Source: Paenibacillus oralis (GTDB lineage Bacteria; Bacillota; Bacilli; Paenibacillales; Paenibacillaceae). From it: DNA of 64,000 bases. Below are positions 1 to 64,000 of this stretch, one piece after another; the first letter of the stretch is position 1; every line of letters begins with the position of its first letter. The translations under genes were made by a program, and so were the position numbers. The stretch lies in contig NZ_RRCN01000001.1 of the NCBI RefSeq assembly GCF_003863965.1, forward strand, positions 2,366,527 through 2,430,526, written 5' to 3'. A model generated the notes under the pieces. It saw nothing but the letters and a program-made list of their open reading frames with translations, was not told the DNA's origin and searched no databases.

Positions 1-762
1 GGCTTCCTTGATGTCCGGGCGGTCTTTGGGGAGGATCTGATACACCGGATACGCATCGATGGTGCCGCCTAAACGGGTATCCAGCTGCAGTTCCTCATTC
101 AGCTTATTGTAAGTGCCGGCGAGAGCCAGGGTGCCGTCGATACGGCCCGATTCGACCATTTTCATCGCATCCGCCACCGGCAAGCTGTCGACCGTTTGCA
201 CGTCGATTTTTTGGCCCGGATGTTCTTCGTTAAACTTCTTCAGGTAGGTGTAAAAGCTGGACGTCGGCATTTGCGCCATCTTCTTTCCCGCCATATCTTC
301 GAGTGTATTGAGTTCCAGGTTGTCTTTACGGGTGATGAGCTTGAGTACACCGATATCGTAGGGCTCGTCCGGGTAGAGGAATTTCTCTTCCCGCTCCGCC
401 GTTTTGCCGAACTGCCAGTCGGCGATTTGAATCTTGCCGGATTCCAGGGCGACCAAAGTTGCCGCCAGCTCAAGCTGCTCGTATTTGAATTCAAATTGCG
501 GCAGCTTTTCATCGATCTTTTGCAGAACTTCATGATCGTAACCGGTAAGCTCGCCGTTTTCGTCGACGTAAAATTGCGGAGGAATGACGTTTCCGATCCC
601 GACCGTCAAGACTTCGACCTCCTGGCCGGAATCTGCCGGCGCGGGGCCGGATTCGTTGCTCGAACCGGAGGAACAGCCGGCCAAGCCGATAACGATGGCC
701 ATGCCCGCCAACCATAATGAAACGCGACTCCCTTTTTTTTCATTCGCTTTTTGTCTGGTCAT
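1..762 (-). CDS. Amino-acid ABC transporter substrate-binding lipoprotein (partial)
   Basis: This reading frame is open from an ATG at 762 to the left edge, so the C-terminus is missing (254 codons seen). A GAGGAG ribosome site lies about 11 nt upstream of the start. The N-terminus has a basic stretch, a hydrophobic core and a lipobox (GLAGC, Cys30), so the product is probably a membrane-anchored lipoprotein. The mature part matches the polar amino-acid binding fold of SBP family 3: a start like EVLTVGIGNVIPPQF, then GYDHEVLQKI, and a later DSLPVADAMKMVESGRIDG segment typical of the second lobe. The closest functional analogy is the TcyJ/TcyK cystine binders, but the ligand cannot be read from the sequence. 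The permease and ATPase genes would lie to the left, outside the window. The cysteine hydrolase gene ends only 22 nt upstream, so the two may be cotranscribed. Confidence 0.88.
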   Translation of the reverse strand, partial: MTRQKANEKKGSRVSLWLAGMAIVIGLAGCSSGSSNESGPAPADSGQEVEVLTVGIGNVIPPQFYVDENGELTGYDHEVLQKIDEKLPQFEFKYEQLELAATLVALESGKIQIADWQFGKTAEREEKFLYPDEPYDIGVLKLITRKDNLELNTLEDMAGKKMAQMPTSSFYTYLKKFNEEHPGQKIDVQTVDSLPVADAMKMVESGRIDGTLALAGTYNKLNEELQLDTRLGGTIDAYPVYQILPKDRPDIKEA

Positions 763-784
763 TTCTCATCCCACTCCTCAAATC

Positions 785-1459
785 TCATTTTTTCCACTGA
801 TTGATTAAAGCTTCCGAATCCACCACAAGCCCAAAGTACCTGGAAATAATCTGCAAGGCCGATTGTTCCAACTCGAGATATCCTCGGCATAAATCCTGCG
901 GAACGACGACTCGGAAATCCCGGTTTGCTCCATCGCACGCTGTGTTCAAGACGCAGCAGTCGGTCAGGGCCCCGGTCAAGACGATCGTTTCCTTTCGGAG
1001 GTTTCGCAACAGCAACTCAAGATCCGTAGAATAAAAAGCGCTTAGCCGCTTTTTGCTATCCACGGTGTAATCCTCTTCCTCCACTTGCACCGAGAAGCGC
1101 GTCCACTTGGTTCCTTCCAGTGCGTGATGGTCCGCGAACGGCAGCGGTTGATCGCGCATTTCCGATAAGATCCGCCACGCGCTTTTATATCCGCGAATGT
1201 CGTCCGAGCCGTCCTTGCGCAGCACGGAACGCACGTGGATAACGGGGATGTTCAGCGTCCGGCACACTTCGGTGAAGCGGTTGATCGGCTCGATAATTTC
1301 CCTTCCCCGCGGCGCCGGCGACGGGCACTCCGGGTCGTCGGCCAGATGGCCGTCATGCATGTCAATGGTAATTACAGCCGTTTTGGTTGGATCGAGAAAA
1401 AGATCATGAAAAATGCCGTCCTTCAACGTTTTTGGAACCCCATCAAAATAAGCCTGCAT
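785..1459 (-). CDS. Cysteine hydrolase, isochorismatase-like family
   Basis: A 224-aa soluble protein of the isochorismatase-like hydrolase superfamily, which includes nicotinamidases, N-carbamoylsarcosine amidases and ureidoacrylate amidases. The expected catalytic triad is visible: Asp33 in TIDMHDGHL, Lys136 ahead of LSAFYSTDL, and Cys169 in TGALTDCCVLNTA. Length fits the family. The start ATG is preceded by AGGTAATCTAACA. The gene lies between a partial amino-acid-binding lipoprotein and a PucR-type regulator, both on the same strand. PucR-type regulators often control nitrogen-compound catabolism, so an amide or ureide substrate is plausible, but the true substrate is unknown. The distance to the PucR gene (126 nt) leaves room for a separate promoter. 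Confidence 0.85.
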   Translation of the reverse strand: MQAYFDGVPKTLKDGIFHDLFLDPTKTAVITIDMHDGHLADDPECPSPAPRGREIIEPINRFTEVCRTLNIPVIHVRSVLRKDGSDDIRGYKSAWRILSEMRDQPLPFADHHALEGTKWTRFSVQVEEEDYTVDSKKRLSAFYSTDLELLLRNLRKETIVLTGALTDCCVLNTACDGANRDFRVVVPQDLCRGYLELEQSALQIISRYFGLVVDSEALINQWKK

Positions 1460-1585
1460 TGTTAGATTACCTCACTTATGATGTTTTATTTTATCTACTT
1501 GAATAGAAAGGTTTCCTTACATGACTAGTATATTGGACGGTGAGGCATCTAATCATCATACGGATTGCACAGAATGTTCGGGGAG

Positions 1586-2815
1586 TTATCGTTCACCTTG
1601 CACATTTATAAAGCGATAGAGCAATATAGAGAAGAAGAGCGATTGATATGCTGCGGTATCGTCCGGTTTTTTGCCGATCAGTTCTTCAATTTTTTTGAAC
1701 CGGTACATTAGCGAATTGCGATGGATGAACAGTTCCTTGGCGGTTTGATTCAGGTTTAGCTTGCATTCGTAATAGGTCTGGAGCGTCTTCACTAGTTCGC
1801 CGTTGTTGACGTGGTCGTATTGCAGCAAAGGTCCTAATTGAGACTGGACATACTCATCCAACACGGAGATATCGGGAAATTTGTATAAAACCCGAAACAT
1901 GCCCAAGTCCTCGAATTTTGTTACGATTCGGGCGTTTTCCGTGTTCACGGCGATTTGCAGCGCCTGCTCTGCTTCTTTCAGACTTTTTCTGCATTCCCAT
2001 ACCACTTCCGAGACGCCGCCTATTCCGGCTTTGACTTTTAGGCCGATAAACATGTTCATGATGTGCTCGCAAAAATTTTCCACTTGCTTCATTCGCATTT
2101 TTTCATCGTGGTTTTGTTTGAGTGGAATCAACAGGACCGCTTCGTTGCCGCCTTTCGGTATAGCCATGACGTTCTGGATGTATTGCGCGGCAGCGTTTAA
2201 TGCGACTTGATTGAAATAGCTTTTGAATTCAGCCCGCGCATCGTCTTCCACATACCCGGAGCTTAAGGCGATGTGCTCGAAGTTGATTGCCCGGATCACG
2301 CAAACCTGATGCGCCGAGCTCAAATCATATCCGAAAAACGCCGCCTGTCTCTCGACAGCTGCGACGTTGGCGTGCGCTCCGTATAAAATTTCATAAATCA
2401 TATCGTAGAGATGCCGGCGTTCATTTTGTTGCTTTACAATGACGTCGCCGATTTCCCTCATGATTTCGGTTGGTTTTATGTTCCCGGACAGCTCCAGGAG
2501 CGGAAAGTCCAATTCGTCCGCCAACTGCGCCAGTTCGGTCTTGGCCGAGCTGCTATCCGGCGGATGAAGCAGAATCAACCCGGCCAGGTTTCTGGAGGCG
2601 CAATCGGCCAGCAATTTCCGCAAACCGCCGGATTCCTCACGGCCCCCGGCGTTCATGAGAAACAGCATTTCGCCGCCGCGCGTCCACTCTAGCGAAAAAT
2701 CCTCGCCGCCGATGTACGGCCATGTCACTACCCGGCTCAGTCCTTTTTTGCCTCCCAGCAGCTTCATATTTTTAAGTAACGGCAGCTGAAGCAAATCCGA
2801 AGTTTGTATGGCCAT
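1586..2815 (-). CDS. PucR-family transcriptional regulator
   Basis: A 409-aa regulator with the PucR layout: an N-terminal PucR sensory domain (about residues 1-125, with LLGGKKGLSRVVTWPYI), a middle GGDEF-like CdaR domain, and a C-terminal helix-turn-helix (LNLNQTAKELFIHRNSLMY). PucR/CdaR proteins usually activate purine, amino-acid or sugar-acid catabolism. Two starts are possible: the ATG at 2821 sits only 2 nt from AGGAGG, while the ATG at 2815 has 8-nt spacing and is chosen. The regulator is divergent from the FAD oxidoreductase gene and upstream of the cysteine hydrolase and amino-acid-binding genes. Any of these could be its targets. The effector is unknown. Confidence 0.85.
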   Translation of the reverse strand: MAIQTSDLLQLPLLKNMKLLGGKKGLSRVVTWPYIGGEDFSLEWTRGGEMLFLMNAGGREESGGLRKLLADCASRNLAGLILLHPPDSSSAKTELAQLADELDFPLLELSGNIKPTEIMREIGDVIVKQQNERRHLYDMIYEILYGAHANVAAVERQAAFFGYDLSSAHQVCVIRAINFEHIALSSGYVEDDARAEFKSYFNQVALNAAAQYIQNVMAIPKGGNEAVLLIPLKQNHDEKMRMKQVENFCEHIMNMFIGLKVKAGIGGVSEVVWECRKSLKEAEQALQIAVNTENARIVTKFEDLGMFRVLYKFPDISVLDEYVQSQLGPLLQYDHVNNGELVKTLQTYYECKLNLNQTAKELFIHRNSLMYRFKKIEELIGKKPDDTAAYQSLFFSILLYRFINVQGER

Positions 2816-2821
2816 ACGCAT

Positions 2822-3051
2822 CCCCTCCTGATGTAATGAAAATTTTGCGAAAAGTATGTTTTATGTAACTTATAGTAACACATATCGTTAAAATATGTAC
2901 CGTAATAACAATTTCTGAAATTTTCAGACGGGTTCATCTAAGTTTTTGAGGAAGCAAGGATTTGTGCAGTGAATCCCCAAGATATGTTGATCGTTCCTAA
3001 GGATGAACCGGATTTACAATGGAAAAAACGAGGTCCATAGGGGGAAGCACA
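2822..3051. promoter_or_regulatory. Divergent regulatory region with palindrome
   Basis: This AT-rich spacer separates the divergent PucR regulator and FAD oxidoreductase genes. It holds a 15-bp palindrome TCTGAAATTTTCAGA at 2914-2928, and a looser inverted pair CATAT/ATATG at 2881-2896. Either could bind the PucR protein. No clear sigma-A promoter was resolved. Confidence 0.4.
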
Positions 3052-5364
3052 GTGAACAAATCGAGCACGGAATCATACGACGTCGTCGTCTGCGGCGGCG
3101 GGTTGGCCGGGGTGAGCGCGGCGGTGGCGGCGGCCAGGCTTGGGGCAAGTGTCTGTATCATTCAGGACCGCCCGGTATTTGGCGGCAACAGCTCGTCGGA
3201 GGTGCGGGTCACGACGCACGGCGCGGCCCAGTTTCACGCCTATGCCAGGGAGACGGGGATCATCTCCGAGCTTCTGATCGAGGAGCGGGCCGCCAACCAC
3301 GAACCGATCCGCGAAAACGGATGGACCAACAGCGTCTGGGACATGACGATCTATGACATGATGGTGTCGACGCCGAATCTTAAGTTCCACTTGAACACGT
3401 CGGTGACGGAGGTGGAGATGGATGGTCCGAAGTCGATCCGTGCGGTGAAGACTCGGGTGGCGAACGCCGAGACGGAGCTGACCATCCGGGGCCGGGTGTT
3501 TATCGATTGCACCGGCGACGGCGTCGTGGCCGATATGGCCGGCTGCGAATGGCGCCTGGGCACGGAAAGCCGCGGCGAATTCGGCGAGCTCCATGCTCCG
3601 CTTGAAGCCAGCAGTGATACGATGGGCAGCTCGATCCAGCTCAAGGCCAAGGATATGGGCCGGCCCGTTCCGTTCCGGGCCCCGGAATGGGCGGTGAAGC
3701 ATGAAGACCCGGCATATTTCTATAACCAGGGGCGGCATTTTTACGACTTGATGGCGGGCTTCTGGTGGATCGAGATCGGCGTGCCGTGGCATACGATTTA
3801 CGGTAATGAGGATATCCGCCATGAGCTGACCCGGCATGCGCTGGGGATATGGGACTGGATCAAAAACGGCGACCCTGAGCTGAAGCAAAGATCGGCCAAT
3901 CTGGCGCTCGACTGGATCGGCCAGGTGCCGGGAAAACGGGAAAGCCGGCGGATCATGGGGCGGTATTTCATGACCGAGCACGATCTATTGAACCTGACCG
4001 TTTTCCCGGACGAGGTGGCTTACGGCGGCTGGTTCATCGATCTGCATACCGCGGGCGGGCTGCTGGCGCCGACGGCGGAGCCGGCCAGTGCGGAAGGATA
4101 TGCCGAAACGACGGAATACGCAGTCAAAAGCTATTGCGGCCCCTACGGCATCCCGCTGCGGATCATGCTGGCCAAGGATGCCGGCAACCTGATGATGGCC
4201 GGCCGCAACGTCAGCGTCAGCCACGCGGCGCTCGGCACCGTGCGGGTGATGGCGACGACCGCGCTGATGGGCCAGGCGGCGGGGACAGCTGCGGCGTTGG
4301 CGCTGCAAAAAGGCATCGAGGTGGCCGACGTGCCCGACGTCTGCATCAAGGAAGTGCAGCAGCGGCTGCTGCGGGACGGCTGCTTCCTGCCGAACGTGCG
4401 CAACGAGGACCCGGCCGATTTGGCCAGAGGCGCAAAAGCGGCGGCGAGCAGCGCGGAGCTTGTGTACGGCGCGGGGCCGGAAAGCCGCGATCGGACGGGC
4501 GGATTCCGCAAGGCGGAGAAGGGATTTATGGAAGCTGCGGAGCCGCTCATGCAGCGGCGGGGGCAGTGGATCGCCGTCGGTACGGCGCAAATCCGCAGCT
4601 TGTCCGTCTGCCTCAGCAACGGTACGGATCAGCCGCAGACGGTCGAAGCCGAGCTGCTGCCGGTCCGGCATATTTGGGATTACCGTGCCGATGCTGGCAC
4701 GCCGCTGGCGAAGACCAAGCTGACCGTGCCGCCAGGGCCGGGGCGCTGGATCGAATGGCCGGTCAATCTGACGGCGGCGGACGGACTCGAACCGGGCACG
4801 TATGTGCGGCTCGATCTGCTCGCGAACCCTGGCGTGGAGTGGCATATGGCGGGCACCGTGCTGCCTGGCCACGTCTCCGCGTACGAGATGGGCGGCGGGC
4901 GGATGCGCCGCTACCGCGACGGCGGCACGCTCAGCTTCCGCGTCGAACCGCCGCAGCCGGCCTACGGAGCCGCTAACGTGTTGTCCGGGGTGACCCGCCC
5001 GTACGACTACACCAACGTTTGGCGCTCGAACCCGGCGGAGCCGCTGCCGCAGTGGGCCGGCCTGGAATGGGCGGAGCCGCAGCGGATCGGCCGCGTCGAG
5101 CTTACTTTTCCCGGCCACCTGTTCCGGGAATATCACGCTTACGAGCCGTTCTACCGTGACCCGCAGTGCCCGAAAGATTACGCCATCGAGGCCTTCGCGG
5201 ACGGCGAATGGCGCGAGCTGCTGCGGGTGCAGGGCAACTATCAGCGGCGGCGCACGCATGATCTTCCCGGCGGGGTCACCGCCTCCCGGCTGCGGATCGT
5301 GATCCATGCCACGAATGGCGATCCTTCGGCGGCCATCGCGGAAATCCGCTGTTATGAAAGTTGA
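3052..5364 (+). CDS. FAD-dependent oxidoreductase with C-terminal beta-sandwich
   Basis: A roughly 770-aa protein of the FAD_oxidored type. A Rossmann dinucleotide-binding motif (DVVVCGGGLAGVSAA, with GGGLAG near residues 15-20) is followed by the GGNSSSEVR segment typical of this family and by FIDCTGDGVVADMAG, which contacts FAD. Downstream, MMAGRNVSVSHAALGTVRV and GQAAGTAAALAL are also characteristic. The last 150 or so residues resemble a discoidin-like or galactose-binding beta-sandwich. The start chosen is GTG 3052, because AGGGGG lies 7 nt upstream; an in-frame ATG at 3019 has a weaker site. No signal peptide is evident, so it is probably cytoplasmic. The substrate is unknown; relatives often sit in carbohydrate-degradation clusters. 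It is divergent from the PucR regulator. Confidence 0.85.
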   Translation: MNKSSTESYDVVVCGGGLAGVSAAVAAARLGASVCIIQDRPVFGGNSSSEVRVTTHGAAQFHAYARETGIISELLIEERAANHEPIRENGWTNSVWDMTIYDMMVSTPNLKFHLNTSVTEVEMDGPKSIRAVKTRVANAETELTIRGRVFIDCTGDGVVADMAGCEWRLGTESRGEFGELHAPLEASSDTMGSSIQLKAKDMGRPVPFRAPEWAVKHEDPAYFYNQGRHFYDLMAGFWWIEIGVPWHTIYGNEDIRHELTRHALGIWDWIKNGDPELKQRSANLALDWIGQVPGKRESRRIMGRYFMTEHDLLNLTVFPDEVAYGGWFIDLHTAGGLLAPTAEPASAEGYAETTEYAVKSYCGPYGIPLRIMLAKDAGNLMMAGRNVSVSHAALGTVRVMATTALMGQAAGTAAALALQKGIEVADVPDVCIKEVQQRLLRDGCFLPNVRNEDPADLARGAKAAASSAELVYGAGPESRDRTGGFRKAEKGFMEAAEPLMQRRGQWIAVGTAQIRSLSVCLSNGTDQPQTVEAELLPVRHIWDYRADAGTPLAKTKLTVPPGPGRWIEWPVNLTAADGLEPGTYVRLDLLANPGVEWHMAGTVLPGHVSAYEMGGGRMRRYRDGGTLSFRVEPPQPAYGAANVLSGVTRPYDYTNVWRSNPAEPLPQWAGLEWAEPQRIGRVELTFPGHLFREYHAYEPFYRDPQCPKDYAIEAFADGEWRELLRVQGNYQRRRTHDLPGGVTASRLRIVIHATNGDPSAAIAEIRCYES

Positions 5365-5938
5365 CGGAGCCAGGCTATCGGACGTTTCCTTCTAAACTAG
5401 TAGAATGCTCCGGAAATAATATGGCTTATTTGCGGATGGGGGCCATGGATCACTTTGTTCTATATTAGTCCTGCGCGCTCAGGTAGCTGCCAGCGTCCCC
5501 ATAAAATAGAGGAACTTAAGGGGCTTATTTTCCGAATTTGAGCCTATTCATCACCAATAGGGGAACTTTAGGGTCTTATTTTTCGATGAACAGGTTGAAA
5601 AGCGGCCATTCACCAATAAATCGTGAAAATAACGCCATAAAATTCCTTTATTTCACGCAACATGGGGGATATCGCTGAATAGCGCCCTTTTTTTCCTTTA
5701 TGTTGTCACCCGAGATCTTCAATTGACTAATTTGTTGTTTTCTCAAGTCTTCACTTGCCATCATGCTAATGTTATTTCCAGAATCGTCTACTAGCCGCTT
5801 TCGGCGTCTCCGGATGCCGGGAGCGGCCTGTTCCGGTCCCGGAACTCCTGTGATATACTGCCTTTAATTGCGGGTTCAAAAGTGATCTGCAGCAGGCGGT
5901 TTTTGAACAACCTTACGATGGAAGAGGAGGCGAGCGGC
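5365..5938. other. Long intergenic region with short direct repeats
   Basis: No convincing gene is seen in these 574 bp. It carries two near-identical 22-bp segments of the form GGAACTTWAGGGKCTTATTTT at 5511-5532 and 5562-5583, and two shorter TTCCTTTAT segments (5643 and 5694) that resemble the reverse complement of part of the same unit. A small hairpin CGTGAAA/TTTCACG spans 5622-5657. The promoter of the downstream sensor kinase is presumably in the right-hand part. Confidence 0.5.
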
Positions 5939-7720
5939 GTGGCTGGCTTGAAGTCCTTATGGCCGTCCGGCATCAAAAACCGGCTGTTCTTATCGATCCT
6001 GTTGTTCGTACTGGTCCCTTCCAGCTTCCTGCAGCTGAGGAGCATCAACCAGTTGGAAACGAACATGAAGGCGAATATTTCGCAGCAGAACGTGTCGCAG
6101 CTGAATTTGCTGAAAAACGGCATGGAGGACATCCGGATCGGCGTTTTGGGCGCGATGCTGCAGCTGGAGCGCGAGCCGGGGCTAAAAACGCTGCTGCTGC
6201 GGCCGGACGATTTTGATGAGGCGGAACGCAATCTTCAGATCGGCAATCAATTGCTGGAGCTCAAGCAAGGGCTTGGCAACGCGCTTATACCGGTCCATAT
6301 TACGCTGGCGGATAATTACGGCCATGTCTACACGACCACCGAGGAAGGCGTTTCCGTTCGCAGTGTCACGGGCTCGGAAATCACGGGCCAGCCGGAATTC
6401 AAGCAGCTCAAGGATACGGGACAATCCTACGCCTGGGCGGTCCATGAATCCCGGGACGTGCTGCAGGACATTTTTCCGCAGGCGGAGCTGTATTCGCTTT
6501 ACGCCAGGCTGCAGGAGGTGAACGGCCGGACCTTCGGCTATCTGCGCATCAGCCTCGATATCCGCGCCTGGCTGCAGTCGATCACGAACGGTTTTCAAGT
6601 GAAGCAGACCTACTATTTGTTCGACGGTGCGAGACGGCCGATTTTGCTTCCGCAGGATGCGCATACGGCGGCTCAATTGGCGGAGATGGACGGAGTGTTT
6701 GCGAACGAGCCTTCCCGTTATGTCTCCGGCGCGAACAATATGTTCATATACAATGGCATATACTTGCCCAATCTGGATTGGACGCTGGTGACGCGCTTTC
6801 CTTTGGAAGCGCTCTCGGGGAATATCCGGGCCATGAAAAACCAGGTGCTCGTCTCCTTTTCCCTCACGGTTGTCGTGTTTATCGCCGTTACCTACGCCAT
6901 CGTCGCGTCCGTACTCCGCCCGTTGCGTACGCTGCAGCGAACGATGAAGGAACTGGTTCACCGGGACCTCGACGTCCGCATTCCCGAATGGAAGTTCAAG
7001 GGCGAACTGCTGGTGCTGGCCAGAACCTTTAACGGCATGATCGGCGACATCCGCGGCCTGATTTCCCGGCTGAAGACCGAGGAACGGCAAAAGGAAGCAT
7101 TTCATTTTCAAATGCTGATGTCGCAAATGAATCCCCATTTTCTCTTAAACACGCTGAACACGGTCAAGTGGAACGCCCGGAACCACGGCGATATGGGCAC
7201 GTTCGAGATTTGCCAGAATCTCGGCCGACTCTTGGAATCCAGCCTGAATACCGAGGTGGACCTTGTCCATCTCAAAGAGGAAATCGAGCTGGTAAAAGCT
7301 TACGTATACATTCAATCGTTCCGTTACGACCATGCGTTTACGGCCGAATACGAGATCGGCAAGGAGCTGCAGTACGCGCTGGTGCCCAAGCTCAGCTTGC
7401 AGCCCCTGGTTGAAAATGCGATCCAGCACGGCCTCGTTCATGTGCGTGAAGGTGGGGCGATCCGCATCGCCGCCATGCGGGCGGGCCAGAAGCTGCGGCT
7501 GGAGATCCGCGACAACGGCCAGGGCCTTGCGGGCGCCCGGCCGGAACAAGGCCGCAAGCGGAAAGGCATCGGGATCGGCAACCTGCGCGAACGGCTGGAG
7601 CTCTTGTTCAGGCGGGAATCCTCGCTGACGCTGGTCCCGCTGGAGCAGGGGACGATGGCCGTGCTGGAGATGCCGCTATTGATCGCTTCGCCATACCAGA
7701 AGCCCCCGCTTTCGAAGTGA
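5939..7720 (+). CDS. YesM-type sensor histidine kinase
   Basis: A 593-aa membrane sensor kinase. An N-terminal membrane helix (LFLSILLFVLVPSSF) precedes an extracytoplasmic sensory region of about 270 residues, a second membrane helix (VSFSLTVVVFIAVTYAIV) and a HAMP linker. The His_kinase domain follows, with the phosphoacceptor His400 in MNPHFLLNTLN. The HATPase carries LQPLVENAIQHGL and GIGIGNLRERLELL. The start is GTG 5939 because GAGGAGG lies 8 nt upstream; longer in-frame starts lack such a site. The next gene is its cognate AraC-type regulator, followed by a three-gene carbohydrate ABC importer. By analogy with YesMN and LytS-like systems it probably senses an extracellular sugar or oligosaccharide and induces the transporter. 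Confidence 0.9.
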   Translation: MAGLKSLWPSGIKNRLFLSILLFVLVPSSFLQLRSINQLETNMKANISQQNVSQLNLLKNGMEDIRIGVLGAMLQLEREPGLKTLLLRPDDFDEAERNLQIGNQLLELKQGLGNALIPVHITLADNYGHVYTTTEEGVSVRSVTGSEITGQPEFKQLKDTGQSYAWAVHESRDVLQDIFPQAELYSLYARLQEVNGRTFGYLRISLDIRAWLQSITNGFQVKQTYYLFDGARRPILLPQDAHTAAQLAEMDGVFANEPSRYVSGANNMFIYNGIYLPNLDWTLVTRFPLEALSGNIRAMKNQVLVSFSLTVVVFIAVTYAIVASVLRPLRTLQRTMKELVHRDLDVRIPEWKFKGELLVLARTFNGMIGDIRGLISRLKTEERQKEAFHFQMLMSQMNPHFLLNTLNTVKWNARNHGDMGTFEICQNLGRLLESSLNTEVDLVHLKEEIELVKAYVYIQSFRYDHAFTAEYEIGKELQYALVPKLSLQPLVENAIQHGLVHVREGGAIRIAAMRAGQKLRLEIRDNGQGLAGARPEQGRKRKGIGIGNLRERLELLFRRESSLTLVPLEQGTMAVLEMPLLIASPYQKPPLSK

Positions 7721-7780
7721 GTTTTGTTCGAAGCTGATTCAGGAAGTAATGCTCACAAAACTTTGAGGAGGGATAGACCG

Positions 7781-9253
7781 ATGTGGAAAATCCTGCTCGT
7801 GGAAGATGAGCCTTTCGTCCGCCGTTCGATCCGCCAGGCCATTCCCTGGGAGGAGCACGGCTTCGCCATTGCCGGGGAGGCCGCGCATGGCCGGGAAGCG
7901 CTGGAGCAGTTGGAGACGTTGGCTCCGGATATCGTGATCTCGGATATTTTTATGCCTTACATGGACGGCATTGAGCTGCTGAAAGCCGCCCGGTCCCGGG
8001 GCAGCGAAGCACGCTTCATCATGCTGACCTGTGCCGGCGAATTCGAGTATGCGCGGGCCGCGCTGGAATATGGCGCCACCGGCTACATTCTGAAGCTTTC
8101 GATGGAAGACGCGGGGCTGCTCGGGGCGCTCGGCAAAGCCAAGGCGGAGCTGGAGAAGCTGGCGCGGCAGCAGGAGCTGGCGTTAAGCGACCGGGTGGGT
8201 TATCTATGGCGCAGTATGCTGGGCAAGGAGCTTAGCGGGGACGAAAAAGAAAAGCTGGAGGAGCTGAAGCGGTACGACTGGGGAGGGGACCGGCCGCTGA
8301 TCGTTACCGGGCTGAACGGAGCGCAGTCGTTCGATTACGATCGCTGCTGCTCGCTGCTGGGGATGTCCCCGGGCCGGGGGAGGCTGGTTCATTCCCATGC
8401 GCAGATGGGGCTGACGACGTTGTTCATCCGCTGGACCGGCAGCGCGCCCGGTTCGCTTAAGCATACCGATCGGGAGTTGCCGATAATCTGCTGCACCGCT
8501 TCCGACTCCGCCTCCGCCTCCGCTTCCGCCGGGGCTCTGGAGCGGGAATGGCTTGAGAATTTGCGTTGGCTCGACCGTTTCTATTACGAGCGGCCAACGT
8601 CCGACCGCGCGTTCGAAAGCGACTACGCATTCTCGGCGGCCGTTCCATGGGAGATGGAGCAAGCGATCATCCGGGCGTTTGAGCGGCATGAGCCCGGGGA
8701 GTGCGGGGATCTGCTGTGCGGGCTGTGGGATTATCTGGCGCAGCAAGTACTGCCGATGGTGCTGGTCAAGGAGACCGCCGAGCGGCTGGATAAGCTGTTC
8801 GCCCGCATCAGCCGGAAACCGCCGGAGGACGCGGCGGTGCTGCTGAACTGCACGCGCCACGCCGTGCTGCTGGAGGAACTGGACCGGCGGATGCGCCGTT
8901 ATGCCAAGGGGAGCCGGCACCGCAAGCCGGCCGAGACGGATCATCCGGAAATCAACGCGATTCTTGATTATTTGCAGCAGCATTATGAGCGGGATATATC
9001 CCTGCAGGCGATGGCGAAATACGTCAGTATGGACGAGAATTACTTAAGCGGCCTGTTCAAGAAAAAGACCGGCGATACGTTCATCAACTATTTGCAGAAG
9101 CTCAGGGTCGACGAAGCGAAGTTTTATTTGAAAGAAACGGAGCTTACCGTTGCGGAGATTGGCGAGCGGTGCGGGTTCGCCAACCCCAGCTATTTTTTTA
9201 AAATTTTCAAGCGTTGGACCGGACTTACGCCAAATGAATACCGGACGGCCTGA
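7781..9253 (+). CDS. YesN/AraC-type response regulator
   Basis: A 490-aa regulator. The receiver domain starts WKILLVEDEPFVRRS and the phosphoacceptor is Asp55 in IVISDIFMPYMDG. A poorly conserved middle region of about 250 residues follows, including a short Ser/Ala-rich run (8495-8535). The C-terminus is an AraC-type double helix-turn-helix, with LQAMAKYVSMDENYLSGLFKK and FANPSYFFKIFKRWTGLTPNEYR. The ATG at 7781 has GAGGAGG 9 nt upstream; the longer in-frame extension to 7724 is unlikely. It lies 60 nt after the sensor kinase gene and is almost certainly its partner. It should activate the downstream ABC importer genes once phosphorylated. Confidence 0.92.
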   Translation: MWKILLVEDEPFVRRSIRQAIPWEEHGFAIAGEAAHGREALEQLETLAPDIVISDIFMPYMDGIELLKAARSRGSEARFIMLTCAGEFEYARAALEYGATGYILKLSMEDAGLLGALGKAKAELEKLARQQELALSDRVGYLWRSMLGKELSGDEKEKLEELKRYDWGGDRPLIVTGLNGAQSFDYDRCCSLLGMSPGRGRLVHSHAQMGLTTLFIRWTGSAPGSLKHTDRELPIICCTASDSASASASAGALEREWLENLRWLDRFYYERPTSDRAFESDYAFSAAVPWEMEQAIIRAFERHEPGECGDLLCGLWDYLAQQVLPMVLVKETAERLDKLFARISRKPPEDAAVLLNCTRHAVLLEELDRRMRRYAKGSRHRKPAETDHPEINAILDYLQQHYERDISLQAMAKYVSMDENYLSGLFKKKTGDTFINYLQKLRVDEAKFYLKETELTVAEIGERCGFANPSYFFKIFKRWTGLTPNEYRTA

Positions 9254-9734
9254 AAGGGAACCTGGAAAAGCTGGAAAACCCGGAAAACCCGGCGTCGGCC
9301 TGGAGCACGGAAAATGTGTTCCGGGTCTTTATGGTTTCCGCTTGGCTATGAGTTAACCGCCAAACTATTCTAACGGTTGCCACAATCGCTATTTGCTCCA
9401 AAAACGCTGATTTCAAATTGTAACGGTTGCCATGGCGCTTATTTCGCTGAAACTCAGCTGTTTTTACCTGAAACCAGGCAAATAACGGCGCTCACAACCG
9501 TTAGAGTTTGGAAAAGGCCTTTTTTCGCCAAATAGCTGCTGCTGCAACCGTTAGAATTCCGGCGGCGGGCGATAGAGCCGGCTCTGGCTCCCAAAACCGG
9601 AGCTTCGGCGGAAATCCCGCGGCAAAAGCTGAGAAATGTGCATCCGATCCCACAGATTCGGTGCTATTGTCCGGCCCGCGGGTTCGTTAAGATAAAAGCG
9701 GATCAAGAAACTTCGAGATAGAGAGGTTGAAGCC
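9254..9734. other. Intergenic region upstream of ABC importer
   Basis: No gene is seen in these 481 bp. The main content is the TAACGGTTG/CAACCGTTA element annotated separately at 9371-9554. To its left there is a weak ACCCGG/CCGGGT hairpin that might end the regulator transcript. To its right, up to the AGAGAGGT ribosome site, there is room for an importer promoter that the regulator could activate. Confidence 0.5.
9371..9554. repeat. Dispersed intergenic repeat, family B, copy 1
   Basis: Two TAACGGTTGCCA boxes (9371, 9421) on the left face two CAACCGTTAGA boxes (9495, 9545) on the right, so the element is an interrupted inverted repeat of about 184 bp. The segments between boxes are related to those of a second copy at 30162-30294. 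It lies wholly between genes. Function is unknown. Confidence 0.7.
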
Positions 9735-10754
9735 ATGAAGCCGCAAACCGCGCTACCGCCAGAGCACCCTGCGCTACCGCCAGAGCAACCCGCGACACTA
9801 CCAGAGCACTCCGCGCTACCGCCAAAACAAACCCCGCACCGGACGGCAAACCGGACGCTGTCAAGCATCTGGCAAATGAAAGCGCTCTATATGATGCTCC
9901 TGCCCTGCCTTGTGTGGTATTTCATTTTCAAGTATTTGCCCATGTACGGCATTATCATTTCATTTAAAGACTACAACTTCGCCGAAGGCATCCTGCACAG
10001 TCCGTGGGCTGATCCCTGGTATAAGCATTTCCGGCAGTTTTTCGAGTCGCCTTATTTCACCCAACTATTGACGAACACGCTGCTCATCAGCCTGTATAAG
10101 CTGTTGTTTGGCGTCGTCCCCTCCATCGCGCTGGCGATTCTGCTGCATGAGTGCCGCATCGGCTGGCTAAAAAGATGGGTGCAGACGCTGAGCTATATGC
10201 CGCATTTTTTGTCCTGGATCATCGTTTACGGCATATCCGTCGCGTTTCTTTCGGAGACGACGGGGTTGTTCAACCGCTGGATCACGGAGGCGGGGGGCGG
10301 TTCGGTTCCGTTTTTGAATTCCACGGAGTGGTTCCGGAGCGTACTGGTTTCGACCGAAATCTGGAAGGATCTCGGCTGGGGGGCGATTATTTATCTGGCC
10401 GCGATCAGCTCGATCGACCCGACGTTGTATGAAGCCGCCCGGGTGGATGGGGCTGGCCGGCTCAGGATGATTTGGCACGTGACCCTGCCGGGTATCCGCA
10501 ACGTCATTATTTTGCTGCTGATTCTGAAGATAGGAAGCATTATGGACGCCGGGTTCGAGCAAATTTTCGTGTTCTACAATCCGCGCGTCTACGAGGTGGG
10601 CGACATTATCGATACGTGGGTATACCGCACAGGCCTGGAGCAAATGAGCTTTAGCCTGGCGACGACGGTTGGTTTGTTTAAATCCGTGATCGGCATCGTG
10701 CTGATTACCGGCGCGAACAAGCTGGCGAAAAGATGGGGGGGAAGCATATGGTGA
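9735..10754 (+). CDS. Carbohydrate ABC transporter permease, LplB-like
   Basis: A 339-aa integral membrane permease with the binding-protein-dependent transport signature and an EAA loop (EAARVDGAGRLRMIWHVTLP) that docks to the ATPase. The conserved LLPCLVWYFIFKYLPMYGIIISFKDY start matches LplB/YteP-type permeases. An unusual N-terminal extension of about 40 residues is Pro-rich and semi-repetitive (units like ALPPEHP, ALPPEQP, ALPPKQT). The start ATG follows AGAGAGGTTGAAGCC. It overlaps the next permease gene by 7 nt, so the two are translated together. No ATPase gene is nearby; such importers commonly share an MsmX/MsmK-type ATPase encoded elsewhere. Confidence 0.92.
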   Translation: MKPQTALPPEHPALPPEQPATLPEHSALPPKQTPHRTANRTLSSIWQMKALYMMLLPCLVWYFIFKYLPMYGIIISFKDYNFAEGILHSPWADPWYKHFRQFFESPYFTQLLTNTLLISLYKLLFGVVPSIALAILLHECRIGWLKRWVQTLSYMPHFLSWIIVYGISVAFLSETTGLFNRWITEAGGGSVPFLNSTEWFRSVLVSTEIWKDLGWGAIIYLAAISSIDPTLYEAARVDGAGRLRMIWHVTLPGIRNVIILLLILKIGSIMDAGFEQIFVFYNPRVYEVGDIIDTWVYRTGLEQMSFSLATTVGLFKSVIGIVLITGANKLAKRWGGSIW

Positions 10755-11608
10755 CAGGCCGGTCCGACAAAATCTTTAATGCCGCGGTGTACCTGATTCT
10801 GGTTGCCGTTGCCGCCATCTCGCTGTTTCCCTTGCTGTACGTGGTCTCGATGTCACTGACCCCCTACAGCGAAGTGATCAAAAACGGCGGGTTCGTCGTG
10901 GTGCCGCGCAGCCTGTCGTTTGAGGCGTACAACCGGATCCTGGCCGATCCGGCGCTCGGCAAATCGATGCTGGTCACCTTGTTTGTGACAATCGTGGGGA
11001 CGGCCTTCAACCTGGCGTTAAATACGCTGGCCGCCTATCCGCTAAGCCGCAAGAACCTGAAGGGACGCACCTTTTTCCTGCTGTATATCGTGTTCACCAT
11101 GCTGTTCAGCGGGGGGCTTATCCCTACTTATCTGGTGGTGCAGTCCCTGGGCCTGCTCAACTCCGTTTGGGCCTTGATCGTCCCCGGGGCGATCGCAACG
11201 TTTAATGTTCTGGTGATGAAAAGTTTTTTTGAAAATCTCCCGGAAGAGCTGTTTGAATCGGCCCGGATCGACGGCGCCAAGGAGTTCCGGATTTTGTGGC
11301 GGATCGTGCTCCCGCTGTCCATCCCGTCCGTGATGACGGTAGGGCTGTTTTATATGGTGGGACATTGGAATTCGTTTTTCTCGGCGGTGCTGTACATTAC
11401 GGACACCGATCTTTATCCGCTGCAGGTCGTGATCCGCAACATGCTGCTATTGTCGCAGTCCAGCGAACTGCAGGCCGAGGTGACCGTACCTACAGCGGCG
11501 ATGCAGATGGCAGCGGTTATTCTGGGCAGCCTGCCGATCATTGCAGTGTATCCATTTATCCAGAAGCATTTCACGAAAGGGATGCTGCTGGGCGCGATCA
11601 AGGGATAA
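10748..11608 (+). CDS. Carbohydrate ABC transporter permease, YtcP/LplC-like
   Basis: A 286-aa inner-membrane permease, second of the pair. It starts with a membrane helix (FNAAVYLILVAVAAISLFPLL) and carries the EAA-type loop ESARIDGAKEFRILWRIVLP. The C-terminal YPFIQKHFTKGMLLGAIKG is typical of YtcP/LplC proteins. The ATG at 10748 is chosen because GGGGGGAA lies just upstream; the ATG at 10733 has no good site. It overlaps the stop of the LplB-like gene. It probably forms the heterodimeric channel with that protein for import of an oligosaccharide delivered by the downstream lipoprotein. Confidence 0.92.
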   Translation: MVTGRSDKIFNAAVYLILVAVAAISLFPLLYVVSMSLTPYSEVIKNGGFVVVPRSLSFEAYNRILADPALGKSMLVTLFVTIVGTAFNLALNTLAAYPLSRKNLKGRTFFLLYIVFTMLFSGGLIPTYLVVQSLGLLNSVWALIVPGAIATFNVLVMKSFFENLPEELFESARIDGAKEFRILWRIVLPLSIPSVMTVGLFYMVGHWNSFFSAVLYITDTDLYPLQVVIRNMLLLSQSSELQAEVTVPTAAMQMAAVILGSLPIIAVYPFIQKHFTKGMLLGAIKG

Positions 11609-11668
11609 CTTTGGCAGCCGCCCGGCTTGACCAAATATATTTCATTTCATCGGAAAGAAGGGGACAAG

Positions 11669-13219
11669 ATGAAGTCAGCAAAAAGAATCGGGTTTGGTGC
11701 GTTGGCGGCGCTGCTGCTGGCCGGAATGCTCGCGGGCTGCGGCGGCGGAGACGGCGGCAATCCCGCGTTGGGGGCAAACGGTCCTCAGGGCGCAAAGGAA
11801 GGTAACGGAGCCGGGTCGCCGGTGAAGCTTGAGGTGGCGCAAATCAGTTGGGGCACGACGCCGCCGGCGGACGATTTTATTAAAAAAGCGCTGAACGAGG
11901 AGTTGAACGCTTCGCTGGAAATGACGCTGGTCGGCGATCAAGGGGACTACGAGAACCAGATTAACGTCCGCGCCGCTTCCAACAACTTGCCGGACCTGTT
12001 TATGGTTACCGGGAAACCGCAGTTACAGAAGCTGGTTGAATCGGGTTCGCTGCTCGATCTGTCCGAGTATCTGGACAAAATGCCGGAATATAAGAACTTT
12101 ACCGGGGAGGATGTCCTCAAAAAGGGAAGCATCGGCGGGAAGCAATACGCCTTGCCGAAGGCGGGGCAAGCGTTGTCCTACACGTATTGGATCCGCAAGG
12201 ATTGGCTGGACCGCCTGAATTTGTCTATGCCAACGACGGTGGACGAACTGTTTGATGTGGCAAAAGCGTTTACCGAGCAGGACCCGGACGGCAACGGCAA
12301 ACCGGATACGTTTGGCCTGAGCGGAACGAATTTTGACGCCTTCGAGCCGATCTTCGGCGCCTACGGCATTACGAATATTATGGATACCTCGCAATTTTAT
12401 GTCCGCGACGGAAAAGTGGCCAATACGTTCTATCAGCCGGAGATGAAGGAAGCGCTGACGACGATCAAGCGTTTCCTTGACGCGGGCGTCGTCGATCCGG
12501 AAGTGGTGAACAACAAAGGCACGATGGCGAAGGACAAAGCGTTCCAAGGAAAGGTCGGCATCATTCACACGGAATGGGCGCAGGTGATGAAACCGGCCGA
12601 TGTCGAGGCGTGGAAAGGCGCCAATCCGGACGCGGAATGGATTCAACTGCCGCCGCCGGTAGGGCCGGACGGGCAGAAATTCGGCAAATCGATCAACATC
12701 GGCGCTTCCGGCGGGCTCTGGGTGGTGCCGAAACGGCTCGAAAACGAACCGGAGAAATTAAGCAAGGTGCTGGAGCTGTTTAATTATACGTCAACGCCGG
12801 AAGGTAACCGCCTCGTGCAGTTCGGGATTGAAAACACCCATTATACGCTGGACGGCGACAAGGTGACGATTACGGACAAGGGCCGCGAGGAGGCTTCCTT
12901 TACCTGGCTGTACCAGTTTTCCGGCCGTCCGGAAACGGAATACCTGAAAACGAAATTCGCCGATCTTGTCGAATATATCGATTTCGAGGCCTCCATCCCG
13001 CGGATCGAAACGCTGGACGGCTTCGTGCAGAGCCCGGCGGGATACAATCCGGCCGACGCCAACCGCTTTATCGAGGAAGAGATGATCAAGTTCGTTTACG
13101 GCAAAAACAAACTCGAGGATTACGACAAATTCCTGCAGACCTTGGAAAAAACGTTCAACTACAAAACGTACGTCGATTCCGCCATCGAACAATTGAACGG
13201 ACTTGGTTACGGTCAATAA
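11669..13219 (+). CDS. Extracellular solute-binding lipoprotein, LplA-like
   Basis: A 516-aa lipoprotein with a basic N-terminus, a hydrophobic core and lipobox LAGC (Cys24). The mature region has the SBP family 1 features of LplA/YtcQ proteins: WGTTPPADDFIKKALNEELN near the start, RKDWLDRLNLSMPTTVDELF, and a C-terminal QNP-like end. A calcium-binding-like DPDGNGKPDTFGLSG loop is visible around residue 205. The ATG at 11669 follows AAGGGGACAAG and gives a proper signal peptide. It is the last gene of the kinase-regulator-permease cluster and is followed by a strong terminator. It should capture the sugar ligand outside the cell; the ligand is unknown. Confidence 0.92.
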   Translation: MKSAKRIGFGALAALLLAGMLAGCGGGDGGNPALGANGPQGAKEGNGAGSPVKLEVAQISWGTTPPADDFIKKALNEELNASLEMTLVGDQGDYENQINVRAASNNLPDLFMVTGKPQLQKLVESGSLLDLSEYLDKMPEYKNFTGEDVLKKGSIGGKQYALPKAGQALSYTYWIRKDWLDRLNLSMPTTVDELFDVAKAFTEQDPDGNGKPDTFGLSGTNFDAFEPIFGAYGITNIMDTSQFYVRDGKVANTFYQPEMKEALTTIKRFLDAGVVDPEVVNNKGTMAKDKAFQGKVGIIHTEWAQVMKPADVEAWKGANPDAEWIQLPPPVGPDGQKFGKSINIGASGGLWVVPKRLENEPEKLSKVLELFNYTSTPEGNRLVQFGIENTHYTLDGDKVTITDKGREEASFTWLYQFSGRPETEYLKTKFADLVEYIDFEASIPRIETLDGFVQSPAGYNPADANRFIEEEMIKFVYGKNKLEDYDKFLQTLEKTFNYKTYVDSAIEQLNGLGYGQ

Positions 13220-13240
13220 CCGTTTACAGGCCACAACATC

Positions 13241-13290
13241 AGAGGTTATCCCAAAAAGTCGGCAATCCGACCTAAGGGATGGCCTCTTTT
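13241..13290 (+). terminator. Rho-independent terminator of ABC importer operon
   Basis: A 12-bp stem AGAGGTTATCCC / GGGATGGCCTCT (two G-U pairs) encloses a second small hairpin GTCGG-CAAT-CCGAC and is followed by TTTT. It lies 22 nt after the solute-binding lipoprotein stop. Confidence 0.9.
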
Positions 13291-13335
13291 GTATAATAGA
13301 AAAATAAGCTTGTAATTAACAGCGGAGGGAAGCGG

Positions 13336-14046
13336 ATGAATGAAGCGATATTGGTTATAGAAGATGAAGTGAAAATTGCGCGCCTGCTTGAAATCGAACT
13401 GGAATCCGAGGGCTACCGTGTAGGCAAGGCAAATAACGGGACCGAAGGCTTGGAAGCTTTCCGCCGCGGCCATTGGGATCTGATCCTGCTCGACATTATG
13501 CTCCCGGAGATAAGCGGCATTGAAGTTCTCCGCCGCATACGCCAGTTGGACGAACGGATCCCGGTCATTTTGCTTACGGCCAAGAGCTCGGTCGAAGACA
13601 AAGTTTCCGGCCTCGATCTCGGGGCCAACGATTACGTGACCAAGCCGTTCCGGATCGAGGAATTGCTGGCCCGAATCCGCGCCGCCTTGCGTTTGCGCAA
13701 TACGGCGGGCGTAGCCTCTCCGGCCGAAGTTTCGTCCGGAGATGCGTGGCTCGGCGCCGCCGGTTTAAGGCTGAACGAACAAACCCGGGAAGTCTTCCGG
13801 GACGGCGATCCGGTGGAATTGACGCCGCGTGAATACGACCTGCTGGTGTTTCTGCTCAAGCATCAGCGGCAGGTGCTGAGCAGGGAGCAGATTTTACAAG
13901 CGGTATGGGGATACGATCATTACGGCGATACCAATATCGTTGACGTATATATCCGGTATGTCCGCAAAAAGATCGACCGCGGCCGGGCGCAGGAACTGAT
14001 CCACACGGTCCGCGGGGTCGGATATGTCCTGAAGGAGCAGCCATGA
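13336..14046 (+). CDS. OmpR-family response regulator, YkoG-like
   Basis: A 236-aa regulator: receiver domain with phosphoacceptor Asp53 (LILLDIMLPEISG) and Lys in VTKPF, then a winged-helix OmpR DNA-binding domain (LTPREYDLLVFLLKHQRQVLS, VDVYIRYVRKKID). GGAGGGAAGCGG precedes the ATG. Its stop overlaps the kinase start by 4 nt (ATGA). Together with two PepSY genes the locus resembles ykoGHI-ykoJ of Bacillus subtilis. Candidate binding sites, TTCTCAT-type direct repeats with 11-bp periodicity, lie before both PepSY genes. A TATAAT at 13292-13297, right after the upstream terminator, may be its promoter. Confidence 0.92.
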   Translation: MNEAILVIEDEVKIARLLEIELESEGYRVGKANNGTEGLEAFRRGHWDLILLDIMLPEISGIEVLRRIRQLDERIPVILLTAKSSVEDKVSGLDLGANDYVTKPFRIEELLARIRAALRLRNTAGVASPAEVSSGDAWLGAAGLRLNEQTREVFRDGDPVELTPREYDLLVFLLKHQRQVLSREQILQAVWGYDHYGDTNIVDVYIRYVRKKIDRGRAQELIHTVRGVGYVLKEQP

Positions 14047-15410
14047 AGCTGAGAAGCAAAATTTATTTATATTCCTCCGCTCTGTTCGCCGTGCTGCTGA
14101 TCGCGGTGAATCTGTCGGTGTATATTTTGTTCGAGCGTATGTCGGTCGGCAATGAAATCAAGCGGGTCGAAGCGGAAGCGGAGGCGATCGTCAAAGGCGT
14201 GCGGCAATCGGCGGGTTTGATTCCGCCGGACGATCTTCTGCGGGCGTACGCTCCGCTGAACGGAATGCTGAGGATCGTAAAGAGCGACGGCACAAGCACG
14301 CCTCCGGTAACCACCTCCTCCGAGCAGCAGTTGAGCAAGCTCAAGTATGCCTTCGAGGAGGAGCGGAAGACACGGCGCATGGAAGTCGGACGGACCGGGT
14401 ATGTTTGGGTTTCGGTCCCGGTAATCTGGCCCGACGGTGAAGTTGTCAACGTTCAGGTTATGGAATCGATTGCCGACACGGAGGGCCGTCTTGCGGTGCT
14501 GCGCACGGTGCTCGTCGCGGTAACCCTCATCGCGTTAATCCCTGCTGTGGTGTCCAGCCGGATTTTGGCGAACCGGATGATGACGCCGGTCTCCTCGATG
14601 ATCGGAACGATGAAGGAGATTATGCGCAGCGGCCGGTTCAAGCGGCTGAGCCAGAGCGGTTCGTCCAGAGACGAGCTGAAGGAGATGGAAGAGACATTTA
14701 ACGGGATGATCGGCATGCTGGAAGCCAACTTTGAGCGCCAGGAGCGCTTCGTATCCGACGCTTCCCATGAACTGAAGACGCCGCTGACGATCATCGAGAG
14801 CTATGCGAGCCTGCTGCAGCGGCGCGGCCGGGAGCGCCCGGAAATCTTTGACGAGGCGGTCGAAGCCATTTTGTCCGAATCGCTCCGCATGCGCGAAATG
14901 ACGGAACAGCTGCTGATGCTGGCCAGGGGGCCCGAGCACTGGCAAATGAAAGTGAAGCGCGTTGATCTGGCCGGGGTGGCGGAAGAATCGGTCCGTGCTT
15001 TTCGCAATGCCTATAAGCGGGATGTAACATTATTCGCGGAAGGATCTATTTGGCAAAATACGGATGCGGGCATGCTAAAACAGCTGTTGTTCATTTTGCT
15101 CGACAATGCGCGCAAATACAGTGAAACCGGCATTGCCGTGCGCGTTGGGGCGGACGAGCGGGAGGGGTGGATCACGGTGGAGGACCGGGGGATCGGAATC
15201 CCCCGGGAGGAGCTGAACAAAGTATTCGACCGCTTCTATCGGCTGGACCCGGCAAGAACGAGGGGGGCCGGAGAGGGCGGTTTTGGACTGGGGCTGGCGC
15301 TGGCCAAGGAGATCGCCGGGGCCCTCGGAGTGCGGATTAAGCTGGACAGCCAAGTAGGGCAAGGGACAACCGCCTCCCTGATTTTTCGCAAGGAGCAGGC
15401 CGGTGAATAG
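14043..15410 (+). CDS. Sensor histidine kinase, YkoH-like
   Basis: A 455-aa membrane kinase. The first membrane helix (IYLYSSALFAVLLIAVNLSVYILF) and a second (TVLVAVTLIALIPAVVSS) flank a sensor loop of about 110 residues. A HAMP domain, a HisKA domain with His242 in SDASHELKTPLTIIES, and a HATPase with DNARKYSE, DRGIGIP and GFGLGLALAKEI follow, all consistent with an active kinase. It is translationally coupled to the OmpR-type regulator by a 4-nt overlap. The PepSY proteins encoded next may be targets or may modulate its signal at the membrane. The stimulus is unknown. Confidence 0.92.
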   Translation: MKLRSKIYLYSSALFAVLLIAVNLSVYILFERMSVGNEIKRVEAEAEAIVKGVRQSAGLIPPDDLLRAYAPLNGMLRIVKSDGTSTPPVTTSSEQQLSKLKYAFEEERKTRRMEVGRTGYVWVSVPVIWPDGEVVNVQVMESIADTEGRLAVLRTVLVAVTLIALIPAVVSSRILANRMMTPVSSMIGTMKEIMRSGRFKRLSQSGSSRDELKEMEETFNGMIGMLEANFERQERFVSDASHELKTPLTIIESYASLLQRRGRERPEIFDEAVEAILSESLRMREMTEQLLMLARGPEHWQMKVKRVDLAGVAEESVRAFRNAYKRDVTLFAEGSIWQNTDAGMLKQLLFILLDNARKYSETGIAVRVGADEREGWITVEDRGIGIPREELNKVFDRFYRLDPARTRGAGEGGFGLGLALAKEIAGALGVRIKLDSQVGQGTTASLIFRKEQAGE

Positions 15411-15428
15411 TTCTCATGGATTTCTCAT
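15411..15428 (+). promoter_or_regulatory. Candidate response-regulator boxes upstream of first PepSY gene
   Basis: Two exact TTCTCAT heptamers start at 15411 and 15422, exactly 11 bp apart, just after the kinase stop codon. Tandem half-sites spaced by one helical turn are the usual pattern for OmpR-family regulators. The same motif recurs before the second PepSY gene. Confidence 0.5.
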
Positions 15429-15458
15429 TTTCACCGGATATACTGGGGGGAGCTGGCA

Positions 15459-15482
15459 ATGATGAAAGGTGATGGGAGATGA
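15459..15482 (+). CDS. Possible 7-codon leader peptide of PepSY gene
   Basis: A tiny frame (MMKGDGR) starts after a strong GGGGGGAG site and its TGA overlaps the ATG of the PepSY gene (ATGA). The frame differs from that of the PepSY gene, so it is not an N-terminal extension. It could couple translation, or it could be chance. Confidence 0.3.
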   Translation: MMKGDGR

Positions 15483-16222
15483 GGCTGCGGTTTGGGCTGA
15501 GATTTTGGATGGCGGGGATCGTTGTGCTTGCGGCTGCTGCCGTGCTGGTCATGTTCTGGCAGCCCTGGAGGAGCGGTGAAGCGGCGTTGACCGCGCAGGA
15601 TGCCGAACAAGCCGTGCTGAAGCAATATCCCGGCAAAATCGAACAATCCGTTCTTGAGGACGGTCAATACAAATTGCGGCTCCGCTCTGAGTCAGGATTG
15701 TATCAGGTTGCCGTCGACGCCGGGTCAGGCAAAGTGAATTCGATCGAGCGGATCGAAGCGGCAGCGGATACGGAGCAGAAAACGCTGCTGAGCCGGGAAC
15801 AGGTTAAAGCGGATTTGCAATCGCGCATCGACGGGGAAATCGCCAAGCTGGAGCTTGTTGAACTGGAGGGCAAGCAAGCCTATCAGGCGGTAATTGTCCA
15901 GCAGAACGGCACCAGCCGGGAAATGACGCTTGACCCTTATACGGGGGAAACGCTGGTTTCCCGCACGATTTCTTCTCCGGGGCGGGAAGAGGGCGCAAAA
16001 AGCCGGCTGCTGACGGAAGACGAAGCCGCAAAGCTTGCCCTTGCCGAGATTCCCGGAGAAGTCGACGATGTGGAGCTGCGCGGCGCGGACGGCAGCACGC
16101 CTTATTATTTGGTGGAGATCGACCTGGCGGACGGCCGGGAGGCGACGGTGGAGGTCCAGGCGATCTCCGGGGCGATCCGGACGGTAACCTGGGATGAGGA
16201 TGAACCCGATTCAGATGATTGA
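15479..16222 (+). CDS. Membrane-anchored PepSY-domain protein, YkoI-like
   Basis: A 247-aa protein with one N-terminal membrane helix (MAGIVVLAAAAVLVMFW) and an extracytoplasmic part holding repeated PepSY-type modules. These show the usual pattern of an AxxAVLKQYPGKI helix followed by a YKLRLRSESGLYQVAVDAGSGKV strand pair, with a third one near the end (AKLALAEIPGEVDDVELR then YYLVEIDLADG). PepSY domains are thought to inhibit or protect against peptidases, or to act in signalling. The gene follows the YkoGH-like two-component pair with TTCTCAT boxes in the gap, so it is probably its target. Exact role unknown. Confidence 0.82.
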   Translation: MRLRFGLRFWMAGIVVLAAAAVLVMFWQPWRSGEAALTAQDAEQAVLKQYPGKIEQSVLEDGQYKLRLRSESGLYQVAVDAGSGKVNSIERIEAAADTEQKTLLSREQVKADLQSRIDGEIAKLELVELEGKQAYQAVIVQQNGTSREMTLDPYTGETLVSRTISSPGREEGAKSRLLTEDEAAKLALAEIPGEVDDVELRGADGSTPYYLVEIDLADGREATVEVQAISGAIRTVTWDEDEPDSDD

Positions 16223-16245
16223 TGGACGCAAAGCTTCACTTCATT

Positions 16246-16285
16246 TTCTCAGCAAATTCTAATGTTTCTCTTTCCGGCTTCTCAT
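16246..16285 (+). promoter_or_regulatory. Candidate response-regulator boxes upstream of second PepSY gene
   Basis: Heptamers TTCTCAG, TTCTAAT, CTCTTTC and TTCTCAT start at 16246, 16257, 16268 and 16279, an exact 11-bp period. They match the TTCTCAT boxes before the first PepSY gene. This suggests that the OmpR-type regulator encoded upstream controls both genes. Confidence 0.55.
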
Positions 16286-16349
16286 TTGGGAAGGGTAATC
16301 TAATTGGGCAGGCACAAAGCGAAAGCGAAATATTAAAGGAGGCATTTTT

Positions 16350-16985
16350 ATGATGATGAAGCGAAAAATGTGGGTTGGTGCCATGTCCGCGGCGCTGCTG
16401 CTGGGGGCGACTACGGCTCTTGCGAGCGCGGGGGCAGCGGGCCAAAGCACAGGAAATACCGGAACCGGGGCAACCGCAAAAACGGCGGCTCAGTCGGGAA
16501 AAAGTTCCTACATCACCATTGAGCAGGCGAAAGCCGCGGCATTAAAAGCCGAGGCCGGGCGTGTCGAGGATGTGGAATTGAAGCGCAAATCGGGCAAAGT
16601 ATTCTATGATATCGAAATCGAGCAGGCAAACGGTGATGTGGACGTACAAGTTGACGCCGTAACGGGGAAGGTTTTGGCGGTCAAGGATAGAGAACATGAC
16701 GACGATGATGACGATGACCGTGATGACCGTGACGACCGTGACTACATTGCGGGATCGAATAAAGGGTTGCCCGGCGGGGCGAAAATCACCGCCGATCAAG
16801 CTTCCGAAATCGCGGTCAAGCAAGTAAGCGGGGCTACGGTCACCAAAGTTGAGCTTGATTACGACGACGGGCGGTACGTTTACGAAGTCGAGCTGAAGAC
16901 CGCGCAAGGCGAAGCCGATGTGGACATCGATGCTGTCACGGGCAAAGTGTATTCCGTGGACGAGGATTTTGAGGACTGGGATTAA
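16350..16985 (+). CDS. Secreted PepSY-domain protein, YkoJ-like
   Basis: A 211-aa exported protein. The N-terminal 30 or so residues form a signal peptide (MWVGAMSAALLLGATTALASA). Two PepSY modules follow (ITIEQAKAAALKAEAGRVEDV with VFYDIEIEQANGDVDVQVDA, then ITADQASEIAVKQVSGATV with YVYEVELKTAQGEADVDIDA). They are joined by a very acidic linker of alternating Asp and Asp-Arg (about residues 114-130), which might bind divalent cations. A strong AAAGGAGG site precedes the ATG. Four 11-bp-spaced TTCTCAT-like boxes lie upstream, so it is likely controlled by the neighbouring two-component system. Confidence 0.85.
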   Translation: MMMKRKMWVGAMSAALLLGATTALASAGAAGQSTGNTGTGATAKTAAQSGKSSYITIEQAKAAALKAEAGRVEDVELKRKSGKVFYDIEIEQANGDVDVQVDAVTGKVLAVKDREHDDDDDDDRDDRDDRDYIAGSNKGLPGGAKITADQASEIAVKQVSGATVTKVELDYDDGRYVYEVELKTAQGEADVDIDAVTGKVYSVDEDFEDWD

Positions 16986-17013
16986 TCGTTTTTAGTCAGT
17001 GATTTGTGCCGAA

Positions 17014-17053
17014 AGGGCAGCGCGTCAGCAATGGATGCCGCTGCTCTTTTTTT
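17014..17053 (+). terminator. Terminator after second PepSY gene
   Basis: The stem GGGCAGCG / CGCTGCTC (one G-U pair) with a loop of about 17 nt is followed by a run of seven T. It ends the PepSY transcript. Confidence 0.8.
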
Positions 17054-17169
17054 CGCCCCACATATCAAATGTTCCGGTTATTTTATCTGCAATAATGCTA
17101 TGGAAATTTCAAAAGGAATCGGTTACGGTATAACTAACTGGATAAAAATACAAGTGGGGAGAGAAGGCA

Positions 17170-19953
17170 TTGAGCTCAAAAGTGGGAGTACCTTTGGAAG
17201 GGTTTGCGGAATTCAGCAGGAAGGTGGCCGCGGAGGGCGCGGTGCTGCTCAAAAATGAAGGACAAGCGCTGCCGCTTCGGAGCGTTGAAAGCGTTTCAAT
17301 TTTTGGGAGAATTCAAGTGGACTATTACCGCAGCGGCACGGGTTCGGGCGGCAGCGTCAACGTGGCCTACACGACCCATTTATTGGACGGCCTGCGGAGC
17401 AAAAAGCAAATCCGGGTGAACGAGGAACTGGCGTCCGTTTATGAAAAATGGATCGAGCAAAACCCGTTCGACAACGGCGGAGGCGGCTGGGCCGCGGAGC
17501 CTTGGCATCAGCGGGAAATGCCGCTCACCGACGAACTGGTGGCCGCTGCAAGGGCCAAGTCGGACAAGGCGATCGTGGTAATCGGGCGCACCGCCGGCGA
17601 AGACCAGGACAACGCCGACGCGCCCGGCAGCTACCGGTTGACGGACGATGAAATTGCGATGCTGCGGCGGGTGACGGCTCATTTTGAACATACGATCGTC
17701 GTCCTGAACGTCTCCAATATCATCGACATGAGCTGGCTCGACGATGAAGCGTACGCACACCCGATCCCATGCGTCATTTACGCCTGGCACGGCGGGATGG
17801 AAGGCGGCAACGCCATTGCCGACGTGCTGGCCGGGGACGTCCATCCGGGCGGCAAATTAACCGATACGATCGCTTATTCGATTGAGGACTATCCGTCGAC
17901 CCGCAATTACGGCAACGAATTTAAAAATCTGTACCAGGAAGATATTTATGTGGGATACCGGTATTTTGAGACGTTTTGCCCGGACAAGGTGCGGTTTGAA
18001 TTCGGCTATGGATTGACTTATACGGAATTTGACGTCAAGCCGGAGCAAGCGAAGCGGGTCGTCAAAGAGGGAGAAGAGCGGCTTGAAATCGGCGTGACCG
18101 TGCAAAACATTGGCGGAACCTATGCCGGTAAAGAGGTGGTTCAGGTTTATGCGGAAGCGCCCCAAGGTAAGCTGGGCAAGCCGGCCAAGGCGCTTGTGGC
18201 CTTCGCCAAAACGAAGGAGCTGAAGCCGGGAGAAGCGCAGCGGCTGGCTTTAAGCTTCCCGGTGAATGCCCTGGCTTCCTACGACGATGGCGGAGATACC
18301 GGTCACCGTTCCGCTTACGTGCTTGAAGCCGGGATGTACTATTTTCATGTAGGGAACAGCGTCAAAAATACGGTTAGGATCGGCGTGGACGGACAAAACG
18401 GGTACGACGTGCCGGAGCTGCGGGTTGTGGAGCAGCTGGAAGAGGCGCTGGCGCCGGCGGAAGACTTCACCCGCATGAAGCCGGGCGCCCGCCAGGCGGA
18501 CGGTTCGTATGAGATCACTTATGTGGAGGTGCCGAAGCGAACCGTATCCTTGGCGGAACGGATTGAACGGAGGCTTCCCGAAACGCTGGAGCAAACGGGG
18601 GACCGCGGCTTTAAACTGAAGGACGTGCATGACGGCAAGATCAGCCTGGAAAATTTTGTGGCTCAGCTTAGCGACGAGGACTTGGCCGCAATCGTCCGCG
18701 GCGAAGGGATGAGCAGCCCGCTGGTGACCCCGGGCACGGCTTCGGCGTTTGGGGGAGTGAGCGACAGCTTGTTCCGCTTCGGCATCCCGATCGGATGTAC
18801 GGCGGACGGCCCGTCCGGAATCCGCATGGATACCGGGGAAAAGGCGACTCAGGTGGCGATCGGCACTCTGCTTGCAGCGACCTGGGACCCGGCGCTGGTC
18901 GAAGAGCTTTATGTGCTGGAAGGCAAGGAGCTGCTGAGAAACGAAGTTGATACGCTGCTCGGACCGGGCCTCAATATCCGGCGCAGCCCGCTAAACGGAC
19001 GGAACTTTGAGTATTTTTCCGAGGACCCGCTGATCACCGGGATTTTTGCGACGGCCTGCACTGCCGGTATTAAGAAAGGCGGCTCCCACGCTACGCTTAA
19101 GCACTTTGCCGGCAACAACCAGGAGAAGCACCGCAGCAAGGTCGATGCGGTCGTTTCCGAACGCGCGCTCCGGGAGGTGTATCTCAAAGGCTTCGAAATG
19201 GCGGTGAAGCAGGGCGGGGCCAGCTCGGTCATGACCTCGTACAATCCGCTAAACGGGCATTGGGCAGCATCGAATTACGATTTGAACACGACGATTCTCC
19301 GCGGAGAATGGGGCTTTACGGGCATCGTGATGACGGACTGGTGGGCGATGATGAACGATGTGGCGAATGGCGGTCCGGCGGACAAGAAATATACGAATTT
19401 TATGGTCCGGGCGCAAAACGATCTGTACATGGTCGTCAGCAACTACGGCGCGGAGGTCAACGCCATGGACGACAACACCATCGAATCGCTGGGGAACGGG
19501 TCATTGACGCGCGGGGAACTGCAGCGCTGCGCCATGAATATTTGCCGGTTCCTGATGAACGCGCCGGTCTTCTCGCAGAAACAGGAAATCGTGGAAACCG
19601 TTCATACCTTTAAAGCAAATCCGGCGCTCGTTCCGGGTCAGGTCCAGGAGTTGGCCGTTAGCGCGCAGGTCAAACCGGCTGCCGCGGGAGCCACTTTCAT
19701 CAAGGTGGACCGCGCTGGCGAGTACCGGATCATCGTCAATTTGATGTACGCGGATACCAATTTGGCCCAAAGCGCCTGCAACCTCATGCTGGACGGCCAG
19801 TTGATGGCGACGGTGCAAACCAACGGAACGGACGGCAACTGGATTCGGCAAAAGCTGGTGAAAATCGGGCTGGAAGCGGGAATTTACGAGCTGAAGCTGG
19901 AATTCACCAAGCCGGGGCTGCAGATCGGATGGATCGAGTTTAAGCAAGTGTAA
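17170..19953 (+). CDS. Glycoside hydrolase family 3 with reversed domain order
   Basis: A 927-aa enzyme of the GH3 beta-glucosidase/beta-xylosidase type, probably cytoplasmic since no signal peptide is seen. The order is permuted: the domain that is normally C-terminal comes first (AAEGAVLLKNEGQALPL at the start, YAWHGGMEGGNAIADVL near residue 205), then a fibronectin-like domain (about 285-400), then the TIM-barrel domain (KHFAGNNQEKHRSKVDAVVS and GIVMTDWW, nucleophile Asp723). The last 100 residues look like a beta-sandwich carbohydrate-binding module. Reversed order is known for Ruminococcus albus and Butyrivibrio GH3 enzymes. The TTG start is used because GGGGAG lies 8 nt upstream. It is monocistronic, with its own terminator. 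Substrate not predictable. Confidence 0.9.
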   Translation: MSSKVGVPLEGFAEFSRKVAAEGAVLLKNEGQALPLRSVESVSIFGRIQVDYYRSGTGSGGSVNVAYTTHLLDGLRSKKQIRVNEELASVYEKWIEQNPFDNGGGGWAAEPWHQREMPLTDELVAAARAKSDKAIVVIGRTAGEDQDNADAPGSYRLTDDEIAMLRRVTAHFEHTIVVLNVSNIIDMSWLDDEAYAHPIPCVIYAWHGGMEGGNAIADVLAGDVHPGGKLTDTIAYSIEDYPSTRNYGNEFKNLYQEDIYVGYRYFETFCPDKVRFEFGYGLTYTEFDVKPEQAKRVVKEGEERLEIGVTVQNIGGTYAGKEVVQVYAEAPQGKLGKPAKALVAFAKTKELKPGEAQRLALSFPVNALASYDDGGDTGHRSAYVLEAGMYYFHVGNSVKNTVRIGVDGQNGYDVPELRVVEQLEEALAPAEDFTRMKPGARQADGSYEITYVEVPKRTVSLAERIERRLPETLEQTGDRGFKLKDVHDGKISLENFVAQLSDEDLAAIVRGEGMSSPLVTPGTASAFGGVSDSLFRFGIPIGCTADGPSGIRMDTGEKATQVAIGTLLAATWDPALVEELYVLEGKELLRNEVDTLLGPGLNIRRSPLNGRNFEYFSEDPLITGIFATACTAGIKKGGSHATLKHFAGNNQEKHRSKVDAVVSERALREVYLKGFEMAVKQGGASSVMTSYNPLNGHWAASNYDLNTTILRGEWGFTGIVMTDWWAMMNDVANGGPADKKYTNFMVRAQNDLYMVVSNYGAEVNAMDDNTIESLGNGSLTRGELQRCAMNICRFLMNAPVFSQKQEIVETVHTFKANPALVPGQVQELAVSAQVKPAAAGATFIKVDRAGEYRIIVNLMYADTNLAQSACNLMLDGQLMATVQTNGTDGNWIRQKLVKIGLEAGIYELKLEFTKPGLQIGWIEFKQV

Positions 19954-19962
19954 TTTACGGAG

Positions 19963-20012
19963 CGACACGGCCGTTTCCTGTTATGCAGCGGGGAACGGCC
20001 GTGTCGTTTCCC
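19963..20012 (+). terminator. Terminator after GH3 gene
   Basis: A 16-bp nearly perfect stem (CGACACGGCCGTTTCC with its complement, one G-U pair) closes a 12-nt loop 9 nt after the GH3 stop. The following T-run is short. Confidence 0.75.
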
Positions 20013-20021
20013 TAAAATAAA

Positions 20022-20050
20022 ACAAGACACCGCAAAGGGTGCCTTGATGC
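20022..20050 (-). terminator. Terminator of spore coat gene
   Basis: Reading the minus strand, AAGGCACC-CTTTGC-GGTGTCTT forms a hairpin followed by GTTTTATTTT, shortly after the coat gene stop codon. Confidence 0.65.
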
Positions 20051-20061
20051 TGCTGGCCGTT

Positions 20062-20823
20062 CTACATAAACATACCGCCGGACGGCTGCGGATTTCCCTG
20101 GGGAACCGTACCGTAGGCGTGCACGAACGTATCGGTCGTATTTTCCTGAAGCGTAGGCACCTGGTAGTACCCTTTTTGGTTGGCGTATTGGAAACATTCG
20201 TAAGCCATGTCCGCGCATCTGCCGGCACTGGCTTGAACGAAATGACGCAGCGCAGGGTTGGCCATCTCAAGCGCGGCTTTCATTTTTAAGGCGGCCGATT
20301 GCTTGTGGCTGTTCAAGAGCGCTAAGGCCACGTCCGCATCGTCAAGTTGATCCGTGCTATGAGCCGGCGTTTGCGTTTCCGGTTGGCGCAGGCCATACAT
20401 CGGTTGATACGAAGAGCTTGCATAGGTTGGCATGGTTTCATGAGTCCCCATCGTTCCGCCGGCAGTTGGCATGGTCCCACTCCCAGTCGGCATGGCCCCA
20501 CCCGCAGTTGACATTGTTCCACCGGAAGTTGCCATGCTCCCACCCATAGTTGGCATTGTTCCGCCGGCAGTGGCCATCCCGCTGGCGCTTGCCATCGTTT
20601 TTTGGCCGCGGGCCGGTACGGCTTGGGATGCTCCCGTTTGCTGCGCCAGCTGTACGAGTTGGTTGTAATCCATGGTACAGGCTTGCATTTGATGGTTCAT
20701 CATCATTTGCAATTGCTGGTCTTTCACGTAAGGGCGATAGAGCATCATCGCATTCAACCCGCAGATTTCGTTGCTTAAAATCTCGTGTACTTCCATGACT
20801 TCATGCGCGCCAAGCTTATTCAT
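20062..20823 (-). CDS. CotF-family spore coat protein with Met/Gly/Thr-rich repeats
   Basis: A 253-aa protein. The N-terminal part (GAHEVMEVHEILSNEICGLN) and the C-terminal part (DVALALLNSHKQSAALKMKA, ANQKGYYQVP) are two halves of the Coat F ferritin-like helical domain found in spore coat proteins. Between them, about residues 75-125 form a degenerate tandem of a 7-residue unit (GGTMPTM-like, at least six copies), encoded by 21-bp repeats. The ATG at 20823 has GGAGGG 10 nt upstream; the longer reading frame lacks such a site. It probably is part of the outer spore layers and expressed in the mother cell. The repeat tract may vary between strains. Confidence 0.85.
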   Translation of the reverse strand: MNKLGAHEVMEVHEILSNEICGLNAMMLYRPYVKDQQLQMMMNHQMQACTMDYNQLVQLAQQTGASQAVPARGQKTMASASGMATAGGTMPTMGGSMATSGGTMSTAGGAMPTGSGTMPTAGGTMGTHETMPTYASSSYQPMYGLRQPETQTPAHSTDQLDDADVALALLNSHKQSAALKMKAALEMANPALRHFVQASAGRCADMAYECFQYANQKGYYQVPTLQENTTDTFVHAYGTVPQGNPQPSGGMFM

Positions 20824-20994
20824 CGGTTGATTTCCCTCCAAGCAAAATTTGTCATTCCCCCTTAAATTGCTCCGTGATGATTTTATGTATGCATGCATCC
20901 CCCTTGATTTCCGTTAAATTCAAAGACTGCATAATTCAAGATAAATATGGGAATTTTGTTAATAAACATCAATTTTGACGAGGAGTTGTCGTTC

Positions 20995-21207
20995 ATGAAG
21001 ACATTAAATATTATTGCGCTGGCTCTGCTGATTATCGGCGGGATCAACTGGCTTTTGATAGGACTGTTCCAGTACGATCTGGTGGCGGGCATTTTCGGCG
21101 GGCAAAATTCCGCCGCGTCCCGGATCATTTACGTTATCGTTGGAATTTGCGCGCTGTACTCGCTGAAATTCTTTAATGATGTGAGCGAGGATAGAGTCTC
21201 CAGATAA
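20995..21207 (+). CDS. DUF378 membrane protein
   Basis: A 70-aa small membrane protein with two hydrophobic helices (LNIIALALLIIGGINWLLIGL and IIYVIVGICALYSL) and the conserved GGINWLLIGLFQYDLV motif of the DUF378/YuzA family. The ATG at 20995 follows GAGGAG with 9-nt spacing, so the longer in-frame start at 20947 is not used. Function of the family is unknown. It is divergent from the coat gene and followed by a strong terminator. Confidence 0.88.
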   Translation: MKTLNIIALALLIIGGINWLLIGLFQYDLVAGIFGGQNSAASRIIYVIVGICALYSLKFFNDVSEDRVSR

Positions 21208-21231
21208 TCGCTTGCCTTGGAGCAGTATGTG

Positions 21232-21303
21232 AAAAATATCCCCTTCCCGGTCTGCCTTCGCCCTACGGGCTTGTTGGCCAGCGTCCGAAAGGGGATATTT
21301 TTT
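21232..21303 (+). terminator. Terminator after DUF378 gene
   Basis: A perfect 14-bp stem AAAAATATCCCCTT (21232-21245) pairs with AAGGGGATATTTTT (21288-21301), with a loop of 42 nt. It may work in both directions. Confidence 0.8.
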
Positions 21304-21331
21304 GTTCACCTTATAGAATTAAAAAATTTCG

Positions 21332-21628
21332 GTCATGGTAGAGGGCGATACGCAGGTAGAGAGGGGAAGAGAAGAGGAAACCGGGGCTAAGGGACACCAG
21401 AGCCGTTATTTGAGGAAAAACGGAGGTTTACAAAATGTAACGGACACAGAAGACCTTATTTACCTCAAATCGGCCTGGATCAACTGGTTTGGAGATAGGG
21501 TCGTGTGTGTCCGTTAGGCTGGGAAATACCCGGGAAATGGGCGGATAAAGTCGCTGGTGTCCGTTAGAGCAGCGTTCAAAGTAGAAGTCAGAACCATTAA
21601 AGGGCGCCGTCAGGCGTTTTTCTTATTA
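21332..21628. repeat. Dispersed intergenic repeat, family A, copy 1
   Basis: The core from about 21386 to 21566 is nearly identical to segments at 36718-36906 and 60942-61130. It holds a TAACGGACAC box (21438) facing two GTGTCCGTTA boxes (21507, 21557). Similarity to the 36.7-kb copy extends further on both sides, from TCATGGTAGAGGGCGAT-like sequence to a CGCC-GTCA-GGCG hairpin with T-run. No ORF is shared. This fills the gap between the DUF378 and SGNH hydrolase genes. Confidence 0.8.
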
Positions 21629-21671
21629 CGATGACGCAGGGGTTGATTTTTTTGCTTTTTTCATCGAAAAA

Positions 21672-22373
21672 TTACCGTTTATGGCGTTTTAAGCTATGAC
21701 GCTTCACACTATGGCGCTTCACGGGTTTGGGGGCAGGATGGATGTATGGCGCCAGTCCTTCGGCAATCGCCCGATGCCCCAGGTTGTTCGGATGAATGGG
21801 CAATGATCCGCTTAACACATCCTGGAGCCTCCCCGTTTTATAACCGGCAATGAGTTCCGCTTGCCTGCCTTCAAACCACTGATGCGCAGGGGCGACCTTG
21901 GCCCCGTGCCGAACCGCAACTTCTCTCGTGACCCGGTTCAGCCGCCCGATCCACTCCCCCGCGGCGGCGCTGTTCGGAAACGGATTGTACTGCGTGCAGC
22001 ACACCAGGTTTGCACGGCTTAGATGGCGAACTTGCTGCAAAATCCCGTTCAGATTTGCCCGATAAGAGCTCAAAAGCCGTTCGTCCGGCTGCAGCTTTCC
22101 GGTCAGAAGCGAAGAAATTGCGGTGCTGGCCAGGTCCACCCCGCCGATCCATACGGATACGACATCGGACAAATGGATCATGGACGAGTCCTGCCATAAA
22201 ACGGCGTCCAGCAGTTCATGGCTGCTCCATCCCGGCCGGGCCAGCACAAATCCTCTGACCTTGCGGGAGTTCGCGGCATTCAACGACGATACGACAAGCT
22301 GGGGATAGGCCTTGGCCGGAGAGGTGGCATTTTCTCCGAACGTAATCGAATCCCCGAGTGCGGTATAAATCAT
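21672..22373 (-). CDS. SGNH/GDSL-family hydrolase
   Basis: A 233-aa esterase/lipase-like protein. The block I motif ALGDSITFG gives the nucleophile Ser9. VWIGGVDLAST corresponds to the G/N blocks, and IHPNNLGHRAIAEGL to block V with its catalytic His. The Asp normally three residues before that His is Leu here (LPIHPN), which may weaken the triad. No signal peptide is seen, so it is probably cytoplasmic. The C-terminus ends in three KRHS-type basic repeats (VKRHSVKRHSLKRHKR). The ATG at 22373 is used, with GGGTGGGTGA upstream; a GTG at 22388 is also in frame. Substrate unknown. Confidence 0.8.
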   Translation of the reverse strand: MIYTALGDSITFGENATSPAKAYPQLVVSSLNAANSRKVRGFVLARPGWSSHELLDAVLWQDSSMIHLSDVVSVWIGGVDLASTAISSLLTGKLQPDERLLSSYRANLNGILQQVRHLSRANLVCCTQYNPFPNSAAAGEWIGRLNRVTREVAVRHGAKVAPAHQWFEGRQAELIAGYKTGRLQDVLSGSLPIHPNNLGHRAIAEGLAPYIHPAPKPVKRHSVKRHSLKRHKR

Positions 22374-22479
22374 CTTTGTGTCACCCACCCGACGTTAGTC
22401 TTACCGTATCATATGGCAATCGCCTAACGGGTGTGCAGACATTTCGGTGCGCAGCGTCATTATTACCGGCCGTGCGCGG

Positions 22480-22780
22480 GCCTTGGCAGCCATGAGCCGA
22501 CTTTAAGCATTGGCATGTGCCAGCTTCGCCAGCCTGGTGTCCGCATGGCCTTGGCAGCCATGTCCCGGCTTAAGCTTTACTATGTGCCCAGCGTGCGCCG
22601 GCCGGGTGTCCGCATGGCATGGGCAGCCATCCCCCGGCTTTAAGCATTGGCATGTGCCAGCTTCGCCAGCCTGGTGTCCGCATGGCCTGCCAGCCATGTC
22701 CCGGCTTTAAACTTTGGCGTGTGCCCAGCATTCGCCAGCCTGGTGTCCGCATGGCATCGGCTGCCATGAGCCGGCTCAGG
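22480..22780. repeat. 68/69-bp tandem repeat array
   Basis: Four complete units start at 22480, 22548, 22617 and 22685 (68, 69, 68 and 69 bp), with a partial fifth from 22754. Each starts GCNTNGGCAGCCATG-like and ends CTGGTGTCCGCATG. Units 1 and 3 are closest to each other, as are 2 and 4 in length. Because unit length alternates between 68 and 69, no long frame is conserved, so it is not coding. It fills the gap between the SGNH hydrolase and ABC exporter genes. Confidence 0.88.
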
Positions 22781-24590
22781 CCGTCACACTCGGTTCGCCC
22801 CGGGAGTGGCGGATGAGCTCGGCGTAATAGCCGGTTTGCGCCAGGAGCTGTTCATGTGTTCCCTGCTCGGCGATGCGTCCGCTTTGGATGACGATGATGC
22901 GGTCGGCATGCTGGACGGTGGACAGGCGGTGGGCGATCACCAGGGTGGTCCGTCCCTCGGAAACGACATGCAGCGCGTTTTGGATCAGCAGCTCCGTTTG
23001 AGAATCGAGGTTGGCGGTCGCTTCGTCCAGGATCAGGATCTTCGGCTTAAACGTAAGGATGCGGGCAAAAGAAATCAGCTGCCGCTCCCCGGCGGACAGC
23101 CCGCTGCCCCGGTTGGACAGCAGCGTATCGTATCCGTCTTTGAGCCGCTCGATCATCGGATGGGCGCCGACCCGGCGGCACGCCTCGATCACCTCTTCCC
23201 GGCTGATCTCTTGCCGGAACAGGCGGACGTTGTCGATGATGGTGCCGGAGAACAGGAACGGGTCCTGCTGGACCAGTCCGACCATGCGGTGCAGGGACTC
23301 TAACGGCAGGCGCCGGATGTCGATGCCGTCGATCTCGACGCTGCCCTCGTCCACGTCATAAAAGCGGGTCAGCAGGTTAACCAGCGAGCTTTTGCCCGCG
23401 CCGGTCGTGCCGACGATGCCGATGAACTCGCCCGCGCGGATATGCAAATCCAGGCCGTGCAGCACCTCCTGGCCTGCGGTGTACGAAAACCGGATGCGGT
23501 TGAAATCGATCCGGCCGCGAACGGTGGCGAGGTCGGCGGGCACGGCTTCCTCCGGCTGCGGACCCCGGACCTCCGGTTCGACGGAGAAGATGCGCCATAG
23601 CCGGTCCATCGACACCATCGTCGATTGCAGCGTGTTCCACTGCTGGGTGATGGCGTTGATCGGCTGGAAAAACTGGCGGATATAACTGATGAACGCGTAC
23701 AGCACGCCGAATTCAATGCGGTGGCCCAGCACTGCGTTCCCCCCGATCCACACGACAAAAGCGACGGACAGGTTGCCCAAAATATCGAAGGAGCGGTTGA
23801 ACAGCACCGAAGCCCGCACCTCCTGCAGGTTGGCCTGCAGGTAGACGGTGTTCCGCTGCGTAAACCGCGACGCCTGCTCTTTTTCCTGATGGAAGGACTG
23901 GATCAGGCTCATGCCGGTCAAATTTTCCGCGGTGAAGGCGATCAGCCGGGACAGCAGGGCGCGAGCCCGCTGGTAGCAGGTGCGCAAATATTTGCGGAAA
24001 GCCAGGGAAATGGCCGTAATAATCGGGAACAGGATCATGCAGTACAAGGCGAGGCGGGCGTCCAGGGAGAACATGAAGACGACGATCAATATGAGCGACA
24101 ACCCGTCGCGCACAAGGCTTAACAGCACTTGAGTGAAAAACTGGTTAATCGTCTCCGTATCGCTGGACTGGTTGGTGACAAGGCCTCCCGCGGAGCTGCG
24201 GTCGAAGAAGGACATGGACTGCCCGGTGATATGGCGGAACAAATCCTTGCGCAAGCGGGCGACGATGCTCTGGCCGGCGCGCTGCAGCATATTGGCCTGG
24301 AAATAAGAAAAGATGCCGCTGACAGCCTCCAACAGCAAATACGCGATTGCAAGCGTTAACAGGATACTAGCTCCGTGCGCCCCGAACAACACCTTTTCGT
24401 CAATGGCGTATTTAATGAGTACCGGCTGCAGAAGATCGGCGGCAATCGCCAGGAACGCGAAGGCGAACACGCCAAGGAACGCCTTGCGGTGAGGTTTGGC
24501 GTAGGCGAAGAGGGCGGCGAACGCATTGCGCCGGTTTTCCGGGGATAGCTCGTATTTTTTCGGACTTTGTTCCATGGTTTTAGCCGGCAT
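22776..24590 (-). CDS. ABC exporter half-transporter, YheH/BmrD-like
   Basis: A 604-aa half-transporter with an N-terminal six-helix exporter domain and a C-terminal ATPase. Walker A is GTTGAGKSS, Walker B is KILILDEATANLD with the catalytic Glu present. The signature LSAGERQ departs from LSGGQ. The ATG at 24590 has GGAGGGG 6-7 nt upstream and overlaps the stop of the upstream ABC gene by 11 nt, so the two are coupled. It pairs with the upstream half-transporter, whose catalytic Glu is replaced by Asp; this combination is typical of heterodimeric multidrug exporters such as BmrCD, where one ATP site is degenerate. Substrate unknown. Confidence 0.9.
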   Translation of the reverse strand: MPAKTMEQSPKKYELSPENRRNAFAALFAYAKPHRKAFLGVFAFAFLAIAADLLQPVLIKYAIDEKVLFGAHGASILLTLAIAYLLLEAVSGIFSYFQANMLQRAGQSIVARLRKDLFRHITGQSMSFFDRSSAGGLVTNQSSDTETINQFFTQVLLSLVRDGLSLILIVVFMFSLDARLALYCMILFPIITAISLAFRKYLRTCYQRARALLSRLIAFTAENLTGMSLIQSFHQEKEQASRFTQRNTVYLQANLQEVRASVLFNRSFDILGNLSVAFVVWIGGNAVLGHRIEFGVLYAFISYIRQFFQPINAITQQWNTLQSTMVSMDRLWRIFSVEPEVRGPQPEEAVPADLATVRGRIDFNRIRFSYTAGQEVLHGLDLHIRAGEFIGIVGTTGAGKSSLVNLLTRFYDVDEGSVEIDGIDIRRLPLESLHRMVGLVQQDPFLFSGTIIDNVRLFRQEISREEVIEACRRVGAHPMIERLKDGYDTLLSNRGSGLSAGERQLISFARILTFKPKILILDEATANLDSQTELLIQNALHVVSEGRTTLVIAHRLSTVQHADRIIVIQSGRIAEQGTHEQLLAQTGYYAELIRHSRGEPSVTA

Positions 24591-26328
24591 CGCTTTCCCC
24601 TCCTTCCTGAATGGCGTGCAGCGCGGCGTATAACCCGCCGGCATCCAGCAATTGGTCATGCGTGCCCTGCTCGGCGATCCGGCCGTCCTCAAGCACGAGG
24701 ATATGGTCGGCATGTTTAACGGCGCTGATGCGATGGGCGATGATCACCGTCGTTTTGCCCTCGCGCGCCAAGCGCAGATTGGTCAGGATTTTCGTCTCGG
24801 TTACGGCGTCCACCGCGCTGACGCTGTCGTCCAGCAGCAGGATCGGGGCGTCCTTGATCAGCCCCCGCGCCAGGCTGGTGCGCTGGCGTTGCCCGCCCGA
24901 CAAGGTCAGCCCGCGTTCCCCCAGCTTAGTCTCGAACTTATCGGGAAAGGCGGCGATATTGTCGTGCAGATCGGCGAGCTTTGACGCCTCCACGACTTTT
25001 TTCAGATCCGAATTCCGGTCAAAAAAAGCGATGTTGTCGCGGATCGTCGTGCTGAACAGAAAGCCGTCCTGCGGCACGTAAGCGATCTGCGAGCGCAGGC
25101 TCTCCAGCGACAAGTCGAGGACGTCGGCGCCGCCGATAAACACCGTTCCCCGCGGCGGATCGTAAATCCGCAGCAGCAGCTTGACGAGCGTCGTTTTGCC
25201 GCTGCCCGTCCGGCCAACGATGCCCAAGGTCTGGCCCGGCTTCAAGCGAAGACGGATATCCGTAAGCGACGGTCTGGCCGCTTCGGGATACGAAAAGGTC
25301 AAATTCCGGATTTCGATGCTTAGCGGCCGGTCTTCGAGCTGCAGCGCCCCTTCGGCTTCGCGGATGTCCGGCTTTACGGCAAGCAGCCGGTTCAACCGGT
25401 CCAACGAGGCCCTGGAGCGCTGCATGGCATTGATGACGTTGCCGATCAAGCGCAGCGGGTTCATGATCATGCGCAAATAGAGCGTCAGCGCCACGAAATT
25501 GCCGAGCGACAGCTCGCCGCGCGTCACCAGCATGCCGCCGTAGGCGATGGCGATCGCCATCGACATCGCGCCGGTGAAGGGCAGCAGCACTTGAAACAAC
25601 GAGGTGATGCGGACCAAGGACAGCTGATTGCTTAATATCCGGTCGACGGTTTCGCCGAACCGGCGGTAGGCGGTGTCTTCGGCGGCGAAGCTTTTGGTCA
25701 CCTTGACGCCCTCAAACTGTTCTTCCGCCGATTCGGTCATGGCCGCCAGCGACTCCTGCACCTTTCGCGAGCGGTCGCGAATCAGCGGGCCGATGCGGAC
25801 GACCAGAAACGGGATGGCGATGAGCGGCAAAACGCTGACCACGATCAAAAGCGCCGGAATATCGCTCACCGCCATCATCACGATGACGGAAATCAGCAAA
25901 ACCGACGCATTGGTCATTTGATTTAATCCATTGGCGATCGATTCGCGCACGCCGGTCACGTCGTTCATCACGTAACTCAGCAGCTTGCCGATGCCGTTTT
26001 TGGAAAAGAAAGATTCGCTTAAGCGGGTAAAGTGCCCGAACAACTGCTGGCGGGCGCGGAATTCGAAGATCCGCCCAAGGCGATGGTTGATGTATTGGCC
26101 GATTCCAAAGCAGCCTCCATAAACGAGCGCGATCAAGGCGAGAACCGAGGCATGGTAAACGACGCCGTTTCTCGTCAAATTGCCGGTTTGCAGGTGATCG
26201 GTAAACTCCCCCAGCACTTTCGGGAAATACGAATACGTGATGTTGGCAACCGCCAGGAACCCGACGGCCGTCAGGTAAAACAGCAAATGCGATTTGATGT
26301 GGTGAAGCAGCAAAGTTTTTCCCCGCAC
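24580..26328 (-). CDS. ABC exporter half-transporter, YheI/BmrC-like
   Basis: A 582-aa half-transporter with six predicted membrane helices and a C-terminal ATPase. Walker A is GRTGSGKTT, the signature LSGGQRQRTSLARG is canonical, and Walker B reads ILLLDDSVSAVD, so the usual catalytic Glu is Asp. This is the same substitution seen in BmrC-type subunits. With the deviant signature of the partner encoded downstream, it predicts a non-hydrolysing ATP site. The start is a GTG at 26328 with GAGAGG about 13 nt upstream, so the exact start is uncertain. The protein is shorter than its partner and lacks its N-terminal extension. The pair probably exports drugs or lipids. Confidence 0.9.
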   Translation of the reverse strand: MRGKTLLLHHIKSHLLFYLTAVGFLAVANITYSYFPKVLGEFTDHLQTGNLTRNGVVYHASVLALIALVYGGCFGIGQYINHRLGRIFEFRARQQLFGHFTRLSESFFSKNGIGKLLSYVMNDVTGVRESIANGLNQMTNASVLLISVIVMMAVSDIPALLIVVSVLPLIAIPFLVVRIGPLIRDRSRKVQESLAAMTESAEEQFEGVKVTKSFAAEDTAYRRFGETVDRILSNQLSLVRITSLFQVLLPFTGAMSMAIAIAYGGMLVTRGELSLGNFVALTLYLRMIMNPLRLIGNVINAMQRSRASLDRLNRLLAVKPDIREAEGALQLEDRPLSIEIRNLTFSYPEAARPSLTDIRLRLKPGQTLGIVGRTGSGKTTLVKLLLRIYDPPRGTVFIGGADVLDLSLESLRSQIAYVPQDGFLFSTTIRDNIAFFDRNSDLKKVVEASKLADLHDNIAAFPDKFETKLGERGLTLSGGQRQRTSLARGLIKDAPILLLDDSVSAVDAVTETKILTNLRLAREGKTTVIIAHRISAVKHADHILVLEDGRIAEQGTHDQLLDAGGLYAALHAIQEGGESDAG

Positions 26329-26407
26329 GAAACATCCCGTCCTCTCCCTAGTATTAATGCCATTTTATCATACGGCAAAATGTCCCGGCCATAAAGCCGG
26401 CGCCCGC

Positions 26408-26453
26408 GCAAAAAGAAGAGGCGGCCCGGGTTTACCGGGCGCCTCCGGATAAA
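26408..26453 (-). terminator. Terminator of udk
   Basis: On the minus strand GGCGCCCGG-TAAA-CCCGGGCCGCC forms a GC-rich hairpin followed by TCTTCTTTTT. Its upstream arm overlaps the last codons of the uridine kinase gene. Confidence 0.75.
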
Positions 26454-27052
26454 TATTTTTCGGTCAGGATCGTCAGCATTTGGATGCCGACTTCGTTATG
26501 CCCGCCTTCGGGGATGATGAGGTCGGCGTATTTTTTGGACGGCTCGATGAAGGCTTCGTGCATCGGCTTTACGGTCGCGAGGTACTGCTGGTGGATGGAA
26601 TGGATCGAGCGGCCTCGTTCCTCGATATCCCGCAGCACGCGGCGGAGGATGCGGACGTCGGAATCGGTGTCCACGAACACTTTAATGTCGAGCAAGCCCC
26701 GCAGCTTTTCGTCATACAGCACGAACAGTCCCTCGACGATAACGATGTTGTTCGGCTGCAGCATGATCGTTTTGTCGGACCGGGTATGGATCGTGAAGTC
26801 GTACACCGGCGCGTAAGCGGCTTGTCCGTTTTTCAGAAGGGTGAGATGCTCCACAAGCAGTTCGTTGTCGAAGGCGAAAGGGTGGTCGTAGTTGGTCTTT
26901 TCCCGTTCGGACATCGTCAGATGGGTCTGATCTTTATAGTAATTATCCTGCGAGATGAACGTCACTTTATCCGTATCAAGCTGCTCTATAACCGAGCGGG
27001 CCACCGTGGTTTTACCGGAGCCGGTTCCGCCGGCGATACCTATAATCAGCAT
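26432..27052 (-). CDS. udk: Uridine kinase
   Basis: A 206-aa cytoplasmic enzyme phosphorylating uridine or cytidine to UMP or CMP in pyrimidine salvage. The P-loop GIAGGTGSGKTT is at residues 5-16. FISQDNYYKDQ, NYDHPFAFDNELL, PVYDFTIHTRSD and DIEERGRSIHSI are the family hallmarks, and FIEPSKKYADLIIPEGG closes the lid region. Length agrees with other bacterial Udk proteins. The ATG at 27052 gives the standard N-terminus; a TTG three codons upstream is closer to the GGAGGG site and cannot be ruled out. It is apparently monocistronic, divergent from the P-type ATPase gene. Confidence 0.95.
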   Translation of the reverse strand: MLIIGIAGGTGSGKTTVARSVIEQLDTDKVTFISQDNYYKDQTHLTMSEREKTNYDHPFAFDNELLVEHLTLLKNGQAAYAPVYDFTIHTRSDKTIMLQPNNIVIVEGLFVLYDEKLRGLLDIKVFVDTDSDVRILRRVLRDIEERGRSIHSIHQQYLATVKPMHEAFIEPSKKYADLIIPEGGHNEVGIQMLTILTEKYLSGGAR

Positions 27053-27280
27053 GCGCTTCAAATACCCTCCTAAATAATTTCCCGTTAACACATTCAAGTA
27101 TTGTAGCATAGCGCCGTGTTTTTTTCATCTTGATGCGGGCAATTGGCGCGCTTTTAAATCATGGCAAAATTGTGGCGGGATTCATTCAATTTCATGTGCG
27201 CACTCATAATTATGGATGGAACAGGTTTACAATAATGGTAGGGTCCATTTTGAATATATTCTGAATAAGAGGTGTTGCCG

Positions 27281-29911
27281 ATGTGGCATACAAAATCCCG
27301 GGAAGCCGTGCTGCGGGAGCTGCAGTCCGACCCGGCGCCGGGCTTGACAAGCGCGGAAGCCAAAGCCCGGTTAAGCAAGTACGGACCGAACAAGCTAAAG
27401 GGCAAACCAAAAAAAAGCATGTTGTCCCTCTTTTTGGCCCAGCTCAAAGATATGCTCATTTACGTTCTTCTGGGTGCTGCCGTAGTGACCTTGTTTGTCG
27501 GGGAATACATGGACGCGGTGATCATTCTGGCCGTCGTGCTCCTGAACGCGGTCATCGGCGTAATCCAGGAGCAAAAAGCGGAGAAAGCGATCGAAGCGCT
27601 GCAGCGGATGACGACGCCGCGGACGCTTGTCCGGCGGGACGGGGAAGTGAAGGAGGTCGACTCCGGGGAGGTTGTGCCCGGGGACATCGTCATCCTCGAT
27701 GCCGGGCGCTACATTCCGGCTGATCTGCGCCTGCTGGCGAGCGCCAACCTGCAGATCGAGGAATCGGCTTTGACCGGGGAATCCGTGCCGGCGGATAAAA
27801 ACGCCGACGATATCCACGAGGACCCGAAGATGCCGGTCGGCGACCTGACCAATATGGCGTTCATGTCGACGCTGGTCACCTACGGGCGCGGCGAAGGAGT
27901 CGTCGTGGCGACGGCCATGGACACGGAGATGGGCAAAATCGCCAAAATTCTCGATGAAGACACCCGGGAGCTCACGCCCTTGCAAAAAAAGCTGGAAGAG
28001 CTCGGCAAAATACTCGGTTACATCGCCATCGGCATCTGCGTGCTGATTTTCGTGATCGGGCTGATCCAAGGGCGCGACCTGTTCGAATTGTTTCTTACGG
28101 CGATCAGCCTGGCGGTGGCGGCGATTCCGGAAGGACTTCCGGCCATCGTGGCGATCGTGCTTGCGCTTGGCGTCACCCGCATGTCGCGGATTAACGCGAT
28201 CGTGAAGAAACTGCCGGCGGTCGAAACGCTAGGTTCCGTGAACATCATCTGCTCGGACAAAACGGGAACGCTGACGCAAAATAAAATGACGGTGGTCGAG
28301 TATTTTACCGCCACCCCTTTAAATGAAGAGCCGCCTTTGGAGTTGATCAAAACCTTCGTCCTCTGCTCCGACGCTACCTACGAGAACGGCCAGGGAACCG
28401 GCGATCCTACGGAAATCGCTCTGGTTGCCTACGGCGAACAGCATAATATTCAGAAGCGTTCGCTGGAAGCGGAATACAAAAGGTTGGACGAAAAGCCTTT
28501 CGATTCCGACCGCAAGCTGATGTCCACTTTAAATCAGACGCGGGAGGGCTACCGCATTCATACGAAGGGGGCGATCGACCAGCTTCTGCGGATTTCGGTT
28601 TCAGCCGTCGTCAAGGGGGAAGTGGTGCCGCTGACCGAGGAGCTGAAAGGCCAATACTTGCAGGCGGCGGAAAAAATGTCGGACAACGCGTTAAGGGTGC
28701 TTGGCGCAGCCTATAAGGACACGGACCGCCTGCTGTCCCCGGAGGAGATGGAACAGGATCTGACGATCCTCGGCTTTGTGGGCATGATCGATCCGCCGCG
28801 GACCGAAGTGAAGGACTCGATTCGGGAAGCGAAAATGGCCGGGATTACGCCGGTGATGATCACGGGCGATCACCGGAATACCGCAGTCGCCATCGCCAAA
28901 GAGTTGGAAATCGCCAGCTCGCTGGAGCAGAGCATGACGGGCGCGGAAATCGACGAGATGACGGACGAAGCGTTTGCCCGGAAAATTCAAAATGTCCGCG
29001 TGTTCGCCCGCGTGTCTCCCGAGCACAAGGTCAAGATCGTCAAAGCGTTTAAAGCCCAGGGAAATATCGTCTCGATGACGGGGGACGGGGTGAATGACGC
29101 GCCGTCCTTGAAAACCGCCGATATCGGGGTGGCCATGGGCATTACCGGTACCGACGTATCGAAGGGCGCCGCCGATATGATCCTGACGGACGATAACTTT
29201 ACGACGATCGTCCATGCGATCCGGGAAGGCCGGAATATTTATGCCAACATCCGCAAAACGGTGACGTTTCTATTGGCCTGCAACTTTGGGGAAGTCGTGG
29301 CGATTTTGGCTTCGATTCTCTTTTTCTGGCCGCTGCCTTTGTTGGCCACCCAGCTGCTCTGGGTCAATCTGGTGACGGACACGCTGCCGGCGATCGCACT
29401 GGGCGTGGATCCGGGTGAAGAAGATGTGATGAAACGCCAGCCGCGGGATCCGAAGGAGAGCTTCTTCGCCGGCGGTGCCGCAGTGCGGGCCGTAATCGGC
29501 GGCCTGCTGATCGGGGCGCTGACGCTGGTTGCTTTTTACGTGGGCCTTCGCGAATACGGATATGGACTAAGGTCGGAAAATATTCCCGCAGACGTGATGG
29601 TCTATGCGCGGACGATGGCGTTTGTCGTACTGGCGGCTTCGCAGCTGTTTTACTCTTTTTCGAAGCGCAGCACCACGAAGTCGATTTTTACCGTTGGCCT
29701 GTTCTCCAACAAGCTGTTGGTCGGGGCGGTCCTCGTGGGTTTGGTTTTACAGTTCGTTTCCATCACGGTTCCGTTTTTGGCCGCCGCCTTCAAAGTGCAG
29801 AACCTGAGTTTGGCGGATTGGGCCATCGTCATTGGGCTGGCGCTGATCCCGCTGCTGCTGAGCGAGGTGATCAAAGTATTCACGCGCATGGCGAAACCTA
29901 AGGAAGCTTAG
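27281..29911 (+). CDS. Calcium-type P-type ATPase
   Basis: An 876-aa cation pump of the P2A (SERCA/PMR1-like) group. Actuator motif ALTGESVP, phosphorylation motif SDKTGTLT (Asp326), nucleotide-domain KGAIDQLL and hinge MTGDGVNDAPSLK are all intact. Ca2+-site features are present: AIPEGLPAIV in M4 and NLVTDTLPAIALG in M6, so Ca2+ export is the best guess, with Mn2+ possible. The N-terminal cation ATPase domain starts HTKSREAVLREL. The ATG at 27281 follows AGAGGTG with 7-nt spacing. It has its own terminator. Relatives such as YloB are expressed in sporulation, but nothing here shows that. Confidence 0.93.
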   Translation: MWHTKSREAVLRELQSDPAPGLTSAEAKARLSKYGPNKLKGKPKKSMLSLFLAQLKDMLIYVLLGAAVVTLFVGEYMDAVIILAVVLLNAVIGVIQEQKAEKAIEALQRMTTPRTLVRRDGEVKEVDSGEVVPGDIVILDAGRYIPADLRLLASANLQIEESALTGESVPADKNADDIHEDPKMPVGDLTNMAFMSTLVTYGRGEGVVVATAMDTEMGKIAKILDEDTRELTPLQKKLEELGKILGYIAIGICVLIFVIGLIQGRDLFELFLTAISLAVAAIPEGLPAIVAIVLALGVTRMSRINAIVKKLPAVETLGSVNIICSDKTGTLTQNKMTVVEYFTATPLNEEPPLELIKTFVLCSDATYENGQGTGDPTEIALVAYGEQHNIQKRSLEAEYKRLDEKPFDSDRKLMSTLNQTREGYRIHTKGAIDQLLRISVSAVVKGEVVPLTEELKGQYLQAAEKMSDNALRVLGAAYKDTDRLLSPEEMEQDLTILGFVGMIDPPRTEVKDSIREAKMAGITPVMITGDHRNTAVAIAKELEIASSLEQSMTGAEIDEMTDEAFARKIQNVRVFARVSPEHKVKIVKAFKAQGNIVSMTGDGVNDAPSLKTADIGVAMGITGTDVSKGAADMILTDDNFTTIVHAIREGRNIYANIRKTVTFLLACNFGEVVAILASILFFWPLPLLATQLLWVNLVTDTLPAIALGVDPGEEDVMKRQPRDPKESFFAGGAAVRAVIGGLLIGALTLVAFYVGLREYGYGLRSENIPADVMVYARTMAFVVLAASQLFYSFSKRSTTKSIFTVGLFSNKLLVGAVLVGLVLQFVSITVPFLAAAFKVQNLSLADWAIVIGLALIPLLLSEVIKVFTRMAKPKEA

Positions 29912-29964
29912 CCCTCTATAATAGAACAAATTCCGAAAACGTGTATAACCCCTCAAACGTGCAT

Positions 29965-30008
29965 AACCCCTCTATTTGGAGAAGTGTTTTTCCAAGGAGG
30001 GGTTTTTA
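29965..30008 (+). terminator. Terminator of P-type ATPase gene
   Basis: AACCCCTC pairs with GAGGGGTT, with an inner TTGGA/TCCAA stem, and is followed by TTTTT. An 18-bp direct repeat (GTGTATAACCCCTCAAAC, GTGCATAACCCCTCTATT) starts just upstream and covers its left arm. Confidence 0.8.
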
Positions 30009-30715
30009 TTTGTGGCACGGTGTCTCCGGTTGGGCATAAAGAACTATATGTTTTGCAGATTCCTCTCTCGTTCCAGATTCCTACTTCCGATATATAAATA
30101 AGACACGAGATACAGGAAAAGGGAATCGGATTGGACAAGAGCATTGCATTAAGGCCCATTTTAACGGTTACCACGGTGCCTATTTAGCTAAAAATCGGCT
30201 ATTTGGGCTCAGATTAGATCAGATAACAACGCTCACAACCGTTAAAATTTCGAAAGGGTCTTTTTTCGCAAAATAGCGACGGATACAACCGTTAGATTTC
30301 CGGCGTGATCTCAAATGGAATAGGGGCAGAGTGTACCGGAGATTATGTTTGCTTCTTTAGTTTTCGTAGATACCAGTGTCTTAGATAGTATTGTTAATAA
30401 ATCTAAGGAATTATTTAGAAAAGAACTAAACAAACACAAGTAGTATGATTGTTCTTATTGGCTCGCCTGTTGTTTATATATAGGTGGGGTATACAAACTT
30501 TCAAAGGCTTATTCCAACTTAAACAGCGAGGAGGAATGAGCTTTTTTACAAGCCCAGGATATCCACATCATTTGGAATCGAAGGGTCGGAAAAATAAACG
30601 ACTTGTCTCCCGATAATCACTTAAGATTTTGAGTTGGGATAAACAAAATTCTGAGTTGAACAACTCATAACTCAACTTTTGCAGAACGAAAACGGTTAAT
30701 AAGTGAGGTGAGAAA
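30009..30715. other. AT-rich intergenic region at start of accessory island
   Basis: No secure gene is found. The left part holds repeat family B copy 2 (30162-30294). To its right the base composition becomes AT-rich. A 32-codon frame at 30345-30443 (starting MFASLVFVDTSVLDS) has GGAG only 3 nt before its ATG and is doubtful. A further open stretch around 30484-30616 has no usable start. Both may be remnants. Confidence 0.4.
30162..30294. repeat. Dispersed intergenic repeat, family B, copy 2
   Basis: A TAACGGTTACCA box at 30162 faces CAACCGTTA boxes at 30236 and 30286. The spacer text (CTATTT, AACAACGCTCACAACCGTTA, TTTTTTCGC..AAATAGC) matches copy 1 at 9371-9554, with one internal box missing. 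Confidence 0.65.
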
Positions 30716-30787
30716 GTGAATCGAGAGGAAGAAATAGCTATTATCTTAAAATTAGCGATTGAAGATTTATCTAAAGAAGAAAGCTGA
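30716..30787 (+). CDS. Possible 23-aa small protein
   Basis: A GTG-started frame (begins NREEEIAIILKLAIED, ends SKEES) has a good GAGGTG site 5 nt upstream and lies 29 nt before the next membrane protein gene. It would form a short acidic amphipathic helix. It could be a leader, a small protein or the remnant of a larger gene. Confidence 0.3.
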   Translation: MNREEEIAIILKLAIEDLSKEES

Positions 30788-30816
30788 AGCTCTCTACAAT
30801 CCAAAGGGGGTCAAAT

Positions 30817-31206
30817 ATGCATGTATGGTTACGGCTTCTGCTAATAATGCTAATTATTTTTAGTGCCTTATCATTTGTTTGGTTTCTTCTAGGTTCTACG
30901 GCATATTTTCAACGAGGGATGGATATTAAAGGAACTACCTATTTGTGGGGGGCAGGTATTCCAGTTCTATTGTTCGCTATATTATTTACTACACTACTTA
31001 TCAAAGGATGGGCTCCAACGAGTGGAGTAGACTATGCTGGAATTTGTGTAGGGCTAGTATCAACAAGACTAATTTCTGCTGCTCTGATTCAAAGCGTTAA
31101 CACCCACGGTTGGGCAAACGAAAAGATAAGAAGTGACTCATTAAAAATTACAGCTGATGAAAGATATGAATATCAAATTGGGTTCAACCTAATCATCAGT
31201 GCTTGA
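30817..31206 (+). CDS. Small membrane protein of unknown function
   Basis: A 129-aa protein with three likely membrane helices: WLRLLLIMLIIFSALSFVWFL near the start, YLWGAGIPVLLFAILFTTLL, and a weaker one around residue 75. The C-terminal 30 residues are polar. AAGGGGGT lies 5 nt before the ATG. I do not recognise the family. It sits in the AT-rich island next to immunity-like and broken genes, so it may be a remnant of a toxin-immunity or prophage-related set, but no direct evidence supports a role. Confidence 0.6.
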   Translation: MHVWLRLLLIMLIIFSALSFVWFLLGSTAYFQRGMDIKGTTYLWGAGIPVLLFAILFTTLLIKGWAPTSGVDYAGICVGLVSTRLISAALIQSVNTHGWANEKIRSDSLKITADERYEYQIGFNLIISA

Positions 31207-31258
31207 CAGTCAAGCCGACAACAGACCGTGGCCTGGAGCGAGACTCGCTATCCGGAGG

Positions 31259-31325
31259 CTTTGCACGATTATCCCGTTTGCTCATGTGACTTGGCTTTCT
31301 GAACCAAAGGGATAATCGTGCAAAG
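31259..31325. repeat. 17-bp perfect inverted repeat
   Basis: CTTTGCACGATTATCCC (31259-31275) and its exact complement (31309-31325) are separated by 33 bp. The right arm runs into a doubtful reading frame. No T-run follows on the plus strand. It could be a hairpin RNA, a small mobile-element footprint or a recombination site. Confidence 0.7.
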
Positions 31326-31609
31326 TGGTTTGGAGAGACACCCCCCCATCTCCGTCATCATTTATTTTGTCAAGCACTGATTTTCGTCTTGAGCCTCAAA
31401 TTGAATTGATTAATTTATTTCAAAGAAACAGTAGTACACGACTCCATCAGACACGTAAGATTGTGGGGCTTAGGGTTAGTGAGGTTAATCACTGGGTGAA
31501 ACTTGAACCAACGGACCATTCATCCCAGTATATTCTGTATACTACAAAAGATCTTAGCATACCTGAAGAGAAGCTTATAATCGACATCACTGCAGGAACA
31601 GTCGAGTAG
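31325..31609 (+). pseudogene. Orphan 94-codon frame, probable gene remnant
   Basis: The frame starts with a GTG right at the end of an inverted repeat and has no ribosome site. The protein-like part runs from about RLEPQIELINLFQRN to IIDITAGTVE at the C-terminus. A terminator follows at 31633. This suggests the 3' end of a former gene whose 5' part has been lost. Family not recognised. Confidence 0.35.
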
Positions 31610-31632
31610 GGCGAATTAAGCAAAATTATTCT

Positions 31633-31668
31633 AACCACAGGCGTCCCCTCCGCTTGTGGTTCTTTTTT
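31633..31668 (+). terminator. Terminator in accessory island
   Basis: AACCACA-GGCG..CGCT-TGTGGTT hairpin followed by CTTTTTTT, 24 nt after the stop of the orphan frame ending at 31609. Confidence 0.75.
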
Positions 31669-31699
31669 TCTCGTAAAATTGAAAGGAAGGTTGGAAAAA

Positions 31700-31931
31700 A
31701 TGTCTCAAGAGCTTGTATTGGATGAAGCCCTGTTTGCAGAAATTACTCATATAGATGCACAATATGACCGTTTGAGCATGAGCAATCACCTCAAGCATAA
31801 AAGTAGATGCCGATGCCTTAGTTGATCATCTGCAAAAGATAAAGGACGTGGATCGGATTAAATGCCTGACGATAGACTATAATTCAAAACTCAGGAGAAG
31901 TGCTGATATACTTAAAGGGAGAAAATGGTGA
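31700..31931 (+). pseudogene. Frameshifted small protein gene (about 76 codons)
   Basis: A good start (GGAAGG, then ATG) opens MSQELVLDEALFAEI and continues to SNHLKHK, after which the frame hits an early stop. Removing one A from the run at 31799-31802 restores a frame reading VDADALVDHLQKIKDVD and ending ADILKGRKW at a TGA (31929-31931). The single-base slip in an A-run therefore splits a small helical protein. Small proteins of similar style precede LXG-type toxins in type VII effector operons, but I cannot assign this one to a family. The immunity-like DUF4279 gene follows. Confidence 0.5.
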
Positions 31932-31958
31932 AGGGTTTTTGACAGGCATATTTTTGAA

Positions 31959-32366
31959 ATGAGGTGTAATGTGGAAGAAACTTCAATAATGGTTGCTTTT
32001 TCGGTAATGGGTCTATTTAATCCTAATGAATTAACGAAAAGTTTACTCGTTACTCCGACGGGTTATTTCAGAAAAGGTGAAAAATTAAATGGTACACATT
32101 TCAGGAAAGAGGATGGTTGGTTTTTAAGAACAAAACTTACAGCGTCCCTTGATATTAATAATCAGCTTAGTGAACTTTTATCTGTATTAAAAAGCAAAAA
32201 GTCAGAACTGTGCAAATTTAAAGAAAATAACGATGTATCGTATCAGTTTAACACTGCGATTTATATTGAACAAAAACAAACTCCGGCGATCTACCTTGAA
32301 GCTGATATTATTAATTTTGCCAACACCATAGGAGCTGAGTTTGATTTCGACTTGTATGTTAACTAG
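31959..32366 (+). CDS. DUF4279-family protein, immunity-like
   Basis: A 135-aa soluble protein. The pattern MVAFSVMGLFNPNELTKSLL, TPTGYFRKGEKLNG, a central WFLRTKLTAS strand, and the end AIYLEADIINFANTIGAEFD fits DUF4279. Members of this family often lie in polymorphic toxin or type VII effector loci, where they are suspected immunity proteins. Here no toxin gene is present next to it, so it is an orphan. The start is uncertain: ATG 31959 has no clear site, while a GTG at 31971 has GAGGTG 4 nt upstream. It is followed by a terminator. Confidence 0.65.
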   Translation: MRCNVEETSIMVAFSVMGLFNPNELTKSLLVTPTGYFRKGEKLNGTHFRKEDGWFLRTKLTASLDINNQLSELLSVLKSKKSELCKFKENNDVSYQFNTAIYIEQKQTPAIYLEADIINFANTIGAEFDFDLYVN

Positions 32367-32434
32367 CCTGCTCCGAAGAGCAAAGAAAAAAAGAAATAGT
32401 AAATTTTAATTTAAACTGAACTTGATTTATTTTG

Positions 32435-32458
32435 GCTGGCAGCAATGCCAGCCTTTTG
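32435..32458 (+). terminator. Terminator after DUF4279 gene
   Basis: A perfect 8-bp stem GGCTGGCA-GCAA-TGCCAGCC is followed by TTTT. Confidence 0.85.
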
Positions 32459-32523
32459 TATAAGTAAGTCCTCAGTTCGACCGGGAGTTCAGGAAAGTTA
32501 AGTAGCTAAGAAGGAGCTAGTAG

Positions 32524-32673
32524 TGTATTGGAATCATACACGACCTAAGCGCCAGCCTGTGGCCCCATGTTGATCAAGGTACAGGAGAGGGTCAATATTA
32601 CAAGCTTAACATCCACGGCGATGTTGTATGTCTGACCGACAGCCAAGGTATTCTGTTGGGTAAATCCAATTGA
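32524..32673 (+). pseudogene. C-terminal remnant of an unidentified gene
   Basis: An open stretch without a proper start reads HDLSASLWPHVDQGTGEGQ, then YYKLNIHGDVVCLTDSQG, and ends at a TGA (32671). It looks like the end of a larger protein rather than random sequence and abuts the ribosome site of the following small membrane protein. Being next to an orphan immunity-like gene, it could be the tail of a lost secreted toxin, but this is a guess. Confidence 0.35.
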
Positions 32674-32687
32674 TCAAGGAGAAATCG

Positions 32688-32978
32688 ATGTCTCAACAAA
32701 AAGTAATGAGATGGATATTCAGTATTCTTCTAATCGCTGGCACAGGTATAATTGCGGTTGTCATTTATTTTGGAGTAAATGGAACACCATGGGGGAAAAA
32801 ATCGTTTGGCTTGACGGTCGAAGAATATCTCAACAGCAAAGATCCTAACATCAAGATTATAAGTCAAGAAGTGCGTTACAGTGTTGTAGATATGAGGTAT
32901 CACTCCACAGTATGTACAGAATCTGGGGAAAAGTTTGAGGTGTCTATTGGTTATAACAATGAATTAGAGGATAATTAG
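32688..32978 (+). CDS. Small membrane-anchored protein, YfjL/DUF3139-like
   Basis: A 96-aa protein with one N-terminal membrane helix (WIFSILLIAGTGIIAVVIYFG) and an extracytoplasmic part containing GVNGTPWGKKSFGLTVEEYL and YSVVDMRYHSTVCTESG. This arrangement (NGxPWGK, then a YL helix and two strands) is seen in YfjL- and DUF3139-type small proteins, whose function is unknown. The ATG at 32688 has AAGGAG 6 nt upstream. Some relatives accompany toxin-immunity genes, so it may belong to the same decayed set. Confidence 0.55.
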   Translation: MSQQKVMRWIFSILLIAGTGIIAVVIYFGVNGTPWGKKSFGLTVEEYLNSKDPNIKIISQEVRYSVVDMRYHSTVCTESGEKFEVSIGYNNELEDN

Positions 32979-33184
32979 AAATATGTCGCAAACGTAATAT
33001 ATCAGATCATTGGCAAGAAAAATTCCCAACCCGTCTTTTAACCCTGACACGCTGTTGTCAGTGAGTGTGTACACGACCCTCTATGTAACATATGGTGGAT
33101 ACATTAAAGGCTAGAAGAACTTGATTGCGAGGAAATGTCCCAATGTGCTAGACAAAAAGAATATATCGAAGCCATGAAATATGT

Positions 33185-33409
33185 TTAATGAATCCCTGAA
33201 ATTGCGTTAACGGATACGATTTGAAAGAAACGGCATCTCCTTTGATCCAGTGTTAATCCATATCTCAAAACGATTGAACCTGTCAAATAAATACCTATTA
33301 AGTTTCCACCAAATATATCGGCCATCTCACTTTTATATCTGTCCAATAGCGCATCAAATCTTTTGCTTAAATTATACACCTCCAAGTTGCCTAGTCGAAA
33401 TTGTTGCAA
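33185..33409 (-). pseudogene. Truncated nucleotidyltransferase fragment
   Basis: The 74-codon frame contains RFDALLDRYKSEMADIFG and NLIGIYLTGSIVLRYGL, which match the N-terminus of ANT/AadA-like aminoglycoside nucleotidyltransferases (GxYLxGSxxxG). The catalytic Asp pair and the rest of the domain are missing, and the frame ends in unrelated sequence (RRCRFFQIVSV). A GGAGGTG site lies inside the frame without a good start after it. It is a broken gene. Confidence 0.6.
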
Positions 33410-33452
33410 AATGAACAGTTACTTAAAGTATCATAGAGGCGGTTGATCAAGC

Positions 33453-33481
33453 TTTTAAGTAAGTCCTGCTTGTGGTATAAT
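33453..33481 (+). promoter_or_regulatory. Promoter of candidate antitoxin RNA
   Basis: An extended -10, TGGTATAAT (TATAAT at 33476-33481), with a weak -35 (TTTTAA at 33453). Transcription would start near 33488 toward the toxin gene. Confidence 0.6.
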
Positions 33482-33504
33482 GTGCTTAGAAAATACGTAA
33501 AATG

Positions 33505-33532
33505 AAAAATGCCGCGATGCTGCATTGCGGCA
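33505..33532 (-). terminator. Second terminator-like hairpin for toxin transcript
   Basis: On the minus strand TGCCGC-aATGCaGCATc-GCGGCA is followed by TTTTTCATTTT. If used, the toxin mRNA would overlap nearly all of the antisense RNA. Confidence 0.5.
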
Positions 33533-33572
33533 GACAAGGGCCGATGGGCAACCACGGCGAGATTTTCAGGCG

Positions 33573-33614
33573 AAAAACCACCGGTAGGCGGCCAACCTAT
33601 TCCCGGTGGTTTTT
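33573..33614. terminator. Bidirectional terminator in toxin-antitoxin candidate
   Basis: AAAAACCACCGG (33573-33584) pairs perfectly with CCGGTGGTTTTT (33603-33614), with an inner TAGG/CCTA pair. A T-run follows in both directions. Confidence 0.85.
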
Positions 33615-33620
33615 CTTGTC

Positions 33621-33725
33621 TCACGCCTGTTTGCGGGCGGTAAGCAACGTGTTAATTCCGGTCAGAACCCCGACCAGCCTGGACACCCCGTCCAACAGTT
33701 TCAAGCACAATTCAAGAATGGACAC
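33621..33725 (-). CDS. 34-aa peptide, candidate type I toxin
   Basis: A GTG-started frame reads SILELCLKLLDGVSRLVG then VLTGINTLLTARKQA. It has a strong GGGGGTGA site 4 nt upstream. The peptide is a single amphipathic to hydrophobic helix with a basic C-terminal end, in the size range of TxpA/BsrG/Hol-Tox peptides, which also begin with a short MSxxE segment. An extended -10 promoter lies 60 nt upstream and terminators follow. An antisense RNA gene is predicted on the opposite strand. The role as a membrane-active toxin is an inference from layout, not from sequence identity. Confidence 0.5.
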   Translation of the reverse strand: MSILELCLKLLDGVSRLVGVLTGINTLLTARKQA

Positions 33726-33787
33726 GGCCTCACCCCCCTTCGGGTTAGCTTCGCCGCGTCCGCCCACCGGTGCACCTCGTCCGTTTT

Positions 33788-33816
33788 ATTATACCAAATT
33801 CTTGAAAATGATAGAA
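33788..33816 (-). promoter_or_regulatory. Promoter of candidate toxin gene
   Basis: Minus-strand extended -10 TGGTATAAT (TATAAT is the complement of 33788-33793), with a weak -35 TTCTAT (33811-33816) at 17-bp spacing. A 5' leader of about 56 nt would precede the GTG start. Confidence 0.6.
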
Positions 33817-34346
33817 GCTAATTCAGAAGGCCGATACTCTCGTACCCCGGGTCCGTCGCTATGTGTGTCTGTATACATAAACGGGTTAAGCCGGCGAGTT
33901 ATCTCGATTTAATCGTTGCAGTAGTTGCAAAATGTACAATTATTTATCCGGAAATACTCCATAGCGCTTGATTAAGTGCAAATCCTACAATTACTCCGCT
34001 CTTTTTTGAAGGAAGGGGAAAGAAACGGGACTGTAATTGTATGAAATGCAATTAAAACGAGTGATTGGGCAGTTGGGTATGAAGTTAGTTGTACAAAATG
34101 CAATTAATCGTCGCCGTTTAAGCCGATCAAGCACATTTTTGCCAGTCAGTCGAAACATGTTCTTTATTCGACTTGCTCTGCGATTGAGCATTTATTTTTA
34201 TCGGCTAAAAATATAATTTTTTCGAAAATCCCTTGTTCTAAGCGCAATGTGGGTATGGTGACATCACTTTGATGTCAATGTGATCGTATAAAATATTTAT
34301 TCACGTTGATATAATATGGGCATCACTTGGGGATGGAGTGTGATGG
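33817..34346. other. AT-rich intergenic region
   Basis: No gene is seen. The stretch holds the right copy of the 23-bp direct repeat (33924) and loosely related phrases such as GTACAAAATGCAATTAA near 34087. The promoter of the small gene at 34347 is probably in the right-hand part. Confidence 0.45.
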
Positions 34347-34673
34347 TTGGTGGAAACGATAAGAAGCTATTTGAATGAGCTGATAGAGCTGCGGACTGAT
34401 GAAATTGGGAATGGCGTGTCGATCCAGGATGAGTATCGTGCTAAATCAAAGAGACTGCAATTGTTATTCAATGAAATGCTTCAATGTTTGCCTAAGGACA
34501 AGCAATCCAAGCTGTATCAATACGAGGAACTGGGAAATGAAAGAATTTCCAAGGTTTATTCGATCATGTATAGGCAAGGGCTGATGGATGGGATTCATAT
34601 AACCGCTTTGATAGATGAAGGGAGAAAGTTTGATAACGAGTTATCACAAAAATGCGACTTTAGTCATGAGTAA
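34347..34673 (+). CDS. Hypothetical 108-aa protein, DUF6809-like
   Basis: A small soluble, largely helical protein. Its course (YLNELIELRTDEIGN, then KRLQLLFNEMLQCLPKDK, then VYSIMYRQGLMDGIHITAL) resembles the DUF6809-type small proteins often found in mobile or phage-like regions of Firmicutes. The frame starts with TTG at 34347, with GGAG 8 nt upstream; the adjacent GTG at 34350 is an alternative. A terminator follows. Function unknown. Confidence 0.55.
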   Translation: MVETIRSYLNELIELRTDEIGNGVSIQDEYRAKSKRLQLLFNEMLQCLPKDKQSKLYQYEELGNERISKVYSIMYRQGLMDGIHITALIDEGRKFDNELSQKCDFSHE

Positions 34674-34689
34674 GAAAACTCCGGTTCAA

Positions 34690-34723
34690 AAAAAGCAGGC
34701 CGTCCATAGGTCGGGCCTGCTTT
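34690..34723 (+). terminator. Terminator after 108-aa gene
   Basis: AAGCAGGCC and GGCCTGCTT form a 9-bp stem around GTCCATAGGTCG-like loop sequence, followed by a short T-run. It could also end the hxlAB transcript from the other side. Confidence 0.75.
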
Positions 34724-34733
34724 GCGGCGTTAT

Positions 34734-34815
34734 GCCAGGTTTAGTGTATGCCAGGTTTAGTGTATTCCAGGTTTAGTGTTATTCGAGGTCTACGCGCTAT
34801 TCCAAGTTTGCGTGC
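34734..34815. repeat. 16-18-bp tandem repeats at the hxlB 3' end
   Basis: Three near-identical units (TGCCAGGTTTAGTGTA-like) are followed by two more degenerate ones. The last includes the final codons of hxlB. On the coding strand the units read ANLE-stop, VDLE-stop, LNLEY, LNLAY, LNLA-stop, so the tandem appears to derive from duplication of the gene end. Confidence 0.7.
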
Positions 34816-35354
34816 CTGCCGTACATCTCGCTGCCCGTGATTCCTTTGCGTTCCATGCATTTTAGAATGACCGCATCGTAAAAAATCAACAGCGTTTGTT
34901 CGAACAAGGAGGCCATGGGCTGAATCGTATTGTAACGGCTTTGCTCCTTATCCTTCGGAGAGCCCGGCAGGCGTACGATCACGTCGGCCAGTTTCCCGAT
35001 AGTGGATTCGGGGGAGATGGTGACGAGCGCTATCCCGGCATCCAGCGTTTTCGCCTTTTGCGCCATGCTGACCAGCGCTTTCGTCTCTCCGGAGCCGGAA
35101 CCAATGACGAGCACGTCGTCCTTGCCGATGCTGGGGGTCACCGTTTCACCGACGACGTAGGCGTTATGGCCCATTTGCATCAGCCGCATGGCAAACGATT
35201 TCGCCATAAACCCGGAACGGCCCGCGCCGGCCACAAACACTTTATCGGCCTGGAGCAGCCGGTCTACCAACCGATCGGCTTCGGCTTCCTGAATAAAAGA
35301 TACGGAATGCTGCAGCTCTTCGATAATTTTTGCGGCATATTGCACGGTATCCAT
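34797..35354 (-). CDS. hxlB: 6-phospho-3-hexuloisomerase
   Basis: A 185-aa SIS-domain isomerase converting D-arabino-3-hexulose 6-phosphate to fructose 6-phosphate, the second step of the ribulose monophosphate route for formaldehyde. The segments FVAGAGRSGFMAKSFAMRL, VIGSGSGETKAL and RLPGSPKDKEQSRYNTIQ are characteristic, and the C-terminus HANLE matches HxlB of Bacillus subtilis. The ATG at 35354 is chosen by alignment with that protein; a GTG at 35360 is two codons upstream. It follows hxlA after 8 nt and is certainly cotranscribed with it. Confidence 0.95.
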   Translation of the reverse strand: MDTVQYAAKIIEELQHSVSFIQEAEADRLVDRLLQADKVFVAGAGRSGFMAKSFAMRLMQMGHNAYVVGETVTPSIGKDDVLVIGSGSGETKALVSMAQKAKTLDAGIALVTISPESTIGKLADVIVRLPGSPKDKEQSRYNTIQPMASLFEQTLLIFYDAVILKCMERKGITGSEMYGRHANLE

Positions 35355-35362
35355 CCGCACCG

Positions 35363-35995
35363 TTACCCTTGAGCGACCAATCTTTGCATTTCTGCGGCCA
35401 CGGCCTTTTTGTCGGCCTGTCCGGTAATTCCTCCGCCAACGATGACAAGATCGGGATTGGCCTTAACTACGTCGGGCAGGGTGTCCAGCTTGATTCCGCC
35501 GGCCACCGCCGTTTTGGAATTTTTCACGACGTTCTTGATGATCCGCAATTGCTCGAACGGACTTTGGCCTTCCGCCTGCAAATCGTAACCGGTATGAACG
35601 CAGATGTAGTCTACACCCAATGCGTCGATTTCCCGGGCGCGGGTTTCGATATCTTTTACGTTGATCATATCCACCAATATTTTCGTGTTATGTTTTTTGG
35701 CCTCTTCCACAGCGCCCCGAATCGTGGCGTCGTCCGTCGCCCCCAGAATGGTTACGATATCCGCGCCGGCTTCCGCGGCTTTCATCACTTCGTATGCCCC
35801 TGCATCCATCACTTTCAAATCGGCCAGCACTTTTAATGACGGGAACTGTTCTTTAATTTCTTTGACCGCGCGGAGACCTTCGTTAATGACCACGGGGGTT
35901 CCGATTTCCACGATATCGATATGCTCCTGCACCTCGGCCACGATTTGTTTGGCTTCAGGGATGTTGACAAGATCAAGCGCCAACTGCAATTCCAT
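35363..35995 (-). CDS. hxlA: 3-hexulose-6-phosphate synthase
   Basis: A 210-aa TIM-barrel enzyme of the OMP-decarboxylase superfamily that condenses formaldehyde with ribulose 5-phosphate. Active-site residues are visible: Asp8 (LALDLV), Asp59-Lys61-Asp64 (ADLKVMDAG) and His134 (CVHTGYD). The phosphate-binding segments VAGGIKLDT and VIVGGGITG are also present. The ATG at 35995 has GGGAGTG 6-7 nt upstream. It is the first gene of the hxlAB operon, which is divergent from hxlR; HxlR-type regulators activate hxlAB in response to formaldehyde. Confidence 0.96.
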   Translation of the reverse strand: MELQLALDLVNIPEAKQIVAEVQEHIDIVEIGTPVVINEGLRAVKEIKEQFPSLKVLADLKVMDAGAYEVMKAAEAGADIVTILGATDDATIRGAVEEAKKHNTKILVDMINVKDIETRAREIDALGVDYICVHTGYDLQAEGQSPFEQLRIIKNVVKNSKTAVAGGIKLDTLPDVVKANPDLVIVGGGITGQADKKAVAAEMQRLVAQG

Positions 35996-36019
35996 TATAA
36001 TCACTCCCGATGATTTAGA

Positions 36020-36189
36020 ATGTGGTGAACGTAAGCCCATCATAACCGTGAACTGCTAACGATGTAAGTACGCACTTTAAAAACATATAGTTACTTGAAA
36101 ATGCCTATATGTACTTGATTAGCACCTATTGTCCTAAAGTATACTGTACTCCCTTTTTTGTGGTAGGATGGGATTGGAGGTGAGATAAC
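36020..36189. promoter_or_regulatory. hxlAB-hxlR divergent control region
   Basis: The two segments ATATAGTTACTTGA (36086) and CTATATGTACTTGA (36104) form a direct repeat in the hxlA upstream region. A further TAAGTAC occurs near 36065. Direct repeats in this position are the known kind of HxlR target in Bacillus subtilis. A TATACT with upstream TTGATT (36116) may serve hxlR. Confidence 0.5.
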
Positions 36190-36546
36190 GTGGGAAGATT
36201 TGATGAAAGAACGTTTAACTGCGAAAAAGAGCTGACCCTGCATATCATTGGGGGGAAGTGGAAAATGCTCATCATGTGGCATCTTGGCAAGGAGGGAACC
36301 AAACGGTTCAACGAGCTCCGTTCCCTCATTCCCGGAATTACCCAGCGCATGCTCGTCAATCAATTACGGGAGCTGGAGGAGGATCTCATCGTCCATCGCG
36401 AAGTGTATCCCGTGGTTCCGCCCAAAGTGGAGTATACGCTCACCGAACACGGCCAAAGCCTGATGCCGATCTTGGAGTCCATGTATGAATGGGGCATGAA
36501 TTATAAAGTCAATGTGTTAAAAAATCAGGAGGTTATTGCCGAGTAA
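36190..36546 (+). CDS. hxlR: HxlR-family transcriptional regulator
   Basis: A 118-aa winged-helix regulator. The hallmark [20 protein letters not shown] begins the domain, followed by [20 protein letters not shown], the recognition helix, and a wing around [14 protein letters not shown] single Cys near residue 11 (TFNCEKE) matches the conserved thiol through which HxlR relatives sense aldehydes. The GTG start at 36190 has a strong GGAGGTGA site. It is divergent from hxlAB and very likely its formaldehyde-responsive activator. Confidence 0.93.
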
Positions 36547-37254
36547 GCGCGATCCGATCCCTGCCGCCAAAATTTAATAAACCATTCCGGGCCGTCCCGA
36601 AGGCAGTTTGTTTTATGCGAAGCTGCTTTCGTGGCGGTTTTTATTTACATTTATAAGATTTCGGGCATGGCAGAGGGCGATGTGCAGGTAGAGAGGGGGA
36701 GAAGAAAAGGGACCTGGGGCTAAGGGACACCAGAGCCGTTATTTTCGAAAAAACGGAGGTTTGTAAAATGTAACGGACACAGAAGCCCTTATTTACCTCA
36801 AATCGCCCTGGATAAACTGGTTTAGAGCGAAATAGGGTCGCCTGTGTCCGTTAGGCTGGGAAATACCCGGGAAATGAGCGGATAAGGTCGCTGGTGTCCG
36901 TTAGAGCAGCGTCCAAAGTTTAGGAAGAGCCTCCAATCGCTCCAAAGTAGAAGTCAGAGCCACTAAAGGACGCCGTCAGGCGTTTTTTTTAATTTAAAAA
37001 CATGTCAAAAAATTTCATTTTGCATAAATATTCGCATTTTTGAGTCTTAGGACTTAGTGAATTTCTCCAGAACTAGCGCAAAGGCACCAATAAATCAAGA
37101 CTTACAGCCCTCACAGGAGGTATTTTTTGCCGTGTATAATTTTGGTAGCCCAGGTAGCTGGAATATGTTGGTATTATAGTCATACCCCTTAGGATGCAAG
37201 GAATTCATTGAAGAGTTAAACATGCACTTTAAGCTTTAGGAGGGTTTTTGCAAA
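36547..37254. other. Long intergenic region before the Tad-T7SS run
   Basis: These 708 bp hold repeat family A copy 2 and no gene. The right part (37000-37254) is AT-rich and must contain the promoter of the long operon: a TATAAT at 37135-37140 and a TGGTATTAT at about 37173 are candidate -10 elements, without clear -35 partners. The leader ends in AGGAGG 11 nt before the ATG at 37255. Confidence 0.5.
36660..36990. repeat. Dispersed intergenic repeat, family A, copy 2
   Basis: This is the longest copy. It has the core shared with the other two (TAACGGACAC near 36771, GTGTCCGTTA near 36846 and 36896), and extended similarity with copy 1 on both flanks, ending in a CGCC-GTCA-GGCG hairpin and T-run. 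Relative to copy 1, a segment of about 30 bp (near 36919-36948) is inserted. Confidence 0.8.
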
Positions 37255-38103
37255 ATGAAAATCAGCAAAATGAAAAAAACGATAGGGGTATTGGCATGTC
37301 TTGTTTTTGCGGTGGCATGGCTGCCTGGCGCAGGCGCAACTTCGGCGGCGGTGGAATTGCCGCTTCGTATTGAATATCAGGGGGAGCGCATCGCTTTTCC
37401 GGATGAGCAGCCGTACGTGGATAAGGCGCAGCGGGTGCAGGTGCCGGTCCGTTTTGTCAGCGAGGCGTTAGGGGCTGATGTGAAGTGGGCTCCGGCGAAC
37501 CAATCGGTAACGATCAAACTGGATAACAATGAAATCACTTTGATTATAGGGCAGAAGCTGTATAACGTGAACGGGAAAGTAAAAGAGATGGACACGGCTG
37601 CGCGCCGGATCAATGGCCGAACCTTCGTGCCGATCCGCTTCGTCACCGAAGGGCTGGGCGCCTATGTCAAGTGGGACGCCGCGGTGCGTACGGCATACAT
37701 CAGCGATATCCCGTTTGATCCGGAAGAGGAGAAGGAGCCAAGCGAAAACAAGGCCGTGGAAGAAAATATGTACGGTTTTAAAGTGAAGCATAATACGGGA
37801 TCTACGCTAGAGATCGAAAAAGGAAGCAACGAGCAATATTACCCAGTGGTGTCCATGATGATCTATTTCCCGGAGATGAGGGAAGGCGCGGATTATGAAA
37901 GGCAAGTCAAGGAAGTTGAGGAAATTCTCCTGCAAAAAATTGATAAAAAAACGGTTCAGGAAGCCATCCAATATATAAAAAAGAAGACGGATTGGGAGCA
38001 AGAAATTGAATTAAAGGTGTTCAAGGACAGCAATTATTCTGTATATATTGCCTCACATAATTCAGATCCGATTGACGTTAGTGTTTATGAAATCAAAGAG
38101 TAG
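37255..38103 (+). CDS. Secreted protein with copper amine oxidase N-terminal-like stalk domain
   Basis: A 282-aa protein with a signal peptide (ACLVFAVAWLPGAGATSA) and two stalk-type repeats of the copper amine oxidase N-terminal family: VPVRFVSEALGADVKWAP with an earlier LPLRIEYQGE strand, and FVPIRFVTEGLGAYVKWDA. Such domains occur widely in Paenibacillus cell-surface proteins and have no oxidase activity. The remaining 110 residues are of unknown fold. It is the first gene of a long plus-strand run leading into Tad and type VII genes, 9 nt before the next gene, so it may be an envelope-associated partner of the pilus or secretion machine. Confidence 0.8.
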   Translation: MKISKMKKTIGVLACLVFAVAWLPGAGATSAAVELPLRIEYQGERIAFPDEQPYVDKAQRVQVPVRFVSEALGADVKWAPANQSVTIKLDNNEITLIIGQKLYNVNGKVKEMDTAARRINGRTFVPIRFVTEGLGAYVKWDAAVRTAYISDIPFDPEEEKEPSENKAVEENMYGFKVKHNTGSTLEIEKGSNEQYYPVVSMMIYFPEMREGADYERQVKEVEEILLQKIDKKTVQEAIQYIKKKTDWEQEIELKVFKDSNYSVYIASHNSDPIDVSVYEIKE

Positions 38104-38112
38104 GGATCGCAG

Positions 38113-40884
38113 ATGAAAACAAGCGTAAAATGGGTTGGCCTGTTTTTGGCGTTAATTTTGCTGATGGAGATGTTTCCCCTTCGGCTCGTCGAGGCGGCGG
38201 AGGGCACGGAACCAGCGGATAGTACAAGACCCGCTACAGTTGATGAAGCGCTCAAGAGAATCAATCAAGACATGCAAGAGTTTTACGGCCTCCAGAATTA
38301 CTATCCCAATAGTGTAACGATTAATAACGAAACGAGGACGCTTCGCAGGGACCTGATCCAAAAACATTTGAATCCGCCGTCGGAGCAAACCGAGAGGGAA
38401 AAGCTCAAAAATAACACGTTTCAAATCGTTTATGGCGGAGATCATGGAAGAACGCTGAACCATAAGGGCAAGGAAATGAAGGAGTACAGCGGATATACCA
38501 AAAACGGCCACTCAGTCCCTACCGAAGGGGTGCCTTGGTATCAGGGATGGAGCGGAAGAAAAATCCAAAATTTTAATTTAATCCCTGATCCTTGGCTTAA
38601 CCAGGAGGTTAGAGATAAATACGGGATCGCTAAAAGCGATTTTGACGAGTACAAAAATACCAAAATCAAATATCTCATCGGCGGCACGTTCGAACAATTA
38701 ATCATCCAAGGACTAAATACGGAGTACGCCGGGGTACCTTATTCCGAATTTATGTACAACAACCAAAACTCCGACTATGGGGATCAGTCGGTTTATACTA
38801 AGAACGCCAAACCCAAAAGCGGGAACTGGATCGACTACGTCCATGTCCTGCAGCCTCCGACGATGTTTTCCTGGGGGTTTGGGACCGTTTATATCGACAG
38901 CAATGTCGGCGTGACGTATCTGGATATTCCGATCGCTCCTTTCGCTTTGTTGGAATCCGATTTGGCGGCGACGTTTGATAAATTGCCGGAAGAGGCCGTT
39001 GCTGGAGAACAGGTGCAGGCGGCTGTGCGGGTAAATTCCACTTTCACTGACCCGGTAACGACAAACTACTCTTGGACTTTGACAAAGAAAGATGGAACCA
39101 GGCTAACCGCACAGGCTGATAACTTGGCGTTTTCCGGCCATGCCAATGCGGAATCAGGTTCTTTTAGCGTATCGAATGCAAAGAGCGCTGTTCTTTACGC
39201 CACTTTTACAATGCCGGACAGCGATGTCCGCATTCAGTTCAAGGTCAATGAAGACGGCAAAGCGCCTAAGGAGAAGAACCTGGACAACAATGCGCTCGAT
39301 TCCAATCCGCTGGCTGTTAAGCTGGTGAAGCCGGAGCCGCTGCCTTATGACGTACTATCCACCAAAGTGAAATTCCCGCTCCGGGACGGCAACCCGATTA
39401 CGGCGATCTTGACGCTGCCGGAGGGAAAGTGGGTTAGCAATGCGACAGGCCAGCTTAACGTTAATAACAATGCGCCCGATTTGTTTCGGGATTTCAAGGT
39501 CGAGGGCAATCCGCGGGTGAATGAAGCTAGAGAAGTCATTGAACGGTATCCGGTCGTTAACGCCATCATTAAACGCGAGGATTTCGGGGATGACCCGCTA
39601 AACCGTAAGTGGAAAAACCCAGAAAACCCGAAAGTACCGATCCGCAAAAGCGGGACGGTGTCTTATGGAGGCTCTGTTAAAAGGGATTATGAATATCAAA
39701 AACTGGTCTGCAGCAAGGGCGGCGGGTGCAGTTGGGTAACTGTACGCGAAACGGCCCATGCCGACTTCAACTCCGGCGAGAACCGCAAAATCTATGACGT
39801 CTACGTCTACAACGGGACCAAGGAGCTTGGGAAACATACGTATGAGAACAAGATCGAGAACAACACCCCGGACTCCAAAACCAAAAAGCTGTTCTGGGAA
39901 AACGAACCTTACACATATGACGTCATCCGCTGGATGAAGCATATCGACGAGAATGGCCAGCCTTACAACTGGACGGCCGTTCCCGGCCAGTACGAGCGCA
40001 CCTTCACCCAGCAGGCCAGCGCCGACATCGCCTGGAAGAGCGAAAGCCCGATGGCGGAGCAGTACCAGAAGGCGCGCCAAGCGGCCAAGGACAAGACCAA
40101 CAAAAAATCGCTGTACGACAAGGCGGTATTCGCCACCGACCGGCAGCTGCAAAAATACGCGTACCCGGTCAAATCGGGGTATTATTTCAACCCGGCCGGG
40201 AGTTACACGTTTACGGTTAAAACCGTGATGTACAAGCAGTCGCCCGACGATACGAAGGATCATAAGGATATGGTCGACACGCTGATCGATTCCTTCCGTT
40301 ACGAAACGAATCTGATCTACATCAACAGCAAGAAAAAAGCGGTCAATATCGCCAATGAACCGCTAGCCGCGAAGGGTGGAGGGTTCAAAGCAGCAGCCGG
40401 CCAACTGACGGCCGGGCAGCCCAAAGGGGTAGACGGCAAAACGCTGCTGAATGTGCTGGACCGGGAAGACGACGAATCGCGGTATAAGAAAGACGTCGAG
40501 GAAATCTTTTACTCCCAGGATCAGGACGAGAGCAAAACGCATGAGTATTGGAAACGGGTGCTCGAAGGTTACAGCGAGTCCAGTACGCAAGGCAGCAAGG
40601 AGAACTATCAGTATCGGGAATATGTCGCTGACAAACAGAAAAAGATGTACAAAATTACCGAAACGACGACCGTTACAATCGAGATCAACCCGGACAATAT
40701 CCCGGTCTACACGCACGCCAACATGCAAAACGGCAAGTATTACGTCAAAGCCTGGATCAACGACGCTCCGCTCTCCAGAGGAGGCCATACCTACAAGAAG
40801 CTCGGAACTTTGCAGGGCATCGATGTGCTCGATAACATTGAGGTCACGGTGGTCGGGTCGATGTTTGACGATTTGAACGACTAA
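38113..40884 (+). CDS. Large secreted protein of unknown function in Tad-T7SS operon
   Basis: A 923-aa protein with a signal peptide (WVGLFLALILLMEMFPLRLVEA) and no further membrane helix. The N-terminal third has aromatic-rich stretches (YGLQNYYPNSVTINNE, VPWYQGWSGRKIQNFNL). The middle contains CARDB/Ig-like strands (LPEEAVAGEQVQAAVRVNST, DNNALDSNPLAVKLVKPE), and a single Cys pair occurs in VCSKGGGCSWV. The C-terminal half is charged and helix-rich. I do not recognise the family with certainty. Its place directly before the CpaE/CpaB/CpaF genes suggests a surface-exposed accessory or tip protein of the pilus, but this is inferred from position only. Confidence 0.7.
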   Translation: MKTSVKWVGLFLALILLMEMFPLRLVEAAEGTEPADSTRPATVDEALKRINQDMQEFYGLQNYYPNSVTINNETRTLRRDLIQKHLNPPSEQTEREKLKNNTFQIVYGGDHGRTLNHKGKEMKEYSGYTKNGHSVPTEGVPWYQGWSGRKIQNFNLIPDPWLNQEVRDKYGIAKSDFDEYKNTKIKYLIGGTFEQLIIQGLNTEYAGVPYSEFMYNNQNSDYGDQSVYTKNAKPKSGNWIDYVHVLQPPTMFSWGFGTVYIDSNVGVTYLDIPIAPFALLESDLAATFDKLPEEAVAGEQVQAAVRVNSTFTDPVTTNYSWTLTKKDGTRLTAQADNLAFSGHANAESGSFSVSNAKSAVLYATFTMPDSDVRIQFKVNEDGKAPKEKNLDNNALDSNPLAVKLVKPEPLPYDVLSTKVKFPLRDGNPITAILTLPEGKWVSNATGQLNVNNNAPDLFRDFKVEGNPRVNEAREVIERYPVVNAIIKREDFGDDPLNRKWKNPENPKVPIRKSGTVSYGGSVKRDYEYQKLVCSKGGGCSWVTVRETAHADFNSGENRKIYDVYVYNGTKELGKHTYENKIENNTPDSKTKKLFWENEPYTYDVIRWMKHIDENGQPYNWTAVPGQYERTFTQQASADIAWKSESPMAEQYQKARQAAKDKTNKKSLYDKAVFATDRQLQKYAYPVKSGYYFNPAGSYTFTVKTVMYKQSPDDTKDHKDMVDTLIDSFRYETNLIYINSKKKAVNIANEPLAAKGGGFKAAAGQLTAGQPKGVDGKTLLNVLDREDDESRYKKDVEEIFYSQDQDESKTHEYWKRVLEGYSESSTQGSKENYQYREYVADKQKKMYKITETTTVTIEINPDNIPVYTHANMQNGKYYVKAWINDAPLSRGGHTYKKLGTLQGIDVLDNIEVTVVGSMFDDLND

Positions 40885-40922
40885 GACGGGGATCGGACAA
40901 GGGAGAAAGGAATTACTAACCT

Positions 40923-42296
40923 ATGGCAATTCTCATCGTTTCCGGCGGATTCCATCGAATCGTGTCGGGTTACTTGTCAGGCAGACGGGAAGCTGCCCAG
41001 GCCGATGCGCTGACGCTGCAGGATTTGCCCGGCTATCTTCTGGAGAACAACCCGGCAGTGGATGGCGTGCTGTTGACCGACGAGGCGTTTTCAGGGAGCC
41101 AGGAAACGGATCTGGGCCAACTAAACGCAGCCTTGAAATGGTTCAGCGACCGCCGCGGGGCGCAGGTCCCGGTCTTTCTGCTCACCAGAAACCCGCTTAG
41201 GTCCCAGCAACTGGAGCCGCTCCTGCAGAAGTACGCTGGCCTGCGGATCGTCGTTTGCGACGAACCGCGAATCCCGCTGGGCCTGATCCGTTCCGTGCTG
41301 GATGAGCTGGCCGCGGGGCGAAGCGGAGGACAGCTTTCCAAACCGCAGCGGGCTCCCGTAGACGCGCCTGCGGAGGAGGAGGCGAAGCCGGAGAAGAAAA
41401 AATCCTTCTTCAGCCGCTTCCGCTCCAAGGCCGAAAAAGGCGAGGCCGAGCCCGAGGCCACCGATCCTCTGACGAAACGGATGGCGGGGATCAGCCGGGG
41501 CATGAGCCGGGTCGTCGCCGTTACCGGACACCGCGGCAGCGGACTGACCAGCACCGTGGTGAACCTGGCGCATGAAGCCAGCAAACGCGGGTTGAGCACG
41601 ATGATCATCGACATGGACGCGGAGTACCGGAGCATGAACATGTACTTCGGCAGGTTTCATGAACAAAGCAATAAATACGACGAAATGAGCGCCTCCCTGA
41701 TCCGCACGCTCGCCCGGCCCCAGGATTACATGACGACAGCCTGCAGCATCAAAGATCATTTGTGGCTGACCACGCTCGGATATTCGTTCCAGGACCATAG
41801 GCTGATGGACCAGTTCTACACCAGCGACAAGCTGGTAGGCCTGCTCTCTTTGCTAAGGACGAAGTTTAACCTGGTCTTGCTTGATATGCCGCTTGACTTG
41901 TTCCGGGAGTTCCGGGAAACGATGATCCACATCGATATTTTCGGATTATGCGTGCCGAACAACCTGCACGCGGTGCTCAGCACGATTCGCAATGTCGAGG
42001 TCGTCCTGGATGCGGAGAAGGCGGCCTATCTCAACGCCAAGTCGAAGGTGATCGTGACCAAATACAACGACCGCTCGCGGTTCCAGGACGCTTTGTTTGC
42101 GCCGGAGCGGGTGGGCGAAGTGCTGGCCAGCGGACTTAGCGACGTTTTTCGTTACGAAATGAACCTCGCGGGGCATGTCCCATACAATAACAGCTTCGAC
42201 TCCCAGATCGAAACGGAGATCGCTTTGACGAATCTCGCTCCGGAGTACGAGCAAGCTTTTGGCCATATGCTTCTAAGACTAATGGAAGGTGCGTAA
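40923..42296 (+). CDS. MinD/CpaE-like protein with degenerate P-loop
   Basis: A 457-aa protein. The N-terminal 130 residues resemble a receiver-like domain (LLENNPAVDGVLLTDEAF, VPVFLLTRNPLRS). A charged Lys/Glu-rich linker leads to a MinD/ParA-type fold from about residue 190: VVAVTGHRGSGLTSTVVNLA, then LSTMIIDMDAEYRSMN and FNLVLLDMPLDLF. The P-loop lysine is replaced: GHRGSGLT instead of GxxGxGKT. This argues against normal ATP hydrolysis. The architecture corresponds to CpaE/TadZ, the localisation factor of Tad pili. It is followed by CpaB after 6 nt. Confidence 0.8.
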   Translation: MAILIVSGGFHRIVSGYLSGRREAAQADALTLQDLPGYLLENNPAVDGVLLTDEAFSGSQETDLGQLNAALKWFSDRRGAQVPVFLLTRNPLRSQQLEPLLQKYAGLRIVVCDEPRIPLGLIRSVLDELAAGRSGGQLSKPQRAPVDAPAEEEAKPEKKKSFFSRFRSKAEKGEAEPEATDPLTKRMAGISRGMSRVVAVTGHRGSGLTSTVVNLAHEASKRGLSTMIIDMDAEYRSMNMYFGRFHEQSNKYDEMSASLIRTLARPQDYMTTACSIKDHLWLTTLGYSFQDHRLMDQFYTSDKLVGLLSLLRTKFNLVLLDMPLDLFREFRETMIHIDIFGLCVPNNLHAVLSTIRNVEVVLDAEKAAYLNAKSKVIVTKYNDRSRFQDALFAPERVGEVLASGLSDVFRYEMNLAGHVPYNNSFDSQIETEIALTNLAPEYEQAFGHMLLRLMEGA

Positions 42297-42302
42297 CACT
42301 CG

Positions 42303-43172
42303 ATGGATTTAACGACGATCAAAAGCGTTTCGCCAAACCGTAAAATTTTCAAAAAAATCATGGCCCTGGTCGTCAGCGTTACCGTGATCATCGTCTCGTT
42401 TATCGTGCTCAACAACGCCAACAAGGCGGCCAAGGACACGGTGGAAATTCTCCGCATCGCTCACGACGGCGGCATTCCGGCCGATCAGGTGATCACCGAG
42501 AAGATGATCCGCAAATACGCCCTCATCCGCAAGGAATATACCGAGGATATGGTGCTGGCGGCGGATCTGGAGTCGGTGATTGGCAAATACACGGAGTATT
42601 ATTTGCGGGACGACGGCATTTTGTATAAAGATCAGCTGCGGGAAGAAAAACCGCTCAAAAACGAATGGCTGTACCAGCTCGATGAGAAGCACGAAGTGCT
42701 GACCCTGCCCTACAACTTCCTGGAAGCCGGCGGCGACATCCTGATGCCGGGGGACACCGTCAGAATCCGCGTCTCCTACGAGAAGGAGGAAAGCTCAGGT
42801 TCGGGCAACCCCAATTTTGGGGGGACGAGCACGGCGATCAAGACGGAAGTGCTGTTCGATCAAATCACGGTGAAGGATATGCTGAATGCAAGCAGCCATT
42901 CGATCTATGAAGTGTACAAAGAGGTGCTCAAGTTAAGCGAGGATAAGCGGCAGGAAGTGATGAAAAGCCAGGAGTTCATGAAGAGCATCCAGCCGCGGGC
43001 GCTGCTGCTGGAGGGCTCCAAGCAGCAGATCGACAACTTTGCCAAATACAACGGCTACAGCGGGAAGAAATACCTGATCACGATCCTGAGCCGCAAAAAC
43101 AGCGACGTCATCCTGGATCAACTGCCGACGCTGCAAAATGAGGTGGAGTCATGGATCAAAGAGAAGAACTGA
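42303..43172 (+). CDS. cpaB: CpaB/RcpC-like Flp pilus assembly protein
   Basis: A 289-aa protein with one N-terminal membrane helix (IMALVVSVTVIIVSFIVL) and an extracytoplasmic SAF-type domain: ADQVITEKMIRKYALIRKEY followed by a second strand set (LTLPYNFLEAGGDILMPGDTV), as in CpaB/RcpC. The C-terminal part is helical. In Tad systems CpaB is thought to line the periplasmic or wall-side path of the pilus. GGAAGGTG lies upstream of the ATG. Its stop overlaps the following gene by 22 nt. It is flanked by two degenerate MinD-like genes. Confidence 0.78.
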   Translation: MDLTTIKSVSPNRKIFKKIMALVVSVTVIIVSFIVLNNANKAAKDTVEILRIAHDGGIPADQVITEKMIRKYALIRKEYTEDMVLAADLESVIGKYTEYYLRDDGILYKDQLREEKPLKNEWLYQLDEKHEVLTLPYNFLEAGGDILMPGDTVRIRVSYEKEESSGSGNPNFGGTSTAIKTEVLFDQITVKDMLNASSHSIYEVYKEVLKLSEDKRQEVMKSQEFMKSIQPRALLLEGSKQQIDNFAKYNGYSGKKYLITILSRKNSDVILDQLPTLQNEVESWIKEKN

Positions 43173-43981
43173 AGCTCGACCGGATTTTGCAAAAAATCTC
43201 GCCGAAGGATTACCTTGGCGGGGCGGAGCTCCAGGACAGCAAGCTCATCTATAGTGTCATCGGCTTCATTCCGGCCTGCGACCTTGCCGACAACGCGATC
43301 CTGATCAGCAATTTGGGGTATTTGCTCGCGCAGAAGGGGCTGAATACGTGCATCGTCGATTTAAAGACGTTTCAGCCGAACCTGTTTCATTACCTGGACG
43401 TAGAGCCGCCTAAGCAAGGGAGAGGATTGCTCCGGGTCTTAAAAAGCGACAAGACCGATTTTCGGGAGGAGATTACGGGGACGAAATACGAGCGGCTGTA
43501 TCTGCTGGCGCCCAGTCCCCACGATCTGATCGAGGAGTATCTCGATTTCGAATTCGAGCATTTGGAGCGGGTGATCGGCACTTTGAAAGGGATGTTCGAC
43601 ATTATTCTGCTCGATATCCCAAACAATCCGCCGCTGGAGTTGTGCCTCGGAGCGATGAAAAGCTCGCATATTGGCTTTTTCACCGCGTCCGAACGGGTTG
43701 AGGCCCTGAGCAACATGGTCAGGCTGCTCGACTTCGCGGCTTCGGTCGGAATCAGCACCGCCAAATTCACGAGCGTCATCCTGATGAACATGCAGGATCT
43801 CAAATACGATTACAAGGGCCTGCGCGAGTACGGCTTTAACATCGCCGCGGCGGTGCCGCTGGTGAAAGCCGCCTATGCCGCATCCCTCGAAGGCAAGCTG
43901 TACGTCAGGGACAGCGCCTTGGTGAACAAATATTTCATCAAGGAATTGAAGCGGCTCGCGGATATTCTGGGCAAGCAGTAA
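43151..43981 (+). CDS. Second MinD/CpaE-like protein, P-loop lost
   Basis: A 276-aa protein with a MinD/ParA-like course: IYSVIGFIPACDLADNAILI, KGLNTCIVDLKTFQPNLFHYL, DIILLDIPNNPPLELCL and IGFFTASERVEALSNMVRLL. Where a P-loop should be (after VIGF) it reads IPACDLADNA, so no Gly-rich loop or Lys remains. It is thus a paralogue of the 457-aa protein encoded just upstream, without the N-terminal receiver-like domain, and unlikely to bind ATP in the usual way. The ATG lies inside the end of cpaB behind GAGGTGGAG. It probably is a structural partner of the CpaF motor. Confidence 0.72.
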   Translation: MDQREELKLDRILQKISPKDYLGGAELQDSKLIYSVIGFIPACDLADNAILISNLGYLLAQKGLNTCIVDLKTFQPNLFHYLDVEPPKQGRGLLRVLKSDKTDFREEITGTKYERLYLLAPSPHDLIEEYLDFEFEHLERVIGTLKGMFDIILLDIPNNPPLELCLGAMKSSHIGFFTASERVEALSNMVRLLDFAASVGISTAKFTSVILMNMQDLKYDYKGLREYGFNIAAAVPLVKAAYAASLEGKLYVRDSALVNKYFIKELKRLADILGKQ

Positions 43982-43993
43982 GGGGGTGGAAGG

Positions 43994-45466
43994 ATGCTTA
44001 CGCGCGCCAAAGTCAGCGAAATGCAGCAAAAAGTGTCGCAGCAGAGCGGCGGCAAAAAAGAAGATATGGACGAGTTAAAAAACAAATACACGACCATTCA
44101 GTTCGAAGAGGCGCTGGAGCTCTGCCAGAAATACATCACGAAGGTCGCCACTCATGCTTTCCGGCGGGAAACCGACCCGGCCCGCAAGCGGGAAATGACC
44201 AAAGCCTTCATCAACGAGTTCGTCGATTCGCAAAAACCGGTCGTGGAAGGGTATTACGAGCTTGCCGCGCTGAAGCACGCGCTGACCGACGAGATCACCC
44301 ATTACGGCCCGATCACGAAGGCGATGGAGGACCCGGCGATCGACGAGATCCGCATCAACGGACCGGAGCAGATTTTTGTCGAAACCGGCGGGAAAACCTT
44401 GCCCTGGGAGCCGCATTTTATCGACCGCGAGCATCTGGAGCGGATCATTTCCAAACTGCTTGGCGTCTCCAAGGTCCGGCTGACCCCGAAGGTGCCGATG
44501 GTCAACGCCCGGACGATCGAAGGGTACCGGGTGAACGCCACCCATGCGGATATTTCGCCGTACGACATGCCGGCCGTGGTGATCCGGAAATTCAGCAAGA
44601 AGAGCATCACCCCGGAAACGATGATCAAAAACGAGTCGTTTTCGGTCAATATGTTCAAGCTGCTGTCCCTGCTGCCGAAGGCCGATTTGTCCTGGATTAC
44701 CGTAGGTCCGACGGGGAGCGGGAAAACGACCCTGAACGAGATCCTGGTCAAGGAGATCAACCCGCTGTCGCGGATCATCACGATCGAAAATCCTTCCGAA
44801 ATGCGGCTGCTGCGCCGGGAAGGCGGCGGCGAGCACGGCCGGGTCATCAACGACGTGCTGCAGTACGAATCCGTCCCCGACGAGGACGATGCCAGCCCGG
44901 CGACGATGGAGAATCTGCTGATCAATGCGATGCGCCAGTCGCCGCACTGGATCGGCCCGGGCGAGCTGCGGACGCCGGGGGAATTCGCCACCGCGCTGCG
45001 GGCGGCGCAGACGGGGCACTTCTTCTTCACGACGCTGCACGCGGAAGGGGACCGGGAAGCGATTTACCGCTTCCTGACCGCCTACCTAATGGCCTCCAAC
45101 GAGCCGGCGGAGCTGGCTTTGCGGAACATTTGCAGCGCGGTCAAGTTTATTATTTTCCAGGAGAAGCTGGCCGACGGCACCCGGAAGGTGACCTCGATCT
45201 CGGAGGTGCTGGGTTCCGAAGGGCTGGAGCCGATCGTGAACCCGATCTACAAGTTCATATCTGAGGACGTGCTGGAAGAAGAGGGCACGCACCGGGTGCT
45301 GAAAATCGTCGGCAAGCACAAGCGTGTGGGGCAGCTGTCGGAAAAGGTGCAGCAGACGATGATCAAGGCCGGGATCAAGCGCAGCCGGTTCGCGTTTTTG
45401 ACCCGGCCGCCGGAAGACGACGAAATAGAGGAGTATGCCTTAGATGGATACGATTTCAGCCATTAG
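43994..45466 (+). CDS. cpaF: Tad pilus secretion ATPase CpaF/TadA
   Basis: A 490-aa ATPase of the type II/IV secretion family. The N-terminal domain ends near KAMEDPAIDEIRINGPEQIF; then come LTPKVPMVNARTIEGYRVNA, Walker A (VGPTGSGKTTLNE), the Asp-box-like IITIENPSEM, and the Walker B region around HWIGPGELRTPGEF with the His-box TGHFFFTTLHAEGD. The motor should be active, in contrast to the two MinD-like proteins before it. It powers assembly, and perhaps retraction, of the Flp pilus from the cytoplasmic side. Its end overlaps the TadB gene by 23 nt. Confidence 0.93.
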   Translation: MLTRAKVSEMQQKVSQQSGGKKEDMDELKNKYTTIQFEEALELCQKYITKVATHAFRRETDPARKREMTKAFINEFVDSQKPVVEGYYELAALKHALTDEITHYGPITKAMEDPAIDEIRINGPEQIFVETGGKTLPWEPHFIDREHLERIISKLLGVSKVRLTPKVPMVNARTIEGYRVNATHADISPYDMPAVVIRKFSKKSITPETMIKNESFSVNMFKLLSLLPKADLSWITVGPTGSGKTTLNEILVKEINPLSRIITIENPSEMRLLRREGGGEHGRVINDVLQYESVPDEDDASPATMENLLINAMRQSPHWIGPGELRTPGEFATALRAAQTGHFFFTTLHAEGDREAIYRFLTAYLMASNEPAELALRNICSAVKFIIFQEKLADGTRKVTSISEVLGSEGLEPIVNPIYKFISEDVLEEEGTHRVLKIVGKHKRVGQLSEKVQQTMIKAGIKRSRFAFLTRPPEDDEIEEYALDGYDFSH

Positions 45467-46427
45467 CCTGCTGCTGGGCATCGCCGCTTTCATCGTATTC
45501 AACGCCGTGTTTGAGGTGCGTTTTTTCGCAGGCACGGGGCGTTTTTTCCTCGGGATGCTGGATACGCTGGCGGAATACCTGGGCAGGTACAACAACAAAC
45601 GTTATGTGGAGCGGATCAAAAAAGAGCGGATCGTCAAGCGCAAGGAGAATATCTACGCCAAATACAACCGGCTGGTGGAAGGGCTTATTCTCGACTTCAA
45701 TTTGCCGCTGACGCTCGAAAGCTTCACCTCCTTGCTGTGCATCGCGTTTGCCGTCATGGTGCTGGTCATCATTCTTTTTATGGAGAATGTCACCTTGTCG
45801 GTCGTTATTACGATTGCCATTTTCGTCGGCTTGCTCACGTATTTCACCATGCAGTCGAAGGCGATCAAGGCGGAGAAGCTGGAGAGCATCATGGATGCCG
45901 AGGACATCATCTGCCCGCTGGCCCGGGAAGGGGTGCTGGTGGCGATCAAAAAAGTAATGGAAAGCGACGAGTACATCCGCCCGAGCATCCGGCCTTATTT
46001 TCAGCAATTTATCGACAACTGTGATAACAACGGGTATTCCTTCAAGCAGGCGATCACCGTGCTGAACCGGCAGCTTGGCCCGAAATTCGACAACTTCACC
46101 AAGAAGGCCATCGTGTTCGAATATAATGAGCGCAAAGGGATGGCCGACATTTTCCTCGACATCGTGGATGAAAACGCGGTGCTGCGGGAAATCAACGCTC
46201 GTAAAGACCGGATTTTCCGCAAGATGAACCGGGATTTTCTGCTGAAAACCGTGATCATCGTGTTGTTTTTCATATATGCCTTATCCGTCAAGGATTTTCG
46301 CGAATTTATGCTGTACGCCAGCTACGGAAAGGTCATCAATACGGTGATGATCAGCATCATCTGCCTCAGCTTTGCCCGGACGCAGACTTTGCAGGGGGAT
46401 CTGGGGATAGGCGGTGAGCTGAAATGA
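45444..46427 (+). CDS. tadB: Tad platform protein TadB-like
   Basis: A 327-aa membrane protein of the type II secretion F family. A hydrophobic N-terminus (AISLLLGIAAFIVFNAVF) and a membrane-helix pair near residues 95-135 precede a cytoplasmic four-helix T2SSF domain, with a last helix (VIIVLFFIYALSVK) near residue 275. GAGGAG lies 10 nt before the ATG. It overlaps CpaF upstream and shares ATGA with the TadC gene downstream. TadB and TadC form the inner-membrane platform on which the CpaF motor acts. Confidence 0.85.
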   Translation: MDTISAISLLLGIAAFIVFNAVFEVRFFAGTGRFFLGMLDTLAEYLGRYNNKRYVERIKKERIVKRKENIYAKYNRLVEGLILDFNLPLTLESFTSLLCIAFAVMVLVIILFMENVTLSVVITIAIFVGLLTYFTMQSKAIKAEKLESIMDAEDIICPLAREGVLVAIKKVMESDEYIRPSIRPYFQQFIDNCDNNGYSFKQAITVLNRQLGPKFDNFTKKAIVFEYNERKGMADIFLDIVDENAVLREINARKDRIFRKMNRDFLLKTVIIVLFFIYALSVKDFREFMLYASYGKVINTVMISIICLSFARTQTLQGDLGIGGELK

Positions 46428-47305
46428 CGCTCTTGGCAAAGCTTGCCGCGCTGGTGTCGATCATTTACCTGGTCAAGGTGTTCGCTTACCCGATTTTCAA
46501 GCCGGTGCAGGCCAAGCAGAAGAAGCGCAACCGCAAGTATTTGAAAGAGCGGAAACACGCCCGGTTCCGGGAGAAGCTGCGGGGTTGGAAGATAAAAGCC
46601 GCGGCCAAATACGTCAGGCCCCTGCTTGGCGGCGCGGAGCGGCTGCGGTTCAAAAAAATGCTGGACCGGCTCGATCTTGCGATGACGCCGGAGGAGCTGC
46701 GGCTTGAGCAGATGTTGTACACCGGCGGCGCGGTGCTGGTGACCGCGGTCGTCCTGAGCGCCAACCGGCTGCTCGGATGCGTGGCGGCGATCTTCATCAT
46801 CCTGGGCTGGCTGTACCCGGTGTCGGAGATGGAGAAAAAAATCGAGCGCAAAAACCGCAACATCGCCCGCGATTTTCCGGCGTTTTACAGCATGGTGTAC
46901 TACCAGTATTCGAAGTCGATCAACATCTATTTGGCCGACGTCATCCGCGATTACCTGCCAAACGCCAACGCCGACATGGCCGAGGAGCTTGGGGTGATGC
47001 TCGACAATATCGAATACGGCGAGGAATATGCGCTGAAGCAGCTAAAGCGGCGGGTGCCGATTCACTATATCATCAAGTTTTGCGATTTGATGGAAACCCG
47101 GCTTAAGGGCTACGACAACATCTCGCAGATGGTGTATCTCAAAAACGAAATCGACAGCTTCCGGATTCGTTTTTTGGAGGAAGAGCTGGAGCGGCGGGAG
47201 CGAACCAACGGCCGGATACAGTTCGTGCTGATCGGGATTCTCGCGCTCTATATCGGCATCTACTATCTGTTTACGATCATGGATTCCATTCAAATGTTTC
47301 AATAA
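46424..47305 (+). CDS. tadC: Tad platform protein TadC-like
   Basis: A 293-aa membrane protein, again with the T2SSF-type fold. It starts with a membrane helix (LAKLAALVSIIYLVKVFAY), followed by a strongly basic cytoplasmic stretch (KQKKRNRKYLKERKHARFR), a helix pair near residues 100-130 and a C-terminal helix (QFVLIGILALYIGIYYLF). The segment NIARDFPAFYSMVYYQYSKS is like the conserved core of TadC. It starts at ATGA overlapping TadB. It pairs with TadB as the pilus platform. Confidence 0.85.
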   Translation: MTLLAKLAALVSIIYLVKVFAYPIFKPVQAKQKKRNRKYLKERKHARFREKLRGWKIKAAAKYVRPLLGGAERLRFKKMLDRLDLAMTPEELRLEQMLYTGGAVLVTAVVLSANRLLGCVAAIFIILGWLYPVSEMEKKIERKNRNIARDFPAFYSMVYYQYSKSINIYLADVIRDYLPNANADMAEELGVMLDNIEYGEEYALKQLKRRVPIHYIIKFCDLMETRLKGYDNISQMVYLKNEIDSFRIRFLEEELERRERTNGRIQFVLIGILALYIGIYYLFTIMDSIQMFQ

Positions 47306-47342
47306 ACATCTAAAAATAAGGAGTTAAGGGGAGGTTGTCACG

Positions 47343-47567
47343 ATGAAACAGGTGGAAAAACAAACGAGTCCAAAGAAAGGAATCCGTGCGTTTTGGGAGG
47401 ATGAGACCGGGGAATTCGGCATAAAGCAGATTGCCGCTACCGTGGCTGTAATCGTGCTCATCGGATTAGTCGTTAGCATCGTTAGAGGACAATTGCCAAC
47501 TTGGATCGACGATATATGGAAGTACTTTATGGGGCTGATCGAAGAGATGACGGGGAGCTCGGCGTAA
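47343..47567 (+). CDS. Flp-family type IVb pilin
   Basis: A 74-aa protein. A short basic leader ends in FWEDETGEFG, followed by one hydrophobic helix (IAATVAVIVLIGLVVSIV) and a small polar tail. This matches Flp1-type pilins, in which a prepilin peptidase cuts after a Gly ahead of the hydrophobic helix. No TadV/CpaA-type prepilin peptidase gene lies in the window, so the processing enzyme must be encoded elsewhere. GGGGAGGT is placed 7 nt before the ATG. It should be the major subunit of the pilus built by the upstream Tad genes. Confidence 0.85.
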   Translation: MKQVEKQTSPKKGIRAFWEDETGEFGIKQIAATVAVIVLIGLVVSIVRGQLPTWIDDIWKYFMGLIEEMTGSSA

Positions 47568-47597
47568 TCCAAATTCCGGACAGACAGGAGAACTGAC

Positions 47598-48101
47598 ATG
47601 CGAGCTTTTGCCAAGTCGATCCTCGTATCCATACTGGTTACCGTCTGCATCCTGCTGTTCACGAACCTGATCTACTTTTTTCCCTGGTACATGACACTGG
47701 TGATTGAGACGTTTAACGTGTCCCAGGTGGCGGCGAGCGACAATTATCTGAAGCAAACGTACTATGACGATGCTCTGGAGCGGCTGCGGGAACGCCCGAT
47801 TTACAGGCAGAAGGCCGACGACGTGGAGATCATCGCGAAGAACGAGGACGGGGGAGACGCCATCGGCTACGACGATGCGTCCTATTACGAGGATCTGTCG
47901 GAATACGAAAAACCTTACAAACAGCGGGGGAAGCCGGTCAAAGTGACGATCGAGGCGGTGTATCCGCTCAGCATCGAGCTTTGGGGCAAAAAATACGAGC
48001 GGGAAATCCCGGTTTCGTTTTCGCTGACGGCGACGGGGCTGAAGCATTACAAGGACCTGGAATATTACGAATACCTCGATCAATGGGGCGATGAGCCATG
48101 A
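47598..48101 (+). CDS. Pseudopilin-like membrane-anchored protein (1)
   Basis: A 167-aa protein with an N-terminal membrane helix (ILVSILVTVCILLFTNLIYFF) and an acidic, Tyr-rich extracytoplasmic part (DDASYYEDLSEYEKPY) with beta strands near VKVTIEAVYPLSIELWG. By position directly after the Flp pilin and by its layout it could be a TadE/TadF-like minor pilin, but the sequence alone does not prove it. AGGAG lies 7 nt before the ATG. It overlaps the next, similarly built gene by 4 nt. Confidence 0.65.
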   Translation: MRAFAKSILVSILVTVCILLFTNLIYFFPWYMTLVIETFNVSQVAASDNYLKQTYYDDALERLRERPIYRQKADDVEIIAKNEDGGDAIGYDDASYYEDLSEYEKPYKQRGKPVKVTIEAVYPLSIELWGKKYEREIPVSFSLTATGLKHYKDLEYYEYLDQWGDEP

Positions 48102-48601
48102 AAAATATAGCGATCGGCGTGCTTATCGTCATCCTCGCTTCGATTTTGATCGAACCGCTGGTGGAACTGCTCAATTTGGGCCGGGAAAATATCATCCTCG
48201 GCACGGCGCTGTCCAACTCGGCCCGCTCCGCCAGGGACCGCAGCCTGGAATACGAATTCCAGCGGAATCTGGATGCGAAGGTGAATGAGGATAAATTCGC
48301 GGAGTATTTTTCCGATGCGTTTGAAGCGGCGATGAACGTCACCCATACGAACCCGGGGGAAAGCAATAGGGAGCTGGAGTTCAGGTCCAACGACGGCAAA
48401 TACAACGACTTTACCGTTAGGCTCGATTTCGACGAGGAGACCGACCCGGAGCGCGAGCAAGTCGTGACCAAGGTCACGATGGAAGCCGTATCCGATTATA
48501 AATTCAAGACCAAATACTTGAAGCTGGCGGCGGCGGCCGGGGAGGACGTCGATTACCAGCTCAAGGAGGAACGGGTACTGGTGCTGACGATCACTAACTG
48601 A
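48098..48601 (+). CDS. Pseudopilin-like membrane-anchored protein (2)
   Basis: A 167-aa protein with an N-terminal membrane helix (IAIGVLIVILASILIEPLVEL) and then LGRENIILGTALSNSARSA, a helix of the kind seen in TadE/F pseudopilins. The rest is acidic with several strands (ELEFRSNDGKYNDFTVRLDF). It is translationally coupled to the gene before it (ATGA). The pair may be minor pilins or wall-spanning parts of the Tad machine. The next gene, 19 nt downstream, is already type VII. Confidence 0.65.
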   Translation: MKNIAIGVLIVILASILIEPLVELLNLGRENIILGTALSNSARSARDRSLEYEFQRNLDAKVNEDKFAEYFSDAFEAAMNVTHTNPGESNRELEFRSNDGKYNDFTVRLDFDEETDPEREQVVTKVTMEAVSDYKFKTKYLKLAAAAGEDVDYQLKEERVLVLTITN

Positions 48602-48620
48602 CGAGGAGGAAGGGCTTCGG

Positions 48621-48851
48621 ATGGATGAGACAATGCTGGTGACCTTTCAAGCGCCCCAAATGCGCAAGGAGCTGTGGGTTCCGCCTTTCGTCACCTCGGC
48701 GGAGCTGCTGGAGATGCTGGCGGAAGCGTACGGTTTGGCGGTTTCGCCGGGCCATCGTTTGCAGGCCGAGCCGCTTGGGCGTATCCTGGACCCGGTCCGG
48801 ACGCTGGAGGAGGAAGGCGTGGCGGCCGGGGCGCTGCTGACGCTGGTGTAG
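48621..48851 (+). CDS. EsaB/YukD-like ubiquitin-fold protein of T7SS
   Basis: A 76-aa protein with a beta-grasp pattern: MLVTFQAPQMRKELWVP, a helix around SAELLEMLAEAYG, LQAEPLGRILDPVRTLEEEG, and the end AGALLTLV. This corresponds to YukD/EsaB, a small ubiquitin-like component always found in Firmicute type VII loci. It binds or regulates the EssC apparatus from the cytoplasm. GAGGAGG precedes the ATG. It stands between the last Tad-like gene and a beta-propeller gene and marks the start of the T7SS part of the operon. Confidence 0.78.
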   Translation: MDETMLVTFQAPQMRKELWVPPFVTSAELLEMLAEAYGLAVSPGHRLQAEPLGRILDPVRTLEEEGVAAGALLTLV

Positions 48852-48866
48852 AAAGGGGGAGTATCG

Positions 48867-49703
48867 ATGGGCGATCACTTGGGCGGCAGCGGGCTTGTGC
48901 TCGCAGCGGGCGGCAAGCTGCTGCTGACGGACATTTGCCATTACTCCGGCACGTTTTGGCTTGATCCCGCAAACGGAGAAACAAGGCTGCTGGACGGCGT
49001 TTTCTGGTTTATGAACCCGGCCGAAGACGGCATTTACGCAAGCGATCAGCAGCGCGGCCATCGGCTCTGCCGGATCGATGCCCGGACGGGGGCCGTGGAG
49101 CCGGTGACGCAGGCTCCTTGCGGCGGGCTGATCCGCCAAGGGGACTGGCTCTACTATATCAACGAAGAGGACCGCAAGCTGTACCGTCTTCGTGTTGACG
49201 GACGGGAAGAGAGCCGGATTGCCGACGAGGCGGTTGAGGCTTTTGCGCTGCAGGGGGACGAAATCTATTACGCGACGGGGCTCGGGATTCGAACCTGCCG
49301 CGCCGACGGCAGCGGACGGGAGATTGTGTCCGATGCGGCCTCTGCCGGTCTGCTTTTGCTGGGGGATAAGCTGATTTACGCCGACAAAAAAAACCGGCGC
49401 CTGCTGACCGTGTTCGACCTGCGTACGGGGAGTGCGCGGGCGTACGACGATCTTGTCCCCGGCAGCTTGTGCACGGATGGGCGTTACCTGTACTGCAGCA
49501 ACCGGATGCATGGCGATACGATTTACCGTATCGATTTGGAATTGGGGAGCAAAATCCGGATTTGCGGCGACAGCGCGGATCATCTGCATATGATCGGCGG
49601 GGAAATGTATTTCAGCAGCCGCTTCGAATGGCACAAAATGTCGTTGTCCGGCGGGCAGGCTGCCAAAGTCATAACGAATTCGCGAGGCCAATATGATGAA
49701 TGA
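48867..49703 (+). CDS. Beta-propeller (DUF5050-like) protein in T7SS locus
   Basis: A 278-aa protein consisting of repeats of about 40 residues with the pattern of DUF5050/YWTD-like blades: GDWLYYINEEDRKLYRLRVD, GDEIYYATGLGIRTCRADG, GDKLIYADKKNRRLLTVFD and DGRYLYCSNRMHGDTIYRID. No signal peptide or membrane helix is evident, so it is probably cytoplasmic, which is unusual for this fold in Firmicutes. It overlaps the start of essC by 11 nt. A scaffold or substrate adaptor at the EssC ATPase is conceivable. Standard T7SSb loci have EssB here instead. Confidence 0.75.
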   Translation: MGDHLGGSGLVLAAGGKLLLTDICHYSGTFWLDPANGETRLLDGVFWFMNPAEDGIYASDQQRGHRLCRIDARTGAVEPVTQAPCGGLIRQGDWLYYINEEDRKLYRLRVDGREESRIADEAVEAFALQGDEIYYATGLGIRTCRADGSGREIVSDAASAGLLLLGDKLIYADKKNRRLLTVFDLRTGSARAYDDLVPGSLCTDGRYLYCSNRMHGDTIYRIDLELGSKIRICGDSADHLHMIGGEMYFSSRFEWHKMSLSGGQAAKVITNSRGQYDE

Positions 49704-52700
49704 CAACCATTTGTTTAACCGCCAGCCCCGGTTTCTTCCGGAGATGCCGGGCGGGGAGCTGGAGATTCCGGGTCCGCCACACGCCTATGAGAAACCGGAA
49801 ATCTCCTGGTTTACGCTGCTGGCTCCGCCGGCCGTCATGCTGGTGATTACGGGACTGCTGGCGCTCACGTCGCAATCGATGTTTATGATGCTGTCGATCG
49901 CCATGACGTTGATGACGCTGATCGTGTCGCTCACAAGCGCCACGGCGCAGATCCGCAAATACAAAAACAAGAAAAAGGAACGGGAGAAAAAATACTTGCA
50001 GTTCGTCGCCGACTGCCGAAGCGAGCTGACGCTGGCCCGCGAGCAGCAGATCAAAGCGATGAACGAGCTGAACCCGGAGCCGGCCGCCTGCCTGGAGCGC
50101 ATTCAGCAGCTCGACCACCGGCTGTGGGAACGGACGCCGTCGTATCCGGACTTTCTGTCCCTGCGCCTCGGCGTAGGCAGCGTTCCGGCGGCGCGGCGGA
50201 TCAATTACACGAAGCAGGCGATTATTCTGGAGAGCGATCCGCTCCTGATGGAGCCGCAGCGGCTGGCCTTGGAGTTCGAACGGGTGCCCGACGTGCCGGT
50301 TGCCGTCAATCTTATGGAGGCGGAAATATGCGGCATCGCCGGCGAAGAAGAGATGGCTTTGGACCTGGTGACCAAGCTGCTGCTGCAGCTCGTGACCCAT
50401 CACGGATATGACGATGTGCGGGTCGTCGTGCTCGCCTCCGAGGACACGCTGGACCGCTGGAGCTGGCTGAAGCCGCTGCCGCACGTCTGGTCCGGCGGCT
50501 TCGATTCGCGGTACCTGCTGTGCGGGCCGGCGATCGCGCACCAGGTGCTCGGCGAGCTGTACCAGGTCCTCAAGGATCGGGAGCTAAAGACAGTAGGCGG
50601 GGCGATGCTTCCGCATTACGTATTTATCGTTCAGGATCCCAGCTTGCTCGAAAACGAACCGATCCACAAATATTTGTACAACAAATGCGCTTCATTGGGC
50701 GTGTCGTCGGTGTTTATCGCCCAGGGCGCGGCGTACCTGCCGATGAACTGCCGCCAGGTCGTACTGTTGCAGGGCAAAACCGGGGAGTTGGCGGACCGGG
50801 AAAGCGGGGAGAAGTCCACATTCCTTCCCGACAAGGCCGACTTCGCCCAATTGGATCAGGCGGCCCGAAAACTGGCGCCGCTGCGCATCAAAAACACGGC
50901 CGCCCAGTTTTCACTGCCCGTCTCGCTGACGCTGCTCGAGCTGCTTGGCGCGAAAGCGGCGGGCGAAGTCGACGTGGCCTCGCGCTGGATTCGCAACAAG
51001 CCGTTTAAAGGGATGAGCGTGCCGATCGGCGTCAAAGCCGGGGGGAACCCGTTTTACCTCGACATGCACGAAACCGGACACGGCCCGCACGGGCTCGTCG
51101 CCGGCACGACCGGTTCGGGGAAAAGCGAACTGCTGCAAAGCATCATCATCTCGCTGGCGCTGAACTATCATCCGCATGACGTCGTGTTCGTGCTGATCGA
51201 CTATAAAGGCGGCGGGATGGCCGACGTTTTTAAAGGGATGCCCCATCTCGTCGGGACGATCACCAACCTCGGCGGGAACGAGACGACGCGGGCGCTGCTG
51301 TCGATCAAAAGCGAATTGATGCGCAGGCAGCGCGTATTCTCGGAATACGGCGTCAACAACATCGACCGGTATCAGAAGTTGTACTACAGCCGGAGCCGCT
51401 CCGAGCAGGAGAACATGCCGGCGATACCGCACCTGATCATGATCGCCGACGAGTTCGCCGAGCTGAAGCAGGATCAGCCTGATTTCATGAAGGAGCTGGT
51501 CAGCGCGGCCCGGGTCGGCCGAAGCCTTGGCGTGCATCTGATTTTGGCCACGCAAAAGCCGGCCGGCGTCGTCGACGATCAAATTTGGAGCAACTCCAAG
51601 TTCAAGATCTGTCTCAAGGTGCAGGACGAGACGGACAGCAAAGACGTGATCAAACGTCCGGACGCGGCGATGATCAAGGAGCCGGGCCGGGCGTATATCC
51701 AGGTCGGGCATGACGAAATTTTCGAGCTGTTCCAGTCAGCGTATTCCGGCGCGGATTACGATCCGGAGGGCGAATTGCTCAAACGTGAAAACCGCGCCAA
51801 GCGCATTTACGAAGTATCGCTGCATGGCCGGGCGGAGCAGATTTATCCGCGCGAAGAAGAGAAAATCGCCAAAAAGGAAATGCCGACCCAGCTTAAGGCG
51901 ATGGTCGATCATATCATCGCGGTGTCCGGCGCAAACGGGATCGAACCGATCAAAGGGCCGTGGCTGCCGCCGCTGCCGGATACCGTTTACCTGGATGATA
52001 TTTACCGGCCCGAGGAAGGCTTGCGGACGGACTTCGGCCGCTGGACGCCGAGCGGCGATCTGCTCAGCGTGCCGATCGGCTTGCTGGACGATCCGCGGGG
52101 CCAACGCCAGGAGCCGCTGCACATCGATTTTGCCCAAGACGGCAATCTGTTTGTGTACGGGGCACCGGGCACGGGGAAAACGTATTTGCTGAAAACGCTG
52201 TGCCTGTCCCTGGCGCATAAATATTCGCCGGAGGACGTCCATCTCTACGTGATGGATTTCGGCGGCTCTTCGTTCCGGGCGTTGGAACAGCTTCCGCATT
52301 GCGGCGGCGTAATGACGCTGGAGCAGGAATCGCTCATCCAGCAATTTGTGTTGTTCGTGTTCCGGATCATCGAAGAGCGAAAAAAGCTGTTCGAGGACAC
52401 CCGCAGCGACGGGTTCAACGATTACCGCTTGAACGCTGCGGGTATCCGTGAAAGAGGCGGCCAGGACAGCGGCGGGGCAGGTACCGACGGATCGAATATC
52501 GCCGGAGCGGTTGCCTCCGGGACAAGTGCCACCGGCGCCCCCGCTTCGCTGCCGGCGATCGTGCTCGTCATCGACAACTATTTTGCCTTGTCGGAAACGT
52601 ACGAGTCGGTCGACGAGAAAATGGTGATGCTGGCCCGGGAAGGGGCGAAATACGGCATTTACATGGCCGTTTCCGCCACCAACGCTTCGCTTGTCCGCTA

Positions 52701-53733
52701 CAAATTCGCCGTCAACTTCAAAATGGCGGTGACGCTGCAGCTGACGGACAAGGGAGAATACGACGGCATCGTCGGCCGCACCGAAGGGCTGGAACCGGCC
52801 AAGCTGGCCGGCCGGGCGCTGGTGCGAGGGAAGCCGCCGCTGGAGTTCCAGACCGCCGTGCCGGAGTACAAAGCGGCCGATCTGGAGCAGACGCTGGAGC
52901 GCTACGCCGCGCTTGTCCGCGGCGGAACGGTCCGCCCGGCAACGCCGATCCCGGTCATGCCGGCCCGGATCGACATGGCCGAAATCAACCGCGGCATCGG
53001 CGGCAGCCGGATCGCTATCGGCCTTGGCGACCAGGATCTCCAGCCGGTGCTCGTCGATCTGGCGGCAACGCCGGTGCTGATGGTCGCCGGCGATCCGCTG
53101 AGCGGCAAAAGCACGCAGCTCGTCTCCTGGATCCAGGCGCTCGCCGCGAACCTGGGTGAAGAAGGGCTCGCCGTATACGCGCTGGATTCGAACGCGATGG
53201 GGCTGTACTCGATCATGAACGAGCCGTTTGTGACGGACCTGGCGCAGATCGAAGACATGTACTCGTTCCTGGATGGTGTCAAGGAAGAGCTTGACGCACG
53301 GCGCTCCAAGCTGCTGGAGACGCGAAGAGCGGGGGGCGATGTCGAGGCGCTGGTCCGCTCCTGGAAGCAGCTTGTGTTCGTCATCGACAAGCTGAGCGAG
53401 CTGACGGAGGGCGACCAATATTCGCTGAAGGAGCTGCTGGAGCGAATCGTGAAGCAGGAACGCGGCATGAAAGCCGCTGTTCTGGCCGCCGATTTGACCG
53501 GGGAGCTGGCGAACAACTGGGACGGCTTGGGCAAAGCGATCCGCGAAGAGCAGTGCGGACTTCTGCTCGGCAGCTTGAAGGAGCAAAGCTTGTTTAACGC
53601 CAGACTGCCTTACGGCATCCAGGAGAAGGAGTTTGAGGCGGGAGACGGTTATTTTATCGTGAAGAACAAGTTTACCGGTCTGCGGACCGGCGTTTATGAG
53701 AGCAAGCCGGAACTTGTTCTTGAAAGGAGGTGA
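49693..53733 (+). CDS. essC: Type VII secretion ATPase EssC, lacking FHA domains
   Basis: A 1346-aa membrane ATPase and the motor of type VII secretion. Only about 38 residues precede two membrane helices (FTLLAPPAVMLVITGLLAL, FMMLSIAMTLMTLIVSL), so the two N-terminal FHA domains of classical EssC/YukBA are missing. Three FtsK/SpoIIIE ATPase domains follow with Walker A motifs GTTGSGKSE (about 470-478), GAPGTGKTY (about 823-830) and GDPLSGKST (about 1133-1141). An insertion rich in Gly, Ala and Ser (near residues 925-950) sits in domain 2. The start overlaps the beta-propeller gene, and the WXG100 ribosome site overlaps its end. Length is closer to EccCa+EccCb than to EssC. Confidence 0.9.
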   Translation: MMNDNHLFNRQPRFLPEMPGGELEIPGPPHAYEKPEISWFTLLAPPAVMLVITGLLALTSQSMFMMLSIAMTLMTLIVSLTSATAQIRKYKNKKKEREKKYLQFVADCRSELTLAREQQIKAMNELNPEPAACLERIQQLDHRLWERTPSYPDFLSLRLGVGSVPAARRINYTKQAIILESDPLLMEPQRLALEFERVPDVPVAVNLMEAEICGIAGEEEMALDLVTKLLLQLVTHHGYDDVRVVVLASEDTLDRWSWLKPLPHVWSGGFDSRYLLCGPAIAHQVLGELYQVLKDRELKTVGGAMLPHYVFIVQDPSLLENEPIHKYLYNKCASLGVSSVFIAQGAAYLPMNCRQVVLLQGKTGELADRESGEKSTFLPDKADFAQLDQAARKLAPLRIKNTAAQFSLPVSLTLLELLGAKAAGEVDVASRWIRNKPFKGMSVPIGVKAGGNPFYLDMHETGHGPHGLVAGTTGSGKSELLQSIIISLALNYHPHDVVFVLIDYKGGGMADVFKGMPHLVGTITNLGGNETTRALLSIKSELMRRQRVFSEYGVNNIDRYQKLYYSRSRSEQENMPAIPHLIMIADEFAELKQDQPDFMKELVSAARVGRSLGVHLILATQKPAGVVDDQIWSNSKFKICLKVQDETDSKDVIKRPDAAMIKEPGRAYIQVGHDEIFELFQSAYSGADYDPEGELLKRENRAKRIYEVSLHGRAEQIYPREEEKIAKKEMPTQLKAMVDHIIAVSGANGIEPIKGPWLPPLPDTVYLDDIYRPEEGLRTDFGRWTPSGDLLSVPIGLLDDPRGQRQEPLHIDFAQDGNLFVYGAPGTGKTYLLKTLCLSLAHKYSPEDVHLYVMDFGGSSFRALEQLPHCGGVMTLEQESLIQQFVLFVFRIIEERKKLFEDTRSDGFNDYRLNAAGIRERGGQDSGGAGTDGSNIAGAVASGTSATGAPASLPAIVLVIDNYFALSETYESVDEKMVMLAREGAKYGIYMAVSATNASLVRYKFAVNFKMAVTLQLTDKGEYDGIVGRTEGLEPAKLAGRALVRGKPPLEFQTAVPEYKAADLEQTLERYAALVRGGTVRPATPIPVMPARIDMAEINRGIGGSRIAIGLGDQDLQPVLVDLAATPVLMVAGDPLSGKSTQLVSWIQALAANLGEEGLAVYALDSNAMGLYSIMNEPFVTDLAQIEDMYSFLDGVKEELDARRSKLLETRRAGGDVEALVRSWKQLVFVIDKLSELTEGDQYSLKELLERIVKQERGMKAAVLAADLTGELANNWDGLGKAIREEQCGLLLGSLKEQSLFNARLPYGIQEKEFEAGDGYFIVKNKFTGLRTGVYESKPELVLERR

Positions 53734-53741
53734 GATAATTA

Positions 53742-54032
53742 ATGGCAAATTTAACGTTTAGTCCTGAACAGGCGCGCAGCGTGTCCAAGTCCATCTTGAG
53801 CAAAGGGAACAATGCACGCGATCTGATCAACCAGCTCGACCGGGAGATCAAATCGGTGGAAGGCTGGTGGCAAGGGGACTCCGCTAAAGCTTTTGTGGAT
53901 GAATTCAACCAACTGAAACCAAGCCTGGACAAGCTGGTGGAATGCGTAACGAACATCAGCAACAACCTGAACAAAATCGCTGATATCAAGGAACAAAGTG
54001 AAAGAGACATTGCGAGCGCACTTCGTAAATAA
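53742..54032 (+). CDS. WXG100-family protein (1)
   Basis: A 96-aa helical hairpin protein with the turn motif GWWQGDSAKAF (W-x-G) between two helices, typical of EsxA/YukE substrates of type VII secretion. It has no signal peptide and should be exported as a dimer by EssC. A near-perfect ribosome site (AAAGGAGGTGA) overlaps the end of essC and predicts strong translation. A terminator-like hairpin at 54043 separates it from the second WXG100 gene. No obvious Y-x-x-x-D/E export signal is seen at the C-terminus. Confidence 0.92.
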   Translation: MANLTFSPEQARSVSKSILSKGNNARDLINQLDREIKSVEGWWQGDSAKAFVDEFNQLKPSLDKLVECVTNISNNLNKIADIKEQSERDIASALRK

Positions 54033-54042
54033 TCGGAAGCAG

Positions 54043-54084
54043 GCGTGAAGAACAGCAGGATAGCCGCTGTCTTCGCGCCTTTTC
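54043..54084 (+). terminator. Terminator or attenuator between WXG100 genes
   Basis: GGCGTGAAGAACAGC pairs with GCTGTCTTCGCGCC (one bulged A, one G-U) and is followed by TTTT. It probably ends most transcripts of the Tad-T7SS run, with partial read-through into the second WXG100 gene. Confidence 0.75.
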
Positions 54085-54119
54085 TCCTACGAGGGGTCAA
54101 CTAAGGGAGGTAGGGTAAT

Positions 54120-54425
54120 ATGGTTTCGCCGGGGGATATCAGCAGCGCAGCCAGAAAAGTGCACAACGAAGCGATGGATTTGAAAAATACGGAACGTGTG
54201 TTTTCGCGTATGCTTGGCGGTATCGATACTTGGTGGAAGGGGCAAGCGGGCAAAGCTTTTGCCCAGGATTACAACCAGCAGGCCAAGCGGGCGATGGAAC
54301 GCCTGTACGGGGAAATGGAAAACATGAAGTCCGGTCTTGACCGGCTGGCGTCCGAGGTTCGGAGCGCCGATGAGCAGAGGCGGCGAAAAGAGCTGCTGGA
54401 GCGGCAGCGGAAAGCGCTGAAATAA
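54120..54425 (+). CDS. WXG100-family protein (2)
   Basis: A 101-aa protein of two helices joined by DTWWKGQAGKAF (W-x-G). The C-terminal helix is very basic at its end (EQRRRKELLERQRKALK). It has a good GGGAGG site before the ATG. It differs clearly from the other WXG100 protein and might form a heterodimer with it or with an effector. It follows a hairpin and could have its own expression level. It is the last recognisable type VII gene in the run. Confidence 0.9.
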   Translation: MVSPGDISSAARKVHNEAMDLKNTERVFSRMLGGIDTWWKGQAGKAFAQDYNQQAKRAMERLYGEMENMKSGLDRLASEVRSADEQRRRKELLERQRKALK

Positions 54426-54438
54426 AGCTGGAGGCCGC

Positions 54439-54519
54439 ATTTCCGAAACGATCGAGCAGGAGCTTCAGCGTTATATGGAGAAGAAATTTAATTTCCCGGA
54501 ATGGCCCGTGGAATTTTAG
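54439..54519 (+). CDS. Possible 26-aa peptide or gene remnant after WXG100 gene
   Basis: The frame ISETIEQELQRYMEKK, ending FPEWPVEF-stop, has GGAGG 4 nt before an ATT. ATT is a rare start, so either the gene is truncated or this is the tail of a lost T7SS gene. It has a gene-like amino-acid composition. Confidence 0.25.
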   Translation: MSETIEQELQRYMEKKFNFPEWPVEF

Positions 54520-54697
54520 GATATATTTGGGTGGTTTTTGAATCCGAGAATTTTCATACAAAAGATGAGAATTTTGGATTCCATTTCCGCTTCGATTTAT
54601 TTATGATAAAAAGTGGATATTGCGATGAAGACACCATGGCCGCGGATGATTGTCCGGCGGCCCTTGTTTGTTATTCAAATCAAGGGGGATGCCATTT

Positions 54698-56446
54698 ATG
54701 AAGCGGAAAGTCAAAGGGATGAAGGCCGACGGGATGTTGCCTGCTTTGTCGCTGGGGCGTAAGCTGACCGCCACGTTTTTTACGATTTCTTTGCTGGTTG
54801 GGGCCATCGCGGGGATTGCTTATGTGTTTATGGACAAGCTGAACCGCAACTACTCGGCAGTGCTCGAACAAAATACGGCGGCGATCGAGCGGGTTTCCCG
54901 GCTGGAAAGCAACGCCCAGCGGCAGAATAGCCTGCTGTTTGACTACATCATGGAGCCTTCGTCCGAAAAAGAACAGCAAATGACCGAGGTCAACGAACAG
55001 GTGGGCGATTTGATCAGTGGGATGGAAAGCGCTTACCAGGGTGGAGACGGCGCAGATATCGCCAAGAAGCTGGCGGAATCGAACTCCACTTTTGCGCGGC
55101 TGCTGACGAAGGTCCGGGATTACGTCAACGAAGGCAAGCCGGATTTGGCCAAGGCCGAAGCGCTGGTGTGGTCGATCCCGGTGTCGGATGCGCTGATTCA
55201 AGGGGCGGAACAGTTGCGGACGCTGCAGCAGACCGAGTTGGAAAGCACGCTGAACGGGTACCGGCAGGAAGCGGACGAGGCCGTGCGCACGCTGGCCGCT
55301 TGCGGCATCGCCGTGCTGCTGCTCTCCGTCGCCACCGGGATTGTGGTGTCCCGGATCATCCTGAAGCCAATGCGGGCCATGCTGAAAGGGGCCAAAGACA
55401 TGGCTGCCGGCGATTTGACGATGGGTGAGCTTACGGTGAACAACCGCGACGAGCTCGGCGACTTGGCCTCGGCGTTTAACGGCATGAAGGCCAGCTGGCA
55501 TGCCATGATCAGCGAGTTGCGGCGGAACGCGGGCAAGGTAGCGGACTCGGCCGAGCAGTTGCGCCGGCAATCGGTACAGTTCCGGCTGTCGTCCGAGGAG
55601 ATTTCCGGCATTATGGGGGAAATTTCCGCGGGGAGCGAGGAACAGGTGCAGAGCGTCGAGCGGGGCGTGTCCCAAGTGGCCGAAATGTCGTCCGGCGTCA
55701 GCGGGATCGCCGGGCTGGCGGAGGAAGCCAAACGCCAATCCTCGCAGGCCCTGCGGGAAACCGTGGACGGCGAGCGGATCGTCGCTTCGGCGGTGTCGCA
55801 AATGGACACGATTCAGCACAAGATGACGGATTTGCACGCGTTTATCGAGCAGCTTGGCGTTCATTCCGGCCAAATCGGCGAAGCGGCCAAACTGATCGCC
55901 GGCATTTCCAAGCAGACGCAGATGCTGGCGTTGAACGCCTCGATCGAAGCGGCCCGGGCCGGTGAGACCGGCAAGGGCTTTGCGGTCGTGGCGAGCGAGG
56001 TGCGCAAGCTGTCGGAGCAAACCGGCATTGCCGCTGCCGGCGTGGCGGAGCTGGTGGAAAGCATCCGCGGCGAGATGCGGCGGGTGATGGAGGCGGCCAG
56101 AAGCGGCTCGCGGGAGGTCGCCGCCGGTTTGGATACGGTAGGAGAGGCCGGACAGGCCTTCTCCAGCATCCGCCGGGCGGTGGAGCAGGTAACGGGCCAA
56201 ATCTGCCGGGTCTCAGAGCAGGCGGAACGGCTGTTGGAACAATCGGACGGCGTTGTGGAGGCGATCACGTCGATCAACCATGTGGCCCAGCAGACGGCGG
56301 GAGGCGCTCGGGAGGTTTACGCCCATACCGAAGAGCAGCACGCCGGCGCGCAGGAAATGCTCGCCGCGATGGACGGCTTAAGTCAGCTATCCGAGGAACT
56401 GCGGGCGATGATCGGGAAGTTTAAGGTTTCAAACGAAAACAGTTGA
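54698..56446 (+). CDS. Methyl-accepting chemotaxis protein
   Basis: A 582-aa chemoreceptor. TM1 ([22 protein letters not shown]) is followed by an extracellular four-helix bundle of about 150 residues, TM2 ([20 protein letters not shown]), a HAMP domain ([19 protein letters not shown]) and a long cytoplasmic coiled coil. The hairpin tip, where CheW/CheA bind, is intact ([20 protein letters not shown] then [19 protein letters not shown]). The ATG at 54698 has AGGGGG 9 nt upstream; longer frames lack a suitable site. It lies after the T7SS run but with its own 170-bp leader. The ligand is unknown. Confidence 0.93.
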
Positions 56447-56735
56447 AAAAAAAGCGTGGATTTAGACATGTTAGACAAGCTAGACAAGCGGAAACGTAGC
56501 GGGGTTAGCGGTAAAAAATGTCGTTATTTCGGCGGTATCACACGTTTGGATTGCAATAGAGGCATTTTATACCGCTATTTCTTCGAATCGCGGGGGAGTG
56601 GCCGCTTTTTGCACCGCTCATTGAAAAATAAGTACAAAAAAATCCCTTAATGGCCATGATCAGGGGCGGATCCGGAAAATAAGGACATAAAAGTCCACTA
56701 TTTTTGAAGGCCGGGGGATTAGGTGGGTTTCTCAA
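56447..56735. other. Intergenic region with 9-bp triplet repeat
   Basis: No gene is seen. A triple 9-bp repeat TTAGACATG-TTAGACAAG-CTAGACAAG starts at 56462. Further right the sequence has several AAAATAAG and GTCGTTATTTCG phrases reminiscent of the other intergenic repeat families, but no clear copy. Confidence 0.5.
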
Positions 56736-56776
56736 TAAAAAAATGCAGACGCCGCTCTGGACGTCTGCATTTTTGC
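56736..56776. terminator. Bidirectional terminator
   Basis: AAAAATGCAGACG (56738-56750) pairs with CGTCTGCATTTTT (56761-56773) in a perfect 13-bp stem with T-runs on both strands. It separates the converging chemoreceptor and YhgE/Pip genes. Confidence 0.9.
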
Positions 56777-59638
56777 TTAAGATTCCATCGGCAGCTGCGC
56801 ATTAGCCGTACGCTGCGCTTTCGCGGCTTTGCGGGTTTTCAGGTAATGCGCCAGCGTGAAGTACAGCAGGCTGCCGGCCAAGCTTGCGGCCAGGAACACA
56901 GCCAGGCGGTCCAGGCTGGACCACATGAAGGCGTAGTCCCCGCTGGAAATAACGGCCCGGAAAGCTCTGACCGAATACGTCATCGGCAAATACGGATGGA
57001 TTTGCTGGAAGAACTCCGGCGTCAGCTCGATCGGGAACGTCCCGGCCGAAGCGGACAGCTGCAGCACCAGCATGATGACGATCATAAACCGCCCGACATT
57101 GCCGAACAGGCTGGACAAAAACTGGATGATGGCGTAAAAGGTGATGCTTGAGAACAACGCCACCGTAAAAAATATCGGCACGCTCGTCACCTGCAGCTTC
57201 AGGCCGTACAGCACAAAAGCTACGAGGATGGTCGTTTGCAGCAGGCTTTCCGCCAGCATGAACCCGAATTTGCCGAGGAACCAGACCGGACCGTTCGGCG
57301 GAGCGATCGTTGTCTTTTTCAACGGGTAAAACAACGAAAACATCAACGCGCCGACAAACAGGCCAAGCGCCAGGAAATAAGGAGCCATCCCTTCTCCGTA
57401 ATATTCCACGTCATGGTTGCTGACCTGGCTGCTTTCCACGGGCTGGGCGAACATGTTGTACGTCTGGGCGGTCGGGTCCAGCGTTGCTTTTTCCGCGCCT
57501 TTGCGCAGCTCGTCTTTCAGCAGCTGTTCGCCGTCCAACAGCTTCTGCTGACCGTCCAGCAACTGGTCAAACGCATCGTTCAGCGTGCCCTGGGCATCGG
57601 TGGCGATGCCTTTGACTTCGTCCAGCTTGTCATGCGACAGCTCGGAAACCTTGCCCTTGGCGTCAGCGAATTTCTCGTCCGCCGCGTCGTGCAAGCGCTG
57701 CTGCAGCTTCGGCAGCAATGATTGATATTTGTCTTCCGCGACCTGGTTCAAGCGGTCCGTCACTTCCGGCAGCAGCGCGCCCCATTTATCGTCGGCCGCT
57801 TCATGAAGCTTCTGCCGCAGCTCCGGCTGGAGCTCGTCGAATTTCTCGTCCGCCTTGGCATGGAGTTCGCTTTGCACCTTCGGCTCCAACTCGTTCAGCT
57901 TGGTGTCCGCGGCCGAATGAATCCGGCTGACGATGTCCGGCAGCAGCTCTTCGTATTTGGTGTCGATGAGGTCGTTCAGCTTTTGCTCTAGCTGCGGCAT
58001 CAACTCAGCGAATTTATCGTCGATGACGTTGTGGATTTTATCCGTAATTTGTGGCAGCTTTTCGTCAAAGCGCTTGCTGATGATCTGGTTGACGCGATCG
58101 TTCAGCTTTTGCTTCAGACCGGGGAGCTGCGAATCCATCCAATCGACAATTTGCTGCTTGGCCTTCTCCAGTTCGGCCAGCCGCGCCCGGATTTGCTCCT
58201 GCTTGTCGGCCGGCAATTGCTCGATCACCGGCTCCAGCTCCTTCAGCACCCGGGCAAACGTATCGTCGAGCTGTTTCGCCTTTTCCTTGGCGTCCAATAC
58301 GATTTGATCGATTTGCTGATTGATCTCCTCGTCCACGCTGGCGATAATATACGCCTTGACGGCATCGCTGTACTCGTCGATGGCCTTGTCGATCTCCGAG
58401 TGGATCCGGCTGCGGGTTTTACCGCTGTACTGGTCGATCAAGCCATTGGCTTCGCTGTGCAGCTTGCTGCGGATTTGCCCCGAATATTCGTCCACAGCCG
58501 TGTCGATCTCCTTATGCATTCGCGCGCGGACATCGTCGCCGTATTCGGCAAAGGCCTTGTCGATTTGCTCGTGCAGCACGCTGCGCACCGATTCGGCGTT
58601 GTTTAGGACCGCTGTGTCGATTTCATTATGCATGCGCTGCTTCACGGTGCCGGCATTGTCCGCGATCGCCTGGTTCACTTCCTCGTGCAGGCGCTGATCG
58701 ATCGGGTCTTTATTTTCAGCGATTTCCTTGTCGATCTCTTCGTTGATTCGCTCATGCAGCTTGTCGCCGTATTCGTCGATGAGCGAATCCAGCCGCTGAT
58801 CGGCAGAGCCCATCGCCGCGTCGATTTTGCCGTTCACTTGCTTTTGAAACTCGGAAATGCCGTCGCCGAGCTGCTTCAGGCCGGATTCCAGCTGGCTCGC
58901 GCCGTCGCTGGCGTCGCGCAGTCCGTCGGACACTTGGGTCAAGGCTTCGAACATTTCCTCCGTGAACGTTTCGGTTACTTCCGCCGAAACTTCCTTCTGG
59001 ATTTTTTCCACGACCTTATCGGAAATCGAAGCGGACAAAAAATTGAACGCGCTGTTTTCCTTGTACACTAGCTCCATTTTCTGCGGTTCCGGGTCCAGAA
59101 TCGTGGTCGCGGCCTGCGACGTGCCCGGCGGAATTTCAATCAGCAGGTAATAGTCGTAATTTTTCAAACCCTGCTCGGCTTTTTCCTTGGAAACGAACTG
59201 AAAATCCACGCTGTCGTTGTGCTGCAAATTGTCGACCAGCCGGTTCCCGATATCAATCGTCTTGCCCTGATACTTTACGGGCTTATCCAAATTGACGACG
59301 GCGACCGGCAGATTGGACACCTTGCCGTAGGGGTCCCAGTTGGCGATCAGGTAAACGCCGCTATACAGCAGCGGAATCAGCAGCAAACCGAGAACGGGCA
59401 CGATGACCTCCCGGTTTTTAACGGTATTCAGGGTTTCAGTCTTCAGGTAACTGCCCTGACGGGCCAGAAATTGCCGGCTGCGCTGAAGGCCAAGGCGGGT
59501 TTTACCGCTGCAATAACGGAGGGCGCGTTCGATGCCCCGGCCTGCGCTTGCCGCTAAATGAGCTATCAAAGCCTGGAACCGGCGTAAATGCTTTATGCTA
59601 TTTTTCCACCACGTTATGGGGCTGCGCTGTTTTCTCAT
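56777..59638 (-). CDS. YhgE/Pip-family membrane protein with 22-residue repeats
   Basis: A 953-aa protein. The YhgE/Pip N-terminal pattern is seen near residues 75-210: a membrane helix (VIVPVLGLLLIPLLYSGVYLI), NLPVAVVNLDKPVKYQGK and YDYYLLIEIPPGTSQ. Then comes a long helical region of about 480 residues built from amphipathic repeats of about 22 residues (units like EIDTAVDEYSGQIRSKLHS and DEKFDELQPELRQKLHEAA), and at the C-terminus about five membrane helices of ABC-2 type. The EsaA/YueB component of type VII systems shares this overall design, so a link with the adjacent T7SS genes is possible. A minus-strand promoter and operator-like repeats precede it. Confidence 0.85.
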   Translation of the reverse strand: MRKQRSPITWWKNSIKHLRRFQALIAHLAASAGRGIERALRYCSGKTRLGLQRSRQFLARQGSYLKTETLNTVKNREVIVPVLGLLLIPLLYSGVYLIANWDPYGKVSNLPVAVVNLDKPVKYQGKTIDIGNRLVDNLQHNDSVDFQFVSKEKAEQGLKNYDYYLLIEIPPGTSQAATTILDPEPQKMELVYKENSAFNFLSASISDKVVEKIQKEVSAEVTETFTEEMFEALTQVSDGLRDASDGASQLESGLKQLGDGISEFQKQVNGKIDAAMGSADQRLDSLIDEYGDKLHERINEEIDKEIAENKDPIDQRLHEEVNQAIADNAGTVKQRMHNEIDTAVLNNAESVRSVLHEQIDKAFAEYGDDVRARMHKEIDTAVDEYSGQIRSKLHSEANGLIDQYSGKTRSRIHSEIDKAIDEYSDAVKAYIIASVDEEINQQIDQIVLDAKEKAKQLDDTFARVLKELEPVIEQLPADKQEQIRARLAELEKAKQQIVDWMDSQLPGLKQKLNDRVNQIISKRFDEKLPQITDKIHNVIDDKFAELMPQLEQKLNDLIDTKYEELLPDIVSRIHSAADTKLNELEPKVQSELHAKADEKFDELQPELRQKLHEAADDKWGALLPEVTDRLNQVAEDKYQSLLPKLQQRLHDAADEKFADAKGKVSELSHDKLDEVKGIATDAQGTLNDAFDQLLDGQQKLLDGEQLLKDELRKGAEKATLDPTAQTYNMFAQPVESSQVSNHDVEYYGEGMAPYFLALGLFVGALMFSLFYPLKKTTIAPPNGPVWFLGKFGFMLAESLLQTTILVAFVLYGLKLQVTSVPIFFTVALFSSITFYAIIQFLSSLFGNVGRFMIVIMLVLQLSASAGTFPIELTPEFFQQIHPYLPMTYSVRAFRAVISSGDYAFMWSSLDRLAVFLAASLAGSLLYFTLAHYLKTRKAAKAQRTANAQLPMES

Positions 59639-59660
59639 GAGGCATACTTCCTTTATATAA

Positions 59661-59721
59661 AAATGACTAAATGACTAAAACGTTCATTTCGTATTATACG
59701 CCGCATTTTCATCTTTTTCAA
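59661..59721 (-). promoter_or_regulatory. Promoter and operator-like repeats of YhgE/Pip gene
   Basis: On the minus strand TTGAAA (59716-59721) and TATAAT (59693-59698) are spaced by 17 bp. Directly downstream lie AATGACTA twice and an inverted AATGA/TCATT pair (59670-59688). This arrangement suggests repressor control, for example by a TetR-type protein. Confidence 0.65.
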
Positions 59722-59752
59722 GAAAATTTTCAAATATGATATTGGGGTCATT

Positions 59753-59782
59753 TAGACAAAATAAAACGGGCAATGGTATAAT
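59753..59782 (+). promoter_or_regulatory. Promoter of MscS gene
   Basis: Extended -10 TGGTATAAT (TATAAT at 59777-59782) with TAGACA at 59753-59758, 18-bp spacing. Confidence 0.6.
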
Positions 59783-59815
59783 GGCACTTTATTTATCCGG
59801 GAGGTGTCGCTTTAT

Positions 59816-60928
59816 ATGAACTTTTGGGAGGGGTTTGCTGAAAGTATCGACAAGATCAGGTGGGCGGATATCGGAATCGCCGTCTTGATCGTGGCGTTTT
59901 TTGCGCTGCTTAACAAAGTATTTGTGAAGTATGCATTCGCCTTGCTGCACCGCCTATTTAGAGCATCCGGCAGGGGAGAGCTGTGGAAGCAGGTGCTTGA
60001 ACGGCCGTTCCGCTCGTTTTTCGTGGTGCTGGGCGTTTATTTGGGCATCAAATATTTGCTGCCGCGCAGCTGGGAGCTGGCCATCGGCCTTGACCCGCTG
60101 TTCCGCAGCACCGTCATTGCCCTGGCAGGTTGGGCTTTGTATATTTTATCGGCTCAATCGTCCGTACTGCTTGAAGGGATCAGCCAAAAAATCCGGCTGG
60201 ACGATTCCAGCATGCTGATTCCGTTTCTGTCCAAGGTGCTGCGGTTTGTCGTCATCGTCCTGACGATCGCGTTAATCGGCACGGAATGGGGCTTCAGCAT
60301 CAGCGGCCTGGTGGCCGGCATGGGACTGGGGAGCCTTGCTGTCGCCCTGGCGGCCAAAGATACGCTCGGCAATATTATCGGCGGCATCGTCATCATTTTG
60401 GAAAAACCTTTCGCCAAAGGGGATTGGATTCTAACGCCCGCCGCCGAAGGGATGGTGGAGGATATCACGTTCCGCAGCACCAAAATCCGCACCTTCGCGG
60501 ATGCGGTGATTACGGTTCCCAACGCCGCACTAGCCGATCAGCCGATCACCAACTGGAGCAGGATGGGCAAGCGCCGGGTCAGCTTTACGCTTGGCGTGGC
60601 GCTGGATTCGGACCGCGCGCGGCTAACTTCGGCCATTTCCGGGATCGAGCGGCTGCTGAGGGACAACAAGCAAATCGACCCCGGCACGATTCACGTCAAG
60701 TTTACCGATTTTAACGAGAGCAGCTTGGGGATTTTCATCTATTATTTTACGAAGTCCACGGTTTGGGCGGAGTATTTGTCGGCCCGGCAGGAAATGAACT
60801 TGGCCTTGCTGCAGGTGCTGGAGGAGGAAGGCATCAAGCTGGCGTATCCTTCGCACCGGGTGTTTTTGGAAGGGGCGGTGGCGGACGACGGAGACGAGGT
60901 CTCCAGGGGCTGCCGGTCATACGAGTAG
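59816..60928 (+). CDS. Mechanosensitive ion channel, MscS family
   Basis: A 370-aa membrane protein. Four hydrophobic segments (for instance IGIAVLIVAFFALLN and FFVVLGVYLGIKYLL) are followed by the pore helix with its Gly/Ala ridge (GLGSLAVALAAKDTLGNIIG), then the beta domain (FAKGDWILTPAAEGMVEDI, TVPNAALADQPITNWSRM) and the cytoplasmic alpha/beta vestibule. It opens under membrane tension to release solutes on hypo-osmotic shock. The ATG at 59816 has GGGAGGTG 10 nt upstream; the GTG at 59804 is inside that site. It resembles YkuT-type channels. Confidence 0.92.
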   Translation: MNFWEGFAESIDKIRWADIGIAVLIVAFFALLNKVFVKYAFALLHRLFRASGRGELWKQVLERPFRSFFVVLGVYLGIKYLLPRSWELAIGLDPLFRSTVIALAGWALYILSAQSSVLLEGISQKIRLDDSSMLIPFLSKVLRFVVIVLTIALIGTEWGFSISGLVAGMGLGSLAVALAAKDTLGNIIGGIVIILEKPFAKGDWILTPAAEGMVEDITFRSTKIRTFADAVITVPNAALADQPITNWSRMGKRRVSFTLGVALDSDRARLTSAISGIERLLRDNKQIDPGTIHVKFTDFNESSLGIFIYYFTKSTVWAEYLSARQEMNLALLQVLEEEGIKLAYPSHRVFLEGAVADDGDEVSRGCRSYE

Positions 60929-60941
60929 CAAAGATCTGAAA

Positions 60942-61130
60942 GCTAAAGGACACCAGAGCCGTTATTTGCGGAAAAACGGAGGTTTGTAAAATGTAACGGA
61001 CACAGAAGACCTTATTTACCTCAAACCGTCCTGGATAAAATGGTTTAGAGCGAAATAGGGGCGTTTGTGTCCGTTAGGCTGGGAAATACCCGGGAAATGG
61101 ACGAATAAGGTCGCTGGAGTCCGTTAGCGC
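60942..61130. repeat. Dispersed intergenic repeat, family A, copy 3
   Basis: This copy consists of the shared core only: GGACACCAGAGCCGTTATTT, then TAACGGACAC (about 60994), and GTGTCCGTTA (about 61066) and GAGTCCGTTA (about 61117). The flanks of copies 1 and 2 are lacking. Confidence 0.8.
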
Positions 61131-61145
61131 AGTGTCCACTGATTA

Positions 61146-61177
61146 GAGAGAGCCGAAGTACTCGGTGCTTCGGCTCT
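61146..61177. terminator. Hairpin upstream of second sensor kinase
   Basis: AGAGCCGAAG pairs with CTTCGGCTCT around TACTCGGTG. No T-run follows on the plus strand, so the terminator role is uncertain. Confidence 0.45.
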
Positions 61178-61254
61178 GATCCCGAGAGTTGACACCCGGC
61201 AGCAGAATAAGGTTTACTGACAGGAAAGAAACCGTTTACGGGGGCGAGGATGCC

Positions 61255-63039
61255 ATGTCCTTGATCAAACGAAGCTTATTCACCAAAATTTTATTGGGTT
61301 TGCTGACAGCCACCATCGTGCCTTTTTTGATTTCCAGCTACATGTCCTACCAGATTATCGGGCGCTCCGTGCAGGACCAGCTCGTTCAGCTGAACCAAAA
61401 ATCGATGGCGATCACGATGTCGAGCGTTCATAAATACGTCCATGACATCATGCTGCTGACGTTGTCCTATTACGGCGACCCCGAGCTGATGCGCCTGCTG
61501 ACCAAAAAGGAGATGCAGACCCCGGCGGAAGCCGTGTACATCAATCAAAAAATGCAGCGTCTCTTCGGCAGCTATACGGAAATCCGCTCGGTGACGTACA
61601 AAAGCGCGCTGACCAACCGCCAGTTTAACGTGAAATCGGGGCTGAACGAGCGGCAGCTCATTCCCGATTTTATCAACCGTCAGCTCCCCGCGGAAGGTCA
61701 AAGCTATGCCGAGGAGTACGCGGTCATTGAAGTGAACGGGGAAAAAAGGCTGCAGATCAACAAGCTGTTTGCGGACATTTCCAGCCGCGAGACGCTGGGA
61801 CTGACCTCCGTTACGGTCCGGAATACCGAATTGAGGGAACTGGTTGAACCGCTATCGACGTCCGAGCAAGGGGATGTATACATTCTTTTGCAAAATAATT
61901 TGCAGCTACTGTATTCGACTTCACCGGCGGCGGACAGCGGCTGGATGACGGAATTGCGCGGGAAAATCGCCGCTGCGGACGGGAACGCCAGGGGCCTGAT
62001 CCATGATCCCAAGGGAATGGGAATATACATTTACTATACGGACGTTTCCTACGGTCTGCCCATTACGCTGGTGAAATTTATCCCGAGCACCGTGACCCTC
62101 CAGGCGGGCAAGCAGGCGCTGAACAAATCGCTGGCCCTGCAGGTGGCTGTAACCGGTTTTGTCGCCATCATGGCGGGAGTCATCTCGTATGTGATTTTGC
62201 TGCGGATCAAACGCATCCTGGGTCAAATCAAAAAAATCCAAATGGGCAATTTCAACATTCAAGGCGGCTCGCAAGCGACCGACGAGCTTGGCCTGCTGGA
62301 GGACCGTCTCCAGGATATGGCCGCGGAGCTGGACGCGCTTTGGAACCAGCAGTACCGGTACAAGCTGGAGATGGCGGACGCCCGGCTGAAAATGCTCCAG
62401 GCGCAGATCAATCCGCATTTTCTGTACAATACGCTGCAATCGATCGGCACGCTGGCGATCAAGAAAAACGCGCATGAGGTCAGCGACAAGCTGGCCGAGC
62501 TGGGGGCGATGTTCCGCTACAATATGGATATCGATCATGAGGAGGTTCTTTTGCAAGATGAATTGGAGCATTTGAACCATTATATTTCGCTGCAGGTAGG
62601 AAGGTTTAAGCATAAATTGGACTACTCGCAAACCTGCCCGGACGAGGCGTTGTTTCTGCGGGTGCCGAAAATGGTGCTGCAGCCCCTGGTCGAAAACAGC
62701 ATCGTGCACGGGATTGAAAAAGGGAACGGTGCGGGAACCATCCGCGTGGAAATTGAGCTGAACGACCGGTTGATCATCCGCGTGATCGATAACGGGCGCG
62801 GATTCGCCCTGGACATGATCCGCGACATCCGCCGTGCGTATGCGGATTCTTCCGCCAAGCTCGAATCGCGGGTCGGCATCGGATTGGTTAATGTATTAAA
62901 GAGGCTGCAGTTGTATTATGGGCCCGGTTTTGCCTGGGACATCGAAAGCGAGCCTTATGCGCAGACGACCGTCACTTTGTCCATCCCTTATCAACCGGAG
63001 AAGGAGCGTGAACCGCATGAAAGTACTGATCGTGGATGA
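61255..63039 (+). CDS. YesM-type sensor histidine kinase (second)
   Basis: A 594-aa membrane kinase. The first helix (ILLGLLTATIVPFLISSYM) and the second (LQVAVTGFVAIMAGVISYVILL) enclose a sensor region of about 260 residues. A HAMP linker and a coiled coil lead to the His_kinase domain with His388 in INPHFLYNTLQSI, and a HATPase with LQPLVENSIVHGI and VGIGLVNVLKRL. The ATG at 61255 is preceded by GAGG and gives the N-terminus expected for this family; the longer frame from 61189 is unlikely. It overlaps the regulator gene by 23 nt. The target genes lie to the right of the window, so the stimulus is unknown. Confidence 0.92.
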   Translation: MSLIKRSLFTKILLGLLTATIVPFLISSYMSYQIIGRSVQDQLVQLNQKSMAITMSSVHKYVHDIMLLTLSYYGDPELMRLLTKKEMQTPAEAVYINQKMQRLFGSYTEIRSVTYKSALTNRQFNVKSGLNERQLIPDFINRQLPAEGQSYAEEYAVIEVNGEKRLQINKLFADISSRETLGLTSVTVRNTELRELVEPLSTSEQGDVYILLQNNLQLLYSTSPAADSGWMTELRGKIAAADGNARGLIHDPKGMGIYIYYTDVSYGLPITLVKFIPSTVTLQAGKQALNKSLALQVAVTGFVAIMAGVISYVILLRIKRILGQIKKIQMGNFNIQGGSQATDELGLLEDRLQDMAAELDALWNQQYRYKLEMADARLKMLQAQINPHFLYNTLQSIGTLAIKKNAHEVSDKLAELGAMFRYNMDIDHEEVLLQDELEHLNHYISLQVGRFKHKLDYSQTCPDEALFLRVPKMVLQPLVENSIVHGIEKGNGAGTIRVEIELNDRLIIRVIDNGRGFALDMIRDIRRAYADSSAKLESRVGIGLVNVLKRLQLYYGPGFAWDIESEPYAQTTVTLSIPYQPEKEREPHESTDRG

Positions 63040-64000
63040 TGAAGAGCATGTCAGGGAAGGCGTTGAATTGGCCATCGACTGGCCCAGCCATCAAGTGACC
63101 GGAATTTTGCTGGCCGAGGACGGTGTGGAGGCGCTTGAAATCGTGCGCCGCGAGGCGCCGGAACTGATCATTTGCGATATGAGCATGCCGCGTATGGATG
63201 GGCCGACCTTTCTGGAAAAATTGCGGGCGGAAGGCTGGGATTCCAAAGTCATCGTTCTGAGCGGGTACCAGGAATTTCGTTATGCCAAGGCGACTTTGCT
63301 GGCGCAAGGGGTGGACTACCTGCTCAAGCCTTTCAAGATCGACGACTTGAACAAGGCCGTTTCCAAGGCGGTTGAAGCAATCCTGGAGAGCCGGGAAAAC
63401 CGCAGCGAGGAGCTGCGCAAAAACTTTCAGGTTCATGAAGCCAACACCCTGCTCCAGGAGCAGAAGATGGCTACCTATTTGCAAACGGATTCCGTGAATC
63501 ATGAAGGCGTCCGCCAAGTGTTGCAGGAAGTGGGCTTCCCCGTCAAAGATTTTTACCTGCTGCTCTTTTTGCCAAGAAACCTGGCGGCGATTGTCGACCG
63601 CAGCTTTATGGGGGACGAAGCGTTGTTCATGTTCTCCGTGCGAAACATTATAAAAGACGTGCTGCGGCCCTTGGGACGGTTTTATTTTTTTCGGGTCGAT
63701 TCCTTTTTCTGCGTCCTGATCGAGGGGGAAGCTTCCGCTTTGGACGTGGAATACCACAAGGCCAAACTGGAGAAGTCGTGGCTGTCCACAATTAAGCTGG
63801 ACACCTTCTCCGGATTTATCCGAAAAAAGTACGTCTACACCGAAATTTTATCCGGCATAAAAGAGGCCAGAACGGAAATTGTCCAGGCCAATATTTTGGA
63901 CGGCGGGGCGGACGCGGCCAAGCCAAACCATGCCGTTACGTTTATCGACCGGGAAATCCTCCTGCTGGAGGCTTTAAGAAAACGCGACAAGGAACACATG
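63017..64000 (+). CDS. YesN/AraC-type response regulator (partial)
   Basis: The first 328 codons of a response regulator. The receiver domain begins MKVLIVDDEEHVREGV, with phosphoacceptor Asp54 in LIICDMSMPRMDG and the Lys of YLLKPFKIDD. The following region resembles the middle linker of YesN-type proteins, so an AraC-type DNA-binding domain is expected beyond the right edge. AAGGAG lies 10 nt before the ATG, which is inside the end of the kinase gene. The pair has the same layout as the kinase-regulator pair at 5.9-9.3 kb. Confidence 0.92.
   Translation, partial: MKVLIVDDEEHVREGVELAIDWPSHQVTGILLAEDGVEALEIVRREAPELIICDMSMPRMDGPTFLEKLRAEGWDSKVIVLSGYQEFRYAKATLLAQGVDYLLKPFKIDDLNKAVSKAVEAILESRENRSEELRKNFQVHEANTLLQEQKMATYLQTDSVNHEGVRQVLQEVGFPVKDFYLLLFLPRNLAAIVDRSFMGDEALFMFSVRNIIKDVLRPLGRFYFFRVDSFFCVLIEGEASALDVEYHKAKLEKSWLSTIKLDTFSGFIRKKYVYTEILSGIKEARTEIVQANILDGGADAAKPNHAVTFIDREILLLEALRKRDKEHM

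Follow-up and report, generated by a model that had tools for sequence, protein, structure and literature searches.

Between positions 37255 and 54425 of the window, by which we mean the whole 64-kb stretch of DNA analysed, the ORF map gives 16 co-directional genes on the plus strand, with a widest gap of 87 nt. From 5' to 3' the gaps measure 9, 38, 6, -22, 12, -23, -4, 37, 30, -4, 19, 15, -11, 8 and 87 nt, and the run is flanked by 708 nt 5' of its first gene and by 224 nt between its last gene and the next ORF. The genes, and one hypervariable segment, are the following.

37255..38103, plus strand: stalk-domain secreted protein (Cu_amine_oxidN1, PF07833, 118 bits, over cut-off)
38113..40884, plus strand: 923-aa secreted protein, 'sec923' (N-terminal hydrophobic segment; CARDB-like beta domain at residues 277-407)
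37701..39800, plus strand: hypervariable segment, comprising the 3' part of the stalk gene and the first ~560 codons of sec923 (from DNA identity bins)
40923..42296, plus strand: TadZ/CpaE-like protein 1 (P-loop degenerate by eye; AAA_31/MinD matches below cut-off; core gene, 33/33 loci)
42303..43172, plus strand: CpaB/RcpC-like membrane protein (by position and topology; no Pfam match; core gene)
43151..43981, plus strand: TadZ/CpaE-like protein 2 (P-loop not recognisable by eye; AAA_31 below cut-off; core gene)
43994..45466, plus strand: TadA/CpaF secretion ATPase (T2SSE, 106 bits, cut-off 24.9; orthologues 77-100% identical)
45444..46427, plus strand: TadB-like platform protein (no T2SSF match; weak profile similarity)
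46424..47305, plus strand: TadC-like platform protein (no T2SSF match; weak profile similarity)
47343..47567, plus strand: Flp-like pilin (Flp1_like, 17.1 bits, below the cut-off of 33.5; lysine at presumed mature +5)
47598..48101, plus strand: pilin-like protein 1 (47-residue N-terminal helix, then a beta domain; AlphaFold2 pLDDT 87; core gene)
48098..48601, plus strand: pilin-like protein 2 (by alignment; core gene)
48621..48851, plus strand: TsgB, EsaB/YukD ubiquitin-like (PF08817, 32.8 bits, cut-off 27)
48867..49703, plus strand: TsgL, DUF5050 beta-propeller (PF16472, 80.1 bits, cut-off 27)
49693..53733, plus strand: TsgC, EssC/EccC-type ATPase without FHA domain (TIGR03928, 1235 bits, cut-off 778)
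53742..54032, plus strand: TsgA1, WXG100 protein (PF06013, 53.7 bits, cut-off 27.3)
54120..54425, plus strand: TsgA2, WXG100 protein (PF06013, 42.7 bits, cut-off 27.3)

An earlier note on this DNA had counted 15 genes, one fewer than our list; all its named ORFs lie on the plus strand at the coordinates it gave, and the gap list bears out its maximum of 87 nt. It had further claimed that no terminator precedes 54043, which holds in that the terminator scan places no plus-strand site inside the gaps of the run, although none is listed at 54043 itself either. Terminator-like sites are not commoner than chance (23 seen, 23.3 expected from shuffles), and at this chance-level frequency three plus-strand sites fall upstream of the run, at 36619, 36622 and 36965. 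The promoter scan of the window likewise gave a signal at chance level.

Family assignments on the Tad and T7SS sides

No Pfam family is matched over cut-off by TadB, TadC, CpaB, either pilin-like protein or the 923-aa protein, and TadB, TadC and CpaB are therefore named by position, size and weak profile similarity. In comparisons with Tad loci elsewhere in the genome, the TadB-like protein weakly resembles the neighbour of a T2SSF protein, and the TadC-like protein a T2SSF protein itself, with profile-comparison probabilities of only 39 and 35%. Tad/Flp prepilins as a rule carry Glu at +5, as another Flp of the same genome does; the presumed +5 residue is K in the window and K or R in 54 of the 55 Flps compared, for which reason we term the machine 'Tad-like'. 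As a Tad/Flp pilus, the run thus has the TadA/CpaF ATPase but neither the Glu nor an in-locus prepilin peptidase: none is encoded in the 64-kb window, while three A24 genes lie elsewhere in the genome, and among 64 distinct loci of relatives, 14 have an A24 gene no more than 300 nt from tadZ1, on the opposite strand in 13 cases. A PDB structure search with pilin-like protein 1 returned no match at E <= 0.001, and the Z-scores obtained, with unrelated enzymes, were only middling.

The T7SSb consists of EsxA, EsaA, EssA, EssB, EssC and EsaB. The window shares with it an EssC-type ATPase, an EsaB-like protein and WXG100 proteins, but differs in that EssB was not found in its genome and FHA was not seen on TsgC. 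FHA is not among the best 25 of 37 Pfam matches of TsgC, whereas it does show in the FHA-type EssCs searched; elsewhere in the genome TIGR03928 has two more, far weaker matches (99 and 82 bits). EssB/YukC (PF10140) had no match in 32 genomes, the window's own included, and is absent from all 28 T7SSg genomes searched, from a sample that holds 34. Among the positives for this search B. subtilis, L. lactis and M. jannaschii match, over cut-off in one of the three, while four more Paenibacillaceae chosen as positives also gave no match and so provide no control. Within the window, a YhgE/Pip protein (56777-59638, minus strand) matches the EsaA N-terminus with 69.7 bits, against a cut-off of 122. 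In relatives, lipase-like, lipoprotein and WXG100 genes lie downstream of tsgC, and the candidate effectors encoded after the tsgA genes are either peptidoglycan-binding/CHAP proteins or Mbeg1-like lipases whose C-terminal region is helical; 13 proteins from these effector regions, used as queries, had no match in the window.

The earlier note knew of no joint Tad-T7SS apparatus, yet T7SSg and T7SSh arrangements have been published (PMC11217815). Garrett, Higginson and Palmer (2024) found that Tad genes adjoin every T7SSg, leave open whether this is coincidence, and name reverse lipases at a T7SSg locus (PMC11217815). Among the published main texts listed, no other paper deals with the pairing; the accessible text of PMC5072692 mentions Tad-like genes in a Paenibacillus, without EssC or WXG. 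The window resembles T7SSg in its EssC-type ATPase without N-terminal FHA, its two WXG100 proteins, YukD-like TsgB and DUF5050 TsgL, and its directly adjacent Tad set (TadA over cut-off, the other Tad names weaker). It differs in that its Tad genes are preceded by the stalk/sec923 pair, which is not named as a T7SSg component in the main-text passages of PMC11217815 consulted, and in having none of the effector families tried after tsgA2. T7SSh likewise combines, in a single run, Tad-like genes with an EssC that lacks FHA, but has EspG-like and kinase-like parts of its own (text of PMC11217815); in presumed T7SSh loci a 618-aa TadA-like ATPase is clearly tied to the window's TadA by profile comparison only.

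Conservation of the run and of sec923

TsgC orthologues are present in 33 of 295 family genomes, and TadA orthologues in 34, namely these 33 and one in which a contig ends inside TsgC; none of the 295 has TsgC without TadA. In all 33 relatives' loci 12 genes keep a constant order and strand, and the order recurs in clostridia, which disposes of the possibility, raised in the earlier note, that it is absent from all relatives. With gene starts taken from the longest ORF, the gap between pilin-like gene 2 and tsgB has a median of 17 nt over 45 distinct loci, with one outlier of 1850 nt. Over 46 loci, the TadA distances are correlated with those of TsgC (r 0.94; 0 of 2000 permutations), as expected of any co-inherited pair.

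The clostridial loci with the run's order are L080, L086, L088, L093, L109, L111, L112 and L165, as well as L113, which has no Flp match. In the clostridial sample, TsgC comes with this TadA in 5 of 5 cases, and 3 of 10 TadA genomes have no intact EssC; thus, neither the family nor the clostridial sample contains a T7SSg without this Tad. In a midpoint-rooted TadA tree some clostridial TadAs lie closer to those of Paenibacillus than to the remaining clostridial ones, and the deepest branch (L109, L111-L113) keeps the order. A side clade of this Tad adjoins FHA-type EssCs from other lineages, outside the TsgC clade. In P. faecis (L107) and in G281 (L043), tsgC and a WXG100 gene group with another lineage than the Tad genes do, so that no specificity between TsgC and Tad is shown. 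A T7SSh-like lineage has its own, very divergent TadA-like ATPase within its run. Of twenty non-g EssC loci taken as Tad-free controls, the 12 of the 44% group (L140-L151) proved unsuitable, as all 12 gave a weak TadA-like match of 615-647 aa; profile comparison upheld these matches, and the run was followed completely at one such locus (L207-L208) and partly at another (L209). The other eight (L152-L159) had no Tad match within their stretches, where a Tad that has diverged as far as in the 44% group might be overlooked.

The divergence from near relatives is greatest in the stalk/sec923 head and the pilin. Against P. macerans (L094), the hypervariable segment has 64-79% DNA identity per 150-nt bin, followed by a sharp step to 95-99%, while the C-terminal part of sec923 is conserved and ends GSM(F/Y)DDLN in most homologues. 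The stalk gene lies directly 5' of a sec923 homologue in most loci viewed, and its product would be a partner of sec923. That the two are mere accessories had seemed to follow from their absence from most 20-kb stretches; these were too short, and the whole-genome search, which found sec923 in 34 of 34 TadA-positive family genomes, overturned the idea. The sec923 protein also occurs in Tad genomes without EssC, and had no match in the single EssC genome examined that lacks this Tad. This association with Tad is broken by two Tad-positive MAGs (G298 and G305) and by G468, which has the stalk/sec923 pair but neither TadA (at E <= 1e-60) nor EssC (at 1e-200); in G212 just scars of the locus are left, with a sec923 remnant next to a tadZ1 fragment. 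The comparison of sec923 effectively covers residues 281-407 and very little of the remainder; 35 matches to viral models at E <= 0.001, for example to multi-domain beta proteins, were uninformative, with TM-scores of 0.3 or less. Homologues are also found in species of Acetivibrio and Ruminiclostridium, which are cellulose users, and some carry the NCBI Athe_2463 domain. On xylan and xylose, Athe_2463 is secreted abundantly by C. bescii (text of PMC5865380).

One system or two

What can be discerned from this about function? By gene comparison the run is conserved beyond chance, because the 12-gene order and strand are kept in 33 of 33 loci. An adjacency of Tad and T7SSg by coincidence is strongly spoken against, and their functional coupling appears likely. 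With a probability of roughly 0.6, the run would be one functional system that joins T7SSg (TsgA1, TsgA2, TsgB, TsgC and TsgL) to a divergent filament machine of the Tad type, with a variable stalk protein and sec923, the latter two likely being missing parts of the system; Tad and T7SSg would then probably act as one cell-surface device. Of the earlier note's proposal of one surface machine, the conserved run and a probable functional link thus stand (order in 33/33 loci and in clostridia), while the novelty does not (PMC11217815).

It is rather unlikely, though worth serious consideration, that two machines merely share a regulon, a Tad pilus that attaches and a T7SSg that exports being co-transcribed for surfaces near competitors, without contact between them. 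Such a regulon needs no fixed 12-gene order from Paenibacillus to clostridia, and it leaves unexplained that TsgC is never without this TadA in two samples and that EssB is absent from the T7SSg genomes searched. It is favoured, however, by the operon-like spacing and by the occurrence of Tad without EssC, and its adhesion to plant matter is made plausible by the sec923 homologues in Acetivibrio and Ruminiclostridium, by the Athe_2463 domain of some, and by the secretion of Athe_2463 on xylan/xylose (text of PMC5865380). Tad genomes without EssC also mean that Tad has a use of its own, which goes against a one-system reading, as does the possibility that joint regulation or block transfer gave the co-inherited run.

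Should the run travel as a block by descent or transfer alone, its adjacency would have no functional meaning. A single block transfer fails for the other EssC lineages in other orientations and does not account for the T7SSh-like case; the order also persists on the deepest TadA-tree branch (L109, L111-L113), and we regard this explanation as improbable, despite the patchy distribution of the locus (34/295 genomes), the clostridial TadAs near Paenibacillus in the midpoint-rooted tree, which suggest block transfer, and the scars in G212, which look as if the locus had been lost in one block. We give hardly any credence to the idea that the T7SS part regulates the Tad pilus or loads it with effectors and exports nothing to the medium. 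While the lack of EssB in the T7SSg genomes searched and the 0 of 13 effector-region queries matching the window point that way, the lipase-like, lipoprotein and WXG100 genes after tsgC in relatives are the usual sign of a working T7SS, and reverse lipases are reported at a T7SSg locus (text of PMC11217815). The window itself is without relatives' effector genes and without a prepilin peptidase, and the names TadB, TadC, CpaB and Flp are weak, which likewise counts against one system.

A possible contact organ for T7SSg

In a single coupled system, TsgC would pump WXG100-partnered effectors through the membrane, while a TadA/B/C motor would extend a short Flp filament, guided through the wall by the CpaB-like protein. 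The filament would bring contact, perhaps passage, to neighbouring cells, and sec923, constant C-terminally and variable N-terminally, would be an exchangeable surface or tip protein meeting the target. The most likely role of such a system would be contact-dependent competition. The Kil apparatus likewise combines a Tad pilus with variable tips and an export apparatus without outer conduit, and is used in contact killing; in contrast, Myxococcus is Gram-negative, its needleless T3SS is not a T7SS, and its tips are the minor pilins KilLMN (accessible text of PMC12075869). By analogy, the system in the window may correspond, in a Gram-positive cell, to the Kil-T3SS* apparatus with which Myxococcus kills.

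That Tad is the physical conduit for T7SSg is a guess, and a doubtful one. Quite tentatively, we envisage a Gram-positive two-engine delivery, in which a Tad-type filament with hypervariable, exchangeable sec923 would provide both the contact organ and the way through the wall to a T7SS stripped of envelope parts, an alliance that may have arisen, or been formed anew, with more than one T7SS lineage (g, h and FHA-type). The route by which T7SS substrates get across the Gram-positive wall is still an open question. The present data argue that the Tad genes of T7SSg matter, and they lie in a compact, operon-like run.

The gene run and its published counterpart

All the genes listed by the earlier note were found again in the run, in one direction and tightly spaced; that list itself holds 16 genes, so that the stated count of 15 has to be raised.

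34797-36043, minus strand, and 36190-36546, plus strand: hxlA/hxlB region and regulator (regulator matches below cut-off)
37255-54425, plus strand: gene run, from the stalk protein and sec923 (a 923-aa secreted protein) through the Tad genes and two pilin-like proteins (pp1, pp2) to the tsg genes
56777-59638, minus strand: 953-aa member of the YhgE/Pip family, converging on the run, with a long coiled coil

Curated cut-offs are exceeded by TadA, the YukD-like TsgB, the DUF5050 protein TsgL, the EssC-type TsgC and both WXG100 proteins, while Flp matches its family under the cut-off. Neither TadB nor TadC of the window is matched by the T2SSF model, and their best profile comparisons reach 39 and 35% probability, against a T2SSF protein and its neighbor from a different Tad locus that the genome carries. 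As the Tad names other than TadA are thus tentative, based on position and weak similarity, we use the label Tad-like. Upstream of the run, the ribulose-monophosphate genes hxlA/hxlB score over cut-off; a small regulator of HxlR/MarR type, presumably HxlR, lies there too. On the 953-aa YhgE/Pip protein, the EsaA N-terminal model scores 69.7 bits, under its cut-off of 122.

Garrett, Higginson and Palmer (PMC11217815) have described the arrangement as the type VII secretion variant T7SSg, and the pairing, of which the earlier note knew no description, is thus already published. In the parts of that paper describing the variants, every organism with T7SSg (Acetivibrio and Paenibacillus) has Tad genes directly adjoining it, T7SSh likewise stands next to Tad genes, and the authors leave undecided whether this colocation is a relation or a coincidence. 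We found no test of a functional link in those parts, nor do they name the stalk/sec923 pair.

Co-occurrence, dependence and possible exchange

Do the two systems belong together? Among 295 Paenibacillaceae genomes, the same set serving both searches, TsgC orthologues occur in 33 (67-100% identity, next EssCs <=44%; two pieces of 71 and 77% in G289) and TadA orthologues in 34 (77-100%, next TadAs <=39%; pieces at 84-87% in G289). The two genome sets are identical except for G285, whose contig (locus L044) stops inside TsgC (Fisher p 6e-43, kinship ignored). The gene order holds in relatives, as the earlier note had proposed to check: tadZ1-cpaB-tadZ2-tadA-tadB-tadC-flp-pp1-pp2-tsgB-tsgL-tsgC lies on one strand in 33/33 fetched family loci (the 34 TadA-positive genomes minus the window's own), as recounted with profiles, with the TsgC start only in L044 and an insert separating pp2 from tsgB in L036. 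Broken frames in TadA, TsgC and sec923 of L065/L115 (Paenibacillus sp. D2_2; complete chromosome, assembly 93% complete) possibly reflect decay or an assembly or sequencing error.

The direction of dependence can be read from 391 genomes in the class to which Acetivibrio mesophilus belongs, where TadA of the window's family occurs in 10, EssC at E <= 1e-200 in 8, and both in 7. The three TadA-only genomes (G302, G510, G296) have EssC matches no better than 9e-28; one of these genomes, G510, has a 1077-aa frame with 40 and 36% identity over two segments that is possibly left over from an EssC. The EssC of the single EssC-only genome (G445) is 1552 aa long and 41% identical; all five TsgC-like EssCs (61-73%, 1286-1315 aa) have TadA on the same contig. 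T7SSg without the window-type Tad was found in neither the 295-genome nor the 391-genome sample. Tad can thus exist without T7SSg, and the reverse was not seen in these samples.

A TadA-alignment scan of named genome contigs yielded 50 loci, 48 of them from the family. The T7SSg order recurs in the clostridial loci L080, L086, L088 (Acetivibrio alkalicellulosi), L093 (Alkaliphilus transvaalensis), L109, L111, L112 and, without a Flp match, L113, as well as in L165; in L163, tsgL and tsgC are separated by tsgA genes, a lipase-like gene, stalk and sec923. Loci L108-L113, from contigs of Defluviitaleaceae, Oscillospiraceae, Clostridiales or Clostridia (TadA 61-64% to the query row), form the deepest branch of the TadA tree, and 4/6 have the T7SSg order in their stretch. 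After identical TadAs were merged, 64 distinct loci remained, a set drawn by TadA and hence uninformative on TsgC without Tad, for which the genome samples serve. EssC lies downstream on the same strand in 44, on the opposite strand in 4 and upstream on the same strand in 2; in 14/64 no full EssC was found in the stretch, which for L087 ends inside TsgC. A TsgC-clade EssC on another contig, <=0.6 kb from the contig edge for L085, L104 and L108 and 4.5 kb for L114, fits split loci. For L069, L071 and L076 an EssC lies on another contig, and none was found for L070, L074, L075, L078, L162 and L110 (several of them MAGs; L110 searched at E <= 1e-40 only).

Across 46 T7SSg loci, the distances of TadA correlate with those of TsgC (r 0.94, 0/2000 permutations as high), as would be expected of any co-inherited pair. 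For L107 (P. faecis) and L043, the closest counterparts of most Tad genes, tsgB and tsgL are in L092 or L096. One WXG100 protein of these two loci shows identities of 81 and 73% with its L048 counterpart vs 28-29% with the L092 one, possibly through a paralogue mix-up. Their tsgC groups with the L048 clade in the tree, the plain-identity difference being slight (74.4 vs 74.3% for L107, 72.9 vs 71.9% for L043). The WXG100 protein and the ATPase may thus have been exchanged as a pair, with adjacency retained.

In an EssC tree of 77 rows (quick search, no mixture model, long-branch warnings from the tool), TsgC forms a single clade of 48 rows (SH-aLRT 100). The EssCs of a 13-row Tad side clade branch at more than one point outside the TsgC clade: L071/L084/L072/L164, L079 together with the controls L157/L158, L077 together with L130, L069, and L076. 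All five scanned have an FHA domain (L079, L084, L123 for L072, L126 for L069, L125 for L071). EssC adjoins the Tad genes in L072, L073, L164, L084 and L079 and lies ~9 kb away, with ORFs between, in L077; together these loci show three orientations. The 44% EssC group looks like T7SSh, the equation with the published variant being our own reading. Its locus L207 encodes on one strand, in this order, EssC, three proteins (230, 88 and 488 aa), one that scores as WXG100 over cut-off, three more (355, 190 and 276 aa), an ATPase of 618 aa, a 698-aa protein, four small proteins that each begin with a hydrophobic segment near the N terminus, and a last three (324, 99 and 641 aa). The ATPase profile matches TadA (97.9% probability, E 5e-13); none of the other proteins of that run could be tied firmly to a Tad protein of the window, the best being 38.5% for the 355-aa protein vs CpaB.

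Companion proteins, pilin and peptidase

Sec923 occurs in 35/295 family genomes, namely all 34 TadA-positive ones and G212, where a remnant fused to a lipase remnant lies next to a tadZ1 fragment, as after loss of the locus. Measured from the start of tsgC, it begins 5.6-14.2 kb downstream in 26/30 genomes with both on one contig and 11.6-13.5 kb upstream in 4/30, the window included; left out of these 30 are G281 (with a full copy at a distance of 54 kb), G289 (broken frames), and G179 and G285 (other contigs, G285 a piece only). At E <= 1e-5, sec923 was found in 20/23 selected clostridial genomes, including G510 and G296, which have Tad without EssC, with pieces in G302 and G299, likewise without EssC; it was not found in G445, which has EssC and no window-type TadA. 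Its absence at this threshold from the Tad-positive MAGs G298 and G305 counts against reading it as a companion. Of 255 genomes in a class sample, 7 have sec923 and 6 of these TadA. In the exception, G468, the stalk/sec923 pair stands at a contig start (L205), with no window-type TadA at E <= 1e-60. The stalk gene is directly 5' of sec923 in most loci viewed; G570 (L192-L196) has arrays of such pairs, several copies broken, among lipase-like, lipoprotein and WXG100 genes.

A Glu at +5, counted from the conserved glycine as presumed cleavage site, is important for pilin assembly. Here +5 is K or R in 54/55 Flps (one from the window and one each from 54/64 distinct loci, the other 10 having no Flp match), 48 of these 54 carrying D or E at +1; the exception, L084, is one residue short and has Glu at +5, as usual and as in a different Flp (L161) of the window's genome. 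An A24 peptidase gene was found in the stretch of 18/64 distinct loci (<=300 nt from tadZ1 in 14) and not in the window; three lie elsewhere in its genome, which has two further Tad-like loci, L160 and L161, with an A24 peptidase nearby.

A possible mechanism and its reach

What follows the tsgA genes in relatives is either a ~390-aa protein, a putative lipoprotein and an Mbeg1-like lipase whose C-terminal part is helical, or a peptidoglycan-binding/CHAP protein; PMC11217815 already describes reverse lipases at a T7SSg locus. None of 13 effector-region queries from relatives matched within the window. TsgC with its WXG100 partners would export effectors, the Tad-like motor would build a filament across the wall, and sec923 with the stalk protein would present a variable face. 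RcpC has reportedly been studied as a periplasmic conduit; if such a conduit applies, the CpaB-like protein could act as a guide. The nearest mechanistic parallel is Kil of Myxococcus, in which a Tad pilus bearing variable tips cooperates with a needleless T3SS (PMC12075869). Tad may likewise be a conduit and sec923/stalk a tip, and the system may have a role in killing.

Judged from gene content and phylogeny, a functional coupling of Tad and T7SSg, as the earlier note had suggested, is likely, and evolution argues strongly for it. This analysis adds the breadth of the pairing, the asymmetry between Tad and T7SSg, the re-pairing with other EssCs, and the nearly constant company of sec923/stalk, whose head is variable.
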